DNA of 64,000 nucleotides from the NCBI GenBank assembly GCA_032622095.1, contig CP136062.1, positions 132,945,282 to 133,009,281 on the forward strand, written 5' to 3'. Both the position numbers and the translations under genes were made by a program. This DNA comes from Siphonodentalium dalli. Taxonomy: Eukaryota; Mollusca; Scaphopoda; Gadilida; Siphonodentaliidae. Of this stretch, positions 1 through 64,000 are shown piece after piece (position 1 is the first letter of the stretch; each line of letters begins with the position of its first letter). The notes below the pieces were generated by a model. The model was not told the DNA's origin and searched no databases. It saw only the letters and a program-made list of their open reading frames with translations.

Positions 1-1243
1 ATATTTTTATCTAAGATTTACTAGTAAGTCAAGTCTCAAGACAAGTTCAAAATTTGCATGATCATCTCGTGCAGTCGTGACCCGTGGTCACCGCACTAGT
101 ATCAAGCATTAAGTTAACAACTGATACAGACTACAGTGCTTAAGCAGGTACACATTTCAGTTCAGTTTGATTCTTCAAAGGTAAATAAGTACTAATAGTA
201 TGGTGAAATCTAGAAATGAAACTTGACATCTATGGCCCCCATCATGATCATCGGGCCCATGGAAATTGGAATGGATTAGATTTATTATATCCCGTGGTTC
301 TGTTCGGAGTGCTGAGTAGAATACAGCCAAATCAAATAATAACTAACACCTTTCGGCACGACTCGGGGGATCTTCAATAGTGGGGTCAGTCACTGAGTCA
401 GACAAATTCTCACTTGGCAACTGACATTTTTTTTCAGAACGAACAACTCGATCAAGTCCAACTCGAACTTCGAAGACGAAGGCATACTTCGAGTTTCAGT
501 AATTTACAAATTATGGGCCTCCAGCATTTCATTTACGCTCATGTCTATTTTTAATCGAGTTGTTTTAATGTTTAGTAGAACCACATACAGCTACACATGA
601 GTCATGGACATGAGGGCTTGAGTAATTCGCATTTCAGAATTTCGAGGTATTTACAAATTATCACTATGGCGATCAAGTAACTTCCCCAAGTTAACACAAA
701 TTTACTCACCTTTTTGTCCCATATCTGCAATGGTTTGCTGCCGATGCTATAAAGTATCGACAAAAATCCACTTTGAAACGTATTTTTGAACATCTTGATA
801 TCTAGAATGTGTTGTTTATGTCTAAGTCCAACGCATAAAACGTTGCTGTTCGCCGACAAAGGTCTGCTTTGCTCGATCTTCCAGTTGTCAAGTGAGAACT
901 GCTGCCTGTGTCGCCTTTCTAACCACGTTGTCAAGGACCACTCACAACCGCGTATGTATACACGTTGCTATGCTGGATGGCGTTTAAATATGTATATCAT
1001 TCAAATTAGTTTATTCATATTAGAAACCACTACATATAATAAATGTCTATTTTAATATCACAGAAATCATACGGTTTAATAAAGTTTTGGGAGTCAGTTG
1101 TAAAATCACCCGAGAACTATTTCTTTGAAGTTTTACTTCATGACTATATGAACTTCCGGGTTAGAGGAAGGCAGAATTGACCTTTAGTTACTTAGCGATA
1201 GTAGCATGCCCAAGGAGATGCCTGTCATCTCGTGAATGACTGA
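1..1243. repeat. Left copy of a long direct repeat containing the CFAP20 5' end
   Basis: Bases 1-1243 align collinearly with 62820-64000. Differences are mainly indels: 7 bp near 34, 6 bp near 100, about 80 bp (roughly 213-290, present only here) and about 17 bp near 485 (present only in the right copy), plus scattered substitutions. The repeat is cut by both window edges, so its true length is unknown. Confidence 0.93.
710..793 (-). CDS. CFAP20: Second copy of CFAP20 exon 1 (rest outside window)
   Basis: This copy encodes the same 28 residues, [10 protein letters not shown] to IWDKK, with ATG at 791-793 and the same GTGAGT donor directly after base 710. Bases 1-709 are the start of its intron 1. 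The coding part is identical at protein level to 63465-63548. Exons 2-5, if present, must lie left of base 1. It is either the 5' end of a second, tandemly duplicated CFAP20 gene or an allelic copy left in the assembly; the window cannot decide. No disabling change is visible. Confidence 0.85.
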
Positions 1244-1490
1244 CACACCTCTGTACAGGTGTGTACAATTGTAAACAATGCCACATGTGGCTCGGTTCTG
1301 AATCTTCCGATACCACACCATACAATGCTCATACACAATTAACTTTCTTGTTATACGCCAGATTTTTTTTTTAATGGGACTTATTATCATGTACGTTCAG
1401 CCAGATAAATGAACGTAGGCCTACTTTGTACGTTTGCTTTTTTTTTTGTTCCGGTGATAACTTAATTTAGACTTTAGTTTAGTATGACTG

Positions 1491-2934
1491 AGGGCCCCTC
1501 CCCCCCCCCATTTTCGTACGCCGGATTCGACCCATTTTGGACCCGTACGCCGGATTCAAGACACAAATTAAGCTGGATTCCGGATTCATGTATTTATATA
1601 AACGGATTCCATTTCGGTGAATTAAATATTGCGATTTGGTTCCTCATTTGGTCATAGGGGCCTATTCATAATACCGGTAGATCATAATATCATGAATTTT
1701 ATATGGGATCCAATCTGATGCACACTCTTTTTGGACTTAGTCCGTATATATTCGTTTGGTATTTGGGTTTTAATTTAGTATTTGGGTTTTCTAACACAGA
1801 GTGCAGGCCGAGACCACGTGTTCGGTGACCGCCGGCCAATTTCCGCTATAGGCTATAGAATAGGGTCCCCCTTTTTTGTTGGGATTTCCTTCCATGTGCG
1901 TCCCCATGTGAGGGCATTGGTAAGTCCAAACTGGTTTTACTGGGATTACTGATCCGGTGCAGGTTGGGTTCGAGTTTGGAGTCCACCCGAGGGTTTTACA
2001 TGTGTTATCACATCGGGGTATTAAAGGTACTCAATCCGATAAAACTCCTCTCAATTATTATTTCAATGGCTTCGGGCGTCAAAAATATTTGATTCGAGTC
2101 GAGGAAGTCACCCATCAAAGCTCAGATCTATTTGTTAGATATCGATTTTAGAAATCTATTATTTTTCATTATCGGGAATTCTTTCTGGCCCAGATGACAG
2201 TCAAAATTTCGTTATTATTACCACTTGATTATAGAGTTATCCATCCTTGTCTGTTTGAATAGAGTTTTGGCGTAAAATCTCGAGCAGGTTACCAAATTGA
2301 CGGCAGTTATTAGTAGGGCCTACTCATCTCGAGCAATTAACAAATTTCAAAAATCAATATCTAATAACTCTGAGCTTTGTTTGATGGGTTCCTCGACTCG
2401 AATCAAATATTTTGTTACCCCCAAAGCCAAAGAAATAGTAATATTGGACCCTCTGATCGGATTGTTGTTGTTGGAATCTGTTGAGATGGGAACCCTCTTT
2501 ACGGATTGAGTACCTTTAATTCTGGGTCAATATATCACGCCCACATAAAGAGCGTTTAATTTATTAGTTTTTACTAGGGAATGTGATAGATCCGTTAATC
2601 CAAGGAAGTCTAGACGCATATTCTATACCTTTGTTACTCTTATCCTAATAGTTTGTAAACTGCCGCAAGGTAGACTGCTCTGGACCTCATTGGTGAAGCT
2701 TCCACTACCGGGGTTCAAGACGGGGGTGCCTTTATATGTGGGACCTGCTCATATATTATGGGTATCACAAAACTAATCTATAATATCATGTAAACTGGAC
2801 GTGAAATCGGTAGGCGGCCCGTAGGCCTATTTGTTTCTTAAACTGGATTCCGGATTCCAGGGTCAATTTGAAGCTAGATTCCAGCTTCATTTTAAAACTG
2901 GATTCCGGACTCAATGGGGGAGGGGAGGGGCCCT
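1491..2934. mobile_element. hAT-like non-autonomous element with inverted G/C-rich ends
   Basis: Ends are inverted copies (AGGGCCCCTCCCCC and GGGGAGGGGCCCT), flanked by 8-bp near-duplications TATGACTG (1483-1490) and CATGACTG (2935-2942). Sub-terminal repeats of GGATTCCGGATTC occur near both ends (1515-1610 and 2845-2910). No transposase frame is visible. It contains a nested TTAA-type MITE. An 8-bp target duplication points to the hAT superfamily by rule; the ends themselves are not a family I know. Confidence 0.6.
2025..2515. mobile_element. MITE with TTAA target duplication (nested)
   Basis: 491 bp between TTAA (2021-2024) and TTAA (2516-2519). Terminal inverted repeats read AGGTACTCAATCCG and its complement. 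Closely related copies are at 50029-50508 and 50513-50981. TTAA duplications are typical of piggyBac-mobilised MITEs. No coding potential. Confidence 0.8.
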
Positions 2935-2944
2935 CATGACTGCA

Positions 2945-5740
2945 TATGTTCAAACTGAATGGAATTAAATTTGGTATGTGGCTGTATAGTCCAGTGCATT
3001 TATGGTTTATTCACCTCAAAATAATTGCAACACAAAGTTTCTCAGTGGTAATAAGTACTTTAACCCATCACAAATAATATACTAAAAATCAACAAGAATC
3101 AAGAAATGCGAAATTGATGAATTTTGTGAAATAAATTTGTCAAAATTTGGTAAAATACTCATTTTATAGATTTTTAAGGATGTTTATAAAAAAACTTCCT
3201 TTCACATGTCCTTCCATTTATATAACCATTTTGTAGAGGGCACAATTCTGATTATAGAACAGAAAACCTTTCCTAGATACGTTCAGTATTTTTTGAGTTA
3301 TGTGCCTCCAAAATTTGGAGTTTGTCTAATTTCGGAGGCTCAATTTCTCAAAATTAGTTAAAATCCATTTTTTATGGTATTGTATTTAAAAAAAAAAAAA
3401 AAATGAAGGGATTCCTTGTTAATTAGTCATTTCCTCTCTAGGTTGTGCACAAAATATGATTTCTTTATGCATCTAGCTATGATTGAGAGGACAAAAATAT
3501 TCTTAAACAAAATGTGTGTTCCATCATTGTATGGACAGCCAAATTTGCCTGTGGTCCAGAACCGGTGTTCTGCTTAATAAGTACGTCCTGCCAGATAAGT
3601 CAATATTTCTAATAATAGTAACGTGGATGTATAGCCCCGCCCTCGGAGAAATATCGCTGCAATTACGACATGGTCGTTTGGCGTTGCCTAGTCAATAAAT
3701 TTGTAGTGTATGACGTACTACGCACACCATATCGAAAAAATGCTTCCGTGATCTGATTTTTGAAACGTTTTTACGCGAATAAAGGTTTAAAATCAACTCC
3801 CCGGGCAAATTTCTTCGTATTGGGGACAGGGAATGTGTTTATACATATGGCATCGCTGTTGATAAGAATAAATTCACATTTATGCAATGACTAGACCTAC
3901 CCTAACTTATGATGTCGATTAATAAATATGGCCCATCGATTGCTAATTATGGCAAAATAATTAAATGCTTCTGAGAATTTAGCATTGAATGAGAAAACAA
4001 AGGTTATTACCCCCCCACCCCCCACCACCACCACCATTGTTGATAACTACTGTATTTTTGGCTATATTACATTCTTTGAATGGTCGTATAGGCTATAGGC
4101 TATATTAGCCTATATATAATTATCACGATAACCCCTTCGGTGGCTACATGCATCACAATGAATGTGCATTGATACACAGGAAGAATCACAACCAGTTTTG
4201 AATACGTTACTAAAATGCTTTAACAAATTCGTAACAATGGATTGGTCAAGTACGCTTACAAGTATTAAAGATCCTCCAGAGTTTGATACCGCGCGCTCTG
4301 TAGTCTATTATACTATACAATCCACGGAAACATGCGAATTTCACTGAATCAACCACAACATAATCACAAACTTTGAGTTGGTGGTTATATACTGATGCTG
4401 CTCGTAGTTATATATGAGAGCACACATATCAATATATATAGTGTAGGGCCTACTATATTTGCATTCTTGGCAGCTATAGTGTAAACCATCGATCGAATCT
4501 CCAATAAAGAGCAACCGAGGCGACATCGTGCGAAAAAAAAGTCACTCAACCATGTTCGGTAGCATGCCTACACCTATATATGTATGGATCCCATGCAAAA
4601 TATCCCCTATTCATTTCGTTAACTCCGTGTTTGTGTGACTGTCTGCTGTGGCAGGTGGTTAAGCGTGCCTGTATATAGGCCTTCGCATCCACAAATCCCA
4701 GCCTATATTAGGAATTGATAAGTTGTATATACATCGTTGGTGGATAAACTATATACGTATATGTCTGAGGGATGAACCATTTATATCAGAATCGCGATAA
4801 AGGTTATACGGTGAGCAAACTTATATTTAAAACATATTTAGGCCCTATACATGAACGTGTCTAGAATGTTTCCGTTTTGGTGCAAAAAACTTGGAATTTC
4901 TAAATGCACCACCTTTGATCGAACCAAAATAATTCTCAAAATTGAAGAAAAGCTATATAATTGCACAATGCTATGGCCACATATTGGAAATTTATAATCG
5001 CTAACTGCACACAAACCTATTAGTGTATTGGACTTCAAAGTTCAAACTGTTGATTTTTTTCACCAAAGTGGGAAGGGGAGACACCACGACCCCGTCCCGT
5101 GTCAACGCGTCCGTGCATATACATAACTGATATCGTCAATGCTACTGCATTTTCTCCCCCGCCGCATGCAGCACAAGTTACATGCATGGGGAGGGGGGGG
5201 GGGGGGTCTGTGCTAAATTAATTACTGCATGTTCAACTCAATTGCAGAACATTCTGCAAATAAAATATTGTTTGTATGAATTTATGCGTGGGAAAACGAA
5301 ATACCATTTACGAAAGTAAGTTCTATATGCATTTCTACCCCGCCCCATTTCCACAGAAGAATGCCCATTGCATCAATTTCGAGTAGTGGTTTGGACGACC
5401 CAAGTTCGTCAGTTCTATGTTCTTGTTGTTTTACCAAGAACTCAACGAACCAACAATCGAGTATTCAATAAAAGAGAATTAAACAGCAGGAGGTAGTACC
5501 ATGCCTCTTGGAAACTAGTGACACAAGATTATTTACTGCAGATGTCACTTCCTAAAGAAATGAACTGGAAAATATTTCATTTGACTATACTAAGTTATTA
5601 TAAGTGAGCAATTACTGGTAGCGTGATAAAAAAAATCCCAGACAAAAGAATTTTGCTAATATAAAATATTATCACCTGAGCGCATATTTAGGCCTATGTC
5701 AGAGATAAGCACCTTGAAATTGGAGTTTTCTTTAGTAAAA
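2945..5740. other. No gene recognised
   Basis: AT-rich sequence with low-complexity tracts (A13 near 3390, C/CCA-rich 4010-4035, G-rich near 5190). Open frames are short and without family resemblance. No repeat boundaries could be set. Confidence 0.5.
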
Positions 5741-5744
5741 TTAT

Positions 5745-6540
5745 CTAACTCAAGTTAGAACTCTGACATATATTAATAAAAACTTTTTGTCTGTCTAGAC
5801 GACCAAATGGCTGGACCATTGGTGCTAAAAAATGTACACATGGGTCAATTGACCCGGGGAGTGTCATGGGATTGCTGCCATTGACATCAGATGTCTTAAA
5901 AGGACAATAATAATTAATTATACACCCAAAATGGTCGGAATTTTGTAATAAAGATTGCTTCGCATGGGTCAATTGACACGAGATAGGTGTTGTTAACATC
6001 TGATTCAGACGACTTAAAGGGGCATAAACAATTCTAATTTAAAAAATGAATCATATACACAAAATGGTTAGACTCTGGTTGCTGGAAATTGGTATACAGG
6101 GGTAAATTCACCCGGGCAAACTTAAAGGGGAACTTATAGACTATATTATAGAGATGAGCAATTCTTATCAGCTTAAACAATATGTAGTAAAATTGGTACA
6201 CATGGGATCCCATGACTAGGGGAATGTCATGGGATTGGCGCCTTGGACATCAGATGACATAAAGGGATGTTTGTAAATTATGTTAACATAGCTTATCAAT
6301 TAAAAACATTTATCATCTCAGAAGATATATGGGAAAATTGGTACAGAGATAAATTGGGCGTGTCATGGGATAGGTGCCGTTGACCTCAGATGACTCAAAG
6401 AAGTACTAATAATTAGCAATAAAGAGCGTTTATTATCAACTTAAAAGTAGAGGTAAATTTATCCAGAGTTTCATGCAATATATATGTGATGCTTATCTCA
6501 GGTGACTAATAAATAGTTTAAATGACTGGAGGGGGCACTA
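5745..6540. repeat. Diverged tandem-core block
   Basis: About five degenerate units of roughly 130-180 bp. The recognisable core is CATGGGTCAATTGACCCG, then GTGTCATGGGATTG, then GACATCAGATGAC and an AT-rich spacer. The units differ strongly from each other, so the block is old. It resembles the cores of bivalve pearl-type non-autonomous elements in organisation; ends not determined. Confidence 0.6.
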
Positions 6541-6544
6541 ATAA

Positions 6545-7227
6545 TGTGTTCATTATTTACCTGAGCAATGCCAGGTACCCTATCTAGTAATTGATACAGA
6601 TATGATGGACTTATTTTTTGTATGGTGGAATGATTAGGTCCCGCGCTGACAGCACCCCTCCTCTCGTGCAAGTTTCCTCACCAAGCAGGTACTCACTGTC
6701 TGATGGCTCTATTTTCATATTATTGTGAAGTGCATCATTGATCTACCATTTAGTAAAGGTATCCCACAAATTTGTCATAAATGTACTTCAAAGCTTCAAA
6801 TATATTACTGTATGCAGACATCTATCCAATTATTGGAGATCCTAACACAGGCTTGTCTTTCAACACACAATTGATACAAACGCTTGCCATTCAAGGCACA
6901 TATCTAAATTATTGTTCCTTCAATACATTGAAACTCCACAAGTACAACAGGGCATCAGATGAATATTTAAACTAAACTGTTTTAAAAATGGAAAGATTCT
7001 TTGCAAACTTCAAGCTTCTGTTGGCCCATCAGAGGAGATACTGTAGGGAATCTTTTTGACCAAACCACTTTGATTTGAAATGGAAGTGTGCGACTAAAAT
7101 ATTGTAATCTGTGGGTAACATCAGGTGTGGTTTCTTCACTGCTTCAAGATTGCTGACTAATATTGATTTGAATTTATAGATATTGGGATGAAATATCTCC
7201 AAATATTGACAGTAGAATTCTTGTCTA
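6545..7227. other. No gene recognised
   Basis: AT-rich unique-looking sequence. The 64-codon frame at 6781-6975 has no recognisable motif. Confidence 0.45.
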
Positions 7228-7741
7228 TCTCATATATATTTTGAAGACCTCTGTTTGTTTGTTTGTTTGTTTGTTTGTCTGTCTGTCTGTCATTGATACA
7301 AATCTACGATTCTCGACCGATCGGGACGAAACTTGGTACGTGTGTGTAGTTTGACCGGGCGGTGAACGTTGTCGTATTGGCGAGCCCGTGCGGCGCCCGT
7401 GCAGCGCATGCGCAGACGAGATCTCGGAAACGGGTGGAGCTATCGACTTCAAATTTGCTATGTGAATGTATCTTGCCCCGGATGCGAATTTTATCGGGTC
7501 GCCGAGCCCGTGCGACACCAGCTTCGCGCATGCGCAGACGAGATCTCGGAAACGGGTGGAGCTATCGACTTGAAATTTGGTATGTGAATGTATCTTGCCC
7601 CGGATACGAATTTTATCGGGTCGCCGAGCCCGTGCGACGCCAGCTTCGCGCATGCGCAGACCAGATCTCGGAAACGGGTAGAGCTATCGACTTGAAATTT
7701 GGTTTTTGAATAGCCCGGACAACGTCGGGCTCATCGGCTAG
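7228..7741 (+). mobile_element. Non-autonomous Helitron, copy A
   Basis: 514 bp. It begins TCTCATATATATTTTGAAG after an A and ends with hairpin GCCCGGACAACGTCGGGC followed by TCATCGGCTAG, then T: the TC...hairpin...CTAG ends and A/T insertion site of Helitrons. Inside are a GTTT/GTCT microsatellite and about 2.5 units of a 127-bp GC-rich core (CGAGCCCGTGCGACGCC ... GGATACGAATTTTATCGGG). No Rep/helicase coding sequence. Confidence 0.82.
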
Positions 7742-7922
7742 TCTCCTATATATTTTGATACAATCTGTATTCGAGAGATAACCCACATCCTCCGGACCTC
7801 AATGATATGATCGTGAATGAGTATTGATATACCCCACTAAACTTTGACAATCACCAGTAATGGTGTGTAGATAATTTACATATCTCTCCTATTATTTTGA
7901 TACAATCTATCTAATTTACATA

Positions 7923-8437
7923 TCTCTCTTATATAACTTGATACAATCTATCTGTTTGTCTGTCATTTATACAAATCTACGATTCTCCACCGATCGAGAC
8001 CAAACTTCCTATCTAGGGGTAAAATCCCACGGACACGGTCGTTGTCGTATTGGCGACCCCGTGCGACGCCCGTGCAGCGCATGCGCAGACGAGATCTCGG
8101 AAACGGGTGGAGCTATCGACTTGAAATTTGCTATGTGAATGTATCTTGTCCCGGATACGAATTTTATCGGGTCGCCGAGCCCGTGCGACGCCAGCTTCGC
8201 GCATGCGCAGACCAGATATCGGAAACGGGTGGAGCTATCGACTTGAAATTTGGTATGGGAATGTATCTTGCCCCGGATACGAATTTTATCGGGTCGCCGA
8301 GCCCGTGCGACGCCAGCTTCGCGCATGCGCAGACCAGATCTCGGAAACGGGTGGAGCTATCGACTTGAAATTTGGTTTTTGAATAGCTATCGACTTGAAA
8401 TTTGATTTTTGAATAGCCCGTCGGGCTCATCGGCTAG
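7923..8437 (+). mobile_element. Non-autonomous Helitron, copy B
   Basis: Same family as 7228-7741, ending at CTAG (8434-8437). The 3' hairpin is shortened (GCCCGTCGGGC) after a small tandem duplication of the preceding 30 bp (8345-8412). The 5' end is uncertain: TCTCTCTTATATAAC at 7923 is the best match, but TATCTCTCCTATTATTTTG near 7880 and TCTCCTATATATTTTG at 7742 look like further 5' ends, suggesting partial insertions between copies A and B. Confidence 0.7.
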
Positions 8438-8935
8438 TCTCATATATATTTTGAAGACCTCTGTTTGTCTGTCTGTATGTATGTCATTTATACAAATCTA
8501 CGATTCTCGACCGATCGGGACGAAACTTGGTACGTGTGTGTAGTTTGACCAGGCGGTCGTCGTTGTCGTATTGGTGAGCCCGTGCGACGCACGTGCAGCG
8601 CATGCGCAGACGAGATCTCGGAAACGGGTGGAGCTATCGACTTGAAATTTGCTATTTGAATGTATCTTGCCCCGGATACGAATTTTATCGGGTCGCCGAG
8701 CCCGTGCGACGCCAGCTACGCGCATGCGCAGACGAGATCTCGGAAACGGGTGGAGCTATCGACTTGAAATTTGGTATGTGAATGTATCTTGCCCCGGATA
8801 CGAATTTTATCGGGTCACCGAGCCCGTGCGACGCCAGCTTCGCGCATGCGCAGACCAGATCTCGGAAACGGGTAGAGCTATCGACTTGAAATTTGGTTTT
8901 TGAATAGCCCGAACAACGTCGGGCTCATCGGCTAG
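8438..8935 (+). mobile_element. Non-autonomous Helitron, copy C, abutting copy B
   Basis: 498 bp from TCTCATATATATTTTG to CTAG (8932-8935), with 3' hairpin GCCCGAACAACGTCGGGC. It starts immediately after the CTAG of copy B, with no spacer. The internal core is the same 127-bp unit, about 2.5 copies. Confidence 0.8.
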
Positions 8936-10680
8936 TAGGCTCTATAAAAACTGGTAATTTAGTAACACAGCTGGGGGATAATACAAATGGAAACACTTTA
9001 GAAATGACCTATTGAAAGATGCAATTGCCCACATGCCTGTAAATATATTCATTATTGACTGAATGTAATGCAGAACCGCATGCACTGTATCTGTAATTGA
9101 TAAACATCTTGCAATGGTTATTTCATTTATAACACTGGTTATACATTTTGGTATATCTTAAAAGGATAAGATATAAAAATGTCGTTTCATCTCATCGATA
9201 GAGGCAATATTATTTTCATCTCATGCATCCATGAAATGTTGGAAGGTCTTCTCCCCAACTGTTTTCAGAGGCCATATATCCAGGACAATGGAGAGAGAGA
9301 AAGAGAAATACTGTCAAAAATTTTATTCAAATTCGGGAAAAGTCCATAACAACAATATCTAATATGTGCTCTATAGTAGTACATACATGTATATATTAAA
9401 GTATGGAGCTTCAAAGATAAAATGAGAGTTGCACAAAATATTGTATTTAAGAAATGAATAACACACACACAAACCCACTGCATTCATTTCTTTATTTATA
9501 TAGCTTTTTTATTGTTTATTCCCATAAACGAGACCAAAATCACCAACCAAATAAAGTTAAAATTTGTGGCCAATTTGGTCCAACAGTTTAACCTGAAGTA
9601 GGAACATATGCCATTATGGACTGTTGGTTTAAAAACATACATGAGGGAAAAATAAACCAAACTATGAGAACAATTCTAACCTATTTTTTATGTGAACATC
9701 TAATCTACAACTAATGTTATACCAGGCATGAAATTTTCAACTGTTTAAATTTTGATCAAATAGGGGGTCAAAACTCCACACTCCTTCCCTGTTGCCTCCA
9801 ACATTTCCCCCACCCAGGCTTCCTAGAAATCAATATTATTATACCAGTACCAAACAGGATAGAGAGCTAATCTCTTATCTCTGCCCCTATTAGAACATAT
9901 GTGAATCCCCATCTATGAGATCGATTCATCTAGTAATATCAATATACCCCCACTATCCAATAGGGTATGATTTCACCTGGATAAGTGGTGGTTAACAAAA
10001 TAATATTGGGACAGCCAAGTCTGTATTTAGAGTGTCTGACCTCTGAAGAATGAGGTCCACAAAAGGTGAATTTAATGAGTCATGACACTATTCCCCCAAG
10101 GTGGAATAGCACAACGTATTCACCCTCTGGGGATATCATTTCCTAACGAGAGGCCAATCACGACCGACAGATGTTTAACCCATACCTTGGCGATAGCGAT
10201 TAGCTATAACTGATAATTGGTCTAAGATATGATCACAGTAATACATATATCAGTACTTAAACTTAAAATCAAAAGCTCAAATAATTTGTCTTAAGAAGGG
10301 GTTAAAGTATTTGGGGTGGGGGAGGAGTCTATTTAAATCTCATAACTCTGTCCCTATTCACACAATGACCTCTCACTGTGAGATCCAATGGTTTAGCCAT
10401 TAATAAATTTGACAGATAGGATAAACAATTATCCAGCCAGCAGATTGTTTGTCTTTACCTTCATACAACCACCCCTAGAGCTTTGTAACATATGTCACCA
10501 CTTAATTAATAACAGATTTCGCTTGGAATGACATCTATTAAAGGTACTCTCATATACTCTGGATATTGGATGTTCACATGGCAATTTATTGCTATCATTA
10601 TATTACATGCAACTATTGCAATAAAATCTTCATATCTTCAATAAAGGACATCACACCTAATTAATGGTATACAACTAAAA
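8936..10680. other. No gene; scattered repeat fragments
   Basis: AT-rich. Segments at 9830-9960 and 10000-10140 match 48780-48910 and 49330-49470 (a fold-back type with ATTCACCCTCTGGG), so part of this is dispersed repeat. No coding signature. Confidence 0.5.
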
Positions 10681-10682
10681 CA

Positions 10683-11190
10683 AATTAGTGTCAATGAAAT
10701 ATTTTTTTTTTAATTAAATATTTTTTTATTATTTAATATAAAAGTTTTTTAATATTTTTTGCGTGTTAAATTGAGCGAGGAAATTCAATCTATAAAAGGG
10801 TCATAACTCCTTTAAAATAAATCGAATCAAACCCAAATTCGAACTTGATCTGTATTTTGGGCTGACAATCTCACATACCAAATTTGGTGTCAATTAGTTA
10901 TGGCAGCATGTGTAAATTCTGAGTAAAAAAGGGCCATAACCAGCCCAAACTGCAAAAAAAAAAAACTCGAATCAAACCCATATTCGAACTCGAACTGTAT
11001 TTTGGGCTGAGAAACCTATATACAAAACTTGGTTCCGATCAAATAGAAAATGTTAGAGCTATCGCATTATGCCTAAAGTGTCTACGGACGGACAGACAGA
11101 TGGATGTACAGATGGATAGATGAACGACGAGTGGTCAATCCGGACATTGACACTATGTGTACCATACTATGGTATAGGTACACATAAAAA
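10683..11190 (+). repeat. Tandem-core element with GTGGTCAATCCGGAC tail
   Basis: An AT-rich head ends in AAATTGAGCGAGG (10770-10783), then about three units of a ~125-bp core (CCATATTCGAACTCGA, TATTTTGGGCTGAGAAAC, GGGCCATAAC), then GGACGGACAGACAG and tail ACGAGTGGTCAATCCGGAC with the small palindrome ACCATACTATGGT. The same core and tail occur at 11755-12300 and, reversed, at 44255-44690. Organisation is like bivalve pearl-type elements. Confidence 0.7.
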
Positions 11191-11754
11191 GTTTTATCTC
11201 ATGCAGAGTACAAGAAAAATGTATCAAAGTTCAAACCTGTTGTGCCTTTTTAATATTTCTATTCACATTTGTAATCAATTGAAATCAATGTCGAAAAAAC
11301 TTTCCATTAATATCTAAATAAAACAAACTAGACCTACAGTTCTAAAAGTGTTTTTAATAATTATTTTGTTCTCATAGACTGACACAGAGCTCTCAAGTTT
11401 TAAAAAATTTGAAAACCAAAGTTGTCTTCCCATGCAACCAACAAATCTACTAAACACAATCACATTATTAACCCCCAATAGTAATGCTATTAAACAATAA
11501 AACCAGATTATGCCTTTAAGATGAAATTTAAATAACCATGCATATAAAATATAAAAGCATAAACATTCCATCAATGATATCTCATCATATGGCCAACACA
11601 TCTGCTAGCAGTTAATTAACTCAATGCAAGAGAGAGTCATTGTCACTTTATACTATCTCTGTTGCTCAATGTGAGAAGACAACTTCATGGCATTGTAAAC
11701 CTGATTTATTAGATTCTACCTGGACAGTGCAAACTGTGTATCTTTGATATATTT

Positions 11755-12300
11755 TAGAGATGAATAAAATAATCAAAGGGTCATAACGCCCGCCATTAAA
11801 TAATATCGGATCAAACCCATATTCGAACTCGATCTGTATTTTGAGTTGAGAAACTCACATACAAAATTTGGTTTCTATCAGTTGGAATATGGTTGATTTA
11901 TCGAAGCATGCATGAATTCTATGTCAAAGGGCCATAACTCCATTAAAAAATATCGGATCAAACCCATATTCGAACTAGATATGTATTTTGGGCTAAGAAA
12001 CTCGCATACCAGATTTGGTGACGGTCAGATAATTTTGTTTTGAGTTATGGCAGCATGCATGAATTCTAAGTCGAAAAATGGCCATAACTCCATAAAAAAA
12101 AATCTGATCAAACCCATATTCGAACTTGATCTGTATTTGGTGCTGAGAAATTCATATACAAAATTTGGTTCTGATCAGATAGAATATATTTCAGTTATCG
12201 CACCATGCGTAAAGTGTCTACAGACAGACGGACTAACGACGAGTGGTCAATCCGGACAACGACACTATGTTTACCATACTATGGTATGGGTAAACATAAT
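11755..12300 (+). repeat. Tandem-core element, same core and tail as 10683-11190
   Basis: Four units of the ATTCGAACTCGATCTG core, then CAGACAGACGGAC, tail GTGGTCAATCCGGACAAC and palindrome ACCATACTATGGT. Units keep their order but differ by many substitutions. Confidence 0.7.
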
Positions 12301-12303
12301 ATA

Positions 12304-12968
12304 AGTGTCAATGACACTGTAGCTCAACTTAGGTAGGGGAATAATTTAATGGTTGACAGTAAATGGAGGAATAGGAAAGGTGCCAATTGAAATGTCTAAC
12401 CTAGCTGTGCCACAGGATTTAGTCATGTAAAGAGTAAAATCCAAGATGGCTGCTGGCTGCCATGTTTTTTGGCCGAGCGAGCCCAAAATGACTCGTTCCC
12501 ATCCACATGTCATTGTTAACATCCATGACAAATTTCATGAAGATCCGACTAAAGCTACGACCTGCAGCCCGCGCCAAAGGATTTAGTCATGCGAAGAGTA
12601 AAATCCAAAATGGCTGCTGGCGGCCATGTTTTTTGACCGAACGACCCCAAAATCACTCGTTCCCATCTACAATGTCAATATGAACATCCATGACAAATTT
12701 CATGATGATCAGAGGAACAGTACGATCTGTAGCTCGCGCCAATGGATTTAATTTTTAAATCCAAGATGGCCACCAGTGGCCATGTTTTTTGGCCGAATGA
12801 CCCCAAAATGACTCGTTCCCATCTACATGTCAATGTCAACATTCATGACAAATTTCATAAAGATCAGACAAAAGGTACGACCTGTAGCCCGCGCCAAAGG
12901 AAATTGTTGACAGACACACGGACGACAACTCATGGCAATAGCTCAAACTTACAAAGTAAGTTGAGCTA
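12304..12968 (+). mobile_element. Tandem-core element with GTAGCTCAAC / GTTGAGCTA ends
   Basis: Begins AGTGTCAATGACACTGTAGC, ends AAGTAAGTTGAGCTAAAAA; TAGCTCAACTT and AAGTTGAGCTA are inverted ends. Inside are about three units of ~163 bp with GGATTTAGTCATG, AAATCCAAGATGGC and GTTTTTTGGCCGA, then GACAGACACACGGACG. Related copies: 16062-17072 and 32668-33630. No coding capacity. Confidence 0.72.
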
Positions 12969-13059
12969 AAAATGACCCTATTTGAACAAATCTGAACCCG
13001 GTCACCCAAGGCCCATCCATACTGAATATAATTTACTTTCATTAAAGATTAAAGTTTCA

Positions 13060-13512
13060 TAACTCTGCAGATGTTATAATGGTGTTACCATTTTCAAATT
13101 TTAAAACATGTTTAAAAAAAAAATTATGTTTGTTAAATTGAGCAAGGTGAAAATTCAAAAAAAACTGAATAAATCTTTTTTATTTATTTTTTAAGTTATA
13201 TCACTGGCTCCATCAACATTTGAACCAGTGACTTCATTTGAACTAATCTTAATCACAGTCCCCCAAGGACCCTTTGTACCAAATATGAACCCATTCGCCC
13301 CAATGAAATTTGAGAAGTAGTCATTTTAAAAATTACTAAGGTGGAAAAGAGTTATGGTTCATTTGAAAAAACCTGAATGTGATTCACATAGGGAACATCC
13401 ACACCAAATATGAACCCATTCTGTCTTACGGTTTTGGAGGAGAAGATGATTCTTGACGGACGGACAGACAAGGAGTGATGATTATAGCTCCACCGGAAAC
13501 TTCATTTCAGGT
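13060..13512 (+). repeat. Tandem-core element with CTCCACCGGA tail
   Basis: Contains the head AAATTGAGCAAGG (13134-13146), diverged units with ACAGTCCCCCAAGGACC and CCAAATATGAACCCATTC, then ACGGACGGACAGAC, GATTATAGCTCCACCGG and AGGTGAGCTGAAA. Other members are at 29820-31115, 48180-48700 and 51000-51640; a right-end fragment is at 20100-20185. Confidence 0.65.
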
Positions 13513-13607
13513 GAGCTGAAAAGCTGAAAGTATTTATTTTCATAAAATCTGCCAAGTATTTTTAACCCACACAGAACCAAGTCAGTCCAATAATAGCTTG
13601 AGTTTCA

Positions 13608-14165
13608 CTAGACCAAGTCTTCTCAGTCCACAACAGCTTGGGACATCTGTTGGGTTGATGCTGTTTTGGAAGAGTCCCCTCCCATTACTCTTCTATAACA
13701 AACTTTACATCCATAATTGTGTGTGGGAGTTATCTTGCTTATGTCTTCAGATGAGGTCAAATGGATGCTTTGTGTATATGAACATAGATGGCAGCCTTTC
13801 CCAAGCACGATGATACAAAAGTATCAAACATGCATAATTATATCAGAGGTCCATTAAATGTCAGAGCAACAAAATTGATAAGAAAACAAAGCTTTGTTTT
13901 CCAGAGAATTTTGATTTGTCTCGCTATCAGAAAATGTATTTAAACAATACATGAAACGATCACATCATCACTTTACCTTTTCTATCAAGATTATTCTGTC
14001 AGATTATTTATCACATTCAGGGGTTCATGTGAATGTCTGGGCTTCACATGTACATATAGTACATATTTTGAATGAAAGTCCATTATAGAAGAGTAACGGG
14101 AGGGGACTAAAACAGCATCATCCCAACCGATATCCGATGTTGTGGACCGAGAAGACTTGGTCTAG
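13608..14165. mobile_element. Inverted-repeat (fold-back) element
   Basis: Left arm 13608-13698 (CTAGACCAAGTCTTCTCAGT ... CATTACTCTTCTATA) is the reverse complement of right arm 14083-14165 (TATAGAAGAGTAACGGGAGG ... AGACTTGGTCTAG), apart from a few mismatches and small indels. The spacer is about 380 bp of unrelated AT-rich DNA. No obvious target duplication. Confidence 0.75.
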
Positions 14166-14264
14166 AGTATCAGCTGTGAATTATCAATCGATTTCAATGT
14201 TCTGGTCACGTGATGCCACGGGCGATGCATTTGAACTATGAGGGGGAAAATGACATTGGAGATT

Positions 14265-14460
14265 TTGTTTTTGTGATGCGTACTATAAAAGACGAATGGA
14301 GCCCTCAATTTAATGTCCTCATAGTAGTGAACATCCCTACCAAATTTCATTGAGATCCAAGCTACTGTTCAAGTTATGATATGAAAAGACATCAGACGTA
14401 CGTCCGCACGTCTGACGGATGGCTAGACAGGTGCAAAACAGTATACCCCACTTTTTAAAA
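14265..14460 (+). repeat. Right part of a tandem-core element ending in ATACCCC
   Basis: One core unit (GTCCTCATAGTAGTGAACAT, CAAATTTCATTGAGATCC) followed by a GACGGATGGCTAGACAG run and GTGCAAAACAGTATACCCC. The family is better seen at 22313-23175. Confidence 0.6.
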
Positions 14461-14864
14461 AATAAAATATGTGTACACATATGAAAATAATGCATGAACA
14501 TTATGTATCACGCAGCTTGAAATAATTATAGCTTCCACATCAGTAATCAAATAATATAATATGTTCTTACAGCGAATTGCCCATTGTCAATGTTTGTAAC
14601 ATTTGTCTTGCTTGTAAGCAAAATATAAATTTTATTTTGAGAAGTTTGAATTGGTTTTAGGAAAACGTCCGATATCCTAAAGTTCTTCATAGTTTCATAA
14701 TTTTGGGAATCTGTGCCCCATTGCTTATATATTACAGCATCAAAGGGACGGAGTTTACAAAAATTGTGAAGTTACAAGTCGAGGCATGATAAAACTTATA
14801 TATACTATGGCAAGTGACAATATCATATTAATATTAACACCTAACACTACCATACATTGTGACT

Positions 14865-15985
14865 ATTTGCAATAGGTCCCCATTTGCAGAATTCCCTAAA
14901 ATGGCGAAAAAGAGAGATTTGAAGGGGAACAGTTGTGTATATGTCAATTGAGACTGATTTTAAATGAATAACGACATGATAATAGTGGCTTGTTCTATCA
15001 ATAATATCCGCCGATGTCACTGGTGCAGACCAATATGATGATAAACATTCGCTATGGGCATACAGTGGCATATATGCCTACCTTACTCGTATTTAAATTT
15101 CGTGCAGTACTAATTTTTGCACACCCATCGATGTGCAAATTTAAAACTGAGCAAAAACTAGAAGGAATCCTGAGTTTACATCAAACCACATGGCAGACAA
15201 AATGGCTATGTTGATGTATTACACACATTACTAAATGTTAGACTGAATGGACAAATATAGGTCTGCATGTATGCCAATAGTTTCATACAAGCAACAAACA
15301 TCAACACAATTACCCATATGTGAAGTGACAAAACATGGTAACATTGATGTTGAAATACATGTGATTGTTAAGAAGTACACATGATCCAGACTGATGGTGC
15401 GCGAAAGCACGACCTACAACCATGGAGTGACACCTTTCCTGACCAAATAGCCTGAATTAGTTATGTCAACACAACCTGCAGACAAGTAGCATATACACGG
15501 TTGTGGTTTTACTTCTTTCGAGTTCATTTCAATGATGTCTAACTATTTCAGTGTCCGAATAATTATTTCGAGCATATAAACACACATCTTCACAACAAAT
15601 TGATGACGCAGTTATGTTTTACATTATGTAAATCTGTCTTGATGGTGTTTAAGATATACATGTATCTTCGGGAATGATTAAGCACTTATACTGTAATCAG
15701 ATCCAAGATATTTACAAAAATATTTGTGTCCGTTTTAAATTCGCCCATTTAAAACTGAGCAAAAAAATAGTGCTGCACAAATTTAAATACAAGTAAGGTA
15801 TACACAGCAAATGTTTATCAACCTTGGCACATATTTGTGATAGAACAAGCCACTTTTATCGATTATTGTATCATTTTTCGTTTAAAATATGTCTCAATTG
15901 AGATATACATACACCCATTCCTCCCTTCAAATCTTTTTTTTCCGCCCATTTATGGGACCTATGCAAATGGGGATATACTAATTTG
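14865..15985. mobile_element. Large inverted-repeat element
   Basis: Left arm about 14865-15150 matches the reverse complement of about 15735-15985. Diagnostic pairs: GGTCCCCATTTGCA with TGCAAATGGGGATA, TGGCTTGTTCTATCA with TGATAGAACAAGCCA, and ATTTAAAACTGAGCAAAAA (direct-looking at both inner ends). The arms differ by many substitutions. The spacer of roughly 580 bp shows no gene. Confidence 0.65.
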
Positions 15986-16061
15986 GATAACCAAATCAGC
16001 TTTTTGTGAAATTCCATTGTTGTTGTACTGGATGATATGGGGATTATGTATCTTTAATAAT

Positions 16062-17072
16062 GAAAGTGTCAATGACACTGTAGCTCAACCTGGAGAGGTG
16101 ATAATTCATACATTACAGCCAATGGAGATACATGTATAAGGAATGCGGAAAGTTGTTCTTTTTAAGTAGCGTTCACCAGAGGTCAACCCGAAGCACCTTA
16201 TGAAGTTTGGGATCAATGAGAAAAAAAATCATGTTGTCAGTCAAGGGCATGAAAAGGTATTTAGTGATGCAAAGAGTAAAATCCAAGATGGCTGCCGGCA
16301 GTTCTTTGAATATTGTTCAAATTCAAGAGCTGCCATCCAGAATTGATCGTGAAATGCCTGTAATTTTTTTGAACATTTCTCCAATAAACGTCCGCTGCAG
16401 GGTGTACCGATGTATTAATTTGTGAAATCCAAGATGGCTGTATGTTTGTTTTTAACAAAATTTGGAAAAAATTTGATGGCTCCCATCTAGTGACAATGAG
16501 GGATGTGGCCTGTAGGGAATGGCGAAGGATTTAGTTATGCAAAGAATAAAATCCAAGATGGCCACTGGTGGCCATGTTTTTCAACTAAATTTAATGACTC
16601 TTTATCTAGTGGTTCATATGAAGTTTGGTGACGAATGGATTATGGATGTGATCTCTAGCCTACTGTAGGGCGCCAAAGAATTTAGTCATGCAAAGAGTAA
16701 AATCTAAGATGGCTGCCAGCAGCTATGTTTTTCATAAAAATTCATTAAATTTTGATAGCCACCACCCAGAGGTGACCCTAAACATGGCTGTAAATTTTCA
16801 AAACATTTTTCCAATAAATACCAACTGAAAGGTGTGCCGATGAATTCAAATTTGAAATCCAAGATGGCTGTTTTAAACGAATTTCGGGAAACATTCATGG
16901 CTCCCATGTAGAGGTCACTCCAAAGATCCTTATGAAGTTGGTGATGATCGGATGAGAGCTGTGACCTGTAGGGTGTGCTAAAGGAAATTGTTGACAGATG
17001 GACGGATACACGCTCAGACAAACGCCATCCCATGGCAATAGCTTACATTTTACTTTGGCAAGTTGAGCTAAA
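16062..17072 (+). mobile_element. Tandem-core element with GTAGCTCAAC / GTTGAGCTA ends
   Basis: Starts AAGTGTCAATGACACTGTAG and ends GGCAAGTTGAGCTAAAAA. Five or more diverged core units carry AAATCCAAGATGGC and GGATTTAGTTATGCAAAG. The longest member of the family in this window. Confidence 0.7.
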
Positions 17073-17079
17073 AATTGCA

Positions 17080-18150
17080 CCTAAACAAAATAGAGCAAAA
17101 TATTTTATAACAGACATATGCACAAGACCGACAGAACTGATTTCAATATCTCGCACCAAACTTTGCAAATCCTTTGCATTGAAGTGGAGTATAGGAGAAG
17201 GATGAATCATAAGTTTGTCTTTTACACAGCCTTAGGTGGTGTCTTCTCTTGAGAAAGTTTTGTTCTCATTTTTTTCTTTAACTGTGTCTTTGCAACCATT
17301 TATCTGTCTTGACCAATGTCACAGTCTTATATAGAAACTGAGAAAAATCTTCATTGGAGCTGGTGAAGCTGGTGTTGGCTGATTTTCTTTTAGAAGTTAT
17401 GCCAGACATCCCCTCCTGCCTCTGAAATGGGCCTCAATCCTTACCACGTGAAATGTCAGAACCTGAAATAACAATTAATAGTAATAACTTCAGCCAGTCC
17501 GGAGGATAAACTCAGTTCAGAGGAGAAAAAGTGTCAATATTGCATTCAACCACCTGGGTGTAATCGCTATTTTGTCATATCAAAAGTTGCTGCCACACAA
17601 AAGACACTTGCACTGTCGATCAGGCATGGATTCGAAGACACCATTGCTATTCTACTTCTAATTATTATTTATGTTTTCTTTTATTTTAAATATTTTTATT
17701 ATCATGACGTCAGCGTGCTTTGTCAAAATATTAAATCAAAGCTGCGTTGAATTTGGCATGATACAGTGCAATTTGTTGTTTTAGGCCAAAAGTCGAACAT
17801 TTTCCTACTTTCACTGACTTTTGGTTATCAGTTTGAAAATTTCCAAACGTAGGGATTATATCAGTTTGTAAATTTACAACAGTGGGAAAGCTTGAGATGG
17901 TTGGAAATTTCCAACCCAAGTGCGATGGGGTGCAAAGGAATTTCATAGACTTGGATATTTGGTATGGTTCAAGGAGGTGTGCAGTTGCACATTCAATGTG
18001 GACATCTCTGTCAAATCCCATTTTCTAATTTAATTGTCTTTATATTATAGCCCTACTATGCAAATTATGTTCATTCAATTTGATTTATTTGCAAAAGCAC
18101 CAACAAAGGCAGTATGCTAATAAAACAATACATCAATATATATATATATA
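17080..18150. other. No gene recognised
   Basis: AT-rich. 17810-17925 has a short inverted motif (GGAAATTTCCAA and related). The 96-codon minus frame at 17731-18021 shows no family resemblance. Confidence 0.45.
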
Positions 18151-18159
18151 TCAGTTTGT

Positions 18160-18380
18160 AAAATATATAAAAAGAGTAGGATCTCTCTGGCTGATAATGA
18201 CTTTTCTCCGAGACCCCTATGATCGATTCAACCAAATTTGTTTGTGGTAACTCGGGGTACCCCATCGGATGTTATAATGCTGTTATTTTATCGAAATTTT
18301 GATTTAAAAAAATAATTTTAAATTCAATATTTTTTTCAACTTTTTAAATAAATTAAAAAAAAAATCAAAATGATTAAACA
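18160..18380 (-). repeat. Reverse-oriented fragment of a tandem-core element head
   Basis: CAACCAAATTTGTTTG (18230-18245), CGGATGTTATAATGCTGTT and the AT-rich stretch that follows resemble 51055-51190 and 13065-13130, the left part of the CTCCACCGGA-tail elements. Confidence 0.4.
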
Positions 18381-18599
18381 AACAAATTGTGCTAAAAGTG
18401 CACAAAGAGGCCGCGGTTGAATAAAGGCTCACAGAAAGAGTGTGTCTAAGATCAAAATTTATCACACAGTAGCTCGCTCCCCTAAATCCGATCTCATATT
18501 TTTTAGTAAGACACACATGTATAATTCCCATGTGCAGTGACATAAGAGCTCCGTTCAATGATGTCGATATCAATGCCAGAACTTTATTATTATGTTAAT

Positions 18600-21362
18600 T
18601 AGAATATAATAATGATATTCAATTTGTGTTGTGTTATTTAGTGTTGACTGTGAGATAAACATTGGTGATAATGGTGGTTGAACAATTTTGTCAGCAAGAA
18701 AAGACTCATTCAAAATGGAACTATATTTTTTCTTGAAGGGTTTCTTTGGTTGTGGTAAAGAAATAAAAATATTTTTTTAACCCCAGGCATTTCGAGATCA
18801 TTTTCCTTGCTAAAATGTGATTATGTGATAGAATTGATCTCGAATTCATCCAATTTATTCACAAAATTTATAAACCTTGTCCACAAAATTTGTATTTGAG
18901 TCGAGCTTTAGCTTGGTTAATAAATTTAATATAAAATTGCGACTCATTAGAGATCCTCTACGTATGCACTTAGTGCACAAATGGACTGCAGGCCGATCCA
19001 ACACTAAATATGGAGCCAGTTTCAGCCACATAATAAAATAACATGAATTTTTATTGTGTAATGGCATACATAAATATTTATTCAGAACACTTATCAAATA
19101 AGTGCCTGACAACATTGCCCAATTTACAATTCAATATGAAAACTGAGAAGACTGGCACTATGAAGACTACAACAGTCAGTACTTGTCAAATTTACTTCAA
19201 AATAAATAGTTAGAATTATACACTCAGCTTAGAAATTAAAGTGTTCACAGTGACATACATATTCTTGATTCAATTAATTTGAAGGCAGAGTATTAAATCT
19301 GCAAGGACTGCACCTTCTTGAATAACCAACCCAATTTGAGCAAACCTGATATGAGATTCATGTGTTGACATTTAATATGTGCACCACATGTGTACATGTG
19401 TTGGAAGACATATAAAATGTATTATACTGACATTCATCAGAAGAGTTATTTGAATTAAGTGAATGTTATCAGGAACTAAATTCTACAGGTAGTTCATACT
19501 CAAATTTAAATGTTAAAATAGTAGGAAAAGGGTACGAAAGATTTTAGATACCAGTCAAGTATTTAAAGCTTAATGAAACTGTCCAATTTTGTCCTCATCA
19601 GAAGCAGAACCCACCCCATGATATCGTGTTATAAACTAATAAATAGTGGGAAAAATATTACAACTGGGAGCCCTTTCTCTTGATTTATATTGGTCTATAA
19701 TTATATATTCATTTTGGTATTTATAATTGGTTTTGGAAAAAAAAATCAAATGTCATTGAAAAAATATGCAATCAATCCGCCATCCCCTCCCCTCCTCTGT
19801 TGGCATATCCCTGCGAGAATAGGACATGTAGGATGATTTATTTGGATGTCTGACTACTAACTCTGACATGCATTTCAACACCCACCTCCATGTTCTATTT
19901 GAGTAAGTACATGTGTGCCCCACTATTATGAGTACACATGGACATATAAAGACTTTGAAAAAAACAAATTCTAGTATGTCAGTGAGTATGTGGGTTAATA
20001 CTACACATGTACCCTCTGTCAAACAAGTATTTCATTTAGATTAAATAGTGGATTCAACTTTACTCCTGCCACCAATAGACCAGGCATTGTTTCTGCTGGA
20101 TCTGCCCCAGTCACCCAAGGACCAAATATATACAGACGGACGGATGACTATAGCTCCACCAGAGACTTCACATTAGGTGAGCTAAAATCCACATCACTTT
20201 ATCATATACTATCCTTAACAACCTAATCGACAATACATTTTTTGTATAATTGCAACCACTTTTTTGCTTTTTGTGATAACTCATTTTTTTTTCCAATGTC
20301 ACTGAGTATAATAGTAAATGCAGCTTTAAATCATTACCTTTATTAATATTCATATCCTTTTGTTCTCGTCCAATAGCTCATTTGATAAGTTATGGTCCAA
20401 TTTCTGTTCACATTGGGATATAGCTACGATATCTAAAAATAAAATATACAGGTACTTTATAATCACTCAGAATAAATTAATATGTACCACAATATGGTGG
20501 TAGACTGTTTGTCTATATGACATTGGATTATCAACTTGAAATTGTACTGCTGCAATCTTTTTAAACTGATTTTGTCCATAGTTTCAGATAGTTTGCTTAA
20601 ATTTAAGTAAGATTCTGCAAATATCAAATTTCGGATCGAATTGAATATTTAAAACAACTTGAGTTAAACCAAATTGCCATTCATGGAAATTAACGAGAGT
20701 ATGAGAAATGATATAAGATTAACATGAGTGAATTATAGATCACCACAAAGTCTTGGGTCATTAAAGAAGCATGTTTATATTGTGGACACTCTTTGATTCA
20801 GAAATTCAATCCAGTCCAGTAAATTAACTGTTGCAAATAACTTATGAAGCGGACCATTACGAGTATAAAATGAGATATCCTATAGAGTATAGTGCTTGTG
20901 TAGAGAGTTAGGAAATCAGAGAGATGTACAACACAATTTCAAAGATCCATCATGTTACCTTCATGTATGTGCCTTCACATTAATCTCTATTTAAATAATT
21001 ACTGTTGAACAAATAAATAAAAACAAAAACAATTCATTAAACTTTACTGTTTTTGATACCAAACATTTTCACTCAGTAAAATAAACATTTGTCTACTTTC
21101 CTCAATGAGATAATTGTTTTTGTGCACTCAAATCACGAGATATCCTCTTAATATACATGTGGTTGATGTCAGCGTCAATAAATTTGTTACCAATTGTTGT
21201 GCTCTTCGACAACTCTAGTCCACAGCATTAGATTCCTTGTGTCAAAGAAATGCCTATATATAAGTGGTATTTTTCTGCACCAACCCAAAATATGTTACTG
21301 TATCTATTACATTGAGAAGAAAAAATCACTGGGTTCATGTTTATGTGTGAAAAGATAAAAGA
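18600..21362. other. No gene; AT-rich with small repeat fragments
   Basis: The only recognisable piece is the right end of a tandem-core element at 20100-20185 (ACGGACGGATGAC, TAGCTCCACCAGAGACTTC, GGTGAGCTAAAA). The remaining frames are short and unconvincing. Confidence 0.5.
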
Positions 21363-21981
21363 TCTAATATATATTTTGGGACTTCTGTCTGTTTGTTTGT
21401 TAGCAATGACCGGGAAAACTGCCTGACAGATTTTGACGAAATTTTTATACCTAGGGTTACTTTTGTCTGGGGAATGTTTTGGATGGGTCAAATCGTGACC
21501 CTGACCTGACCTTGACCTTCAAAAATGTCAATTCAAGGTCAAATCTGGTAAAACGGGATGGATTTAGACGAAATTTGATACCTATAGGTACCGGTACCTT
21601 TGTCCGGGGAGTCTTTTGGACGAGTCAAATCGTGACCCCGACCTGATCTTGACCTTCAAAGTTCAATTCAAGGTCAAATCGGGTAAAACGGAAATTTGAG
21701 ACCTAGGGATAATTTTGTTCGGGGAGTGTTTTGGACGGGTCAAATCGTGACCCCGACCTAACCTTCAAAATGGTCAATTCAAGGTCAAATTGCGAATTTT
21801 GACGGTATTTTGACGAAATTTGGTACCTACGGTTACTTTTGTCCGAGGAGTGTTTTGGATGGGACAAATCGTGACCCCGACCTGACCTTGACCTTCAAAA
21901 TGGTCAATTCAAGGTCAAATCGCGCATTTCGCCAGAAAGCAGAGGGGAAACAGCCCGGACGAAGTCGGGTCCACCAGCTAG
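21363..21981 (+). mobile_element. Non-autonomous Helitron of a second subfamily
   Basis: Begins TCTAATATATATTTTGGGAC after an A and ends with hairpin GCCCGGACGAAGTCGGG then TCCACCAGCTAG and T. Inside are four units of ~125 bp (GACGAAATTTGATACCTA, TTTTGGACGGGTCAAATCG, TGACCTTGACCTTC). Ends resemble the 7.2-8.9 kb Helitrons but the core differs. Its last two bases form part of the adjoining hAT target duplication, so the Helitron was there first. Confidence 0.8.
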
Positions 21982-22312
21982 TACGATTAGAGGTGCCACG
22001 ACTATTGATTTTGATAATCGATAATCGGGCGTCAATAATCGACTATAATCGATTAATCGTACCTAATATTAGTAACATCAGTGGAAGTATACCGTAATAT
22101 GGCCTATTGCCTGGGTGCTCGTTAACTCAATAACTGCACTGTCGCTGGTCATTTGAGACATTGGCTGATGTAATTTTTACGTTAATAAAATGCATCATAA
22201 ACCACTGTTAATGACTAATGAGCACAATGTATTGCATACCAGCACAGTTCTCAGCGATGTTATGGTTATAATATTTGTGAGTTCATTAGAACGAACGTAG
22301 CGATTAATTTAA

Positions 22313-23175
22313 GTTTTAGGAATAGCCACAGAGATGGACTGTCGTCCGGTACATACCCCCTAGTGGCATACCGCCTAGTGTGGGCATATCTATAACTTAT
22401 GACTGCTATACTCAGACAGATGGACCCAAAAATCAGCATTTTCATATAAACGAAGATGAATAACTATAGCACAAAAAAACAAAACAAAACAGGTGAATGT
22501 GCCATTAAATGTCCTCATAGTGGTGAACATCCATACAAAATTTCATTGAGATCCGAGCATTACTGTTCAAGTTATGACCCGAACAGACATCGGATGGACC
22601 AAACAGCCAACATGTCCAGATAAACAAAGATGTATAACTTTAGAATGGAAAATCTGAACAAAACGATGGAACCCTCTTTTTATTGTCCTCATAGTAGTGA
22701 ACATCCATACCAAATTTCATTGAGATCCGAGCACTACTGTTCATGTTATGACATGAACAGACACCAGACGGACCAAAAATCCAACTTTTCCAGATAAACA
22801 AAGATGAATAACTCTAGAATGGAAAATCCGAACAAAACGATGGAACCCTCTATTTAATGTCCTCATAGTTGTGAACATACATTCCAAATTACATTGAGAT
22901 CCCAGCACAACTGTTGAAGTTACGACATGAACAGACACCAGATGGACCAAAAATCCAACATTTCCAGATAAACAAAGATGAATAACTCTAGAATGGAAAA
23001 TCCGAACAAAACGATGGAACCCTCTATTTAATGTTCTCATAGTAGTGAACATCCATACCTAATTTCATTGAGGTCCGAGCACTATTGTTCAAGTTATGAC
23101 AAGAACAGACATCGGACGGACGGACAGACAGGTGCAAAACAGTATACCCCCCTTTAAAAAAAAAAGGGGGTATAA
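22313..23175 (+). mobile_element. Tandem-core element inserted in hAT copy 1
   Basis: Boundaries come from comparison with the uninterrupted copy at about 26940. About 3.5 units of a 174-bp core start at 22511, 22685, 22859 and 23033 (GTCCTCATAGTAGTGAACAT ... GATAAACAAAGATGAATAAC). Next come GGACGGACGGACAGACAG and CAGTATACCCCCCTTT, which pairs with AAAGGGGGTATA as a terminal hairpin. Confidence 0.78.
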
Positions 23176-23714
23176 CAATACAAAAGTAGGAATGAACAAT
23201 GGACCGCCGGTTGTTCCTAAATAAAGGAATCAAATGTTATGGAAACTATAAGTTTCATCAAACTTTCAGAGCGTGGTTAACAATCACAAACGTGTGCGCC
23301 ACCTGCAAATTGCATGACTCAGAACAATTTAAGTATTTGATAACAGTCCGTTTCATTCAGCATTCACCTCACGATATGCGATAGCCTTTACTAGTAACTT
23401 CTAAGTATACATTTGTACTTATACAAACAAAGTACACTTGCAATGCAATTGGGGAGAACATCACTGATTAAAATGCCATATATATATTGTTCCCTGGTTT
23501 TAGAGAAAATGTCAATCAACATCCCATTGGTCCAATCAGATTCAAGGGCGAGTGCATTCAGTTCATTGAACACGGTGACAGTCGGCACATTTCAAAGACA
23601 TATTGCCACCTTTCAAGTATACTAAAATATACAACGATGTCGCAATGTGTTAAAATCTGCAGTGCGGCCAATTTGTAGAATATACAACGATCCGACGAGA
23701 AACCATGTCGCATC

Positions 23715-25304
23715 CAGGGATGGGGTAATTGTAATTGATTGTAATTAATTACATTTTTTTCAAGTAATTGCATGTAATTGGTAATTCAGTTTATTCTCAA
23801 TTACATGTAATTGCAATTGTAATTGGTTAGGATGTAATTGTAATTGTAATTAGGATCTAATTTCAATTACTTCAAAATCACAGGTACTTGTTTCTTCTCA
23901 AAGTTCTCTTTCATGATTCATCCAATGGTTTCTTCAAATGTTTTTTTCTCCCAAATTTCAAAGTGTAAGACTGGTGACTGTCTATCACTTTGTTGTCACA
24001 ATACTGAGTTTTTATCCACTGTGTCTCAATGGTGAATTCTGTTGACACCTCCTGTTTGTTTGCTTAAGCATTGGTTAACCTTTGAGGTAGAAGGCTTGTT
24101 TTGATAAATACACTGAGAAACCAACTTCAAATAATTGACAATAGATCACTATAATATATCACTCTTATGATCATGTTTCATTATCTCCATCTGATATGGT
24201 ATATGTGCTATGGTAGAAAGTCATACCAACCATTGCTAATGCTATCAACATGTCTACAAAAAATCTGGCAGCATTTTAATTTGCAGAAAAACACATCGTG
24301 TCCTATGAAAGTGAAGTGCAAACTTTGCCCAACTACAATATCCAGTTCCAAAAAAGTTACCTCCAATTTTGTGACACATCTGAAGGTAAGTTTCCATTGC
24401 TATGTATTAGTTTTGTTTAATTCCATTGACATATAACCTCAGTCATATGGTGGTATTGGTATATGCATTGTTTCTTGTCCCTTCTAATTTGCAACTGAAT
24501 GACAAAGTGGGGACAAATATCTGCCTCAATAATCCCCCAATTAGCACTGTCTAGTGGAGGCATTGTGTTACCAGTAAGCTGGTGGCCACAAAGGCTAATT
24601 AAGTTTATGGCTCTAATTGCAATCAGAGTGTTGATTATCTCATTGTCCTTTACAATTGGCCTGGCTGTGTGTCTGACTTACTGAGATAGTCTTATTCCCT
24701 TAATAATTAAATGATGAATACATGTGTGTTACTAAAATACTCTATTATTTTCATTTTATAGCGAAAGCACCAAGATGTGTATGAATCCAGTCACACAAGC
24801 ACCATCAGCAAGTGATCAACAACCTACTAGGATCTTTCAGTATGCAAAAACATCGGTCAAGAATGCCAAAGCATTGAAGATAGTTAGCAAAGTTCATAAA
24901 TCTCTGATATCATTCCAATTTCTAGAAGATCAACCCCGACTACAAGCTGCCAATGCAACACGCTGGAGTTGCCAGCTATAAATCATGATTCGCTCAGTTC
25001 TTCGAACACCTATACTGGACTCAGTACATTGGCTGCTCTGTACCAAGTGTGCTTCACCGTGTATTTCATCTTGCTTGTATTAAATTTATGTTTTGTTATC
25101 AAATAAAGTTTATATAATTAAAACTGTTCCTACTTCCATTATGTGCTGAAATGTAATTGTAATTGAATTACATTTCAAAGTAATTGTAATTGTAATTAAT
25201 TACATTGTGAAATAGATGTAATGGGAATTATAATTGTAATTGAAAAATGTTGAAGTAATTGTAATTGTAATTGATTACATTCACAAGTAATTGCCCCAAG
25301 CCTG
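23715..25304 (+). mobile_element. hAT element of another family, nested, with BED-finger remnant
   Basis: 1590 bp. Ends CAGGGATGGGGTAATTG and CAATTACTTGTG...(complement) finishing GCCCCAAGCCTG, flanked by a perfect 8-bp duplication GTCGCATC (23707-23714, 25305-25312). Both ends carry arrays of GTAATTG/TGTAATTG. The paralogous site at about 27485 (CCATGTCATCAAATG) has no insertion. It contains pieces of a BED-type hAT transposase, so it derives from an autonomous parent. Confidence 0.88.
24296..24830 (+). pseudogene. Remnant hAT transposase: split BED zinc finger
   Basis: One exon reads PMKVKCKLCPTTISSSKK ... NFVTHLK, ends at a GTAAGT donor (about 24388) and resumes after a TTTTATAG acceptor (24763) as RKHQDVYESSHTSTISK, then stop. 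Joined in frame, the Cys pair CKLC and the His pair HLKRKH have the C-x2-C ... H-x4-H spacing of a BED finger, a DNA-binding domain common in hAT transposases. Further on, in another frame, LQAANATRWSCQL (about 24940-24978) resembles the NDTRWNS region of hAT catalytic domains. The rest of the transposase is missing, so this copy should be inactive. Confidence 0.65.
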
Positions 25305-25744
25305 GTCGCATCATCAAATGAACTGCCGACTGTTTGCAACATATATCAGTAGTACTCATGTTATTGGAATCTCTTTGGTACGCGATCAAAGGATGTTAAC
25401 GCGATCAAAGGATGTTAACACCTCGGTTGTAGATAGAACTTTGTAAAATAAACACGGTATTCAAAAATACCCGGCATCTTCTGACATCCGATATAAATAA
25501 CACAGATTAATCGACGACGGAAATGGTAATCGATTATCGGCTTTATCAACGGTTCATCGATTATACGATTAATCGTGGCACCCCTAAGTATGATATAATT
25601 CCCAGTTAGGCAGGATGATGTGTGATGAAGATATCCAGGCAGCCCTGATAAAACAGTAATTTGTTTATTTTTGCAACTTTTCAACTATCAACTCTGAGAA
25701 AAAGTTTTTCAACTTGTGATAATAACAAACAAAATCAGCGAGAT

Positions 25745-26465
25745 TTCAAGCATACCATTAAGTATAAATACTCCCACCCAAGGATGACAAAACTAGGGTT
25801 GCTCATCAAAGATGGCTCTAATCCGGGTTTTTTTCCCTTCAGAATCATAACTCGGTTTTTGAACTCAACCGAGATATTGATTATAGTTGTGAAAGGTCCA
25901 TATACCCAAAAATGAAACGCAACCTTAACATCTAAGATGGCTTTTGTCGAGTCTGAGCCAATCCCTAGCCGCATCATGTAGAGAGGGTATATTGTGAAAA
26001 GCATGTATACCAAAAATTATTGAAAGCGGTTCATATTTGTTAAAAGTTATTAAGTCGGACAAAATTTTCTAAGTCAAAATAAGTTGAAAATGAGGCGTAA
26101 CTTAAAAAAAAAAAGTCGGACCAAACCGCAATTAGCATCATGCGGAGAGGCAGTCCTAAGGAGATTGCATACAAAACATTATTGAAATCGGTTCCTAGTT
26201 GTTCGAGTTATGAGGACGGACGGAATTTTCTAAGTCAAAATAAGTCGAAAATGAGGCGTAACTTAAAAAAAAAAGTTGGACCGAACCGCAATTAGCATCA
26301 TGCGGAGAGGCAGTCCTAAGGAGATTGCATACAAAAATGTATTGAAATCGGTTCATAGTTGTTCGAGTTATGAGGACGGACGGACGGACACATGGAGGGA
26401 GAAAGCGTGACGGACGGACGCAGTCAATCCAGTATACCCCCCATTTTCATCGAAAGTGTGGGTAT
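25745..26465 (+). repeat. Tandem-core element with ATACCCCCC tail
   Basis: Units of about 175 bp (AAGTCAAAATAAGTCGAAAA, ACCGCAATTAGCATCATGC, GGCAGTCCTAAGGAGATTGC), the last two nearly identical. Then come GACGGACGGACAC, GTCAATCCAGTATACCCC and a closing GTGGGTATA. Confidence 0.68.
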
Positions 26466-26620
26466 AAAAAGGAGGACTCTAAAATGGAAAAAACATGAAC
26501 GTCATTTGCCCCTCTTTTGAAATCAATCGTGATGGTGAACCTCCATACCAAATTTCATTCAGATCCTATAACCATTGGTTGAGATATATGCACAGGCTGA
26601 AAAAAACTCCACATTTCCAC

Positions 26621-27741
26621 TAGAGGTGCCACGATTATTTATTTTGATAATCGATAATCGGTCGTCAATAATCGACTATAATCGATTAATCGTACATAAT
26701 AATAACATCAGTAGAAGTATTCCGTAATATGGCCTATTGCCATATTAGCTGGATGCTGGTTAACTGCTTTCGCTGCTTGTTTGAGGCTTCGGCTGATGTA
26801 ATTTTTGTGTTAATAAAGTGCATCATAAACCACCGGTAATGACTAATGAGCACAATGTGTTCAATACAAGCACAGTTCTCGGCGATGTCATGGTTATAAT
26901 ATTTGTGAGTTCATTGGAACAAACGTAGCGATTAATTTAACAGCCAAACATACAAGCAATATAAAAGTAGGAATGCACGACGGACCGACGGTGGTTCCTA
27001 AAAAAAAGGAATCTAATGTTACGGAAACTATAAGTTTCAGCGAACTTCCAGAGCATGTATAACAATTACAAAGGTGGGCCCCTGCCCGCAAATTTCAGGA
27101 CTAAAAATAATAAGTATTTGGTAATAGTTAATTTCATTTAGCAGTCACCACACTATAAGCGATAGCCTGTACTAGTAACATCTAAGTATACTTATACAAA
27201 CAAAGTATACTTGCTGCAAATGACACCGCCGAGAATATCGCTGATTAAAATGCCGTAGGTTCCCTGATATCGAGAGAATGTCAATCAACTCCCCTTTGGT
27301 CCAATGAGATTCAAGGGCGAGGGCATTCAGTTCACTGACAGTCAGTCCATTTCAAAGACGTAGTGCCGCCTTTCTTGTAGAAATATACAACGATGTCGGC
27401 ATACATGTAAGTTCAAAGCTGCAGTGCCGCCATCATGGCGCCATGCAATTTGAAGAATATACAATGACTCGAATAGTAACCATGTCATCAAATGAACTGC
27501 CGGCTGTTTGCAACATATACTAGTAGTACTCAAGTTGTCGGAATCTCTTTGATACATGATCAAATGTTGTTAACCCCTCAGTTGTATATTAAACTGTGAA
27601 AAACAATCAGGGTATTCAACAATAACCGACATTTTCCAACATCCGAAATAAATAACGCAGATTAATCGACGACGGAAATGGTAATCGATTATCGGCTTTA
27701 TCAACGGTTCATCGATTATACGATTAATCGTGGCACCCCTA
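26621..27741. mobile_element. hAT-like element, copy 2, uninterrupted
   Basis: 1121 bp from TAGAGGTGCCACGATTA to TAATCGTGGCACCCCTA, flanked by a perfect 8-bp duplication ATTTCCAC (26613-26620, 27742-27749). Arrays of TAATCGAT at both ends. It sits inside a tandem-core unit whose halves are at 26470-26612 and 27750 onward. It serves as the empty-site reference for both insertions in copy 1. Confidence 0.9.
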
Positions 27742-27942
27742 ATTTCCACATAAACCAGATGACAGTGAAAACAACAATAGGCAATAGGAACCATGTAAGA
27801 CAAACACAATGTAACAAAAGTCCATCCCTGACAACAATCAGTGTAATCTACCAGGAGTCTCCCTCTCTGATTAGACAAGGGCTCGTCCAAGAGTGAAATT
27901 TGACAAGTTGCTAGGTTGTTGGAAGAGATGAACTCCTGCGAC

Positions 27943-28864
27943 CAGTGTTCGCGCTGGACCGAAAAAAACTTTAGCCAAAACTTTAGCCAAATGAAAATTT
28001 TATTAGCCAAATGAAAAAAACTTTAGCCAAATGTTTTTTGGCCAAATTAAAAAAAACTATGGCCAAATTAAATCATCGTTTTCTGGTCGGTTCGCAATTA
28101 ATGACTAAAACGTCAAATCTAACAGACTAATCTAATATATATCATTTATTAAAATATTATTAATCTTTATGTGAAAGAGTTATTTGGGGGGGGGGGGGGG
28201 GTGACCCGGGAGTGTCCTTCTTAATGTCATTATGTTTTTGTTTTATATCAATATCTTTTAATTGATTAAATCATGAAATATTAATTATCCTTGCGAAAAT
28301 ATCTAAGTGACATCTGGAAACTAATAACTTAATATTGTTACGCCATTATCAAATTACAATCTGTCATAAAAGCATGCATATTATTTTGAATGTATCGGTT
28401 TTGACAAATAGCCACAAAATATCTGTCGTGATTCACATTTGGCTGATTAAGCTATTGTCTTACACTTGGTGCTCATAAACCTTGACCGTCATAAATACAA
28501 TGTCATCATAAACATGCATTGTGCAGGAGCCCCGTGAGTGACCAGACAGACAATGGGGGATTAGCGGATTAAATTTAAAATAAAGACTTTTGCTGTTTCG
28601 TGCATAGTGACGGGTTTCCCTTTGTACTGTCCGCGATCGGGTTTCCCTTTGTACAGTCGGCGATATATTCCCACTTACGATGTTTTCGGACTAGATCGTT
28701 CACATCACAGAATTGAAAACCCACTTGCCAAAAATTCATGCTTTCATTCTCCATTTGGGGTAAAAAAAAGTTTAGCCAAAAGTTTAGCCAAATGAAATTT
28801 TTATTAGCCAAATTCGAAAAAGATTAGCCATTGGCTAATTTGGCTACCGACAGCGCGAACACTG
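27943..28864. mobile_element. hAT-like MITE, CAGTGTTCGCGC ends
   Basis: 922 bp with ends CAGTGTTCGCGCTG and CAGCGCGAACACTG, flanked by a perfect 8-bp duplication CCTGCGAC (27935-27942, 28865-28872). Repeats of TTTAGCCAAA/TTAGCCAAATG lie near both ends, and a 15-17 base G run is near 28187. No transposase. Confidence 0.88.
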
Positions 28865-29108
28865 CCTGCGACATACATGTATGTGAGCCTACATACAGTA
28901 TTCTTTTATTTATATTTATGAGTATGAATTACCATGGAACTGTGCTGAAATTTTGCCAGAAAACATATGTGAAAGAGAAGACCAAGAAGGTTTTTGTAAC
29001 CATGATATTATTGTTCAAAGTTATTTGCTATCATATTCCATCCATCATGAAAAAGGATGTCTTTTTTCGATGCAAAATTTTTTGGTGAGGCTTGTTCTAC
29101 TGTCTTAT

Positions 29109-29208
29109 NNNNNNNNNNNNNNNNNNNNNNNNNNNNNNNNNNNNNNNNNNNNNNNNNNNNNNNNNNNNNNNNNNNNNNNNNNNNNNNNNNNNNNNNNNNN
29201 NNNNNNNN
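29109..29208. other. Assembly gap, exactly 100 N
   Basis: A run of exactly 100 N is the usual placeholder for a scaffold join of unknown size. Left and right sequences are therefore separate contigs whose order and distance are inferred. Confidence 0.99.
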
Positions 29209-29539
29209 TTTTTTTATTTTTTTTTATTTTATTTAAATAAACATTAAAATATAAATAAAATAGGAAATATACTCCTAACTATTGGGCTAAATATACTTTA
29301 TGTCAAAATGGACAAACTCTATGCTGAACTACTTGAAGACAAAAGTATTAATAAAAACATGATTATAACAATAAAATATAGAAACTGTGAACATACCAGT
29401 TCAATGGGACATAGGCCACTATGTCAGCATAATCTGCGTTCAACCATAATCAAAACTTGGCGACATCTTTACGACAAAATAAACTCAAACTTGAAGACAA
29501 TAACTTTCTATATCAACTTTACTTTCTGACCGACTAATC

Positions 29540-29760
29540 TGAAACCCCGCGAAATATTTGACCTTTGATAATTTACGCGCCGGCTGTGTGTATCCAATCA
29601 GCAGCGGGCTTACCTGTGGTATTTGAAATAGCAATACTAGAGCGTTTAGCATTGGGCTAAAGTGACAGAGTAATAGTTACAGGGACGGATCGAAACAGCG
29701 AAGTAGAGAGGGTAAACGGGATGTCGTAAATACCGGTGATTTGGATGAATATGTTAGCTG
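29540..29760. promoter_or_regulatory. Possible promoter-like CpG-bearing segment
   Basis: ATTTACGCGCCGGC followed by ATCCAATCAGCAGCG gives locally higher CpG and a CCAAT motif in otherwise AT-rich DNA. A GAGAGG/GTAAAC donor-like site follows near 29711. No linked coding exon was found, so this is only a hint. Confidence 0.2.
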
Positions 29761-29819
29761 CTAGTTGTCAGTATTAACTTGTATTAGTTATATATATACT
29801 AGGCCTAAATTACACCGTC

Positions 29820-31115
29820 ACACATGTATGTCAGATTAATCAGTCAGGTAGTTCCAAGGTAGACGTTTTAATGGATTTGGTATCTCAATGATTTTATTAG
29901 ACACAAAAGTATTAACTCCCCATAGCCCCGTCATTTCTTAACAGGTTGACCTCATGTTAACAAATCTGAATCTCAGTCACTAAAGGATCCTCCATACTAT
30001 ATGTAAGCTAAATAGTCCAACCTCTCTTGAGAAGACATTTTAAGAATTTCTATAGAGACATACAGTTATGTCCCTGGTCCCACCCAATTTAACCTGGTGA
30101 CACCATCTGAATAAATTTGAATCCCAGACACAAAAGAACCCTTCATACTAAATATCAGTAAAATAGACCTGATGGTCCTTGTGAAGGAAGCATATTAAGA
30201 GGGGAATCTGTCCTTCGCTTGGCCCCTATTTGACCAGGTGACCCCATTTAAAAAAATCTGAATTGCAGTCAAAGAACATTCCATGCTAAATAAGCCAACT
30301 AGTTCTTGGCTCTTGCAAAGTTCCATTTTCACAAATATGTCACCCAAGGTAATTTCATACCAAATATTAGCAAAATAGGCCATTTGATTCTTGCATAGAA
30401 GACATATCATGAATTACTATGGAGAGAAAGAGTAATGTAGCTGGCCTTGCACCTACTTGACCTGGTGACCCTGATTGAACAAATCTGAATCACAATCACC
30501 AAAGGAGCCTCAATATTAAATATGAGCTAAATAGATCTGGTGGTTCTTTCAAAGAACACTTTTCAAGTTTGCCAAATATGTTCTAGTGAAGTGGTGGATG
30601 TGGGAGTGTTAAATGTCCTGTTGAATGATTTGAACAATACATATGATAGATTGTTGTTGTAATTGGGAATTAATGATCTCTAGCAGATCTCCAGGGAATG
30701 TTTATAAAAATGTCAGATTTCACTTGACATGTGTAGGCATACCTGGCATACAGTTAGAGCCAAAGTAAATGCTTCTTATTAATGATTCTCTGTCAAGAAA
30801 TCTGAACCCCTGTCACCCAAGGATCCTTCATACCAAATATAAACCCATGGTATTTGAGATGTTTAAAATAATTACTATGGAGGGAAAGAGTTATGGCCCT
30901 GGCTTCGCAACTATTTGACCCAGTGACCTCATTTGAACAAATCTGAATGTGAGTCACCTAGGGAACATCCACACCAAATATGAACCCATTCGGTCTTATG
31001 GTTCCAGAGAAGAAGAAGTTTAAATTGTTGACGGACAGCTGGACAGATGGACGGACGGATGAGGGACGAGGAGTGATGACTATAGCTCCACCGGAGACTT
31101 CGTCTCATGTGAGCT
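29820..31115 (+). repeat. Long tandem-core element with CTCCACCGGA tail
   Basis: About seven diverged units (CATTTGAACAAATCTGAAT, CAGTCACCCAAGGA, CCAAATATGAACCCAT, GAATTACTATGGAGAGAAAG, GAGTTATGGCCCTGG) followed by GATGGACGGACGGATGAG, GACTATAGCTCCACCGG and CTCATGTGAGCTAAAAA. It includes the uninterrupted CCTCATGTTAACAAATCTG (about 29941-29959), the empty counterpart of the TTAA insertion at 46742. Confidence 0.72.
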
Positions 31116-31284
31116 AAAAAATCAGACTTCCGATTGGATATACAAACACATGGTTAAGTATATAAAATAGTTCAGTCAGGTTGCAGTTAGATCGTGTTTA
31201 ACTAGTTTATTATGTATCAGAATAGGACAAAGATGCGTAATCCTAATGCTTCAGTTTGTACGCATATCTAGAGATACAAACTAG

Positions 31285-32095
31285 GTAAATTCCAATGAAA
31301 ATTCTCCGAACTATAATTATTGTCTCTTTTACCGAAAAATCATGCTTCCTTGTCACCTATGATAGTTTTTCTTAGTCACATAGTGATAGTGAACGATAAA
31401 ATGAGACTAACTCGCCAATAGGTATGGAAAATTCAGGCGGGGGGGAGATAAACTGGGTGATTTTCAATAAAAAAAATCTGAACAATAATGTCTCTGCCGA
31501 AGAAAAGACATGCTTCCTTGCCACCAATGATAGTTTTTCTAAGTCACATAGTCATAGTGAATGATAAAATGAGACTATCTCGCCAATAGATGTTAAGGTA
31601 TGGAAAATTCAGGCGGGCGGGGGGGGGGGGGGGGGGGGAGATAAACTAGGTAAATTCCAATGAAAATTCTCCGAACTATAATTATTGTCTCTTTTACAGA
31701 AAAATCATGCTTCCTTGTCACCTATGATAGTTTTTCTTAGTCACATAGTGATAGTGAACGATAAAATGAGACTAACTCGCCAATAGATGTTAAGGTATGG
31801 AAAATTCAGGCGGGGGGGGGGGGGGGGGGGGGGGGGGGAGATAAACGGGTGATTTTCAATAAAAAAAAATCTGAACAATAATGTCTCTGCCGAAGAAAAG
31901 ACATGCTTCCTTGCCACCAATGATAGTTTTTCTAAGTCACATAGTCATAGTGAATGATAAAATGAGACTATCTCGCCAAAAAAAGTTAAGGGGGGGGGGG
32001 GGGGGGGGGGGGGGGGAGATGATCAGGGCGGGGGGGGGGGGAGATAACCTAGGTCAACTTCCCCCCGGGGGGGAAGTTGATCAGGGGGGAGATAA
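31285..32095 (+). repeat. Dimeric tandem repeat with poly-G tracts
   Basis: Two related unit types alternate (A-B-A-B): A with TTCTCCGAACTATAATTATT and TCTTTTACCGAAAAATC, B with ATCTGAACAATAATGTCTC and CCGAAGAAAAGACATGC. Each is about 160-190 bp, contains ATAGTTTTTC and ATAAAATGAGACTA, and ends in a G run (about 6 to 27 G, longest at about 31813-31838 and 31991-32016) then GAGATAA. Run lengths may be sequencing-limited. Confidence 0.8.
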
Positions 32096-32667
32096 ACTGT
32101 TACACCGGGACTACTTTTCAAAGCACTTTTTCAAACTCGACCCAAAAAAATTTCAGCCCAAAAAGTTTGGCCGAGGTGGCTATGAACAAATATGGGGTTA
32201 TTCCGCTCATTTTCACATTTTCACATTTTTCACATTTCTATAACTCTTACTGTGTTCCTTTAAAGGGGTGGTGCACTTAAGTGTAGCTATGGCAGTATAA
32301 ACTTTTATTATAAATAATTATACACATGTGAATATGAGCATGCATTCAAATCAAAAATATGAAACACAATACAAACAGACAAAATTAGAATGTTCTTTAA
32401 CATTTAATTTTACACACATGGTTGTCAAACTTGTCCATCTACACCAGCGTCCACAAGCTGGCTAATAAAATTTGAGAATAATGTATTTTCAATTTGAACA
32501 ACAACAGCTGTGTGATGGCTGGGCTTATAGATTTAAGTGTTCAAATTGACGATAGTGGGCACAAATTATTATCATGCACTGTTGGAAAGCTTTATTAGAA
32601 ATGGATACACAAAGGCCAATTATCTGCGTAGGTACACATGCAGGACTAGTGTCTGTTAAAACTGTAA

Positions 32668-33630
32668 ATGAAAGTGTCAATGACACTGTAGCTCAACTTG
32701 GAGAGGGGATACTTTCATCTGTTACAGACAATGGAGAGATTAGGAATGCAGAAAGTTGAAATGTCTAAGTAATACTAGATGTCAACATGAAGAGATATAT
32801 ATATAAAATAAAATCCAAGATGGCTGCCAACATCCATGTTTTCCAATAAAATTAAAAAAATTTGATAGCTCCCATCTGGTGGTCACCCCAAAGGTCATTA
32901 TGAAGCTTGGTGACATTCGGATGAGGGATGTGGTATGTAGGTGTGCTAAATTATTGTCATGCAAAGAGTAAACTCCAAGATAGCTGCCGGTGGCCATGTT
33001 TTTCATCAAAAATCATTCAAAATTGATAGCTCCCATCTAGCGGTGATCCTAAATATGCATGTAAATTTTCAATACAATTCTCCAATAAATGCGGACTACA
33101 GGTGTGCCGATGGATTCAAATTTGAAATCAAAGATAGCTACTGGCGGGCCAATGGCGGCCATATTTTTTTTGCGAATTTCTGAAAATATTGATGGCTACC
33201 ATCTAGAGGTCACCTCAAAGACACATGGTAAGATTGGTGATGATCGGATGAAGGATGTAGCCTGCAGGGTGTGCCAATGGATTTAGTCATGCAAAGAGCA
33301 GAATCCAAGATGGCCACTGGCAGCCAATATTTTGCAACGAAATTAGAATAAATTCGATGAATCCCACCTGAGGGATGTGGTCTGCAGGGTGTCAAAGGAT
33401 TGAGTCATGCAAAGAGTAAAATTCAAGATGACTGCCGGCAGCTTTGTTTTTAAGGATTTGAGGAAAAAAAATTATGGCTCTCATCTGGAGGTTACCTCGA
33501 TGTCCCATATGAAGTTTTGTGTTGATTGGATGAGAGATGAGATGCTAAATGAAATTGTTGATGGACGACGGACGCCAACCCATGGTAATACATGTAGCTT
33601 AAACTTGACTTGGTCAAGTTGGGCTAAAAA
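32668..33630 (+). mobile_element. Tandem-core element with GTAGCTCAAC / GTTGGGCTA ends
   Basis: Starts AAGTGTCAATGACACTGTAG, ends TGGTCAAGTTGGGCTAAAAA. Six or so units carry AATCCAAGATGGC and ATTTAGTCATGCAAAGAG. Third copy of the family at 12304 and 16062. Confidence 0.7.
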
Positions 33631-33639
33631 TGTAGGAAC

Positions 33640-34340
33640 TAAAGAACCATAACTCAGAACTAAGGGCCATTTAGGCCATAACACAGGTAAAATAAATCGG
33701 ATAAAGCTGGTTTTTGAACTCAATTAAGATATTGTTGTGAAAGATTGATATACACAATATGAATGTAATTGGTTGATGCTTGTACAAGATATAGCGCAGT
33801 CATAACATTACTAAAAATAGGCAAAATAAGAGACGTAACTCAGGTAAAATACATTGGACAAACCTGGTTTTCTAAATCAATTGAAATAGTGAAATAGAAA
33901 GGTCTACATACTAGTAAAAACATGAATGTAATCAGTTGCATTTGTTCAAGTTATTGCACTAACAGACATCAAATTTCCATTTAAAAAAAAGACGAACTGA
34001 GGTAACTCAGGTAAAAAGTTTATTTAGACAAATCTGGTTTTTGAACTTGTTCTAGATATTGTTGTAAAAGATCCATATACAAAATATCAATGAAATTGGT
34101 TGACGTTTGTTCATGTTATCATGCTAGCGGACATAAAATTGCTAAAATAGAAACAAATGGCATAACTCTGGTTAGAAAGTCGGGCTGCCCTGATTTCTGT
34201 GTGAGTAACAATAAACTAACATACCAAAAATTGTCAGAATCCATCAATAAATGGCTATGTTATATAATAGCTTTGGGTCCACCCGCCCGCGAACTGTCGA
34301 GTTTTGATAAAAACACTGGACTAAAAAGTTTAAACTAAAC
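33640..34340 (+). repeat. Tandem-core element with CTGTCGAGTTTT tail
   Basis: Four diverged units of about 155 bp (GCATAACTCAGGTAAAA, GGTTTTTGAACTC, GATATTGTTGTGAAAG), then CCGCCCGCGAACTGTCGAG and the short hairpin GAGTTTTGATAAAAACAC. The same family is at 59110-59970. Confidence 0.65.
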
Positions 34341-34465
34341 CGGTAACTGTATAAATGCACACACTTCAAATCTAAAGAGAGGAACTAACAGTCTGTTTGA
34401 ACTTATTTCAACATGTCTAAGCCAAAAAAAAATAATTTAATGTGTCGTCATGAACACATCTTTAA

Positions 34466-34707
34466 CCCTTTCATGACAGGAGCAGCACTGGTTCAGCATT
34501 AAAGATCCTGTGCCAGTGCATTCTGTTATATATGCGAGTCTCACATAGGGAGCCTCACATATAAAAGAGAATACTCTGGCTTACAAGGTCAAAGTAAATA
34601 TTGTTAGGCCAATGCATTCTCTTATATATGGAGACTCTCATATAGATAAGAGAATGCATATTGGCACAGGTTTCACAAAATTTCAGGAAGCTCCAGTTAT
34701 GAAAGGG
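34466..34707. mobile_element. piggyBac-type MITE with internal fold-back
   Basis: 242 bp between TTAA (34462-34465) and TTAA (34708-34711). Ends are CCCTTTCATGACAGGAGC and GCTCCAGTTATGAAAGGG; CCCTTT after TTAA is usual for piggyBac ends. Inside, CCTGTGCCAGTGCATTCT and its inverted partner near 34650-34670 fold back. A relative lies at 41452-41648. Confidence 0.75.
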
Positions 34708-34711
34708 TTAA

Positions 34712-37245
34712 ATAGTAATGAAATCAATGATGTGTTCATATAACATGTAATGTATTCACCTAATTTCAATTTTGTTAAAAGTGATGTGAAACACTCTGCT
34801 GGGGTGATCGAATTGGAATACATATTACATAATAAAGTAATGGTAGCCGTTTTCGTAAATTAAATATCCAAATTCATTCTTTTATATAAATTATATTCAG
34901 CGATTCTCATTGACATACTGTATTAATTGCCATTTGTTTTTCAGAGTAAATCTTTACAATTTTGAGTAGTTCAGATGGTGTGTTTTCTTAAAATGTACAT
35001 TGATTCAGTGGGCAGAGTGCAGGGATACTAAATAATCAGTTTGATTGATTGATTGAAATAAGTACAAAATATGTCTTTAAAATGGTTGCATATACATTGT
35101 CAAGGTGCTTGGATTTATGCTTGCATGCAACAAACTGTATGAAAATATCAGATGTACATGTACATGTAGAAATTTCGCCTCCCGCATCATTTACACAGTG
35201 AGACAACTTCTTAACCCTCTAACAGTGATGTAAGGATTGTGACTAATAAGGAAGTTAAAGCATATTTATCAGCTACATGTATACTTGGTTGTCTTCAATT
35301 TCACCAAATTGTTATATACCCATGGGGCCATTCATCTAATTCTGCAGCAATTATTGAAAATAAAAATTGTGATCAAAATCTTTTTCATAGCAACTATTTG
35401 TCATATACAATGTGGAAGTTTCAGATGATAAGCAAGAGACTTGGTACCAATACCAGTATATCTACAGTTCCAGATGTTGTTTGGCATTTTCACACCTTTA
35501 TATGCCCATAGATGCATACAAAATTACATTGATTGCATACATATCTACATATAAAGTTAATTATCTAAGTCAGGTCATAGACATAAATGTACTTGGAGCA
35601 GCACCATTTTTGGTTTAAACTTATTGAACTTCAAACAAACAAGTGTGCAGAAGGACAGACAATTCAGGCATACAAAAAAAATATTTGTGTTTCTGTTATA
35701 AAAGTGTGATCAAATAGAAATTTAGAATAATCTTGCTCAAAGTAGTTATTTTTTTACAAATTTAAATCCAAATTTACATCACACACCGTCATTGTAATAT
35801 ATTAATTCAATTCAATGACTCCCGATGGCCGAATCAATTGCACTGGTTTATCGTCGTTTGTTGCGTCCCGAATCGAAATGTAAATATTTACAATTGCTCG
35901 TTGTTCAGGCGATGTTTTCTACGGAGTGGTGTGGTTGATTTCATTGAGATTTTCGGCGATGTTAATAGAATTCTACATTCCTCCAGTTGGCACAGCGCCT
36001 GAGTACTAGCTTATCAGTTTCATGCACCCGAACAAGTCCATATTATGTCTTTAACGGAAATTCGTCAGGGCAGGATAGGAACATAGGAATATTATTACTA
36101 TTATTTTCATTTTTTTTTTCATTTTAGTCAAAATATAAATCAAAACCTCACAAAGTTCTTACTGAAATAGTTCTTTCACATCACCTGAATCAGTGAAAAC
36201 AATACAAAGGTCATGAAAATAATTTTTGCACATGTGTTAAATCATCATTTCAATTTTTTTGGGAGAACATGTCAATTTCAAGATAAAAATTCACTTCTAA
36301 TAGATATACAAAGTTCCATGATTCTAGCATAAAAGAAATGGTGACATGTCAGTGTTCAGTTTAATAGGTCATAAAAAAAATTATCAGGGTAGGAGGCTCA
36401 AACATGGGTATTGGGCAGTAAACATGTACAAGTAATTGTATAAACAGGTATTGCGGTATACTTGTATACAGTAGATGTACTAGTAGGTACTAGTAGGTTT
36501 AGCAGAAACACAGATAATCTTTCTGTAGGCCTCATGTTAGTCCCAGTTTCCTTCAACATAAACCATCTAGTGAAATTGTTTGGGATAATGCGGATTTACA
36601 GCGAAGCCCCGTGTGTACTAGTATGTCTTTCAATAGAAGACTTTACGCCCAGACCCAGTGAAGTAATTTTTTGTCAGTTTTAATAAATTTTACCCTACAA
36701 ATACATGGTGCTCTATAGTATATCAGAAAGAGTACATCTTAATCATAATGATGTACCTGTATTATAATATAACTTTTACGTTAAATTGTGCATAGAATTA
36801 GCAGTAATCTCGTATTTATGTAAATGTGATAAAATATATTTTTCGCACTGGTACACTAAATTTAGTACTACTTTCAGTTGGCAACTCTTGTGGAGTTCAG
36901 AACAAATATAATATTTTCTATGGAATAAGCCGGTTTACAGTACTTAAGGATTGTAACATGCATTGGGGATTTTCAGTAATGATTAGTTACATGCATTGGG
37001 GATTGTAGGTGAGTGGATCAACAACGCTAAACCCCGATATAAAAAGAGATATATACGGGGTTTTCAACATAAAACAGAATTATCCCAACCAATTTCACTA
37101 GCTGGTTTACGTCGAAGGCAACTTGGTCTAGCCGTCAAAGGCAACTTGGTCTAGCCTCATGTGTACTAAAAGAGGGCCTACCGGTATCTCTTTCCGGAGT
37201 ATAAAATAATAGAAGATATGACTGGAAACACTTCTATCAATCAAT
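34712..37245. other. No gene; includes one half of a large inverted-repeat family
   Basis: About 35690-36060 is homologous, in reverse orientation, to 54235-54565 (shared GCACCCGAACAAGT, TTGCGTCCCGAATCGA, TCAAAGTAGTTATT). Elsewhere AT-rich with small repeats (GATTGATTGATTGA near 35045; CATGCATTGGGGATT twice near 36960-37005; GCAACTTGGTCTAGCC twice near 37120-37160). No gene signature. Confidence 0.5.
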
Positions 37246-37485
37246 ATTTATTTATATTTATATTTTCTTATATATTAAATGCGATAACCAATTTTTTTAT
37301 ACTATTTTTAGATTTTTTTTATGTTGGCGATAATCAATTGGGAATTCAAAATAAAATTAATATTAATTGATAGAGGCATTTCCGGACAGGGATCTTCAAT
37401 TCATATCTATTATTTTGTCTGAAGAAAACTATAAAAAAAAACTTGTTATAGGAATTAAGAGACCATCTTTAATGGCAAACAAACA

Positions 37486-38502
37486 TCACTTCAAAAGCAA
37501 ATAATTTTTCAAAATGGTGGGCAAAGGCAAATCGTCTGTATGCTTAACAAAATTTTTACCATTAAAAGAGTCAGTAATGAAAAACCTAATTGTTCTCCGG
37601 CATTGTTGCTTGAGTGATAGTGGCTCGCAGGTGAAAGAGTCCAGAATAGCGAATGTAGGTCTGTCTGCACAGTTATTGACAGCCAAAGCGGCTCTTGCTC
37701 TTGAGATTTCACAATTTGAAGCACCAGCTGCTAATATAAGCTTAAGGATTTCCATATTTCCATGTTTTCCAGCCCAGAATAACGGTGAGTTGTCATTAAT
37801 GTAGATAGGTAACTGTGGACCTTTGAGATTACTTCCATGAATAATCAACAGTTTAAGAACCATTGCACTGGATCTGTACATCAGGGCCGTGAGGAGAGGG
37901 GTGTAGTTATATCTGTCAGTTTTGTTGACACTAGCACCATTTTGAATGAGATATTCCACTAAGTTGGGCATTTCTTGTCTTGCCGCCATCCATAATGCAG
38001 TATGTCCGAAATTGTCCACCGAATCTATATCTGCGCCGCAATCAACTAAATTTATCACACCTTCAACAAAATGCATTCTGCATGCTGTGACGATAGGAGG
38101 TTCAATTCTATTTAAATGGTCTTTACTGCATTTGTTCAAATCAATGTTCCCATTCTTCTCTTGATGTCGCATAAGCATATGAAACACCTCAAAGTTTCTT
38201 TTGTATAAAGAAAGTGACAAGACTGTTGATCCCTTAACTGACAGGTTTGCGTCCAAATCTGGATATGATAGCAGAATATTCCGCACAGCACTCACACAAT
38301 TTGAAATCACAGCCATGTACAGATCATACACAAGTGAAGACTGTGTGTAATCATTGCAAGCACGGAATGGTGTTATGTTTGGGTGTTTATTTCCAGTCAT
38401 AACGAGATTTTCTGGAGACTGTATATGTTTTGTTTCTGGGCAGGAAGTAGCGATCATTTCCTGACTGGTACTATGATACAGGAGACAAGAGAGTAAATCC
38501 AT
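37486..38502 (-). CDS. Ankyrin repeat and SOCS box (ASB) family protein
   Basis: A single uninterrupted frame of 338 residues. ASB proteins are substrate receptors of cullin-5/elongin-B/C ubiquitin ligases: ankyrin repeats bind the target, and the SOCS box docks elongin C and Cul5. Ankyrin-type repeats can be read at about 58-90, 135-163 (ending GADIDS), 165-196 (FGHTALWMAARQ ... NGASVNKTD), 199-227 (YTPLLTALMYR) and 238-265 (SPLFWAGKHGN ... AAGAS). The C-terminal SOCS box spans about 293-338, with BC-box SLKQQCRRTIR at 296-306 and a Cul5-box LPLP at 325-328, ending LKNYLLLK. Length and layout fit the family. The start ATG at 38502 is preceded in frame by TGA nine bases upstream, so no longer N-terminus is possible in this exon. 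A splice-acceptor-like TCAATCTCAG just upstream suggests a non-coding 5' exon. Possible poly(A) signals (minus) are at 37468-37473 (ATTAAA) and 37247-37252 (AATAAA). The ASB subtype is not assigned. Confidence 0.85.
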   Translation of the reverse strand: MDLLSCLLYHSTSQEMIATSCPETKHIQSPENLVMTGNKHPNITPFRACNDYTQSSLVYDLYMAVISNCVSAVRNILLSYPDLDANLSVKGSTVLSLSLYKRNFEVFHMLMRHQEKNGNIDLNKCSKDHLNRIEPPIVTACRMHFVEGVINLVDCGADIDSVDNFGHTALWMAARQEMPNLVEYLIQNGASVNKTDRYNYTPLLTALMYRSSAMVLKLLIIHGSNLKGPQLPIYINDNSPLFWAGKHGNMEILKLILAAGASNCEISRARAALAVNNCADRPTFAILDSFTCEPLSLKQQCRRTIRFFITDSFNGKNFVKHTDDLPLPTILKNYLLLK

Positions 38503-38512
38503 AACAATTCAA

Positions 38513-39000
38513 CTGAGATTGATGAAGAGTTAATTATCATATCAGTCTGTGTCATGCACAACTAAAGTAATTTTTAGATAAGTTCTTTATGCAGTGCACC
38601 AAAGTCAAACCAACACCACAAATGCAGAAAATGCTGGTACATGTACATCTACATAAATGTAGCCTTGGCACTGTAAATAGCTATCTTCTAAGGATTCTCC
38701 AAGAACAAGAAGAGAAATATCATTTATTCCATATGAAAGAGTCCAGATCCTAGAACTACATATAGCAGCATAGCTCTGTGGCTGGGTGTATTTGAAAATT
38801 AATACATATGCAACATCTCTTATTCACTACTGACTCTGGTATCAATTAATCAATCTGAATGCTTAGCAAAGCCCATCTGGCCACACGGGTGCACGTGCTG
38901 TGGATAACGCATTCGCATGTTAACATATGCAGTAGCCGGTAGGCATCCCATTAATTTGTTATCCCTGTCGGAATGATAATCTGTTGCAGACTGCAGCAAA
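38513..39000 (-). other. Presumed leader intron of the ASB gene
   Basis: Between the acceptor-like TCAATCTCAG upstream of the ASB start and the promoter-like segment. No coding potential is seen. Its intron status depends on a donor (perhaps CTG/GTGACA near 39004) that I cannot confirm. Confidence 0.3.
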
Positions 39001-39300
39001 CTGTCACCAGACACTACTCAACGGCGAGTCTTTCAGTGCGATGATAAGCACTAGTCTTTGCAAAGTATCATATAAATGATTTTCACAAAAATCAATTAAC
39101 CTCCTTTGAACAGATTCGGAGAACAATTTCCTGGCATTATTAGTCCAGAAAATATCATTAGAACTTGAATGTAAAGCAGTACAAATCACGAAAATTGATT
39201 CATGTTTACGTCAATCCCGAACGGAAATACGGTTAACATCAGGAAGTTGCAACATTTCCACGCGCTGATTGGTCAAAAATAACGCGCACCTGCTGTCTGC
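39000..39300 (-). promoter_or_regulatory. Probable promoter and 5' leader exon of the ASB gene
   Basis: This stretch is richer in CpG than its surroundings and contains, near 39210-39290, a CRE-like TACGTCA (minus), an ETS-like CAGGAAGT (plus) and an inverted CCAAT (GATTGGTC). It lies 500-800 bp upstream of the ASB start. An open stretch without any ATG (39004-39200, minus) could be a transcribed non-coding first exon spliced to the acceptor at about 38512. This is inference from motifs and position; no transcript evidence is available. Confidence 0.4.
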
Positions 39301-39639
39301 TACAATGTCGAGTTGTTTGCTGCTACAATGTCGTATTGTTTGCAACACTTTTACTACAGTGTATACTGAGCGTGTATCCCTTTGGAAAACTTGAAACCAA
39401 AAACAAGCAAGCGCATGATATACAGGCTGGAAAAATCAATGGCGTTTGCTTCCAACAATTTAAAATTATAATTAATTTATTGAGGTTTGACATCTGTTGA
39501 TTCAGCAGACGACATGGCTTACAGAAGAATGAAAACAATTTACACCCATCATAAGTATAGGGACCACTATGGAAATAGGAGGGATGTTTTGGTCCTTCTT
39601 TCGTTGTTATCACTGGGAATGATATATTTAATTATAGAG

Positions 39640-39808
39640 GCTGACCAGGATTAGTAATAAAATTTATTAATATTAATACCACCGACTAACCATCTTAAAA
39701 ACTTTTTTCAATTTGTATACATGTGACAACTTCTGTATTTATAATTGCATAGATTTGTATCATTACCAATAAATAAACTAATCTAATCTAATCTAATCTA
39801 ATCTAATC
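39640..39808 (+). mobile_element. Probable 3' tail of a non-LTR retrotransposon
   Basis: GTATACATGTGACAAC, ATTTGTATCATTACCAATA, AATAAATAAACT, then five or six CTAAT repeats. A short 3' fragment ending in a pentameric microsatellite is typical of 5'-truncated LINE copies. No reverse-transcriptase sequence remains and no target duplication was identified. Confidence 0.45.
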
Positions 39809-39809
39809 C

Positions 39810-40725
39810 ACAATACCAATGGATGATTTTGTGGATTTTCACTATGCCTGTGACATATTTTATACCAACACATAATTTGGACATAAAGATTAAAATAACA
39901 GTAAGAAATTTAATACTTGTTTATTTCAAAATGTACTTTAAATGTAAGGAATTGACATTATAATTCTTATTAAATTAAATTTGATAGGACCCCCATATGA
40001 TCTATAATTCATTATTTCATATTACATTTAAGGGCCCTATAAGAGCTCTCTAGGAATTTCACACCATGGAGACATTGGGCTTTGATCAATCTAATCTCTT
40101 ATTTTGACAGCACTATATAAAAACACCACTTCCTTTATGGAAATTATTCTTCAAAACTAGAATCAGGAAAACATAATAATGTGAAACCAGCCTTAGATAT
40201 TCCAACCTCAAATACCAGTCGACGTAAACATCTCCGTAATAATTATAATATTACTCAGATGAATTTATATGATATACAGATGAATTTATATGATATACTG
40301 AGTCGAAATTTATGTCGACTGCTCAAATACCTGATACACATGTACCAGCAATCCTCAGTAGTTTTGTATTTTTGTGGATCCCCATCATTTCAGGATCTAA
40401 CTTATATGGCATTCCTAGCTTTATAACACATCAGCAACACAACAGAAGAAACCACAACAGAATTGCAACAAATTAAAAAAGATATTTGTGTACACTTATG
40501 TACTTGTGTAACCTTGTGTTATGATCCATAAATTCATTATCATTCTATAAATATGAGATGGTACCAACAAGCTCTTAGCTAAGATACTGCCAAATATATT
40601 CTTATTTATTAATAACAAACCAAAGCCGGACACTTTTTGTGGTATATAGACTATATCTGATTTTGTGACATCACCAATTATTATCTAATAGATGCTGCTG
40701 TTTTGAATTTTGAACTACCACAGTC
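39810..40725. other. No gene recognised
   Basis: AT-rich; a short 18-bp tandem duplication (ATGAATTTATATGATATA) near 40258-40298. Nothing else of note. Confidence 0.45.
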
Positions 40726-40727
40726 TA

Positions 40728-40902
40728 CACCCTGCAGGGTAGTCCAAAAAATTAGACTTTCGGATTAAGAGGAATTTTAATATTTGGACATTTACGAACC
40801 TCTTAACCCTTATAAGGATTAAGATAATCGTAAATGTCCAAATATTAAAATATATCTTAATCCGATTAGTCTAATTTGTTGGACTACTAGTACTGCAGGG
40901 TG
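40728..40902. mobile_element. Fold-back MITE (hairpin)
   Basis: Arms CACCCTGCAGGGTAGTCCAA and its inverted partner ending GGACTACTAGTACTGCAGGG. Inside them, TTTAATATTTGGACATTTACG pairs with CGTAAATGTCCAAATATTAAA around a short loop with CCTTATAAGG. 175 bp. Confidence 0.75.
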
Positions 40903-41451
40903 AGTGAAAAGTGATCGAAATTTGTAATACATGTATGAAATATAATTTAATAGATAATTACATGTACGGTAGCTCGTTTTGGATGTGTGCCTGACCTTCG
41001 ACCCTACGAGGCTAAAACTGATAGCAGGCTTTCCGCTAGTAGGGCAGGGGGTCCCTTTAAGGGTCCAATTCCCCCAGCCAATTTTTCCCCTTCTGTCATA
41101 CAACAGGACATATTCCATATGTATAAACTATAAAGGTATAAAGATGTTTACTTCTCAATTTTGTTGGGACAGTACTAAGAAATTTAAATAGTTGACAACT
41201 TTATTTGATTTCTAGCGAGAATACACACTCGGACCGATTTAACACTAAAAGTTGGATGTTTGTAGGCTGGAGCTAACATTCAACTGTTCCATTTAGAATA
41301 TAGAGTACACTTTATTTAGTATTTACTGAAATGCTCCGGATTCTGAATGAGCACACCCGGCTCTGAACGTTGCACACTAGCTCCAACCTGCAGGCGCAGT
41401 TAGATGAACTGAGGAAGTGATAGAACCCGACATCGCTAGAACACATGCTTT
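40903..41451. other. No gene recognised
   Basis: Contains a possible mobile-element edge (GGGGGTCCCTTTAAGGGTCC near 41048, a small palindrome). No coding evidence. Confidence 0.4.
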
Positions 41452-41648
41452 GGAGTCCTCGCATATATAAGAGAATGCATTGGCCTAAAAAAAATCTTTT
41501 TTTACCATTTTTTCTTACATTCTTTAACAATTTTATAATTTTTAATGTGTTAAGCCAATGCATTCTCTTATATATGCGAGGCGACCTATGGTCGACTCGC
41601 ATATATAAGAGAATGCATTGGCACAGGGCCCTTCTGTTGGGTAAAGGG
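41452..41648. mobile_element. Fold-back repeat related to the piggyBac-type MITE
   Basis: CGCATATATAAGAGAATGCA occurs at about 41460 and 41599, with its reverse complement at about 41560, so two hairpins can form. It continues CATTGGCACAGGGCCC and ends AAAGGG before TTAA (41649-41652). Similar internal sequence occurs in 34466-34707. The left terminus with CCCTTT was not found. Confidence 0.55.
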
Positions 41649-42094
41649 TTAACTGTTGAACAACGCAAGCTAGGCCTTCACCACCGGTGATCTATAACCT
41701 GGCAATTAATTTTTATCAAATAAATTTTCTAGGTTTTAAAGTTATTGCGGTTGATAGCATAGTAACTTGGGTAGAAAATGGATGCAAAACAATCAGCAAA
41801 TATACTCTCTGATTCTTTTATTGGCCGATACAACAAAAGTAGGTCCACTAGTGTTTCCACGACATTGAAACATTGACTGCATTTTCCCCTCGGCGGATAC
41901 AGGACCCGTTCCCCAAAACCTGGCGGAAAGCCTGCTGATAGTCACCAAACTATTTAGTAGTAATTTGTGTTTGTTTAGTCTAACTTTAGATAAACTTATA
42001 ATACTAGTAGGTCAATGGAACCCATTAGGCGCTAATACTGATTGAACAGAATCAGGTAGTAGCGCCATAGGGTCTAGCCAACCTGCTGAATATC

Positions 42095-42765
42095 AGAATC
42101 ACAGGCCTTCTCAACTGTGAGTGATAAATAATTAAAATATTTTTTTATTAATATTTACCTATAAGTATAGATCTACTTATAGGTAAATATTAATAAAATT
42201 TCTATTTTAATTATTTATCACTCACTGTTTAGAAGTAGCAACCTCACTTCCACAGTTTCATTTCCAGTGCCTATCTGGACACATGTTAAATCGCAATGTT
42301 TATTCTATTGTAAACTCACTTTATACCAGGATTATTTCCTTTTTCCTACTATATATGACAACTTACTCTTATTCTATTTACTTTTCTAAGTATTTTTATA
42401 CTCCATTTGTTCATATTTATTTGCATCTTCCTGAAATAGTGGTTTAAAATTGTTTTATATCACCTAATTTTGCTGGTGAAAAAAGTGGCAGAAAACAGAG
42501 GCGAGACAAAGTGCTTACTATTTTTTTTAGATTGTATGGGCACTGATTTTAGTAATGGCTAAGAAATTTGGGCTCTTCTTGCTCCCCCAACGAAGCCCAA
42601 ACCGTACAGACATTTTATTTCAAAGCCCGAACTTAAAAAATTTGCTTTCACATATGCTTGTAGTTGTAGTTATCTCCCCCTCTGTGAAAACATAAATATC
42701 TAAACAATCACATGTACTTTTCCAAAAACCTTTGAGGTTGCTATTAGAAGGCCTGTGATCAGAAT
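42095..42765. mobile_element. Outer inverted-repeat element with a hairpin inserted in one arm
   Basis: CACAGGCCTTCT and AGCAACCTCA near 42100-42245 are inverted at about 42733-42757 (TGAGGTTGCTATTAGAAGGC). The left arm is interrupted by the hairpin at 42117-42225. The interior (42250-42720) shows no gene. Confidence 0.6.
42117..42225. mobile_element. 109-bp near-perfect hairpin
   Basis: GTGAGTGATAAATAATTAAA and its complement at the other end. The arms meet at TATAGATCTA. AT-rich, MITE-like, with one small indel between arms. Confidence 0.78.
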
Positions 42766-42909
42766 CACAGAAGTTGGAATCACTTACTTTTATGCCACTT
42801 TTAGAGATTATCCAGGGGAGTTATAGTTTTATCATTTTTTGCATATAATTCCCATGGATAATCTCTAAAAGTGGCATAAAATTAAAAGTCAGTGATTCCA
42901 ACTTCTGTG
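42766..42909. mobile_element. 144-bp hairpin MITE
   Basis: CACAGAAGTTGGAATCACT pairs with AGTGATTCCAACTTCTGTG; inside, TTTATGCCACTTTTAGAGAT pairs with ATCTCTAAAAGTGGCATAAA. The loop is about 40 nt. Confidence 0.8.
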
Positions 42910-43127
42910 AGTGTGATCAGACAGGTCAGGGAGAACCCAAAATCGATGTACTAAACCTCGATTTGTGTAAACAACCTCGATCGAGGTTCTTCGAGAACAT
43001 GTGACCACTGGTGATATAGTGTGTAGTATTTTATCTTACACCTACCCCGCTGGACAAAACAAGTGTCCACTGCCACCGCGGTGTACTTGCCGTTCGGCCG
43101 CGGTGTCACTTTGTGTAACCGCGGTCA

Positions 43128-43292
43128 AACGGCAAGTACACCGCGGCCGAACGGCAAGTACACCGCAGCCGAACGGCAAGTACACCGCGGCCGAACGGCA
43201 AGTACACACTGGCTGAACTGCAACTACACCGCGGCCGAACGGCAACTACACCGCAGCCGAACGGCAACTACACCGCAGCCGAACTGCAGTCA
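43128..43292. repeat. GC-rich 22-bp minisatellite
   Basis: About seven units of AACGGCAAGTACACCGCGGC plus CG, with variants CAACTACACCGCAGCC. Inverted partial units flank it at about 43073-43103 and 43298-43335. Strikingly GC-rich against its surroundings. Confidence 0.85.
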
Positions 43293-43395
43293 GCCGGTGG
43301 AGCCGCGGTGTAGTTGCAGTTCGACCGCGGTGGCAACGCAAACCGCACCGCGGTTAAGTGGACACTTGTTTTGTCCAGCGCCGGCAGCGGGGTAT

Positions 43396-43479
43396 GGGAG
43401 GCCAAATTCACATTAAATAATTAATTGTGCTTGATTGCACTCAAGCACAATTAATTATTAAATGTGAATTAGGCCTCCC
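43396..43479. mobile_element. 84-bp hairpin inside the nested fold-back
   Basis: GGGAGGCCAAATTCACATT pairs with AATGTGAATTAGGCCTCCC; the central stem is AATTAATTGTGCTTG with CAAGCACAATTAATT. Confidence 0.8.
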
Positions 43480-43819
43480 ATAGGCATAGGTGTAAACTGT
43501 AATATGAAACACTGTGAAATACTCCACACTAACGTAGCCTATAGACTATAGTATAGATATCACTTACACTAATTACTTCCATTAGTATCATATTCATAAT
43601 TGGTAAATTAGAGTGTTTCCCCTTATATTATGGGTGTATGTTTTGACCAGTGGTCACATGGTCTCGAAGAACCTCGATCGAGGTTTTTAACACAAATCGA
43701 GGTTTAGTACATCGATTTTGGGTTCTCCCTGACCTGTCACCTGGTCACTGTCAGAATAATGAATTTGTTTAATATTTTGAAAGTAGAAGACTAAGAACAG
43801 CTGAAGAACTAAAGAAGTA

Positions 43820-44002
43820 CTAGAAGTAGAACCTTTCTGCGTTTCTTTTTTCGTTGTCAATATCTAGATCAATCCTCAGGTTAGTCAGGTACTCGTCTAC
43901 ACTATCAGCGTGTTCACATGATGCTGTTCTATCTTTTACATTTGATATCAAAAGTTTCCAGTCTAATATTTCAGAATTTCTCACTTCCATGGAGGCCGCC
44001 AT
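43820..44002 (-). CDS. Candidate first coding exon, unrecognised gene (MAASMEV...)
   Basis: The frame opens with AAGATGGCGG, a strong Kozak context, and gives 60 residues before a stop: an MAASMEVRNSEILDW start, then a charged amphipathic part (SVDEYLTNLR, DNEKRNAER). The context upstream (44010-44220) is CpG-bearing, as in a promoter. A possible but weak donor, AAAG/GTTCTA, would end the exon at 43833; an alternative GTAAAA donor lies further inside. I found no confident downstream exon between 38.5 and 43.8 kb. It may be the 5' end of a gene with a long intron, or a chance frame. I do not recognise the protein. Confidence 0.35.
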   Translation of the reverse strand: MAASMEVRNSEILDWKLLISNVKDRTASCEHADSVDEYLTNLRIDLDIDNEKRNAERFYF

Positions 44003-44254
44003 CTTTCTGTTCAGCAGTAACGACGAAGTGAGGATAAACAAAACTCCACTCCACTTTGCACTCTGACCTCTTGAGATGCAAAGGTCAAACATACAACCGA
44101 TGTACGTCGATCGTTTCGGCGACTTCGTTGAAATCACATAAAAGTAGGTGATTCTAACGTCGGGTGACTATATCTGCCAGTAATATTCGCCGTTCCTCGC
44201 AGCATACAACAAGCAACATAAATTGGATACAGGTCCATACTATGTTGTTGCTGT

Positions 44255-44690
44255 CAGGTGCACCCATAACTGGCCATAAGGCCATAACAGAATATATGGC
44301 CGGGTGCACAATGTCGACATCCGGATTGATCGAACACTAGTCGTTAGGCCGTCCGTAGATGCATGCATGGATGCATGGTGGGATAACTAAAAAAAAATTA
44401 TATATATCCGATCAGGACCAAATTTTGTATAATTATCTGTTGCTCAGCCCACAAATACAGATCGAGTTCGAATGTGAGTTTGATCCGATTGTTTTAACGT
44501 AGATATATGGTCATGTTTCGACTTATTTACGCATGCTGCGATAACTGAAGCATGTTTTTATCCAATCAAAAATAAATTTGGAATGTGAGTTTCTCTGCCC
44601 ACAATACAAATCGAGTTCGAATATGGCTTTGATCCAATGTTTTTTTAAAGAGAAATTATAGCCCCTTTTCGACTTAAGATTCACCCAAAA
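44255..44690 (-). repeat. Reverse-oriented tandem-core element
   Basis: Minus-strand copy of the family at 10683 and 11755: GTCCGGATTGACC-type tail at about 44320, then about three units with GCCCACAAATACAGATCGAG and TTCGAATGTGAGTTTGATCC. Confidence 0.65.
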
Positions 44691-44699
44691 TTGAGGTTT

Positions 44700-45030
44700 C
44701 CCGATGACAGCAGTTACATGCTACCCATTGTTACCCTCTGTGAGATGTAAAGCGAATGTTATCTCCTGGATCGAGATTAAGTAAGCTATTTTAGCTATCA
44801 TATATTATAAGCTGCAGCACACGACCATCTGCTGTAGTGCCAATACATACATTAATTAATTAAGTCTGTCAGCATCCATATCTGCTGTGTATGTTTATTC
44901 CCAAACTTTTGAAATGTTATTGTTGTAACTATGAAACATTTAGGTGGAAGACCTGAGTATAGTCCCATCATATGATGTCTTTGAAAATTATTAACCTTGT
45001 CCACACATATGGTCTTGTGATATTTTTCAA
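44700..45030. other. No gene recognised
   Basis: Unique-looking sequence between two repeat blocks; no coding signal. Confidence 0.4.
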
Positions 45031-45116
45031 TTCATCATCTTCCTATTCCAGGTTGGTGATCCACCTTTCACACAAATGGATTTTGTGATTAAAATTAACC
45101 CATTCCATTGGCACAT

Positions 45117-45650
45117 GCTATCTGATATAACAAAATCGTTGTCTGTCAGATTTTGGTGTGCTTTGGTATGGGAAAGACCAGCATGGGTAAATGGATATTC
45201 ACGTCATCATGCATGGTTTTTTTTCCAACTGTCCATATGAACGTCCTTGCATTATAGTTATAAATGAGCATTGCTTGTCAGATTACGGGTCATTCTTTGA
45301 TATTCTTATAAACTATTCCGTGGTGGGGGCAATGAAACATTGTGATCACGAACACAAAATTGGTCATATCACTAAAATTAAGTACTATATATAGTACCTA
45401 TGTATAAGTACTTTTAGTGTTATGACCAATTTGGTGTTGGTACTTTGATCACAATGTCATTTCAAACTCTTTTGGTATGGTGACAGACCACTAGACCAGC
45501 ATGGGGGAAGCCTTGATATCCGCATATCGTGGGTCAATTACACCAAAGTTATGCTGAATTGATCATTGTCACATGTTTTCGTGCCAAAAGAAGCCCAGGA
45601 TCTCACAATTAATGTGCAAAAAGTCACCCAGCATCTCTAAGTCGATTCAA
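45117..45650. repeat. Dispersed repeat with internal hairpin
   Basis: 45117-45315 matches 52300-52525 (CAGATTTTGGTGTGCTTTGG, GGGAAAGACCAGCATGGGT, CAACTGTCCATATGAACG). A hairpin at about 45331-45462 (CATTGTGATCAC ... GTGATATGACC-type arms around TACTATATATAGTA) follows. 45595-45640 is similar, inverted, to 52150-52225 (GCACATT...GAGATCCTGG). Confidence 0.6.
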
Positions 45651-45689
45651 GGATAGAGAATCAGTCAAACTTAATCAATTTCCGTTGAA

Positions 45690-46615
45690 ATTCCACTCCA
45701 ATAAAAAACAATTACTTATCTATATATCTACATTAAAGCCAATTTAGTGTTTGTCTGTGTGTTTATCTGTCATGATTTTGGCGAGTTTAAAAATATAGTA
45801 TCACATATATATGCCCAAATTATTTTGGCCATTATATACCTGAGGCATATCTTAGAATACGACACACACAATTCCAGGGTAATTGGTATATAATCTGTTT
45901 CCAAAGGCGATATTGTTACCATTATAATGCCCTACCTTCTCTAAAGACGAATGTGGTTTCAGCGGCGTCCTTCATAAATTCCGGACAAACTCTGCACACC
46001 GTTTAAAGAGACATAATTATATGAGCAAAAAAAATAAAATAGTAATACAATTCTTGCAAAAAGAAGTCGCCCAACGCGACAATAAAGGCTACCCAAACAA
46101 CCCCATATAGAAACTGTTCAAATATAACAGACGATCGTCGCTTCTGTCATGGATTGCGTCGTCTTCTTCATCGTCGTCGGCATTGTCTGTGGGTTTTGCG
46201 ATGTGAGCGGAGATCAACAATGGTTGTAACAAGACAGTCAAAGACTGTGGGGTCGCTCACCAGACTGCAAAGGCGGATAAGACTGGGACTCTGGAGACCA
46301 TAACAGTCAGAACTTTTCATAATCACTTTAAAAGAAGTAGACCTAAACAGCTAGATATGTGGATAGAGAGGCTTCGTGTATGTAGATCGGTGAATACCTA
46401 CTTTTAAATTACCAACTGTACACTACTGATCACCCCCTCCCCCAGCTCATGTCCCCTCCCGACTGAGCTCCAGACTCCCAAGTCTTAGGTTGGAATTTCA
46501 CAACCGACATCTCAAACTTTCTCAATTGTTGGAAGTGTCCAATCTCACAAGCGCCTTTTTATAAAACTATTTAGATATGTTTGAAGCCCAATTATCCATG
46601 GACCCAAAAACACCA
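45690..46615. other. No gene recognised
   Basis: TTTGTCTGTGTGTTTATCTG at about 45751 recalls the 5' part of the window's Helitrons, but no CTAG hairpin end was found. The remainder has no coding signal. Confidence 0.4.
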
Positions 46616-46619
46616 TATA

Positions 46620-46737
46620 TGTATGTCAGGTAGTTCCAAGGTAGATGTTTTAATGAATTTTGTATTTTAATGATTTTATTAGACACAAAAGTGTCAAGTC
46701 CCCATAGCCCCGTCATTTCTTAGCAGGTTGCCTCATG
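46620..46737 (+). repeat. Left part of the tandem-core element split by the TTAA insertion
   Basis: GTCAGGTAGTTCCAAGGTAG to GTTGCCTCATG matches 29836-29951. It continues after the insertion at 48177. Confidence 0.7.
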
Positions 46738-46741
46738 TTAA

Positions 46742-48176
46742 CTCTTTCGCTGCCAAACGCGCATAAATGCGAATTTCGGAGACGCTGCCAATCGCGCATT
46801 TTTGCGAATTTGGTATGTAGTCTAATGTATGGGATATAACTCTATACTTTCCGGCATGTTTGACAGTGTACAATGTATTTATCTGTAGTACTGTTGTGCG
46901 CGAACAATTTAAAGCGACAATGTCCTCAAGGTCATGCTATTTCTGACGTTATGGGAGTACAGTCAGAGCCGGAATATTGCGTCATTGTTGTTATCACGTG
47001 GTTATCAGTCGAAAATGGCTGCTCGCAAAAGACTCAGGACTGAAGAAGTTATTGTTATTACCTCTATACTCTAATGATCGAGGGGCGCCTGCGGCGCATA
47101 AGATACTTATACCTATTATTTATGTGGGCAGTAGCCTCTATAGGGGCGCCTGCGGCTCATAAGATACTATGGGTGGCGGGATTGGGTGGTGGGTGGGTAA
47201 CTAACCTCTATACTCTAATGATCGAGGGGCACCTGCGGCGCATAAGATAATTATACCTATTATGTATGTGGGCAGTAGCCTCTATAGGGGCCCCTGTGGC
47301 GCATAAGATACTATGGGTGGCGGGATAGGGTGGCGGGTGGGTAACTAACCTCTATACTCTAATGATCGAGGGTCGCCTGCGGCGCATAAGATACTTATAC
47401 CTATTATTTATAATACTCCTTTACTGGTTTTGAACAACCCTTGTCTATTGTATCGTTTTCCAGTGGTGATAACAGGCAAGTAAATTAATTATGCTGGTGA
47501 GTTGACCATGCGTACGCCCGCGTGACCCATATAATTCACATAAATCATCGTAAAACCCAATTTTCCTGAAATTCAAGATGGCCACCAAGATCACGTGACT
47601 TATAAGGGGCGGAGCAGCGTCATATGTCCCCCTGCAGGTATATATACATATGGGTATGGTTATATATATATCTATATTTGGAATTGTAACTATCAGGGAA
47701 TATTCAAGCAACAAAAGCACGAACTCAACAAAGTGCGCCATTGTATCCCATTTTGCTACAAATAGGTGGCAACTTGCATAAATCCAAAATGGACGCCAAG
47801 GTCACGTGATCTATTTTATGTCCAAAGTGGGTTCATATAGGTAGCTCCCGTGTACCTTACTGTTGGACATCGTATAATTGGGTTGAAAATTAGAAAACAA
47901 ACAACACACCCATTCATACCCACACAAAATGTACATATACAGGCAAATAGCCACTAATCCAAGATTGCCGCCAATGTCACGTGACCTTGGTGGGCGTGTC
48001 CACGGTGGCATTCGACAGGGTATACCTATGTCTATATACATGTGAAGTTTCAACTAATTATATTAGAAACTGCTTGAGATATAATGTATTACCCATATAT
48101 ACCTGAAATACATGGATATATGTACAGGATGCGTGGCACTGGGGGTACGTCTGTGGTGGCGGTGGCAGCGAAAGAG
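46742..48176 (+). mobile_element. piggyBac-like non-autonomous element
   Basis: 1435 bp between TTAA (46738-46741) and TTAA (48177-48180). Inverted ends are CTCTTTCGCTGCCA and TGGCAGCGAAAGAG. It is inserted in a tandem-core element: flanks GCCTCATG and CAAATCTCAATCTCAG join to the uninterrupted sequence at about 29941-29970. Internal 22-150 bp repeats (GATCGAGGGGCGCCTGCGGC, CTATGGGTGGCGGG) occur at 47065-47410. A short frame at about 47017 (MAARKRLRTEEVIVI) may be the relic of a transposase start. Confidence 0.82.
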
Positions 48177-48700
48177 TTAACAAATCTCAATCTCAGTCAC
48201 TAAAGGATCCTCCATACTATATGTAAGCTAAATAGTCCAACCTCTCTTGAGAAGACATTTTAAGTATTACTATAGAGACATACAGTTATGTCCCTGGTCC
48301 CACCCTATTTAATCTGGTGACCCCATCTGAATAAATTTGAAATCCCATTTAAAGCAAGTGACCCCATTTGAACAAATCTGAACTCCAGTCACCCAAGGAC
48401 CCTTCATACCAAATATGAACCCATTCAACCTGATGGTACCTGAGAAGAAGTCGTTTTTAAGAATTACTATGGAGGGCAAGAGTTATGGCCCTGGCTTCAC
48501 AACCATTTGACAGAGTGACCTCATTTGAACAAATCTGAATGTGAGTCACCTAGGGAACATCCACACCAAATATGAACCCATTCAGTCTTATGATCTATAG
48601 AAGATGTTCAAAGAATTGTTGACAGATGGATGGACGGACAGACAGATGAACAGGTGACAGATGAGAAGTGATGACTATAGCTTCGTCTCAGGTGAGCTTA
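48177..48700 (+). repeat. Right part of the split tandem-core element
   Basis: Starts TTAACAAATCTCAATCTCAG and shows units with CCATTTGAACAAATCTGAA and CACACCAAATATGAACCC, then GGATGGACGGACAGACAG and AGCTTCGTCTCAGGTGAGC. Compared with relatives, the tail has lost the CTCCACCGGAGA part. Confidence 0.68.
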
Positions 48701-48724
48701 AAAATTACATTTCATTGAACAAAT

Positions 48725-49310
48725 CTGTAAATCCCCCCCAACACTGTGGGGACATCCCTGCAAGAACATGACATTATCTTATTACGTTATTATACCAGTA
48801 GAGTACAGCATAGATACAGGTAGTGTGAGTGGGGCAGAGCTAAATCTCTTACCTCTGCCCCTATTTGAACAAACAATGTGTCAAACATGAATCCCCATCT
48901 CTGATATCTATTCATCTAATAATTTTAAACATTCGCTTTTAAAAAAAGTTGAAGTTAATTGATTTTCCAAAAAGGACCCCATTGGAACAGATCTAAACAT
49001 GCCACCCAAGGACCATGCATACACAAATATAAGCTAAATAGACTTGATGGTTCTTGAGAAGTAATAGTTGTTAGAATTACTATGAAGAGAAAACGTTATG
49101 GCCCTGGCATCCCTCCTATTTGACCTGATGAACTTATTTGAACAAATCTGAATGTGAGTCACATACAGGTACCGTAGGGAATTCATATAGATCTTGAGAA
49201 GAAAACAATTGTTGATGGATGGATGGACAGAACAATGGATGAAAGGACACTCTGACAGACCAACAGTTTTAATCCAATATACCCCCCACTTTTTTGTCCA
49301 TAATAAGGTA
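48725..49310 (+). repeat. Further tandem-core block
   Basis: Diverged units (TCTTACCTCTGCCCCTATTT, GGCCCTGGCATCC, GAACAAATCTGAATGTGAG) followed by GGATGGATGGACAG and TCCAATATACCCCCCAC. The tail belongs to the ATACCCC class although the core is of the CTCCACCGGA class. Confidence 0.6.
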
Positions 49311-49658
49311 TAATGAGTTCACATAGATAAGCGGTTAAGAAAATAATATTGGAACAGCCAAGCGTGAATTTAGTGTGTCCGACGTCGCAAAAGGGTGAAT
49401 GTAGTGATGCTATTCTGTAAGGTGGGCTAGCATCACCAAATTCACCATCTGGGAACCCAATTTTACTTAGTCCTCAACTGCTATGGGGGACCTAGGGACA
49501 GACAGAAGTTCTCCAGCTGAAGTTGGTGGCGTATGATAGTATGCGCACCCATTTGACACCTCAATTATGCATTTTAGAATCTGAACAGAAGGGAAAAAAG
49601 CTGCTAAAAATGTAATTTGAGACTCTAGATACTTCCCAGAAGATGAGGTCTAAGCAGA

Positions 49659-49742
49659 ATGAGGTCCTCAGAGGGTGTATTTGGCGATGCTAGCCTGCCA
49701 CGAAGGGTAGCATAATTAAATTCACCCTCTGGGAACCTCATT
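49659..49742. mobile_element. 84-bp hairpin
   Basis: AATGAGGTCCTCAGAGGGTG pairs with CACCCTCTGGGAACCTCATT. Related hairpins lie at about 49390-49455 and 10060-10130. Flanking text (GCCAGACACACTTA) is also shared. Confidence 0.65.
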
Positions 49743-50028
49743 CTACAAATGCCAGACACACTTAATTTAATCTTGGAGAAAAGGAATTTAATCTGATATT
49801 AATGACTAGTGTATTGTAAACAATGATGGTGCTACATTGACAACTTTAGAAAACAAATGTTCAACACTATTAATCTCATTTAAATTATGAATGACATGAA
49901 TACACTCCATGTAGACTCTGCCTATAGCCACACAAGTTCTGTTATCTATCTACCTGGCACTGTTTTATAAACAACATGTGTCATGTCTATCATGCCTGGT
50001 AGTTCAGAACAGAGATGGCTTGTATTAA

Positions 50029-50508
50029 AGGTACTCAACCCGATAAAACTCCTCTCAATTACTATTTCAATGGCTTCGGGGGTCAAAAATATTTGATTCG
50101 AGTCGAGGAAGTCACCCATTAAAGCTCAGATTTGTTAGATATCGATTTTAGAAATCTATTATTTTTCATTATCGGGAATTCTTTCTGGCCCAGAAGATAG
50201 TAAAAAATTCGTTATTATTACCCACTTGATTATAGAGTTATCCATCCTTGTCTGTTTGAATAGAATTTTGGCGTAAAATCTCGAGCATGTTACCAAATTG
50301 ACGGCAGTTATAAGTACTCATCTCGAGAACATAAGAATTTTCAAAAATCAATATCTAATGACTCTGAGCTTTGTTTGATGGGTTCCTCGACTCGAATCAA
50401 ATATTTTTTACCCCCAAAGCCAAAGAAATAGTAATATAGGACCCTCTGATCGGATTGTTGTTGTTGGAATCTGTTGAGATGGGGACCCTCTTTACGGGTT
50501 GAGTACCT
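50029..50508. mobile_element. TTAA-type MITE, first of a tandem pair
   Basis: 480 bp between TTAA 50025-50028 and TTAA 50509-50512, with ends AGGTACTCAACCCG and CGGGTTGAGTACCT. Closely similar to 2025-2515. Confidence 0.87.
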
Positions 50509-50512
50509 TTAA

Positions 50513-50981
50513 AGGTACTCAACCCGATAAAACTCCTCTCAATTACTATTTCAATGGCTTCGGGGGTCAAAAATATTTGATTCGAGTCGAGGAAGTCACC
50601 CATCAAAGCTCAGATTTGTTAGATATCGATTTTAGAAATCTATTATTTTTCATTATCGGGAATACTATCTGGCCCAGAACTCAGTAAAAATTGCGTTAAA
50701 ATTACCACTTGATTTTAGAGTTATTCATCCTTGTCTGTTTGAATAGATTTTGAGTACACATCCAGAGCAGATTACGGCAGTTATTAGTACTAATCTCGAG
50801 AACATAACAAATTTGAAAAATCAATATCTAATAACTCTGAGCTTTGTTTGATGGGTTCCTCGACTCGAATCAAATATTTTTTACCCCCAAAGCCAAAGAA
50901 ATAGTAATATAGGACCCTCTGATCGGATTGTTGTTGTTGGAATCTGTTGAGATGGGGACCCTCTTTACGGGTTGAGTACCT
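50513..50981. mobile_element. TTAA-type MITE, second of a tandem pair
   Basis: 469 bp, same ends as its neighbour, sharing the single TTAA at 50509-50512 and closing with TTAA 50982-50985. It differs from the first copy in the interior around 50660-50810. Confidence 0.87.
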
Positions 50982-50999
50982 TTAAGTGGATATTAAAAG

Positions 51000-51640
51000 G
51001 ATCTTACTGAACATTTCTGTACATCTGTCTGTTCATGTTTTCTCCCAGACCCCGGATTTCAACCAAATTTAGTGGGGTGACTAGAGGTACTTACCCCCCG
51101 AAGATGTAATGTTATAAGTTCTTCAAAATTTTAATTGAATGTTTTTTAATTTATTTAAATAAAAAATATCTTATTTAATAAAAAAATATTATTTATTAAA
51201 AATAAAATATATATTTATTTTTTTTGGTGAAATTGAGCAATAATTTAAATCTATAAAAAAAAAAAAAAATCCCATTTATGTCCATAGCCCCACCCACATT
51301 TGACCCAGTGACCTCATTTGAACAAATCTGAACCACAGTCACCCAAGGTACCCTAGCTCATACCAAATATGAACCCAATCGGCCCGACGATTTCAGAAAA
51401 GAAGTCGTCTAAAGAATTACTATGTGGAAAAATAGTTATGGTCCTGACATCAAAACTATATGACTTGGTGAACTCATTTGAACAAATCTGAATATGAGTC
51501 ACCTTGGGAACATCCACACCAAATATGAACCAATTTGGCATTACGGTTCCAGAGGAGATGTTCAAAGAATTGTTGATGGACGGACGAGGAGTGATGACTA
51601 TAGCTCCACCGGAGACTTCGTCTCAGGTGAGCTAAAAACA
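51000..51640 (+). repeat. Tandem-core element with CTCCACCGGA tail
   Basis: An AT-rich head (51130-51225) with GAAATTGAGCAATAA, two core units, then GATGGACGGACGAGGAG, GACTATAGCTCCACCGG and CGTCTCAGGTGAGCTAAAAA. The best preserved left and right parts of this family in the window. Confidence 0.7.
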
Positions 51641-51758
51641 GAGTCCAATTAACTCCAACACAATAACTGTTGCAAAAAGAATATGTCAGTGCTCTAATTC
51701 TCGATCTGTGAAGTCACCATTGTTCACTCAATGTGTGAAATGAGCATAGATATATAAT

Positions 51759-52092
51759 CAGACTCCCGTTACAATCCGGTTCAAAGCATACGCCGAACAA
51801 AAGAACGGTAATTAAACGGTCCGCTTATACTAGAGTACGTAATCACTATACCATTACACACTTTCGTCTCGTCCGATCTCATCTCATCCGGTATTCAGAG
51901 GTAATAATCAAGTGTTCGCTTAATTATGGACTAACAAAACTGTCCGGTATTCGGAATATAGAGGTTCCGGATTTTAATTTTTAGAGGTAATTTTTAGTGA
52001 GAATGCACTTGGGTTAATTCGGGACCAGACAATTCATTCGGATTGAGGAGGGATTCGGATTGTAGAGGGTCCAGTATGTAGAGGTTTCACTG
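51759..52092. mobile_element. Possible pogo/Tigger-like MITE
   Basis: Begins CAGACTCCCGTTACAATCCG and ends TAGAGGTTTCACTG followed by TA. CAG-type ends, repeated TCCGG/CGGATT and TAGAGG motifs resemble short derivatives of pogo/Tigger elements. The inverted ends match only partly. Confidence 0.4.
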
Positions 52093-52299
52093 TAATAATA
52101 AATATAGCAAACAATTAATCTAAAGTCTCATTTTTTAATGAGATTTTGATTTTTGCACATTTGGGAGATCCTGGGTGTCTTTTTGTACATTTGAGAGATC
52201 CTGTGTGACTTTTTGCACGATATCATGCGGCAATGACTAATTCAGCCGAAATTACGGGCCTTATTTATCTTGACTATTATTGTCACTGTGATGGTTTTG

Positions 52300-52526
52300 C
52301 GTTATAACGAAATCGTTGTCTGCCAGATTTTGGTGTGCTTTGGTATGGGAAAGACCAGCATGGGTGAATGGATATTCACGCCATCATGCGTCGATGCATT
52401 GTTTTTTTTCCAACTATATCTGTCATGGTCCTTGGTCAACTGTCCATATGAACGTCTTGCATTATATTTTATACATGAGCATTGCTTGTCAGATTACATG
52501 TCATTCTTTGATATTCTGATAAACTA
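52300..52526. repeat. Second copy of the dispersed repeat at 45117
   Basis: Shares CAGATTTTGGTGTGCTTTGG, GACCAGCATGGGT and TGAGCATTGCTTGTCAGATT with 45130-45300. It contains an extra ~30 bp (TATATCTGTCATGGTCCTTG) and runs into the hairpin at 52527. Confidence 0.7.
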
Positions 52527-52739
52527 CAGTAATGCCCTAAGTAATCGACCCCTTAACCACAGCAGAATTATGGGTAACTTTTCAGGATTTAGTTGGAAAT
52601 ATGGCTTGTTGCCATTCATTGGAAAGCTCTCTTGGGGAGCTTTCCGATGAATGGCAACAAGCCATATTTCTGACTAAATCCTGAAAAGTTACCCATAATT
52701 ATGTTGTGGTTAAGGAGCCGATTATTTAGAGCATTACTG
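52527..52739. mobile_element. Tc1/mariner-type hairpin MITE
   Basis: CAGTAATGCCCTAAGTAATC ... GATTATTTAGAGCATTACTG between TA dinucleotides (52525-52526, 52740-52741). The arms pair almost completely (GGTAACTTTTCAGGATTTAG with CTAAATCCTGAAAAGTTACC; GCCATTCATTGGAAAGCTC with GAGCTTTCCGATGAATGGC) around a loop of only a few bases. Confidence 0.87.
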
Positions 52740-52741
52740 TA

Positions 52742-53770
52742 GCACATACAGAACAAAGATATCCATATATATATATATAGAGATTATTTTGTCCAAGCAT
52801 ATTATTACACTGATAACAGTTATGACACATGGTAGGCAATAACAGGCATGTAATTAAGCATTGTAATTAATGTACTCTCATCGGTGTAACACTGTCATAA
52901 CATGCCGTGAGAGGCATTTTCATGTCAGGTTTTGCACCAAGTCTTGTTAAAGTTATATGAAACACTCTGCTACATGTTTCAATTCTCGAATGGAATAATC
53001 ATCCTAAAAGCAGCTCAATGTAGTATTCCTAATATCCCATAACTGCTCCGTGGGGATCAAACAAATATTTTCCGACCTCAATTTACTCACCCCCCCCAAA
53101 TATGGTTCAAGATACATAATCTGATTCTATGGTCCCGGCCTCATCCAATTACAACAACGCCATTTCACCAAAAGCAAATTTAGTTATCCAAATTAGTTTA
53201 TTACCAATAAATATTCACAACAACACCAATCACGATATCATATTTTCGTAAAATTCCTACAATATAACTGTTTTTCTTGGCAGTTTGGAGGTGAGCGAGT
53301 ATGGTTTACAACTTCCAAATTAATTTGGGTCACACATGATCTCTCATAATGGCATCTGCCCATGTCCACTATTTCTGCGGAATTTTTGCAAGACCACCAA
53401 CTATTCCAGGTGGTGAAAAATAACAGATTTCAAAATTCGAAATCTCATAACTCAAAAGCTTTGATGGGTGGGTTCCTTAACTCAATACAAAATGTTTCCC
53501 CCCCCTAAATAAATAGTAATTTAGGGGCATTAAATCTTTAAGACTTGGAAATTTCATGCCGTTATCATCAGTTGGATATTTCACATCAGTAATTGGTTGA
53601 AACTCTGCTTATAGTTTTGATTTTCCAACCAGTATTTAATGTGAATTTTGTTTTTAGATCAAAAGTAGCATATTGCCCTGCTTTCGGTAAAATATTTACT
53701 ATATATTATAGCAAACCAAAATTCCCGGAGCCCTGTTAAACTACTAGTAGGCAATCAGTTGGGAAATTTC
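52742..53770. other. No gene recognised
   Basis: AT-rich; two C-rich tracts (53090-53097, 53499-53506) with nearby CTCAATTTA-type flanks suggest an old diverged repeat. No coding signal. Confidence 0.4.
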
Positions 53771-53779
53771 CAATCTTAA

Positions 53780-54805
53780 TGGTAGTCCACGTTTCATTTG
53801 GCATAAACCAGCTTGTGATATCTGTAAGAATATATACTGTTTTAGTATGATAGTATCTATCCAGGGCTACAGATATCACTAGATCATGTCATGAATCTCT
53901 ACTCAGGCTAATGCCTGTAGAGATCATATTCCACCAGCACAAAACCTGGGAACTTTTTGAGGTTTTGACAGGGAACCTTATAAAATAACACGGGGAATAT
54001 ATTTCTTTGTTATTATCTATTTCTTAATAATGTACTTCACTGTAGGTGAAGGTCCCAACTCGAAATTTCATAATTTAAGTGACTTTGTGAGCAATTTTGC
54101 ATTGCGATTCATACAATTATGGAATTTTTCCTGGGTAATTAATTGAATGTTTATTTCGAAATCGGCTCTCAAAATTCACAGAAAAGCATGCAATTTTAAG
54201 TTGGGACCTTCGCATATAGTAAAGTACACTTTTAAGGAACAGATAATCATTAAAGACATATTATGTACTTGTTCGGGTGCGTTAAACTATTAAGTTAGTA
54301 TTCAGGCACTATGTCAACAGGAGGAATGTAGCATTCTACTATATCATCGAAAATTCAAGCAAATCGACCGTACCACTCCATACAAAACATCATGTGAACT
54401 ACGCTCAATTGTAAATATTTACTTCTCGATTCGGGACGCAACTATCGGCGATAAGTAACGAAAACAATTTCGCTATCGTGAGTCACTAAATTTAATTAAT
54501 ACAAAATAATGATGGCGTACATTGCCAGTTTGGATTTAATATTTGTAAAAATAACTACTTTGAGCAATATTATCCATTTCTTTTTTATCACCCTACCGGA
54601 GTGCTTCACATCACTTTAAGAAATATATTCCCGGTCTTATTTTTTCGACTTTAGAAGGTTCCCTGTCAAAACTTCAAAAAGTTCTCAGGTTTTGTACAGG
54701 TGGAATATGATCTCTACGGGTGTTAGCCATAGTAGAGATTCATGGCATGATCTACATATATCACAAGCTGGTTAACTACAAAGGAAACTACGACTTTCAT
54801 TAGTT
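53780..54805. mobile_element. Large inverted-repeat element
   Basis: Left arm about 53780-54010 pairs with right arm about 54625-54805 (GAGATCATATTCCACC with GGTGGAATATGATCTC; AACTTTTTGAGGTTTTGACA with TGTCAAAACTTCAAAAAGTT). The left arm carries an extra ~70 bp. The interior includes 54235-54565, homologous to 35690-36060 in reverse. Confidence 0.7.
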
Positions 54806-54809
54806 AGGA

Positions 54810-57300
54810 GCTTGATCTGGTCCGGGTGCAGATGAAAATCCAAGTTGACACCCCCATCCAATGGCGACCCTCTAGTGCCTCTACCCATTCCCTGACTACT
54901 AATTAGTGAATATCCAGTTATCAAGATGTTAAATGTAGACTAGTGTAATTTAATTTAACTTTGTTGCACAAATCAGTTGAGATTAAGCATAAATTTTGCA
55001 GGTCATACTGATTCAAGCTATTGAATCAGCTAAAAATCTGAGTGGTATGATCATCACTTATATGGACGGCTTTTTCACAATTATTCATATTAAAGTTAAC
55101 TTGAGTGCAATTGTATTGATCAATTAATTCAATTGTGCATAAGTGGAATTACTCACAACTGACCCTAATTGTATTTACACTATTTCAGGCTTATTTTGTA
55201 TTGGTATTACACAACAAATCTTTGCAAATATCCAATAGAAATGTGAACTGATGTAAAAAGGACTTGAAATCATGTTCAGCCAAATGTGTTAAGTCTCATC
55301 TGTTTGGGCATTGGCACTGGAAGAATTAAACACAATTTTTTTAAGCCATAACAATCTTCCACTCCCAGATATACATTTGGACCATACTAGTAATCAGGAT
55401 CAGCTATCTGTTTTGCTACAATTACTGGGTTTTTTTTTTTCAGTGGAAAAATTATATATTAACTGGTCCCAATAAATTAATTTTGTTCAACTACATGTAT
55501 GTCAGAGCAGAATAATTTTTGACTGAATTTCAAGACTCAGTTGACCACCAATTCTGGTATGAAATAGGGTTTATCCTACAATTGCTAACTTCAGCATAGT
55601 GTGGAGTACTTCAATTTTAATCAGATCCCCAACATAAAATGAAAGAAATGGTGAACGTCATTTCAGGAAAGACTAAAATTATTCACACAAACAAGGACGG
55701 TTGTCCATATATACACATTAAGTTAACTTAACACGCAAAAACTACCAGTCCAATAAAGGTGTTGTTGGCTTCTTGGTGATGACATTAGGATAAGAAATTC
55801 AGACAATACCATACTATAATATGCCATATTGTACCAATATCCAAAGGTGATTCAGTTTGTCATGAGCTCTGTCATTGCATCAGTATAACCCTTTCTTAAC
55901 TAAATACAAATACTCATTGATGAGTAGTTCAAATTGTTCAGATAATTAATAAATTCAACAACATTTGTTGAACTTATTATCTGAACATTTACCACCAATG
56001 GATAAGAATACTTTTGCATTTGTATTATCTGTTCAGCTGCCTGTTGTTTAATTTTATTTCCTGAACATACCTCCAGATGAATAATAGACCATTCTAATGT
56101 ATACATCTGCCTGTCTGTTTGCTTTTAGATGATAACTTTAGCTAGTCTCAAGTCAACTGAATGGAATGAAATTAAGTATTTACTAGCACAAAATACAGGT
56201 CAAGTTGAACTGATCAAATTCTGGTTCCGCCCGTCAATTTTCACCTGAGTTATGGCACTTTGTTGGAATTACCACAAGCGTATTTTGTTCATGCCCCAGC
56301 GATGCTCTTGTTAAGCCTAAACTTTTTTCCTCCAGGCTTCAAGAAAATCTGTTATCCATCAATGTTTATTTTGTACCCATGTATAGTAATTACAAATACT
56401 CGTTTTATATATAAAATGCAGTAAAAAACATAGAACTCATGGGAATATAATAAAAATTTATGTTTTGTGACAAGTGGATTTACACAGATGAATGTAGATA
56501 CACATTGCAATTTAATAACCTTAACTTCCAACTAAGAACAAAACAAGTTTCAAGAGGAAATTCTTAACAAAATAACAGATACTTAAATACAAAATTGTGG
56601 AAGGACAGCAATAATTGACCTGAAAACAGAATTAACCCTCACCATCCCTTCTTCAAAATCTAATCTATAAATTCCCTGAATCAAACAGTAATTTTGTTCA
56701 TGTACATTTGTATACTATGGCATTCCTGCTGCCAATCACTAGTCAATTTTGAAAACTTTAGTTGATGAAACTTCAGTTACTTAGATATTTCTGCATGGAC
56801 AATGATGTTTCTATAGTGAAAATGATGCACTGCCCGAGTTTTAGACAATGAATATTTTGTATAATGTAAAAATCTCTTATAACACAGACACACAAATCAT
56901 TCATTCATTCAATGGTGACAGACAGTTCAGATGAAATGGTCACTTTCATTGAGTGATAAAAAATTATCTAGAAGTTAAGAGTCATATATGTTTCTTTTGA
57001 GAACAGAAAAAAAAAATTAGCATGGACTAAACCTTTCTTTAATGAATACTCATTGACAAGTACTTCCCTCAGGAAATGTTCAGTTAATAAGTCCGACGAA
57101 CGACTATTGGCCATAATGTTTTTTTTTAGGTATTTGGAATGTTACTTTTAACAGCATACTAGTGTTCAACAACAGAACAAAATTATTTCAGCGTGATAAA
57201 TACTACCACAGCTTGCCCTCTAATTTTATATCAGCCTAAGTAGAGTCTTAGCTGGAATAAAATAAGACACTAGAAAAAAGTTTTCAAAAGTAATATCTCC
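54810..57300. other. No gene; AT-rich DNA downstream of CFAP20
   Basis: A short hairpin at about 55925-55990 (TTGTTCAGATAATTAATAAAT with its partner ATTATCTGAACA). Otherwise no repeat family or exon was recognised. Confidence 0.45.
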
Positions 57301-57645
57301 TTAAAATTCTAGAACTTCATAAAAATCAAATAGATAGAGATATCCTCAGAATGTCCTGTTTTAAGCACTAGATATAACTCCTTCATTCCAACGCTTGGCA
57401 TATACATGTATAACATCCAGATTTTTGATGATAAAACTTTATTCTTTGACACATGAATTCCAATTTCAACTGATAACCTGATTAGAGAACATGGAATGTC
57501 AAGGCTGAGACAGGAAAGCAGGCACTCTTGTCTTGTATTCAGATGTAGGTTTCCAACTTGAATCTTCAATTTTCCCAGTTTTGATTCAGAAAATGTCATA
57601 TATACAGATGAGTTTAATTGTCTTAATTCATAATCACATTTCGTC

Positions 57646-60600
57646 CTACTTTTTCGTGACAGGTAAATACAGTTTGAATTCTGCTGGTAGTTCGTCTTCT
57701 GAATAAAGTCTGTCTGAAAAGTACACTCTCCTGATTCGACAGTTAGCATGGATCTGAAAGCAAAATAAAGAGAAGAATGCAATAATTCCATTTCAAATGA
57801 TGGAAATTTGGCCAATAAAGAAGCAATATAGACAATGTTCGCATTCCCCCTACCTATACACATCATACTAATTAGTAAAAACAGTACCCTTATTTATTTT
57901 CCACACTAATTTAGTACTAGTTTCCTTCAATGTACCTACCCATGAAGTTTAAAATTAATTTCTAATTGAAATGGAGGACACATTAATATAATGTATACAG
58001 TATAGAACAAAAACCACGAGGCCCAAAGTACATGTGGGAACTAATTCGGTGACAATATATTTTGATGGATGCCAGACATAAATATCATGTAAGGCTTCTA
58101 GGGACAGTTCAATTGCTAAATTAAATTGATGGCAAAGTCAACGAAATCTCACCTGTACTCTGAGTGTTTCGATGTAGTTCGTGCCATATGCCCTACGTGT
58201 GAAATCTGACAAGTTGAACTGAATTTGATTCCATCCGTCATCCAGTCTCATTGGCATAGTACAAATAAACGGCTTCACCCTTGTCGTACTCTGGTAGTTA
58301 CTTGCTCGGAATCTCCTTCTGACATTTTTGTCATCTAAGACCTGTGGAAAAAGTTACAAATTAATACAAAATGATTTCAAGATCAATTCAATCACATAAC
58401 ATTATTCATCAAGGACAAGCTGTTGAACTCAAATAATCCAATTATCTGACATTCCATAAATCAGGTCAATATCCAAACATGTGGCACTAAATCAGCTGAA
58501 CATATGCATGTAAATATTTGTTTCAAGAACACATTGAGCCCACAAAACACATAAAATAATTTTCAAAGATTTAAAATTAGAGGGGAGCCAAATAGGCAAA
58601 TACTAGTCTATGGAATGAGTAAATAACAAAAAAAATGAGGAGAGGGAACCATTCATTATCTGTTCAATAAGAAGAGGGGCCCAATGCCTTCACAGCGGGT
58701 AAATATACCAACAATTATAAAAGTCTCCAAAAAGCTCACCATCAAGAAGAATGTGGAGAAATAGATCAAATTTGTTCCTATAATCTTTATAGATAGTTCA
58801 CCAAAAGAAATTTTACATGTTGAATCCATTGAACATAATGTAAACAGAACTGTTACAGCTATTTGTAAAAAAAACACCACTATCCGCATAGTAAGTTATA
58901 ATATTTTAATATGATTTTCCGAAAAGTTTTTAATGCTTTGATGCTTCCAATGGTTACAATCCAGTTTTGATTTATAATAAACTTTAAATAGTATTTAATG
59001 AACTAATTGGACTTTGACCGGTAATATCATTGTAATAGTAACACTTACATAACAATGAGTGAATGACTTCGATATGCAAAATATTGTTATTGGAGTGTCA
59101 TAATAATAACAAGAGGTGGCATCAGAGATGCTGTGTCTCGTTTTCGGTGGCTTACCGCCGGTGGCTACCGCAAATTGGTGTGCATCAGTATGGGTAGACT
59201 AATTAATAGGTAAAATCGGTTAATATTTGTTCAAGTTATCGCGCCAACGGCCTCAAAATCGCGAAGAATTCACATACTAAGGGGCATAACTCAGGGGAAA
59301 AATTTCGGAGAAACCCGGTTTTCGCACTCTTTCGAGATATTGTGCGAAGCAAGCCACACACCAAAAATTAATATAATCGGTTAATATTGTTCAAGTTATC
59401 GCGCTAACGGCCTCAAAATCAAGAAAATTTTGCAAACTGAGGGGGATAACTCAGAGAAAAAAGATCGGACAAACCCGCTTTTCGAACTCGTTTGAGATAT
59501 TGTGCCAAGAAAGTCATGTACTGGTACCAAAATTTTTTAATCAAATCGGATGACGTTTGTTGAAGTTATCGCGCTAACGAGCTGAAAATTCGTGAAAAAT
59601 GACTAATTAAGGGCCATAACTCTATCAAATTTTATCGGACCAGACCGGTTTTCGAACTCGTCCGAGATATTCTTGGGAGACACCTATATCGCAAATTTCA
59701 ATCGAATCAGATAACGTTTGTTGAAGTTGTTGCGCTAACAAGACTAAAATCAGTGAAAAATGGCAAAGGGCCATAACTCTGTAAGAAATGTGCGGACAAA
59801 CCCGATTTTTTGTCAGCAGCTTACGTGCATGGATATGTACTCACACAGACACACACCAAAAAAAAAATTAATCCGCCAATAAACGGTTGAGTTATAAGCA
59901 AAACACGCCGCCCGCCCACCATCAAACTATAAACTTGTCGAGTTTTGGAAAAAAACTCGACTAAAAATAGGAACAAACCCTGGTATCTATTTTACAAGAA
60001 CATGTTGATGATTGTTGTTTTACAGTATACCGGTACACGGAGTCTTCTATAAAATTTATGTTATTGTGCATAAATCAATTTGAAGGCCTCAAGCCACTTT
60101 AACATACCTGAACTTCAAATGTGAAATATTTCTTCAAATTCTTTATGATCATCACCAAGAACGGCAGCTTGATGCCTAACGTCTTCTTTGGATCAGCTGG
60201 ACATGTGATGAATGTGGTACTGGAATTAAAATAAGAAGGAATATTGAACACAATGAACAGATCATGTACAATTGTCATCTGAGTTTCACAATTTTATATG
60301 GATAGAAGTACCCAGGTACGGTGGGCTGACTTAGTAGTAAGTTCAATAACTGGGGAGGACTATGGTAAGTATGGTCCATCCAGATTCATGACACGATCTA
60401 AGGCTGTTCCAATTGATCTCCTGTCCAAAAAAAAACATGGCATGGTTGGCAATAATGAAAACTAAGATGAAAAAAACATAAGAAACTAACAACTGATACT
60501 ATTAGCGGAAAATATCGGAAGTGTTGCCAAATCATGAATCATCGTCTTACTCAAACAGACTTATCCTGAGAAAAAAAATGCAAAGTATACAATGAGAATG

Positions 60601-63548
60601 TGGGATAATATAATTAACATACGGCTAATACACACCTAACATTTGTTCCAACAATTTCTAATACAAGTGACTGGATATCGTTGTCTGTTATTCTCTTTAT
60701 GTGACCATTCCGCACCTACAAAAGGAAAAGTAAGACATAGTAATTTTATTCATCACAAACAACTAAGTGACTCCAATTAACTCAAATTTACTAAAATGTC
60801 AGTAGTAGATAAGACAAAAAGCCTTTTCAAAGCCAGTTTCTGCAATTTATAAGATGCATTGCCGAAAAATCATGGGTCTATATTGAAAAAATGCACAAAT
60901 GAGAGCAGAATTACAGACTACATGTATCCTGATTTGTACCAATTCTTGACAAAATTATAGTGTCAGAAATCACAAGTCACGTTGGAACTTTGATAAATTT
61001 TACTTTTTCTTTACATAAAAGGATGAATTGCACCGTGATTTACTAGAATGTGTCAAACTGTCATGATGCAAGCTCACTTGAAGTTGAAAAGCCTTCATGA
61101 CACCAAAGAACCGGGATTACTAGTAGTAGTATTTAGTCAACAACAGTGCTCACATTAAGTGATGTTTCGTTGATCATTGATTGATCAATCACTTCAATGT
61201 CAGGGTTTCCGTTAGTACGGCACAGCGTCCGTAGGACGGCCTCATTCCCCTCGCAGATGATCTGTTTGATTCATACATGTACCAAAAGTCAGCAGCAATA
61301 CAGCAATATGTCATAACAAATTTGGACTGCAACGCGAGTTCGGGGGTTAAACAGAATACTGGTGAAAAAGCGGTCCATTGAGCACAGTGTGTTACGGTAC
61401 ATCATAAACCTTTGAAATCAAAGCGCCAAAACTGCAACGTAATGTTTGATGTACATTGGAATAGCGACGTTACCGTATATACAGCGTAATAATGTCGCGA
61501 TAACATCAAAGAATGCAGGACGACTGAGTACGGATATTTTTGTTCACGTGATTTGCGAGGTTGAAACTACTCACGCTCGGAGATCCCGTGCTATCGTACA
61601 ATTACATAATTTGATCAAAGAATGCCGAATTGCTGAGTTAGGCAGAGTGGGATCAACATACACCAAAAGGCGGTTCTCCTTAAATTCTCCTTGCCAGGTA
61701 TTATTGGTCATTATACATGTACCGTACCATCATAAATTTGTAAATACTGTGACTTGTAGCTTGTTCATTTATATAGTCTCAATCAGACGTAATTGCATGC
61801 GTAATTACATGATTAATTATCTGGATCAACAGAATTAATGCACCCACGGAAATTATCGACTTGCGTAATATACGTATAGCTTTGGATTGCTTTGTGGGAC
61901 ACTCAGGTGCAAGGAAATTGCTACTGTTTATTGTCAAATAACAAAATTTTCGCGTTATGTGTTTTCCCAATACGGACTCATTAATTTTCCCTTGGCGGAA
62001 ACACTGACTTCATGGTAAATCATGAAATAATATTTTAAAACGCCAAGAATTAAAAAATAAAACAAAATTCAAATGTCACCGAGTCGGTGAACAACAATGC
62101 AGAGTACCGTAACTCAGTTTTCAGCAATATGCTAGACACTCAAAGCCATATGACAATCTGCGAACAAGATATTACTGAGTATGATAGACAGAGTGGCAGC
62201 CCTCATAATTGGCTACGGCAATCAGCAATGCCGAAGCCATTTGCCGAAGTAAATGGACCCCACATCAATGGTTGCCGTAGTGGATTGCCGAAGCTGAAAA
62301 ACCTGAATTATGAGGGCTGCTCAGTGGCCATATAAATGTATTATTTTATTACAATATTTATTATCGGATATCCACCCCATCCCATTATAAAAATAACCAC
62401 AGTGACATTGTTTCACAAACTCAAATTATTTCTACCTACTACTACTAGTACGTACCTGATTATTGATCAATTATGAGATCATTTTAATGCAGCTAATGTA
62501 ATACTAATAGGCCTAATAAGTTTTTTCTTCAATAAATTTGTTCTATTTGACATTTGTTGTTGTTATATTGTCTAATATTTAATATTGTTGTGTTTTTAAT
62601 TTTTAACTCACTTTATTATGTTAATTGTGATTTAATTCAGCAATTTCAGGTTTAGGTCAATCTAAAATACTAATGTTTAAACAAAAAAAGATCAAGAACA
62701 AATGTCCGAAAAAGGCATAATATTATATTATAAATTATAATAAACTTAAGCAAAAATGATCACATAATAAAACAAGAGTCGACTCAAGACTTTAAAAAAA
62801 GACAAGTTCTGAAAATCAAATATTTTTATCTAAGATTTACTAGTAAGTCAAGACAAGTTCAAAATTTGCATGATCATCTCGTGCAGTCGTGACCCGTGGT
62901 CACCGCACTAGTAATAGTATCAAGCATTAAGTTAACAACTGATACAGACTACAGTGCTTAAGCAGGTACACATTTCAGTTCAGTTTGATTCTTCAATAGT
63001 AAATAAGTAATAGTATGGTGAAATATTATATCCCGTGGTTCTGTTCGGAGTGCTGAGTAGAATACAGCCAAATCAAATAATAACTAACACCTTTCGGCAC
63101 GACTCGGGGGATCTTCAATAGTGGGGTCAGTCACTGAGTCAGACAAATTCTCACTTGGCAACTGACATTTTTTTTCAGAACGAACAACTCGATCAAGTCC
63201 AACTCGAACTTCGAAGACGAAGGCATACTAATACTATGATACTTCGAGTTTCAGTAATTTACAAATTATGGGCCTCCAGCATTTCATTTACGCTCATGTC
63301 TATTTTTAATCGAGTTGTTTTAATGTTTAGTAGAACCACATACTGCTACACATGAGTCATGGACATGAGGGCTTGAGTAATTCGCATTTCAGAATTTCGA
63401 GGTATTTACAAATTATCACTATGGCGATCAAGTAACTTCCCCAAGTTAACACAAATTTACTCACCTTTTTGTCCCATATCTGCAATGGTTTGCTGCCGAT
63501 GCTATAAAGTATCGACAAAAATCCACTTTGAAACGTATTTTTGAACAT
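57646..63548 (-). CDS. CFAP20: CFAP20, cilia- and flagella-associated protein 20 (five exons)
   Basis: Exons in transcript order are 63465-63548, 60636-60715, 60108-60219, 58153-58341 and 57646-57753 (stop TAG at 57646-57648), 573 nt in all, giving 190 residues; the human protein has 193. All four introns are GT-AG: donors GTGAGT, GTGTGT, GTATGT and GTGAGA, acceptors after TTTTGTAG, AATTCCAG, TTCCACAG and TTTCAG. Phases agree, with intron 2 splitting a Ser codon. I recognise the family from [14 protein letters not shown] and [11 protein letters not shown] (exon 1), [10 protein letters not shown] (exon 2), [13 protein letters not shown] (exon 3), [19 protein letters not shown] and [11 protein letters not shown] (exon 4) and [20 protein letters not shown] (exon 5). 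The family is a microtubule inner protein at the inner junction of ciliary doublets and also acts at basal bodies. The tail is PVTKK, slightly shorter than in vertebrates. The start is the only in-frame ATG, with A at -3. A candidate AATAAA lies at 57438-57443, about 200 nt past the stop. The identity is essentially certain. Confidence 0.97.
59110..59970 (+). repeat. Tandem-core element in CFAP20 intron 3
   Basis: About five units of ~155 bp (GTTCAAGTTATCGCGCTAAC, GGGCATAACTCAGG, CCGGTTTTCGAACTCG, GAGATATTGTGC), ending CTTGTCGAGTTTTGG and AAAAACTCGACTAAAAA, which form a terminal hairpin. Same family as 33640-34340, antisense to the CFAP20 transcript. Confidence 0.72.
61201..62006. mobile_element. 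Probable hAT-like element in CFAP20 intron 1
   Basis: Ends CAGGGTTTCCG and CGGAAACACTG, with flanks ACTTCAATGT (left) and ACTTCATGGT (right) that look like an imperfect target duplication. Contains a small inverted GTCCGTAGGAC near the left end. The 130-codon frame inside has no recognised domain. Confidence 0.5.
62197..62319. mobile_element. Short hAT-like MITE in CFAP20 intron 1
   Basis: 123 bp with ends CAGCCCTCATAATT and AATTATGAGGGCTG, flanked by CAGAGTGG and CTCAGTGG (6 of 8 identical). Interior repeats of TGCCGAAG and GGCAATC-type words. Confidence 0.65.
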
Positions 63549-64000
63549 CTTGATAACTAGAATGTGTTGTTTATGTCTAAGTCCAACGCATAAAACGTTG
63601 CTGTTCGCCGACAAAGGTCTGCTTTGCTCGATCTTCCAGTTGTCAAGTGAGAACTGCTGCCTGTGTCGCCTTTCTAACCACGTTGTCAAGGACCACTCAC
63701 AACCGCGTATGTATACACGTTGCTATGCTGGATGGCGTTTAAATATGTATATCATTCAAATTAGTTTATTCATATTAGAAACCACTACATATAATAAATG
63801 TCTATTTTAATATCACAGAAATCATACGGTTTAATAAAGTTTTGGGAGTCAGTTGTAAAATCACCCGAGAACTATTTCTTTGAAGTTTTACTTCATGACT
63901 ATATGAACTTCCGGGTTAGAGGAAGGCAGAATTGACCTTTAGTTACTTAGCGATAGTAGCATGCCCAAGGAGATGCCTGTCATCTCGTGAATGACTGACA
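62820..64000. repeat. Right copy of the long direct repeat containing the CFAP20 5' end
   Basis: This is the partner of 1-1243. It holds the end of CFAP20 intron 1 as read on the plus strand, exon 1, and about 450 bp upstream that should include the CFAP20 promoter. No clear TATA box was identified. The homology is still running at base 64000. Confidence 0.93.

Follow-up and report, generated by a model that had tools for sequence, protein, structure and literature searches.

The window, that is, the whole 64,000-base stretch of DNA analysed here, carries the ciliary gene CFAP20 complete at its right-hand side and as a lone first coding exon near its left-hand end. CFAP20 is a very conserved animal cilia gene, usually present in a single copy, and its product is an axonemal protein of the ciliary doublet microtubules. 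A right-hand CFAP20 at 57.6-64 kb had been hinted at by the first-pass annotation of this DNA, and all five coding exons could be located there (Table 1). The coding sequence amounts to 573 bases including the stop codon and has an intact reading frame without an internal stop; the introns are flanked by GT donors at exons 1-4 and AG acceptors at exons 2-5. The encoded protein matches 7rro_XA across all 190 residues (phmmer, E = 1.3e-125), and the Pfam CFA20_dom was found in the right copy with an E-value of 7.1e-39, from the portion scanned, which extended up to 59200. To judge by the right copy, exons 2-5 belonging to the left one would be expected beyond the window, about 2.1 to 5.2 kb to the left of base 1. 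No tandem duplication of CFAP20 in animals is reported in the titles and abstract openings of the papers listed on CFAP20 duplication and paralogs.

A run of 100 N breaks the assembly between the two copies, and the earlier claim of a scaffold gap at this place is thereby borne out. Since this is the single N-run between them, the two copies lie on different contigs; the sequence separating them is referred to below as contig A (1246-29108) and contig B (29209-62819). Pfam was searched with six-frame translations, stops being written as X, over 59,097 of the 64,000 bases (1-14702, 14707-29108, 29209-44210 and 44200-59201, with one or two bases at the stretch ends absent in some frames), at E up to 0.1, or up to 0.01 in one of the runs. 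Only CFA20 and an ankyrin/SOCS-box gene exceeded the curated cut-offs in these 59,097 bases. The latter is an ASB-like open frame, whose PDB matches are to ankyrin and designed-ankyrin chains (best 60 of 381); no chain named ASB is present among those 60. An Ank_5 match was below its cut-off, and matches to DUF5671 and PUFD, well below theirs, were discarded. The open frame at 43820-44167 has no PDB match, the sole PDB match of that at 61443-61838 (E = 0.78) was taken as chance, and no Rfam family reached its gathering score anywhere in the window. No Pfam-recognised gene touches the gap within the 59,097 bases scanned, and a PDB search at E up to 1 gave no match for the frame running into it (28887-29108). 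In the absence of a recognised gene at the gap, gene continuity gives no test of whether 29108 and 29209 are truly adjacent.

Repeats were also observed in the window. One, of ~475-500 bases, occurs at 2018-2519 in contig A and as a tandem pair (50022-50512 and 50509-50985) in contig B, the copies being 90-94% alike; because it is about 66% like its own reverse complement, it may be a foldback-type mobile element. The region 7268-8936 contains arrays of a 122-base unit together with larger-scale copies, and the palindromes at 52524-52742 (219 bases, 89.5%) and 40739-40887 (about 150 bases, 86.7%) are possibly MITE-like.

Table 1. Features of the window and their coordinates
Feature	Position	Strand	Details or basis
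Left copy of the duplicated segment	1-1245	-	452 bases preceding the start codon, then coding exon 1 and first 709 bases of intron 1; cut by window start
74-base block in intron 1, left copy only	209-282		Global alignment
CFAP20 coding exon 1, left copy	710-793	-	Donor GTGAGT; Pfam PF05018 profile positions 1-30
N-run, exactly 100 N, sole one in the window	29109-29208		Window scan
ASB-like open frame, 340 codons	37486-38508	-	Ankyrin repeats and SOCS box; Pfam
Complete CFAP20 coding sequence, right copy	57646-63548	-	5 coding exons, 190 aa
CFAP20 exons, right copy	63465-63548, 60636-60715, 60108-60219, 58153-58341, 57646-57753	-	
Right copy of the 1-1245 segment	62820-64000	-	Self-BLAST and alignments; cut by window end

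The two ends of the window are collinear and in the same orientation, as seen by self-BLAST, global alignment and MAFFT alike. Self-BLAST pairs 63024-64000 with 283-1245 (98.4%, 2 mismatches, 14 gap bases) and 62820-63024 with 1-209 (91.6%, 2 mismatches, 16 gap bases); a third copy of the segment is absent from the 80 best self-BLAST matches listed for the window. In the global alignment the copies differ by four substitutions (0.34%) and five indels over 1,161 ungapped columns. The substitutions fall, in left-copy coordinates, at 179 and 180 (which are adjacent), 589 and 801, and on the same coordinates the left copy has 7 extra bases at 29, 3 at 190 and 74 at 209, and the right copy 6 at 97 and 14 at 484. 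A single substitution lies outside intron 1, 8 bases upstream of the CFAP20 start codon; the remaining three substitutions and every indel are in intron 1. The 84 bases of coding exon 1 and the donor that follows do not differ at all between the copies. The best match to the 74-base block elsewhere in the window is 12 bases long (short-query BLAST of 206-285, E up to 1). It was also observed that the indels are spread over 29-484 (left-copy coordinates) and that the two insertions of the right copy resemble nearby TAGTAT/ATACTA strings, as with local slippage or templated insertion. Most of what the first-pass annotation had said about the segment holds on this evidence: there are two collinear copies in the same orientation, the exon 1 protein is identical, and indels make up the larger part of the differences. 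Two details required adjustment. The left copy, described as 1-1243, is matched to the last base of the window as far as 1245, and the large indel is genuine but comprises 74 bases, not ~80.

The similarity of the two copies is far beyond chance, and a divergence of 0.34% in substitutions, with five indels, in what is mostly intron and upstream DNA indicates that they separated recently. A retrocopy is ruled out, since intron 1 and upstream sequence are present in both copies, and the substitutions and indels that distinguish the copies exclude wrap-around of a short or circular record. Homopolymer sequencing error is an unlikely source of the differences; indels of 3-74 bases and mixed sequence would seem to resemble real haplotype variants more. 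The low divergence is equally compatible with alleles and with a young duplication. One explanation to consider is that the animal itself recently underwent a genuine tandem duplication, of a unit of about 62.8 kb, which supplied a further CFAP20 and perhaps a further ASB-like gene. The collinearity, the common orientation, the identical exon 1 and donor and the complete right copy are all compatible with such an event. However, the left gene is seen as exon 1 only, so that a second complete gene is not in evidence, and the copies are on separate contigs with a gap between them, which Ko et al. report not to have found for true duplications (PMC9516828). We regard a tandem duplication as unlikely, and its more specific form, namely a very recent ~63 kb tandem duplication that left both CFAP20 genes intact, their first exons identical and their first introns diverged by indels, as slightly less likely again.

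The same survey gives near-identical copies split by an assembly gap as a mark of false duplication (PMC9516828). The present assembly has both elements, two near-identical copies and, on the same scaffold, an assembly gap between them. The gap between copies is the one examined here of four published marks, and it is present; the others, also given by Ko et al., depend on reads, and are half depth, discordant linked reads and one-copy k-mers (PMC9516828). The share of false duplications located on the same scaffold is put there at 7-24% in older assemblies and at 61-92% in newer VGP assemblies (PMC9516828), which would weigh against an artefact if the present assembly were of the older kind. 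The first-pass annotation had been undecided between an artefact and a true tandem duplication. We favour the artefact, because the copies are near-identical, because they are on different contigs with a gap between them, and because the gene concerned is conserved and usually single-copy. A heterotype (haplotypic) false duplication, in which one haplotype was left uncollapsed, is thus in our judgement very probably the explanation. The differences had furthermore been taken to look allelic, as in a highly heterozygous animal; they are indeed rich in indels, but 0.34% substitution is modest and is by itself no sign of high heterozygosity.

How this could have come about may be outlined as follows. 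The contig of one haplotype would end at 29108, and the contig of the other haplotype's overlapping region would start at 29209; both would have been kept as primary and placed one behind the other in a single scaffold, with 100 N as a placeholder between them. The real haploid order would be 29209-62819, then the CFAP20 5' region, then 1246-29108, with a single CFAP20. The copies would be alleles that extend past both edges of the window, and the scaffold join would be wrong. Should these 100 N stand for a gap of unspecified length, the ~62.8 kb spacing of the copies is nominal only.

The extent of the duplication bears upon this scheme. The copies are at both edges of the window, no sequence comparable at ~62.8 kb spacing falls outside the duplication, and no outer boundary is encountered within the window on either side, so that the duplication is at least 1.2 kb long and may be far longer. 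Duplication of all the comparable sequence with no outer boundary would be as expected for a long contig overlap; against it, only 1.2 kb is visible of the about 62.7 kb of overlap that the false-duplication model needs. With 1.2 kb per copy and the left exon 1 alone in view, it might be argued that a real but shorter duplication, dispersed or transposed, took in the CFAP20 5' region, ends just past the window edges and made a left copy that is perhaps truncated and non-functional. We consider this distinctly improbable: the similarity has no end inside the window, no boundary, terminal repeat or target-site sign was seen, and the gap between the copies counts against a shorter duplication just as it does against a tandem one. 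A haplotypic false duplication makes a further prediction, in that homology would be expected outside the window and not at the facing contig ends. Sensitive BLAST of contig A against contig B gave scattered repeat matches, and the 60 longest matches listed include none between the facing ends, a result that tells neither for nor against the false-duplication model. The join across the 100-N gap is without visible support, which, together with the sharing of scattered repeats and of none at the facing ends, would also be compatible with some other scaffold misjoin, such as one between contigs of two individuals or of a mixed sample. Nothing points specifically to a mixed sample, however, and 0.34% substitution would be within the expectation for a single species; we give this very little credence. 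It should be noted that the probabilities expressed for these four explanations (false duplication, tandem duplication, shorter duplication and other misjoin) are judgements and were not computed.

The prominence of indels was considered as a possible discriminator. Indels account for 5 of the 9 changes between the CFAP20 copies and for 28 of 195 pooled over eight repeat pairs (28 indels and 167 substitutions; Fisher p = 0.006), a comparison in which the eight pairs were picked by the authors from the window self-BLAST, overlap one another and are non-independent, and in which the indel fractions serving as null values are assumptions. One of the eight pairs, 31271-31598 with 31638-31991, likewise shows five indels to four substitutions. 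The indel share is high, but it fits neither an artefact nor a real duplication specially, and the mix of changes cannot separate alleles from recent paralogues. Given the non-independent comparison pairs and the assumed null values, indel-rich divergence was dropped as evidence for one model.

The duplication is present in the assembly, but the sequence seen does not show a second CFAP20 in the animal. A false duplication would matter only by way of caution: annotation of the scaffold would list CFAP20 once too often, or in truncated form, within a ~63 kb region that is inflated and in the wrong order. A real one would mean that a strongly conserved axonemal gene, as a rule single-copy, was duplicated not long ago, and two intact CFAP20 genes, were they true, would be a naturally occurring change in the dosage of this very conserved doublet-microtubule protein of the cilium.

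Comparison can be made with known systems at the level of both the protein and the assembly. The 190 residues of the right-copy protein correspond to residues 1-190 of the 193-residue solved chain of CFAP20, PDB 7rro chain XA, from which they differ at four positions (counted by eye), two of them within the last three residues; the protein is otherwise ordinary. At the level of the assembly, the heterotype false duplications described by Ko et al. (2022; PMC9516828) are likewise near-identical, on the same scaffold and separated by a gap, with part or the whole of a gene affected. Guan et al. (2020), in the purge_dups paper, describe how highly heterozygous species, amongst which they name most insects and marine animals, can retain overlaps in the set of primary contigs, for the most part between homologous chromosomes (PMC7203741). 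The present locus resembles such retained heterozygous overlaps in having two contigs, apparently overlapping in homologous sequence, that are both placed in the scaffold, although the overlap in view extends over just 1.2 kb.
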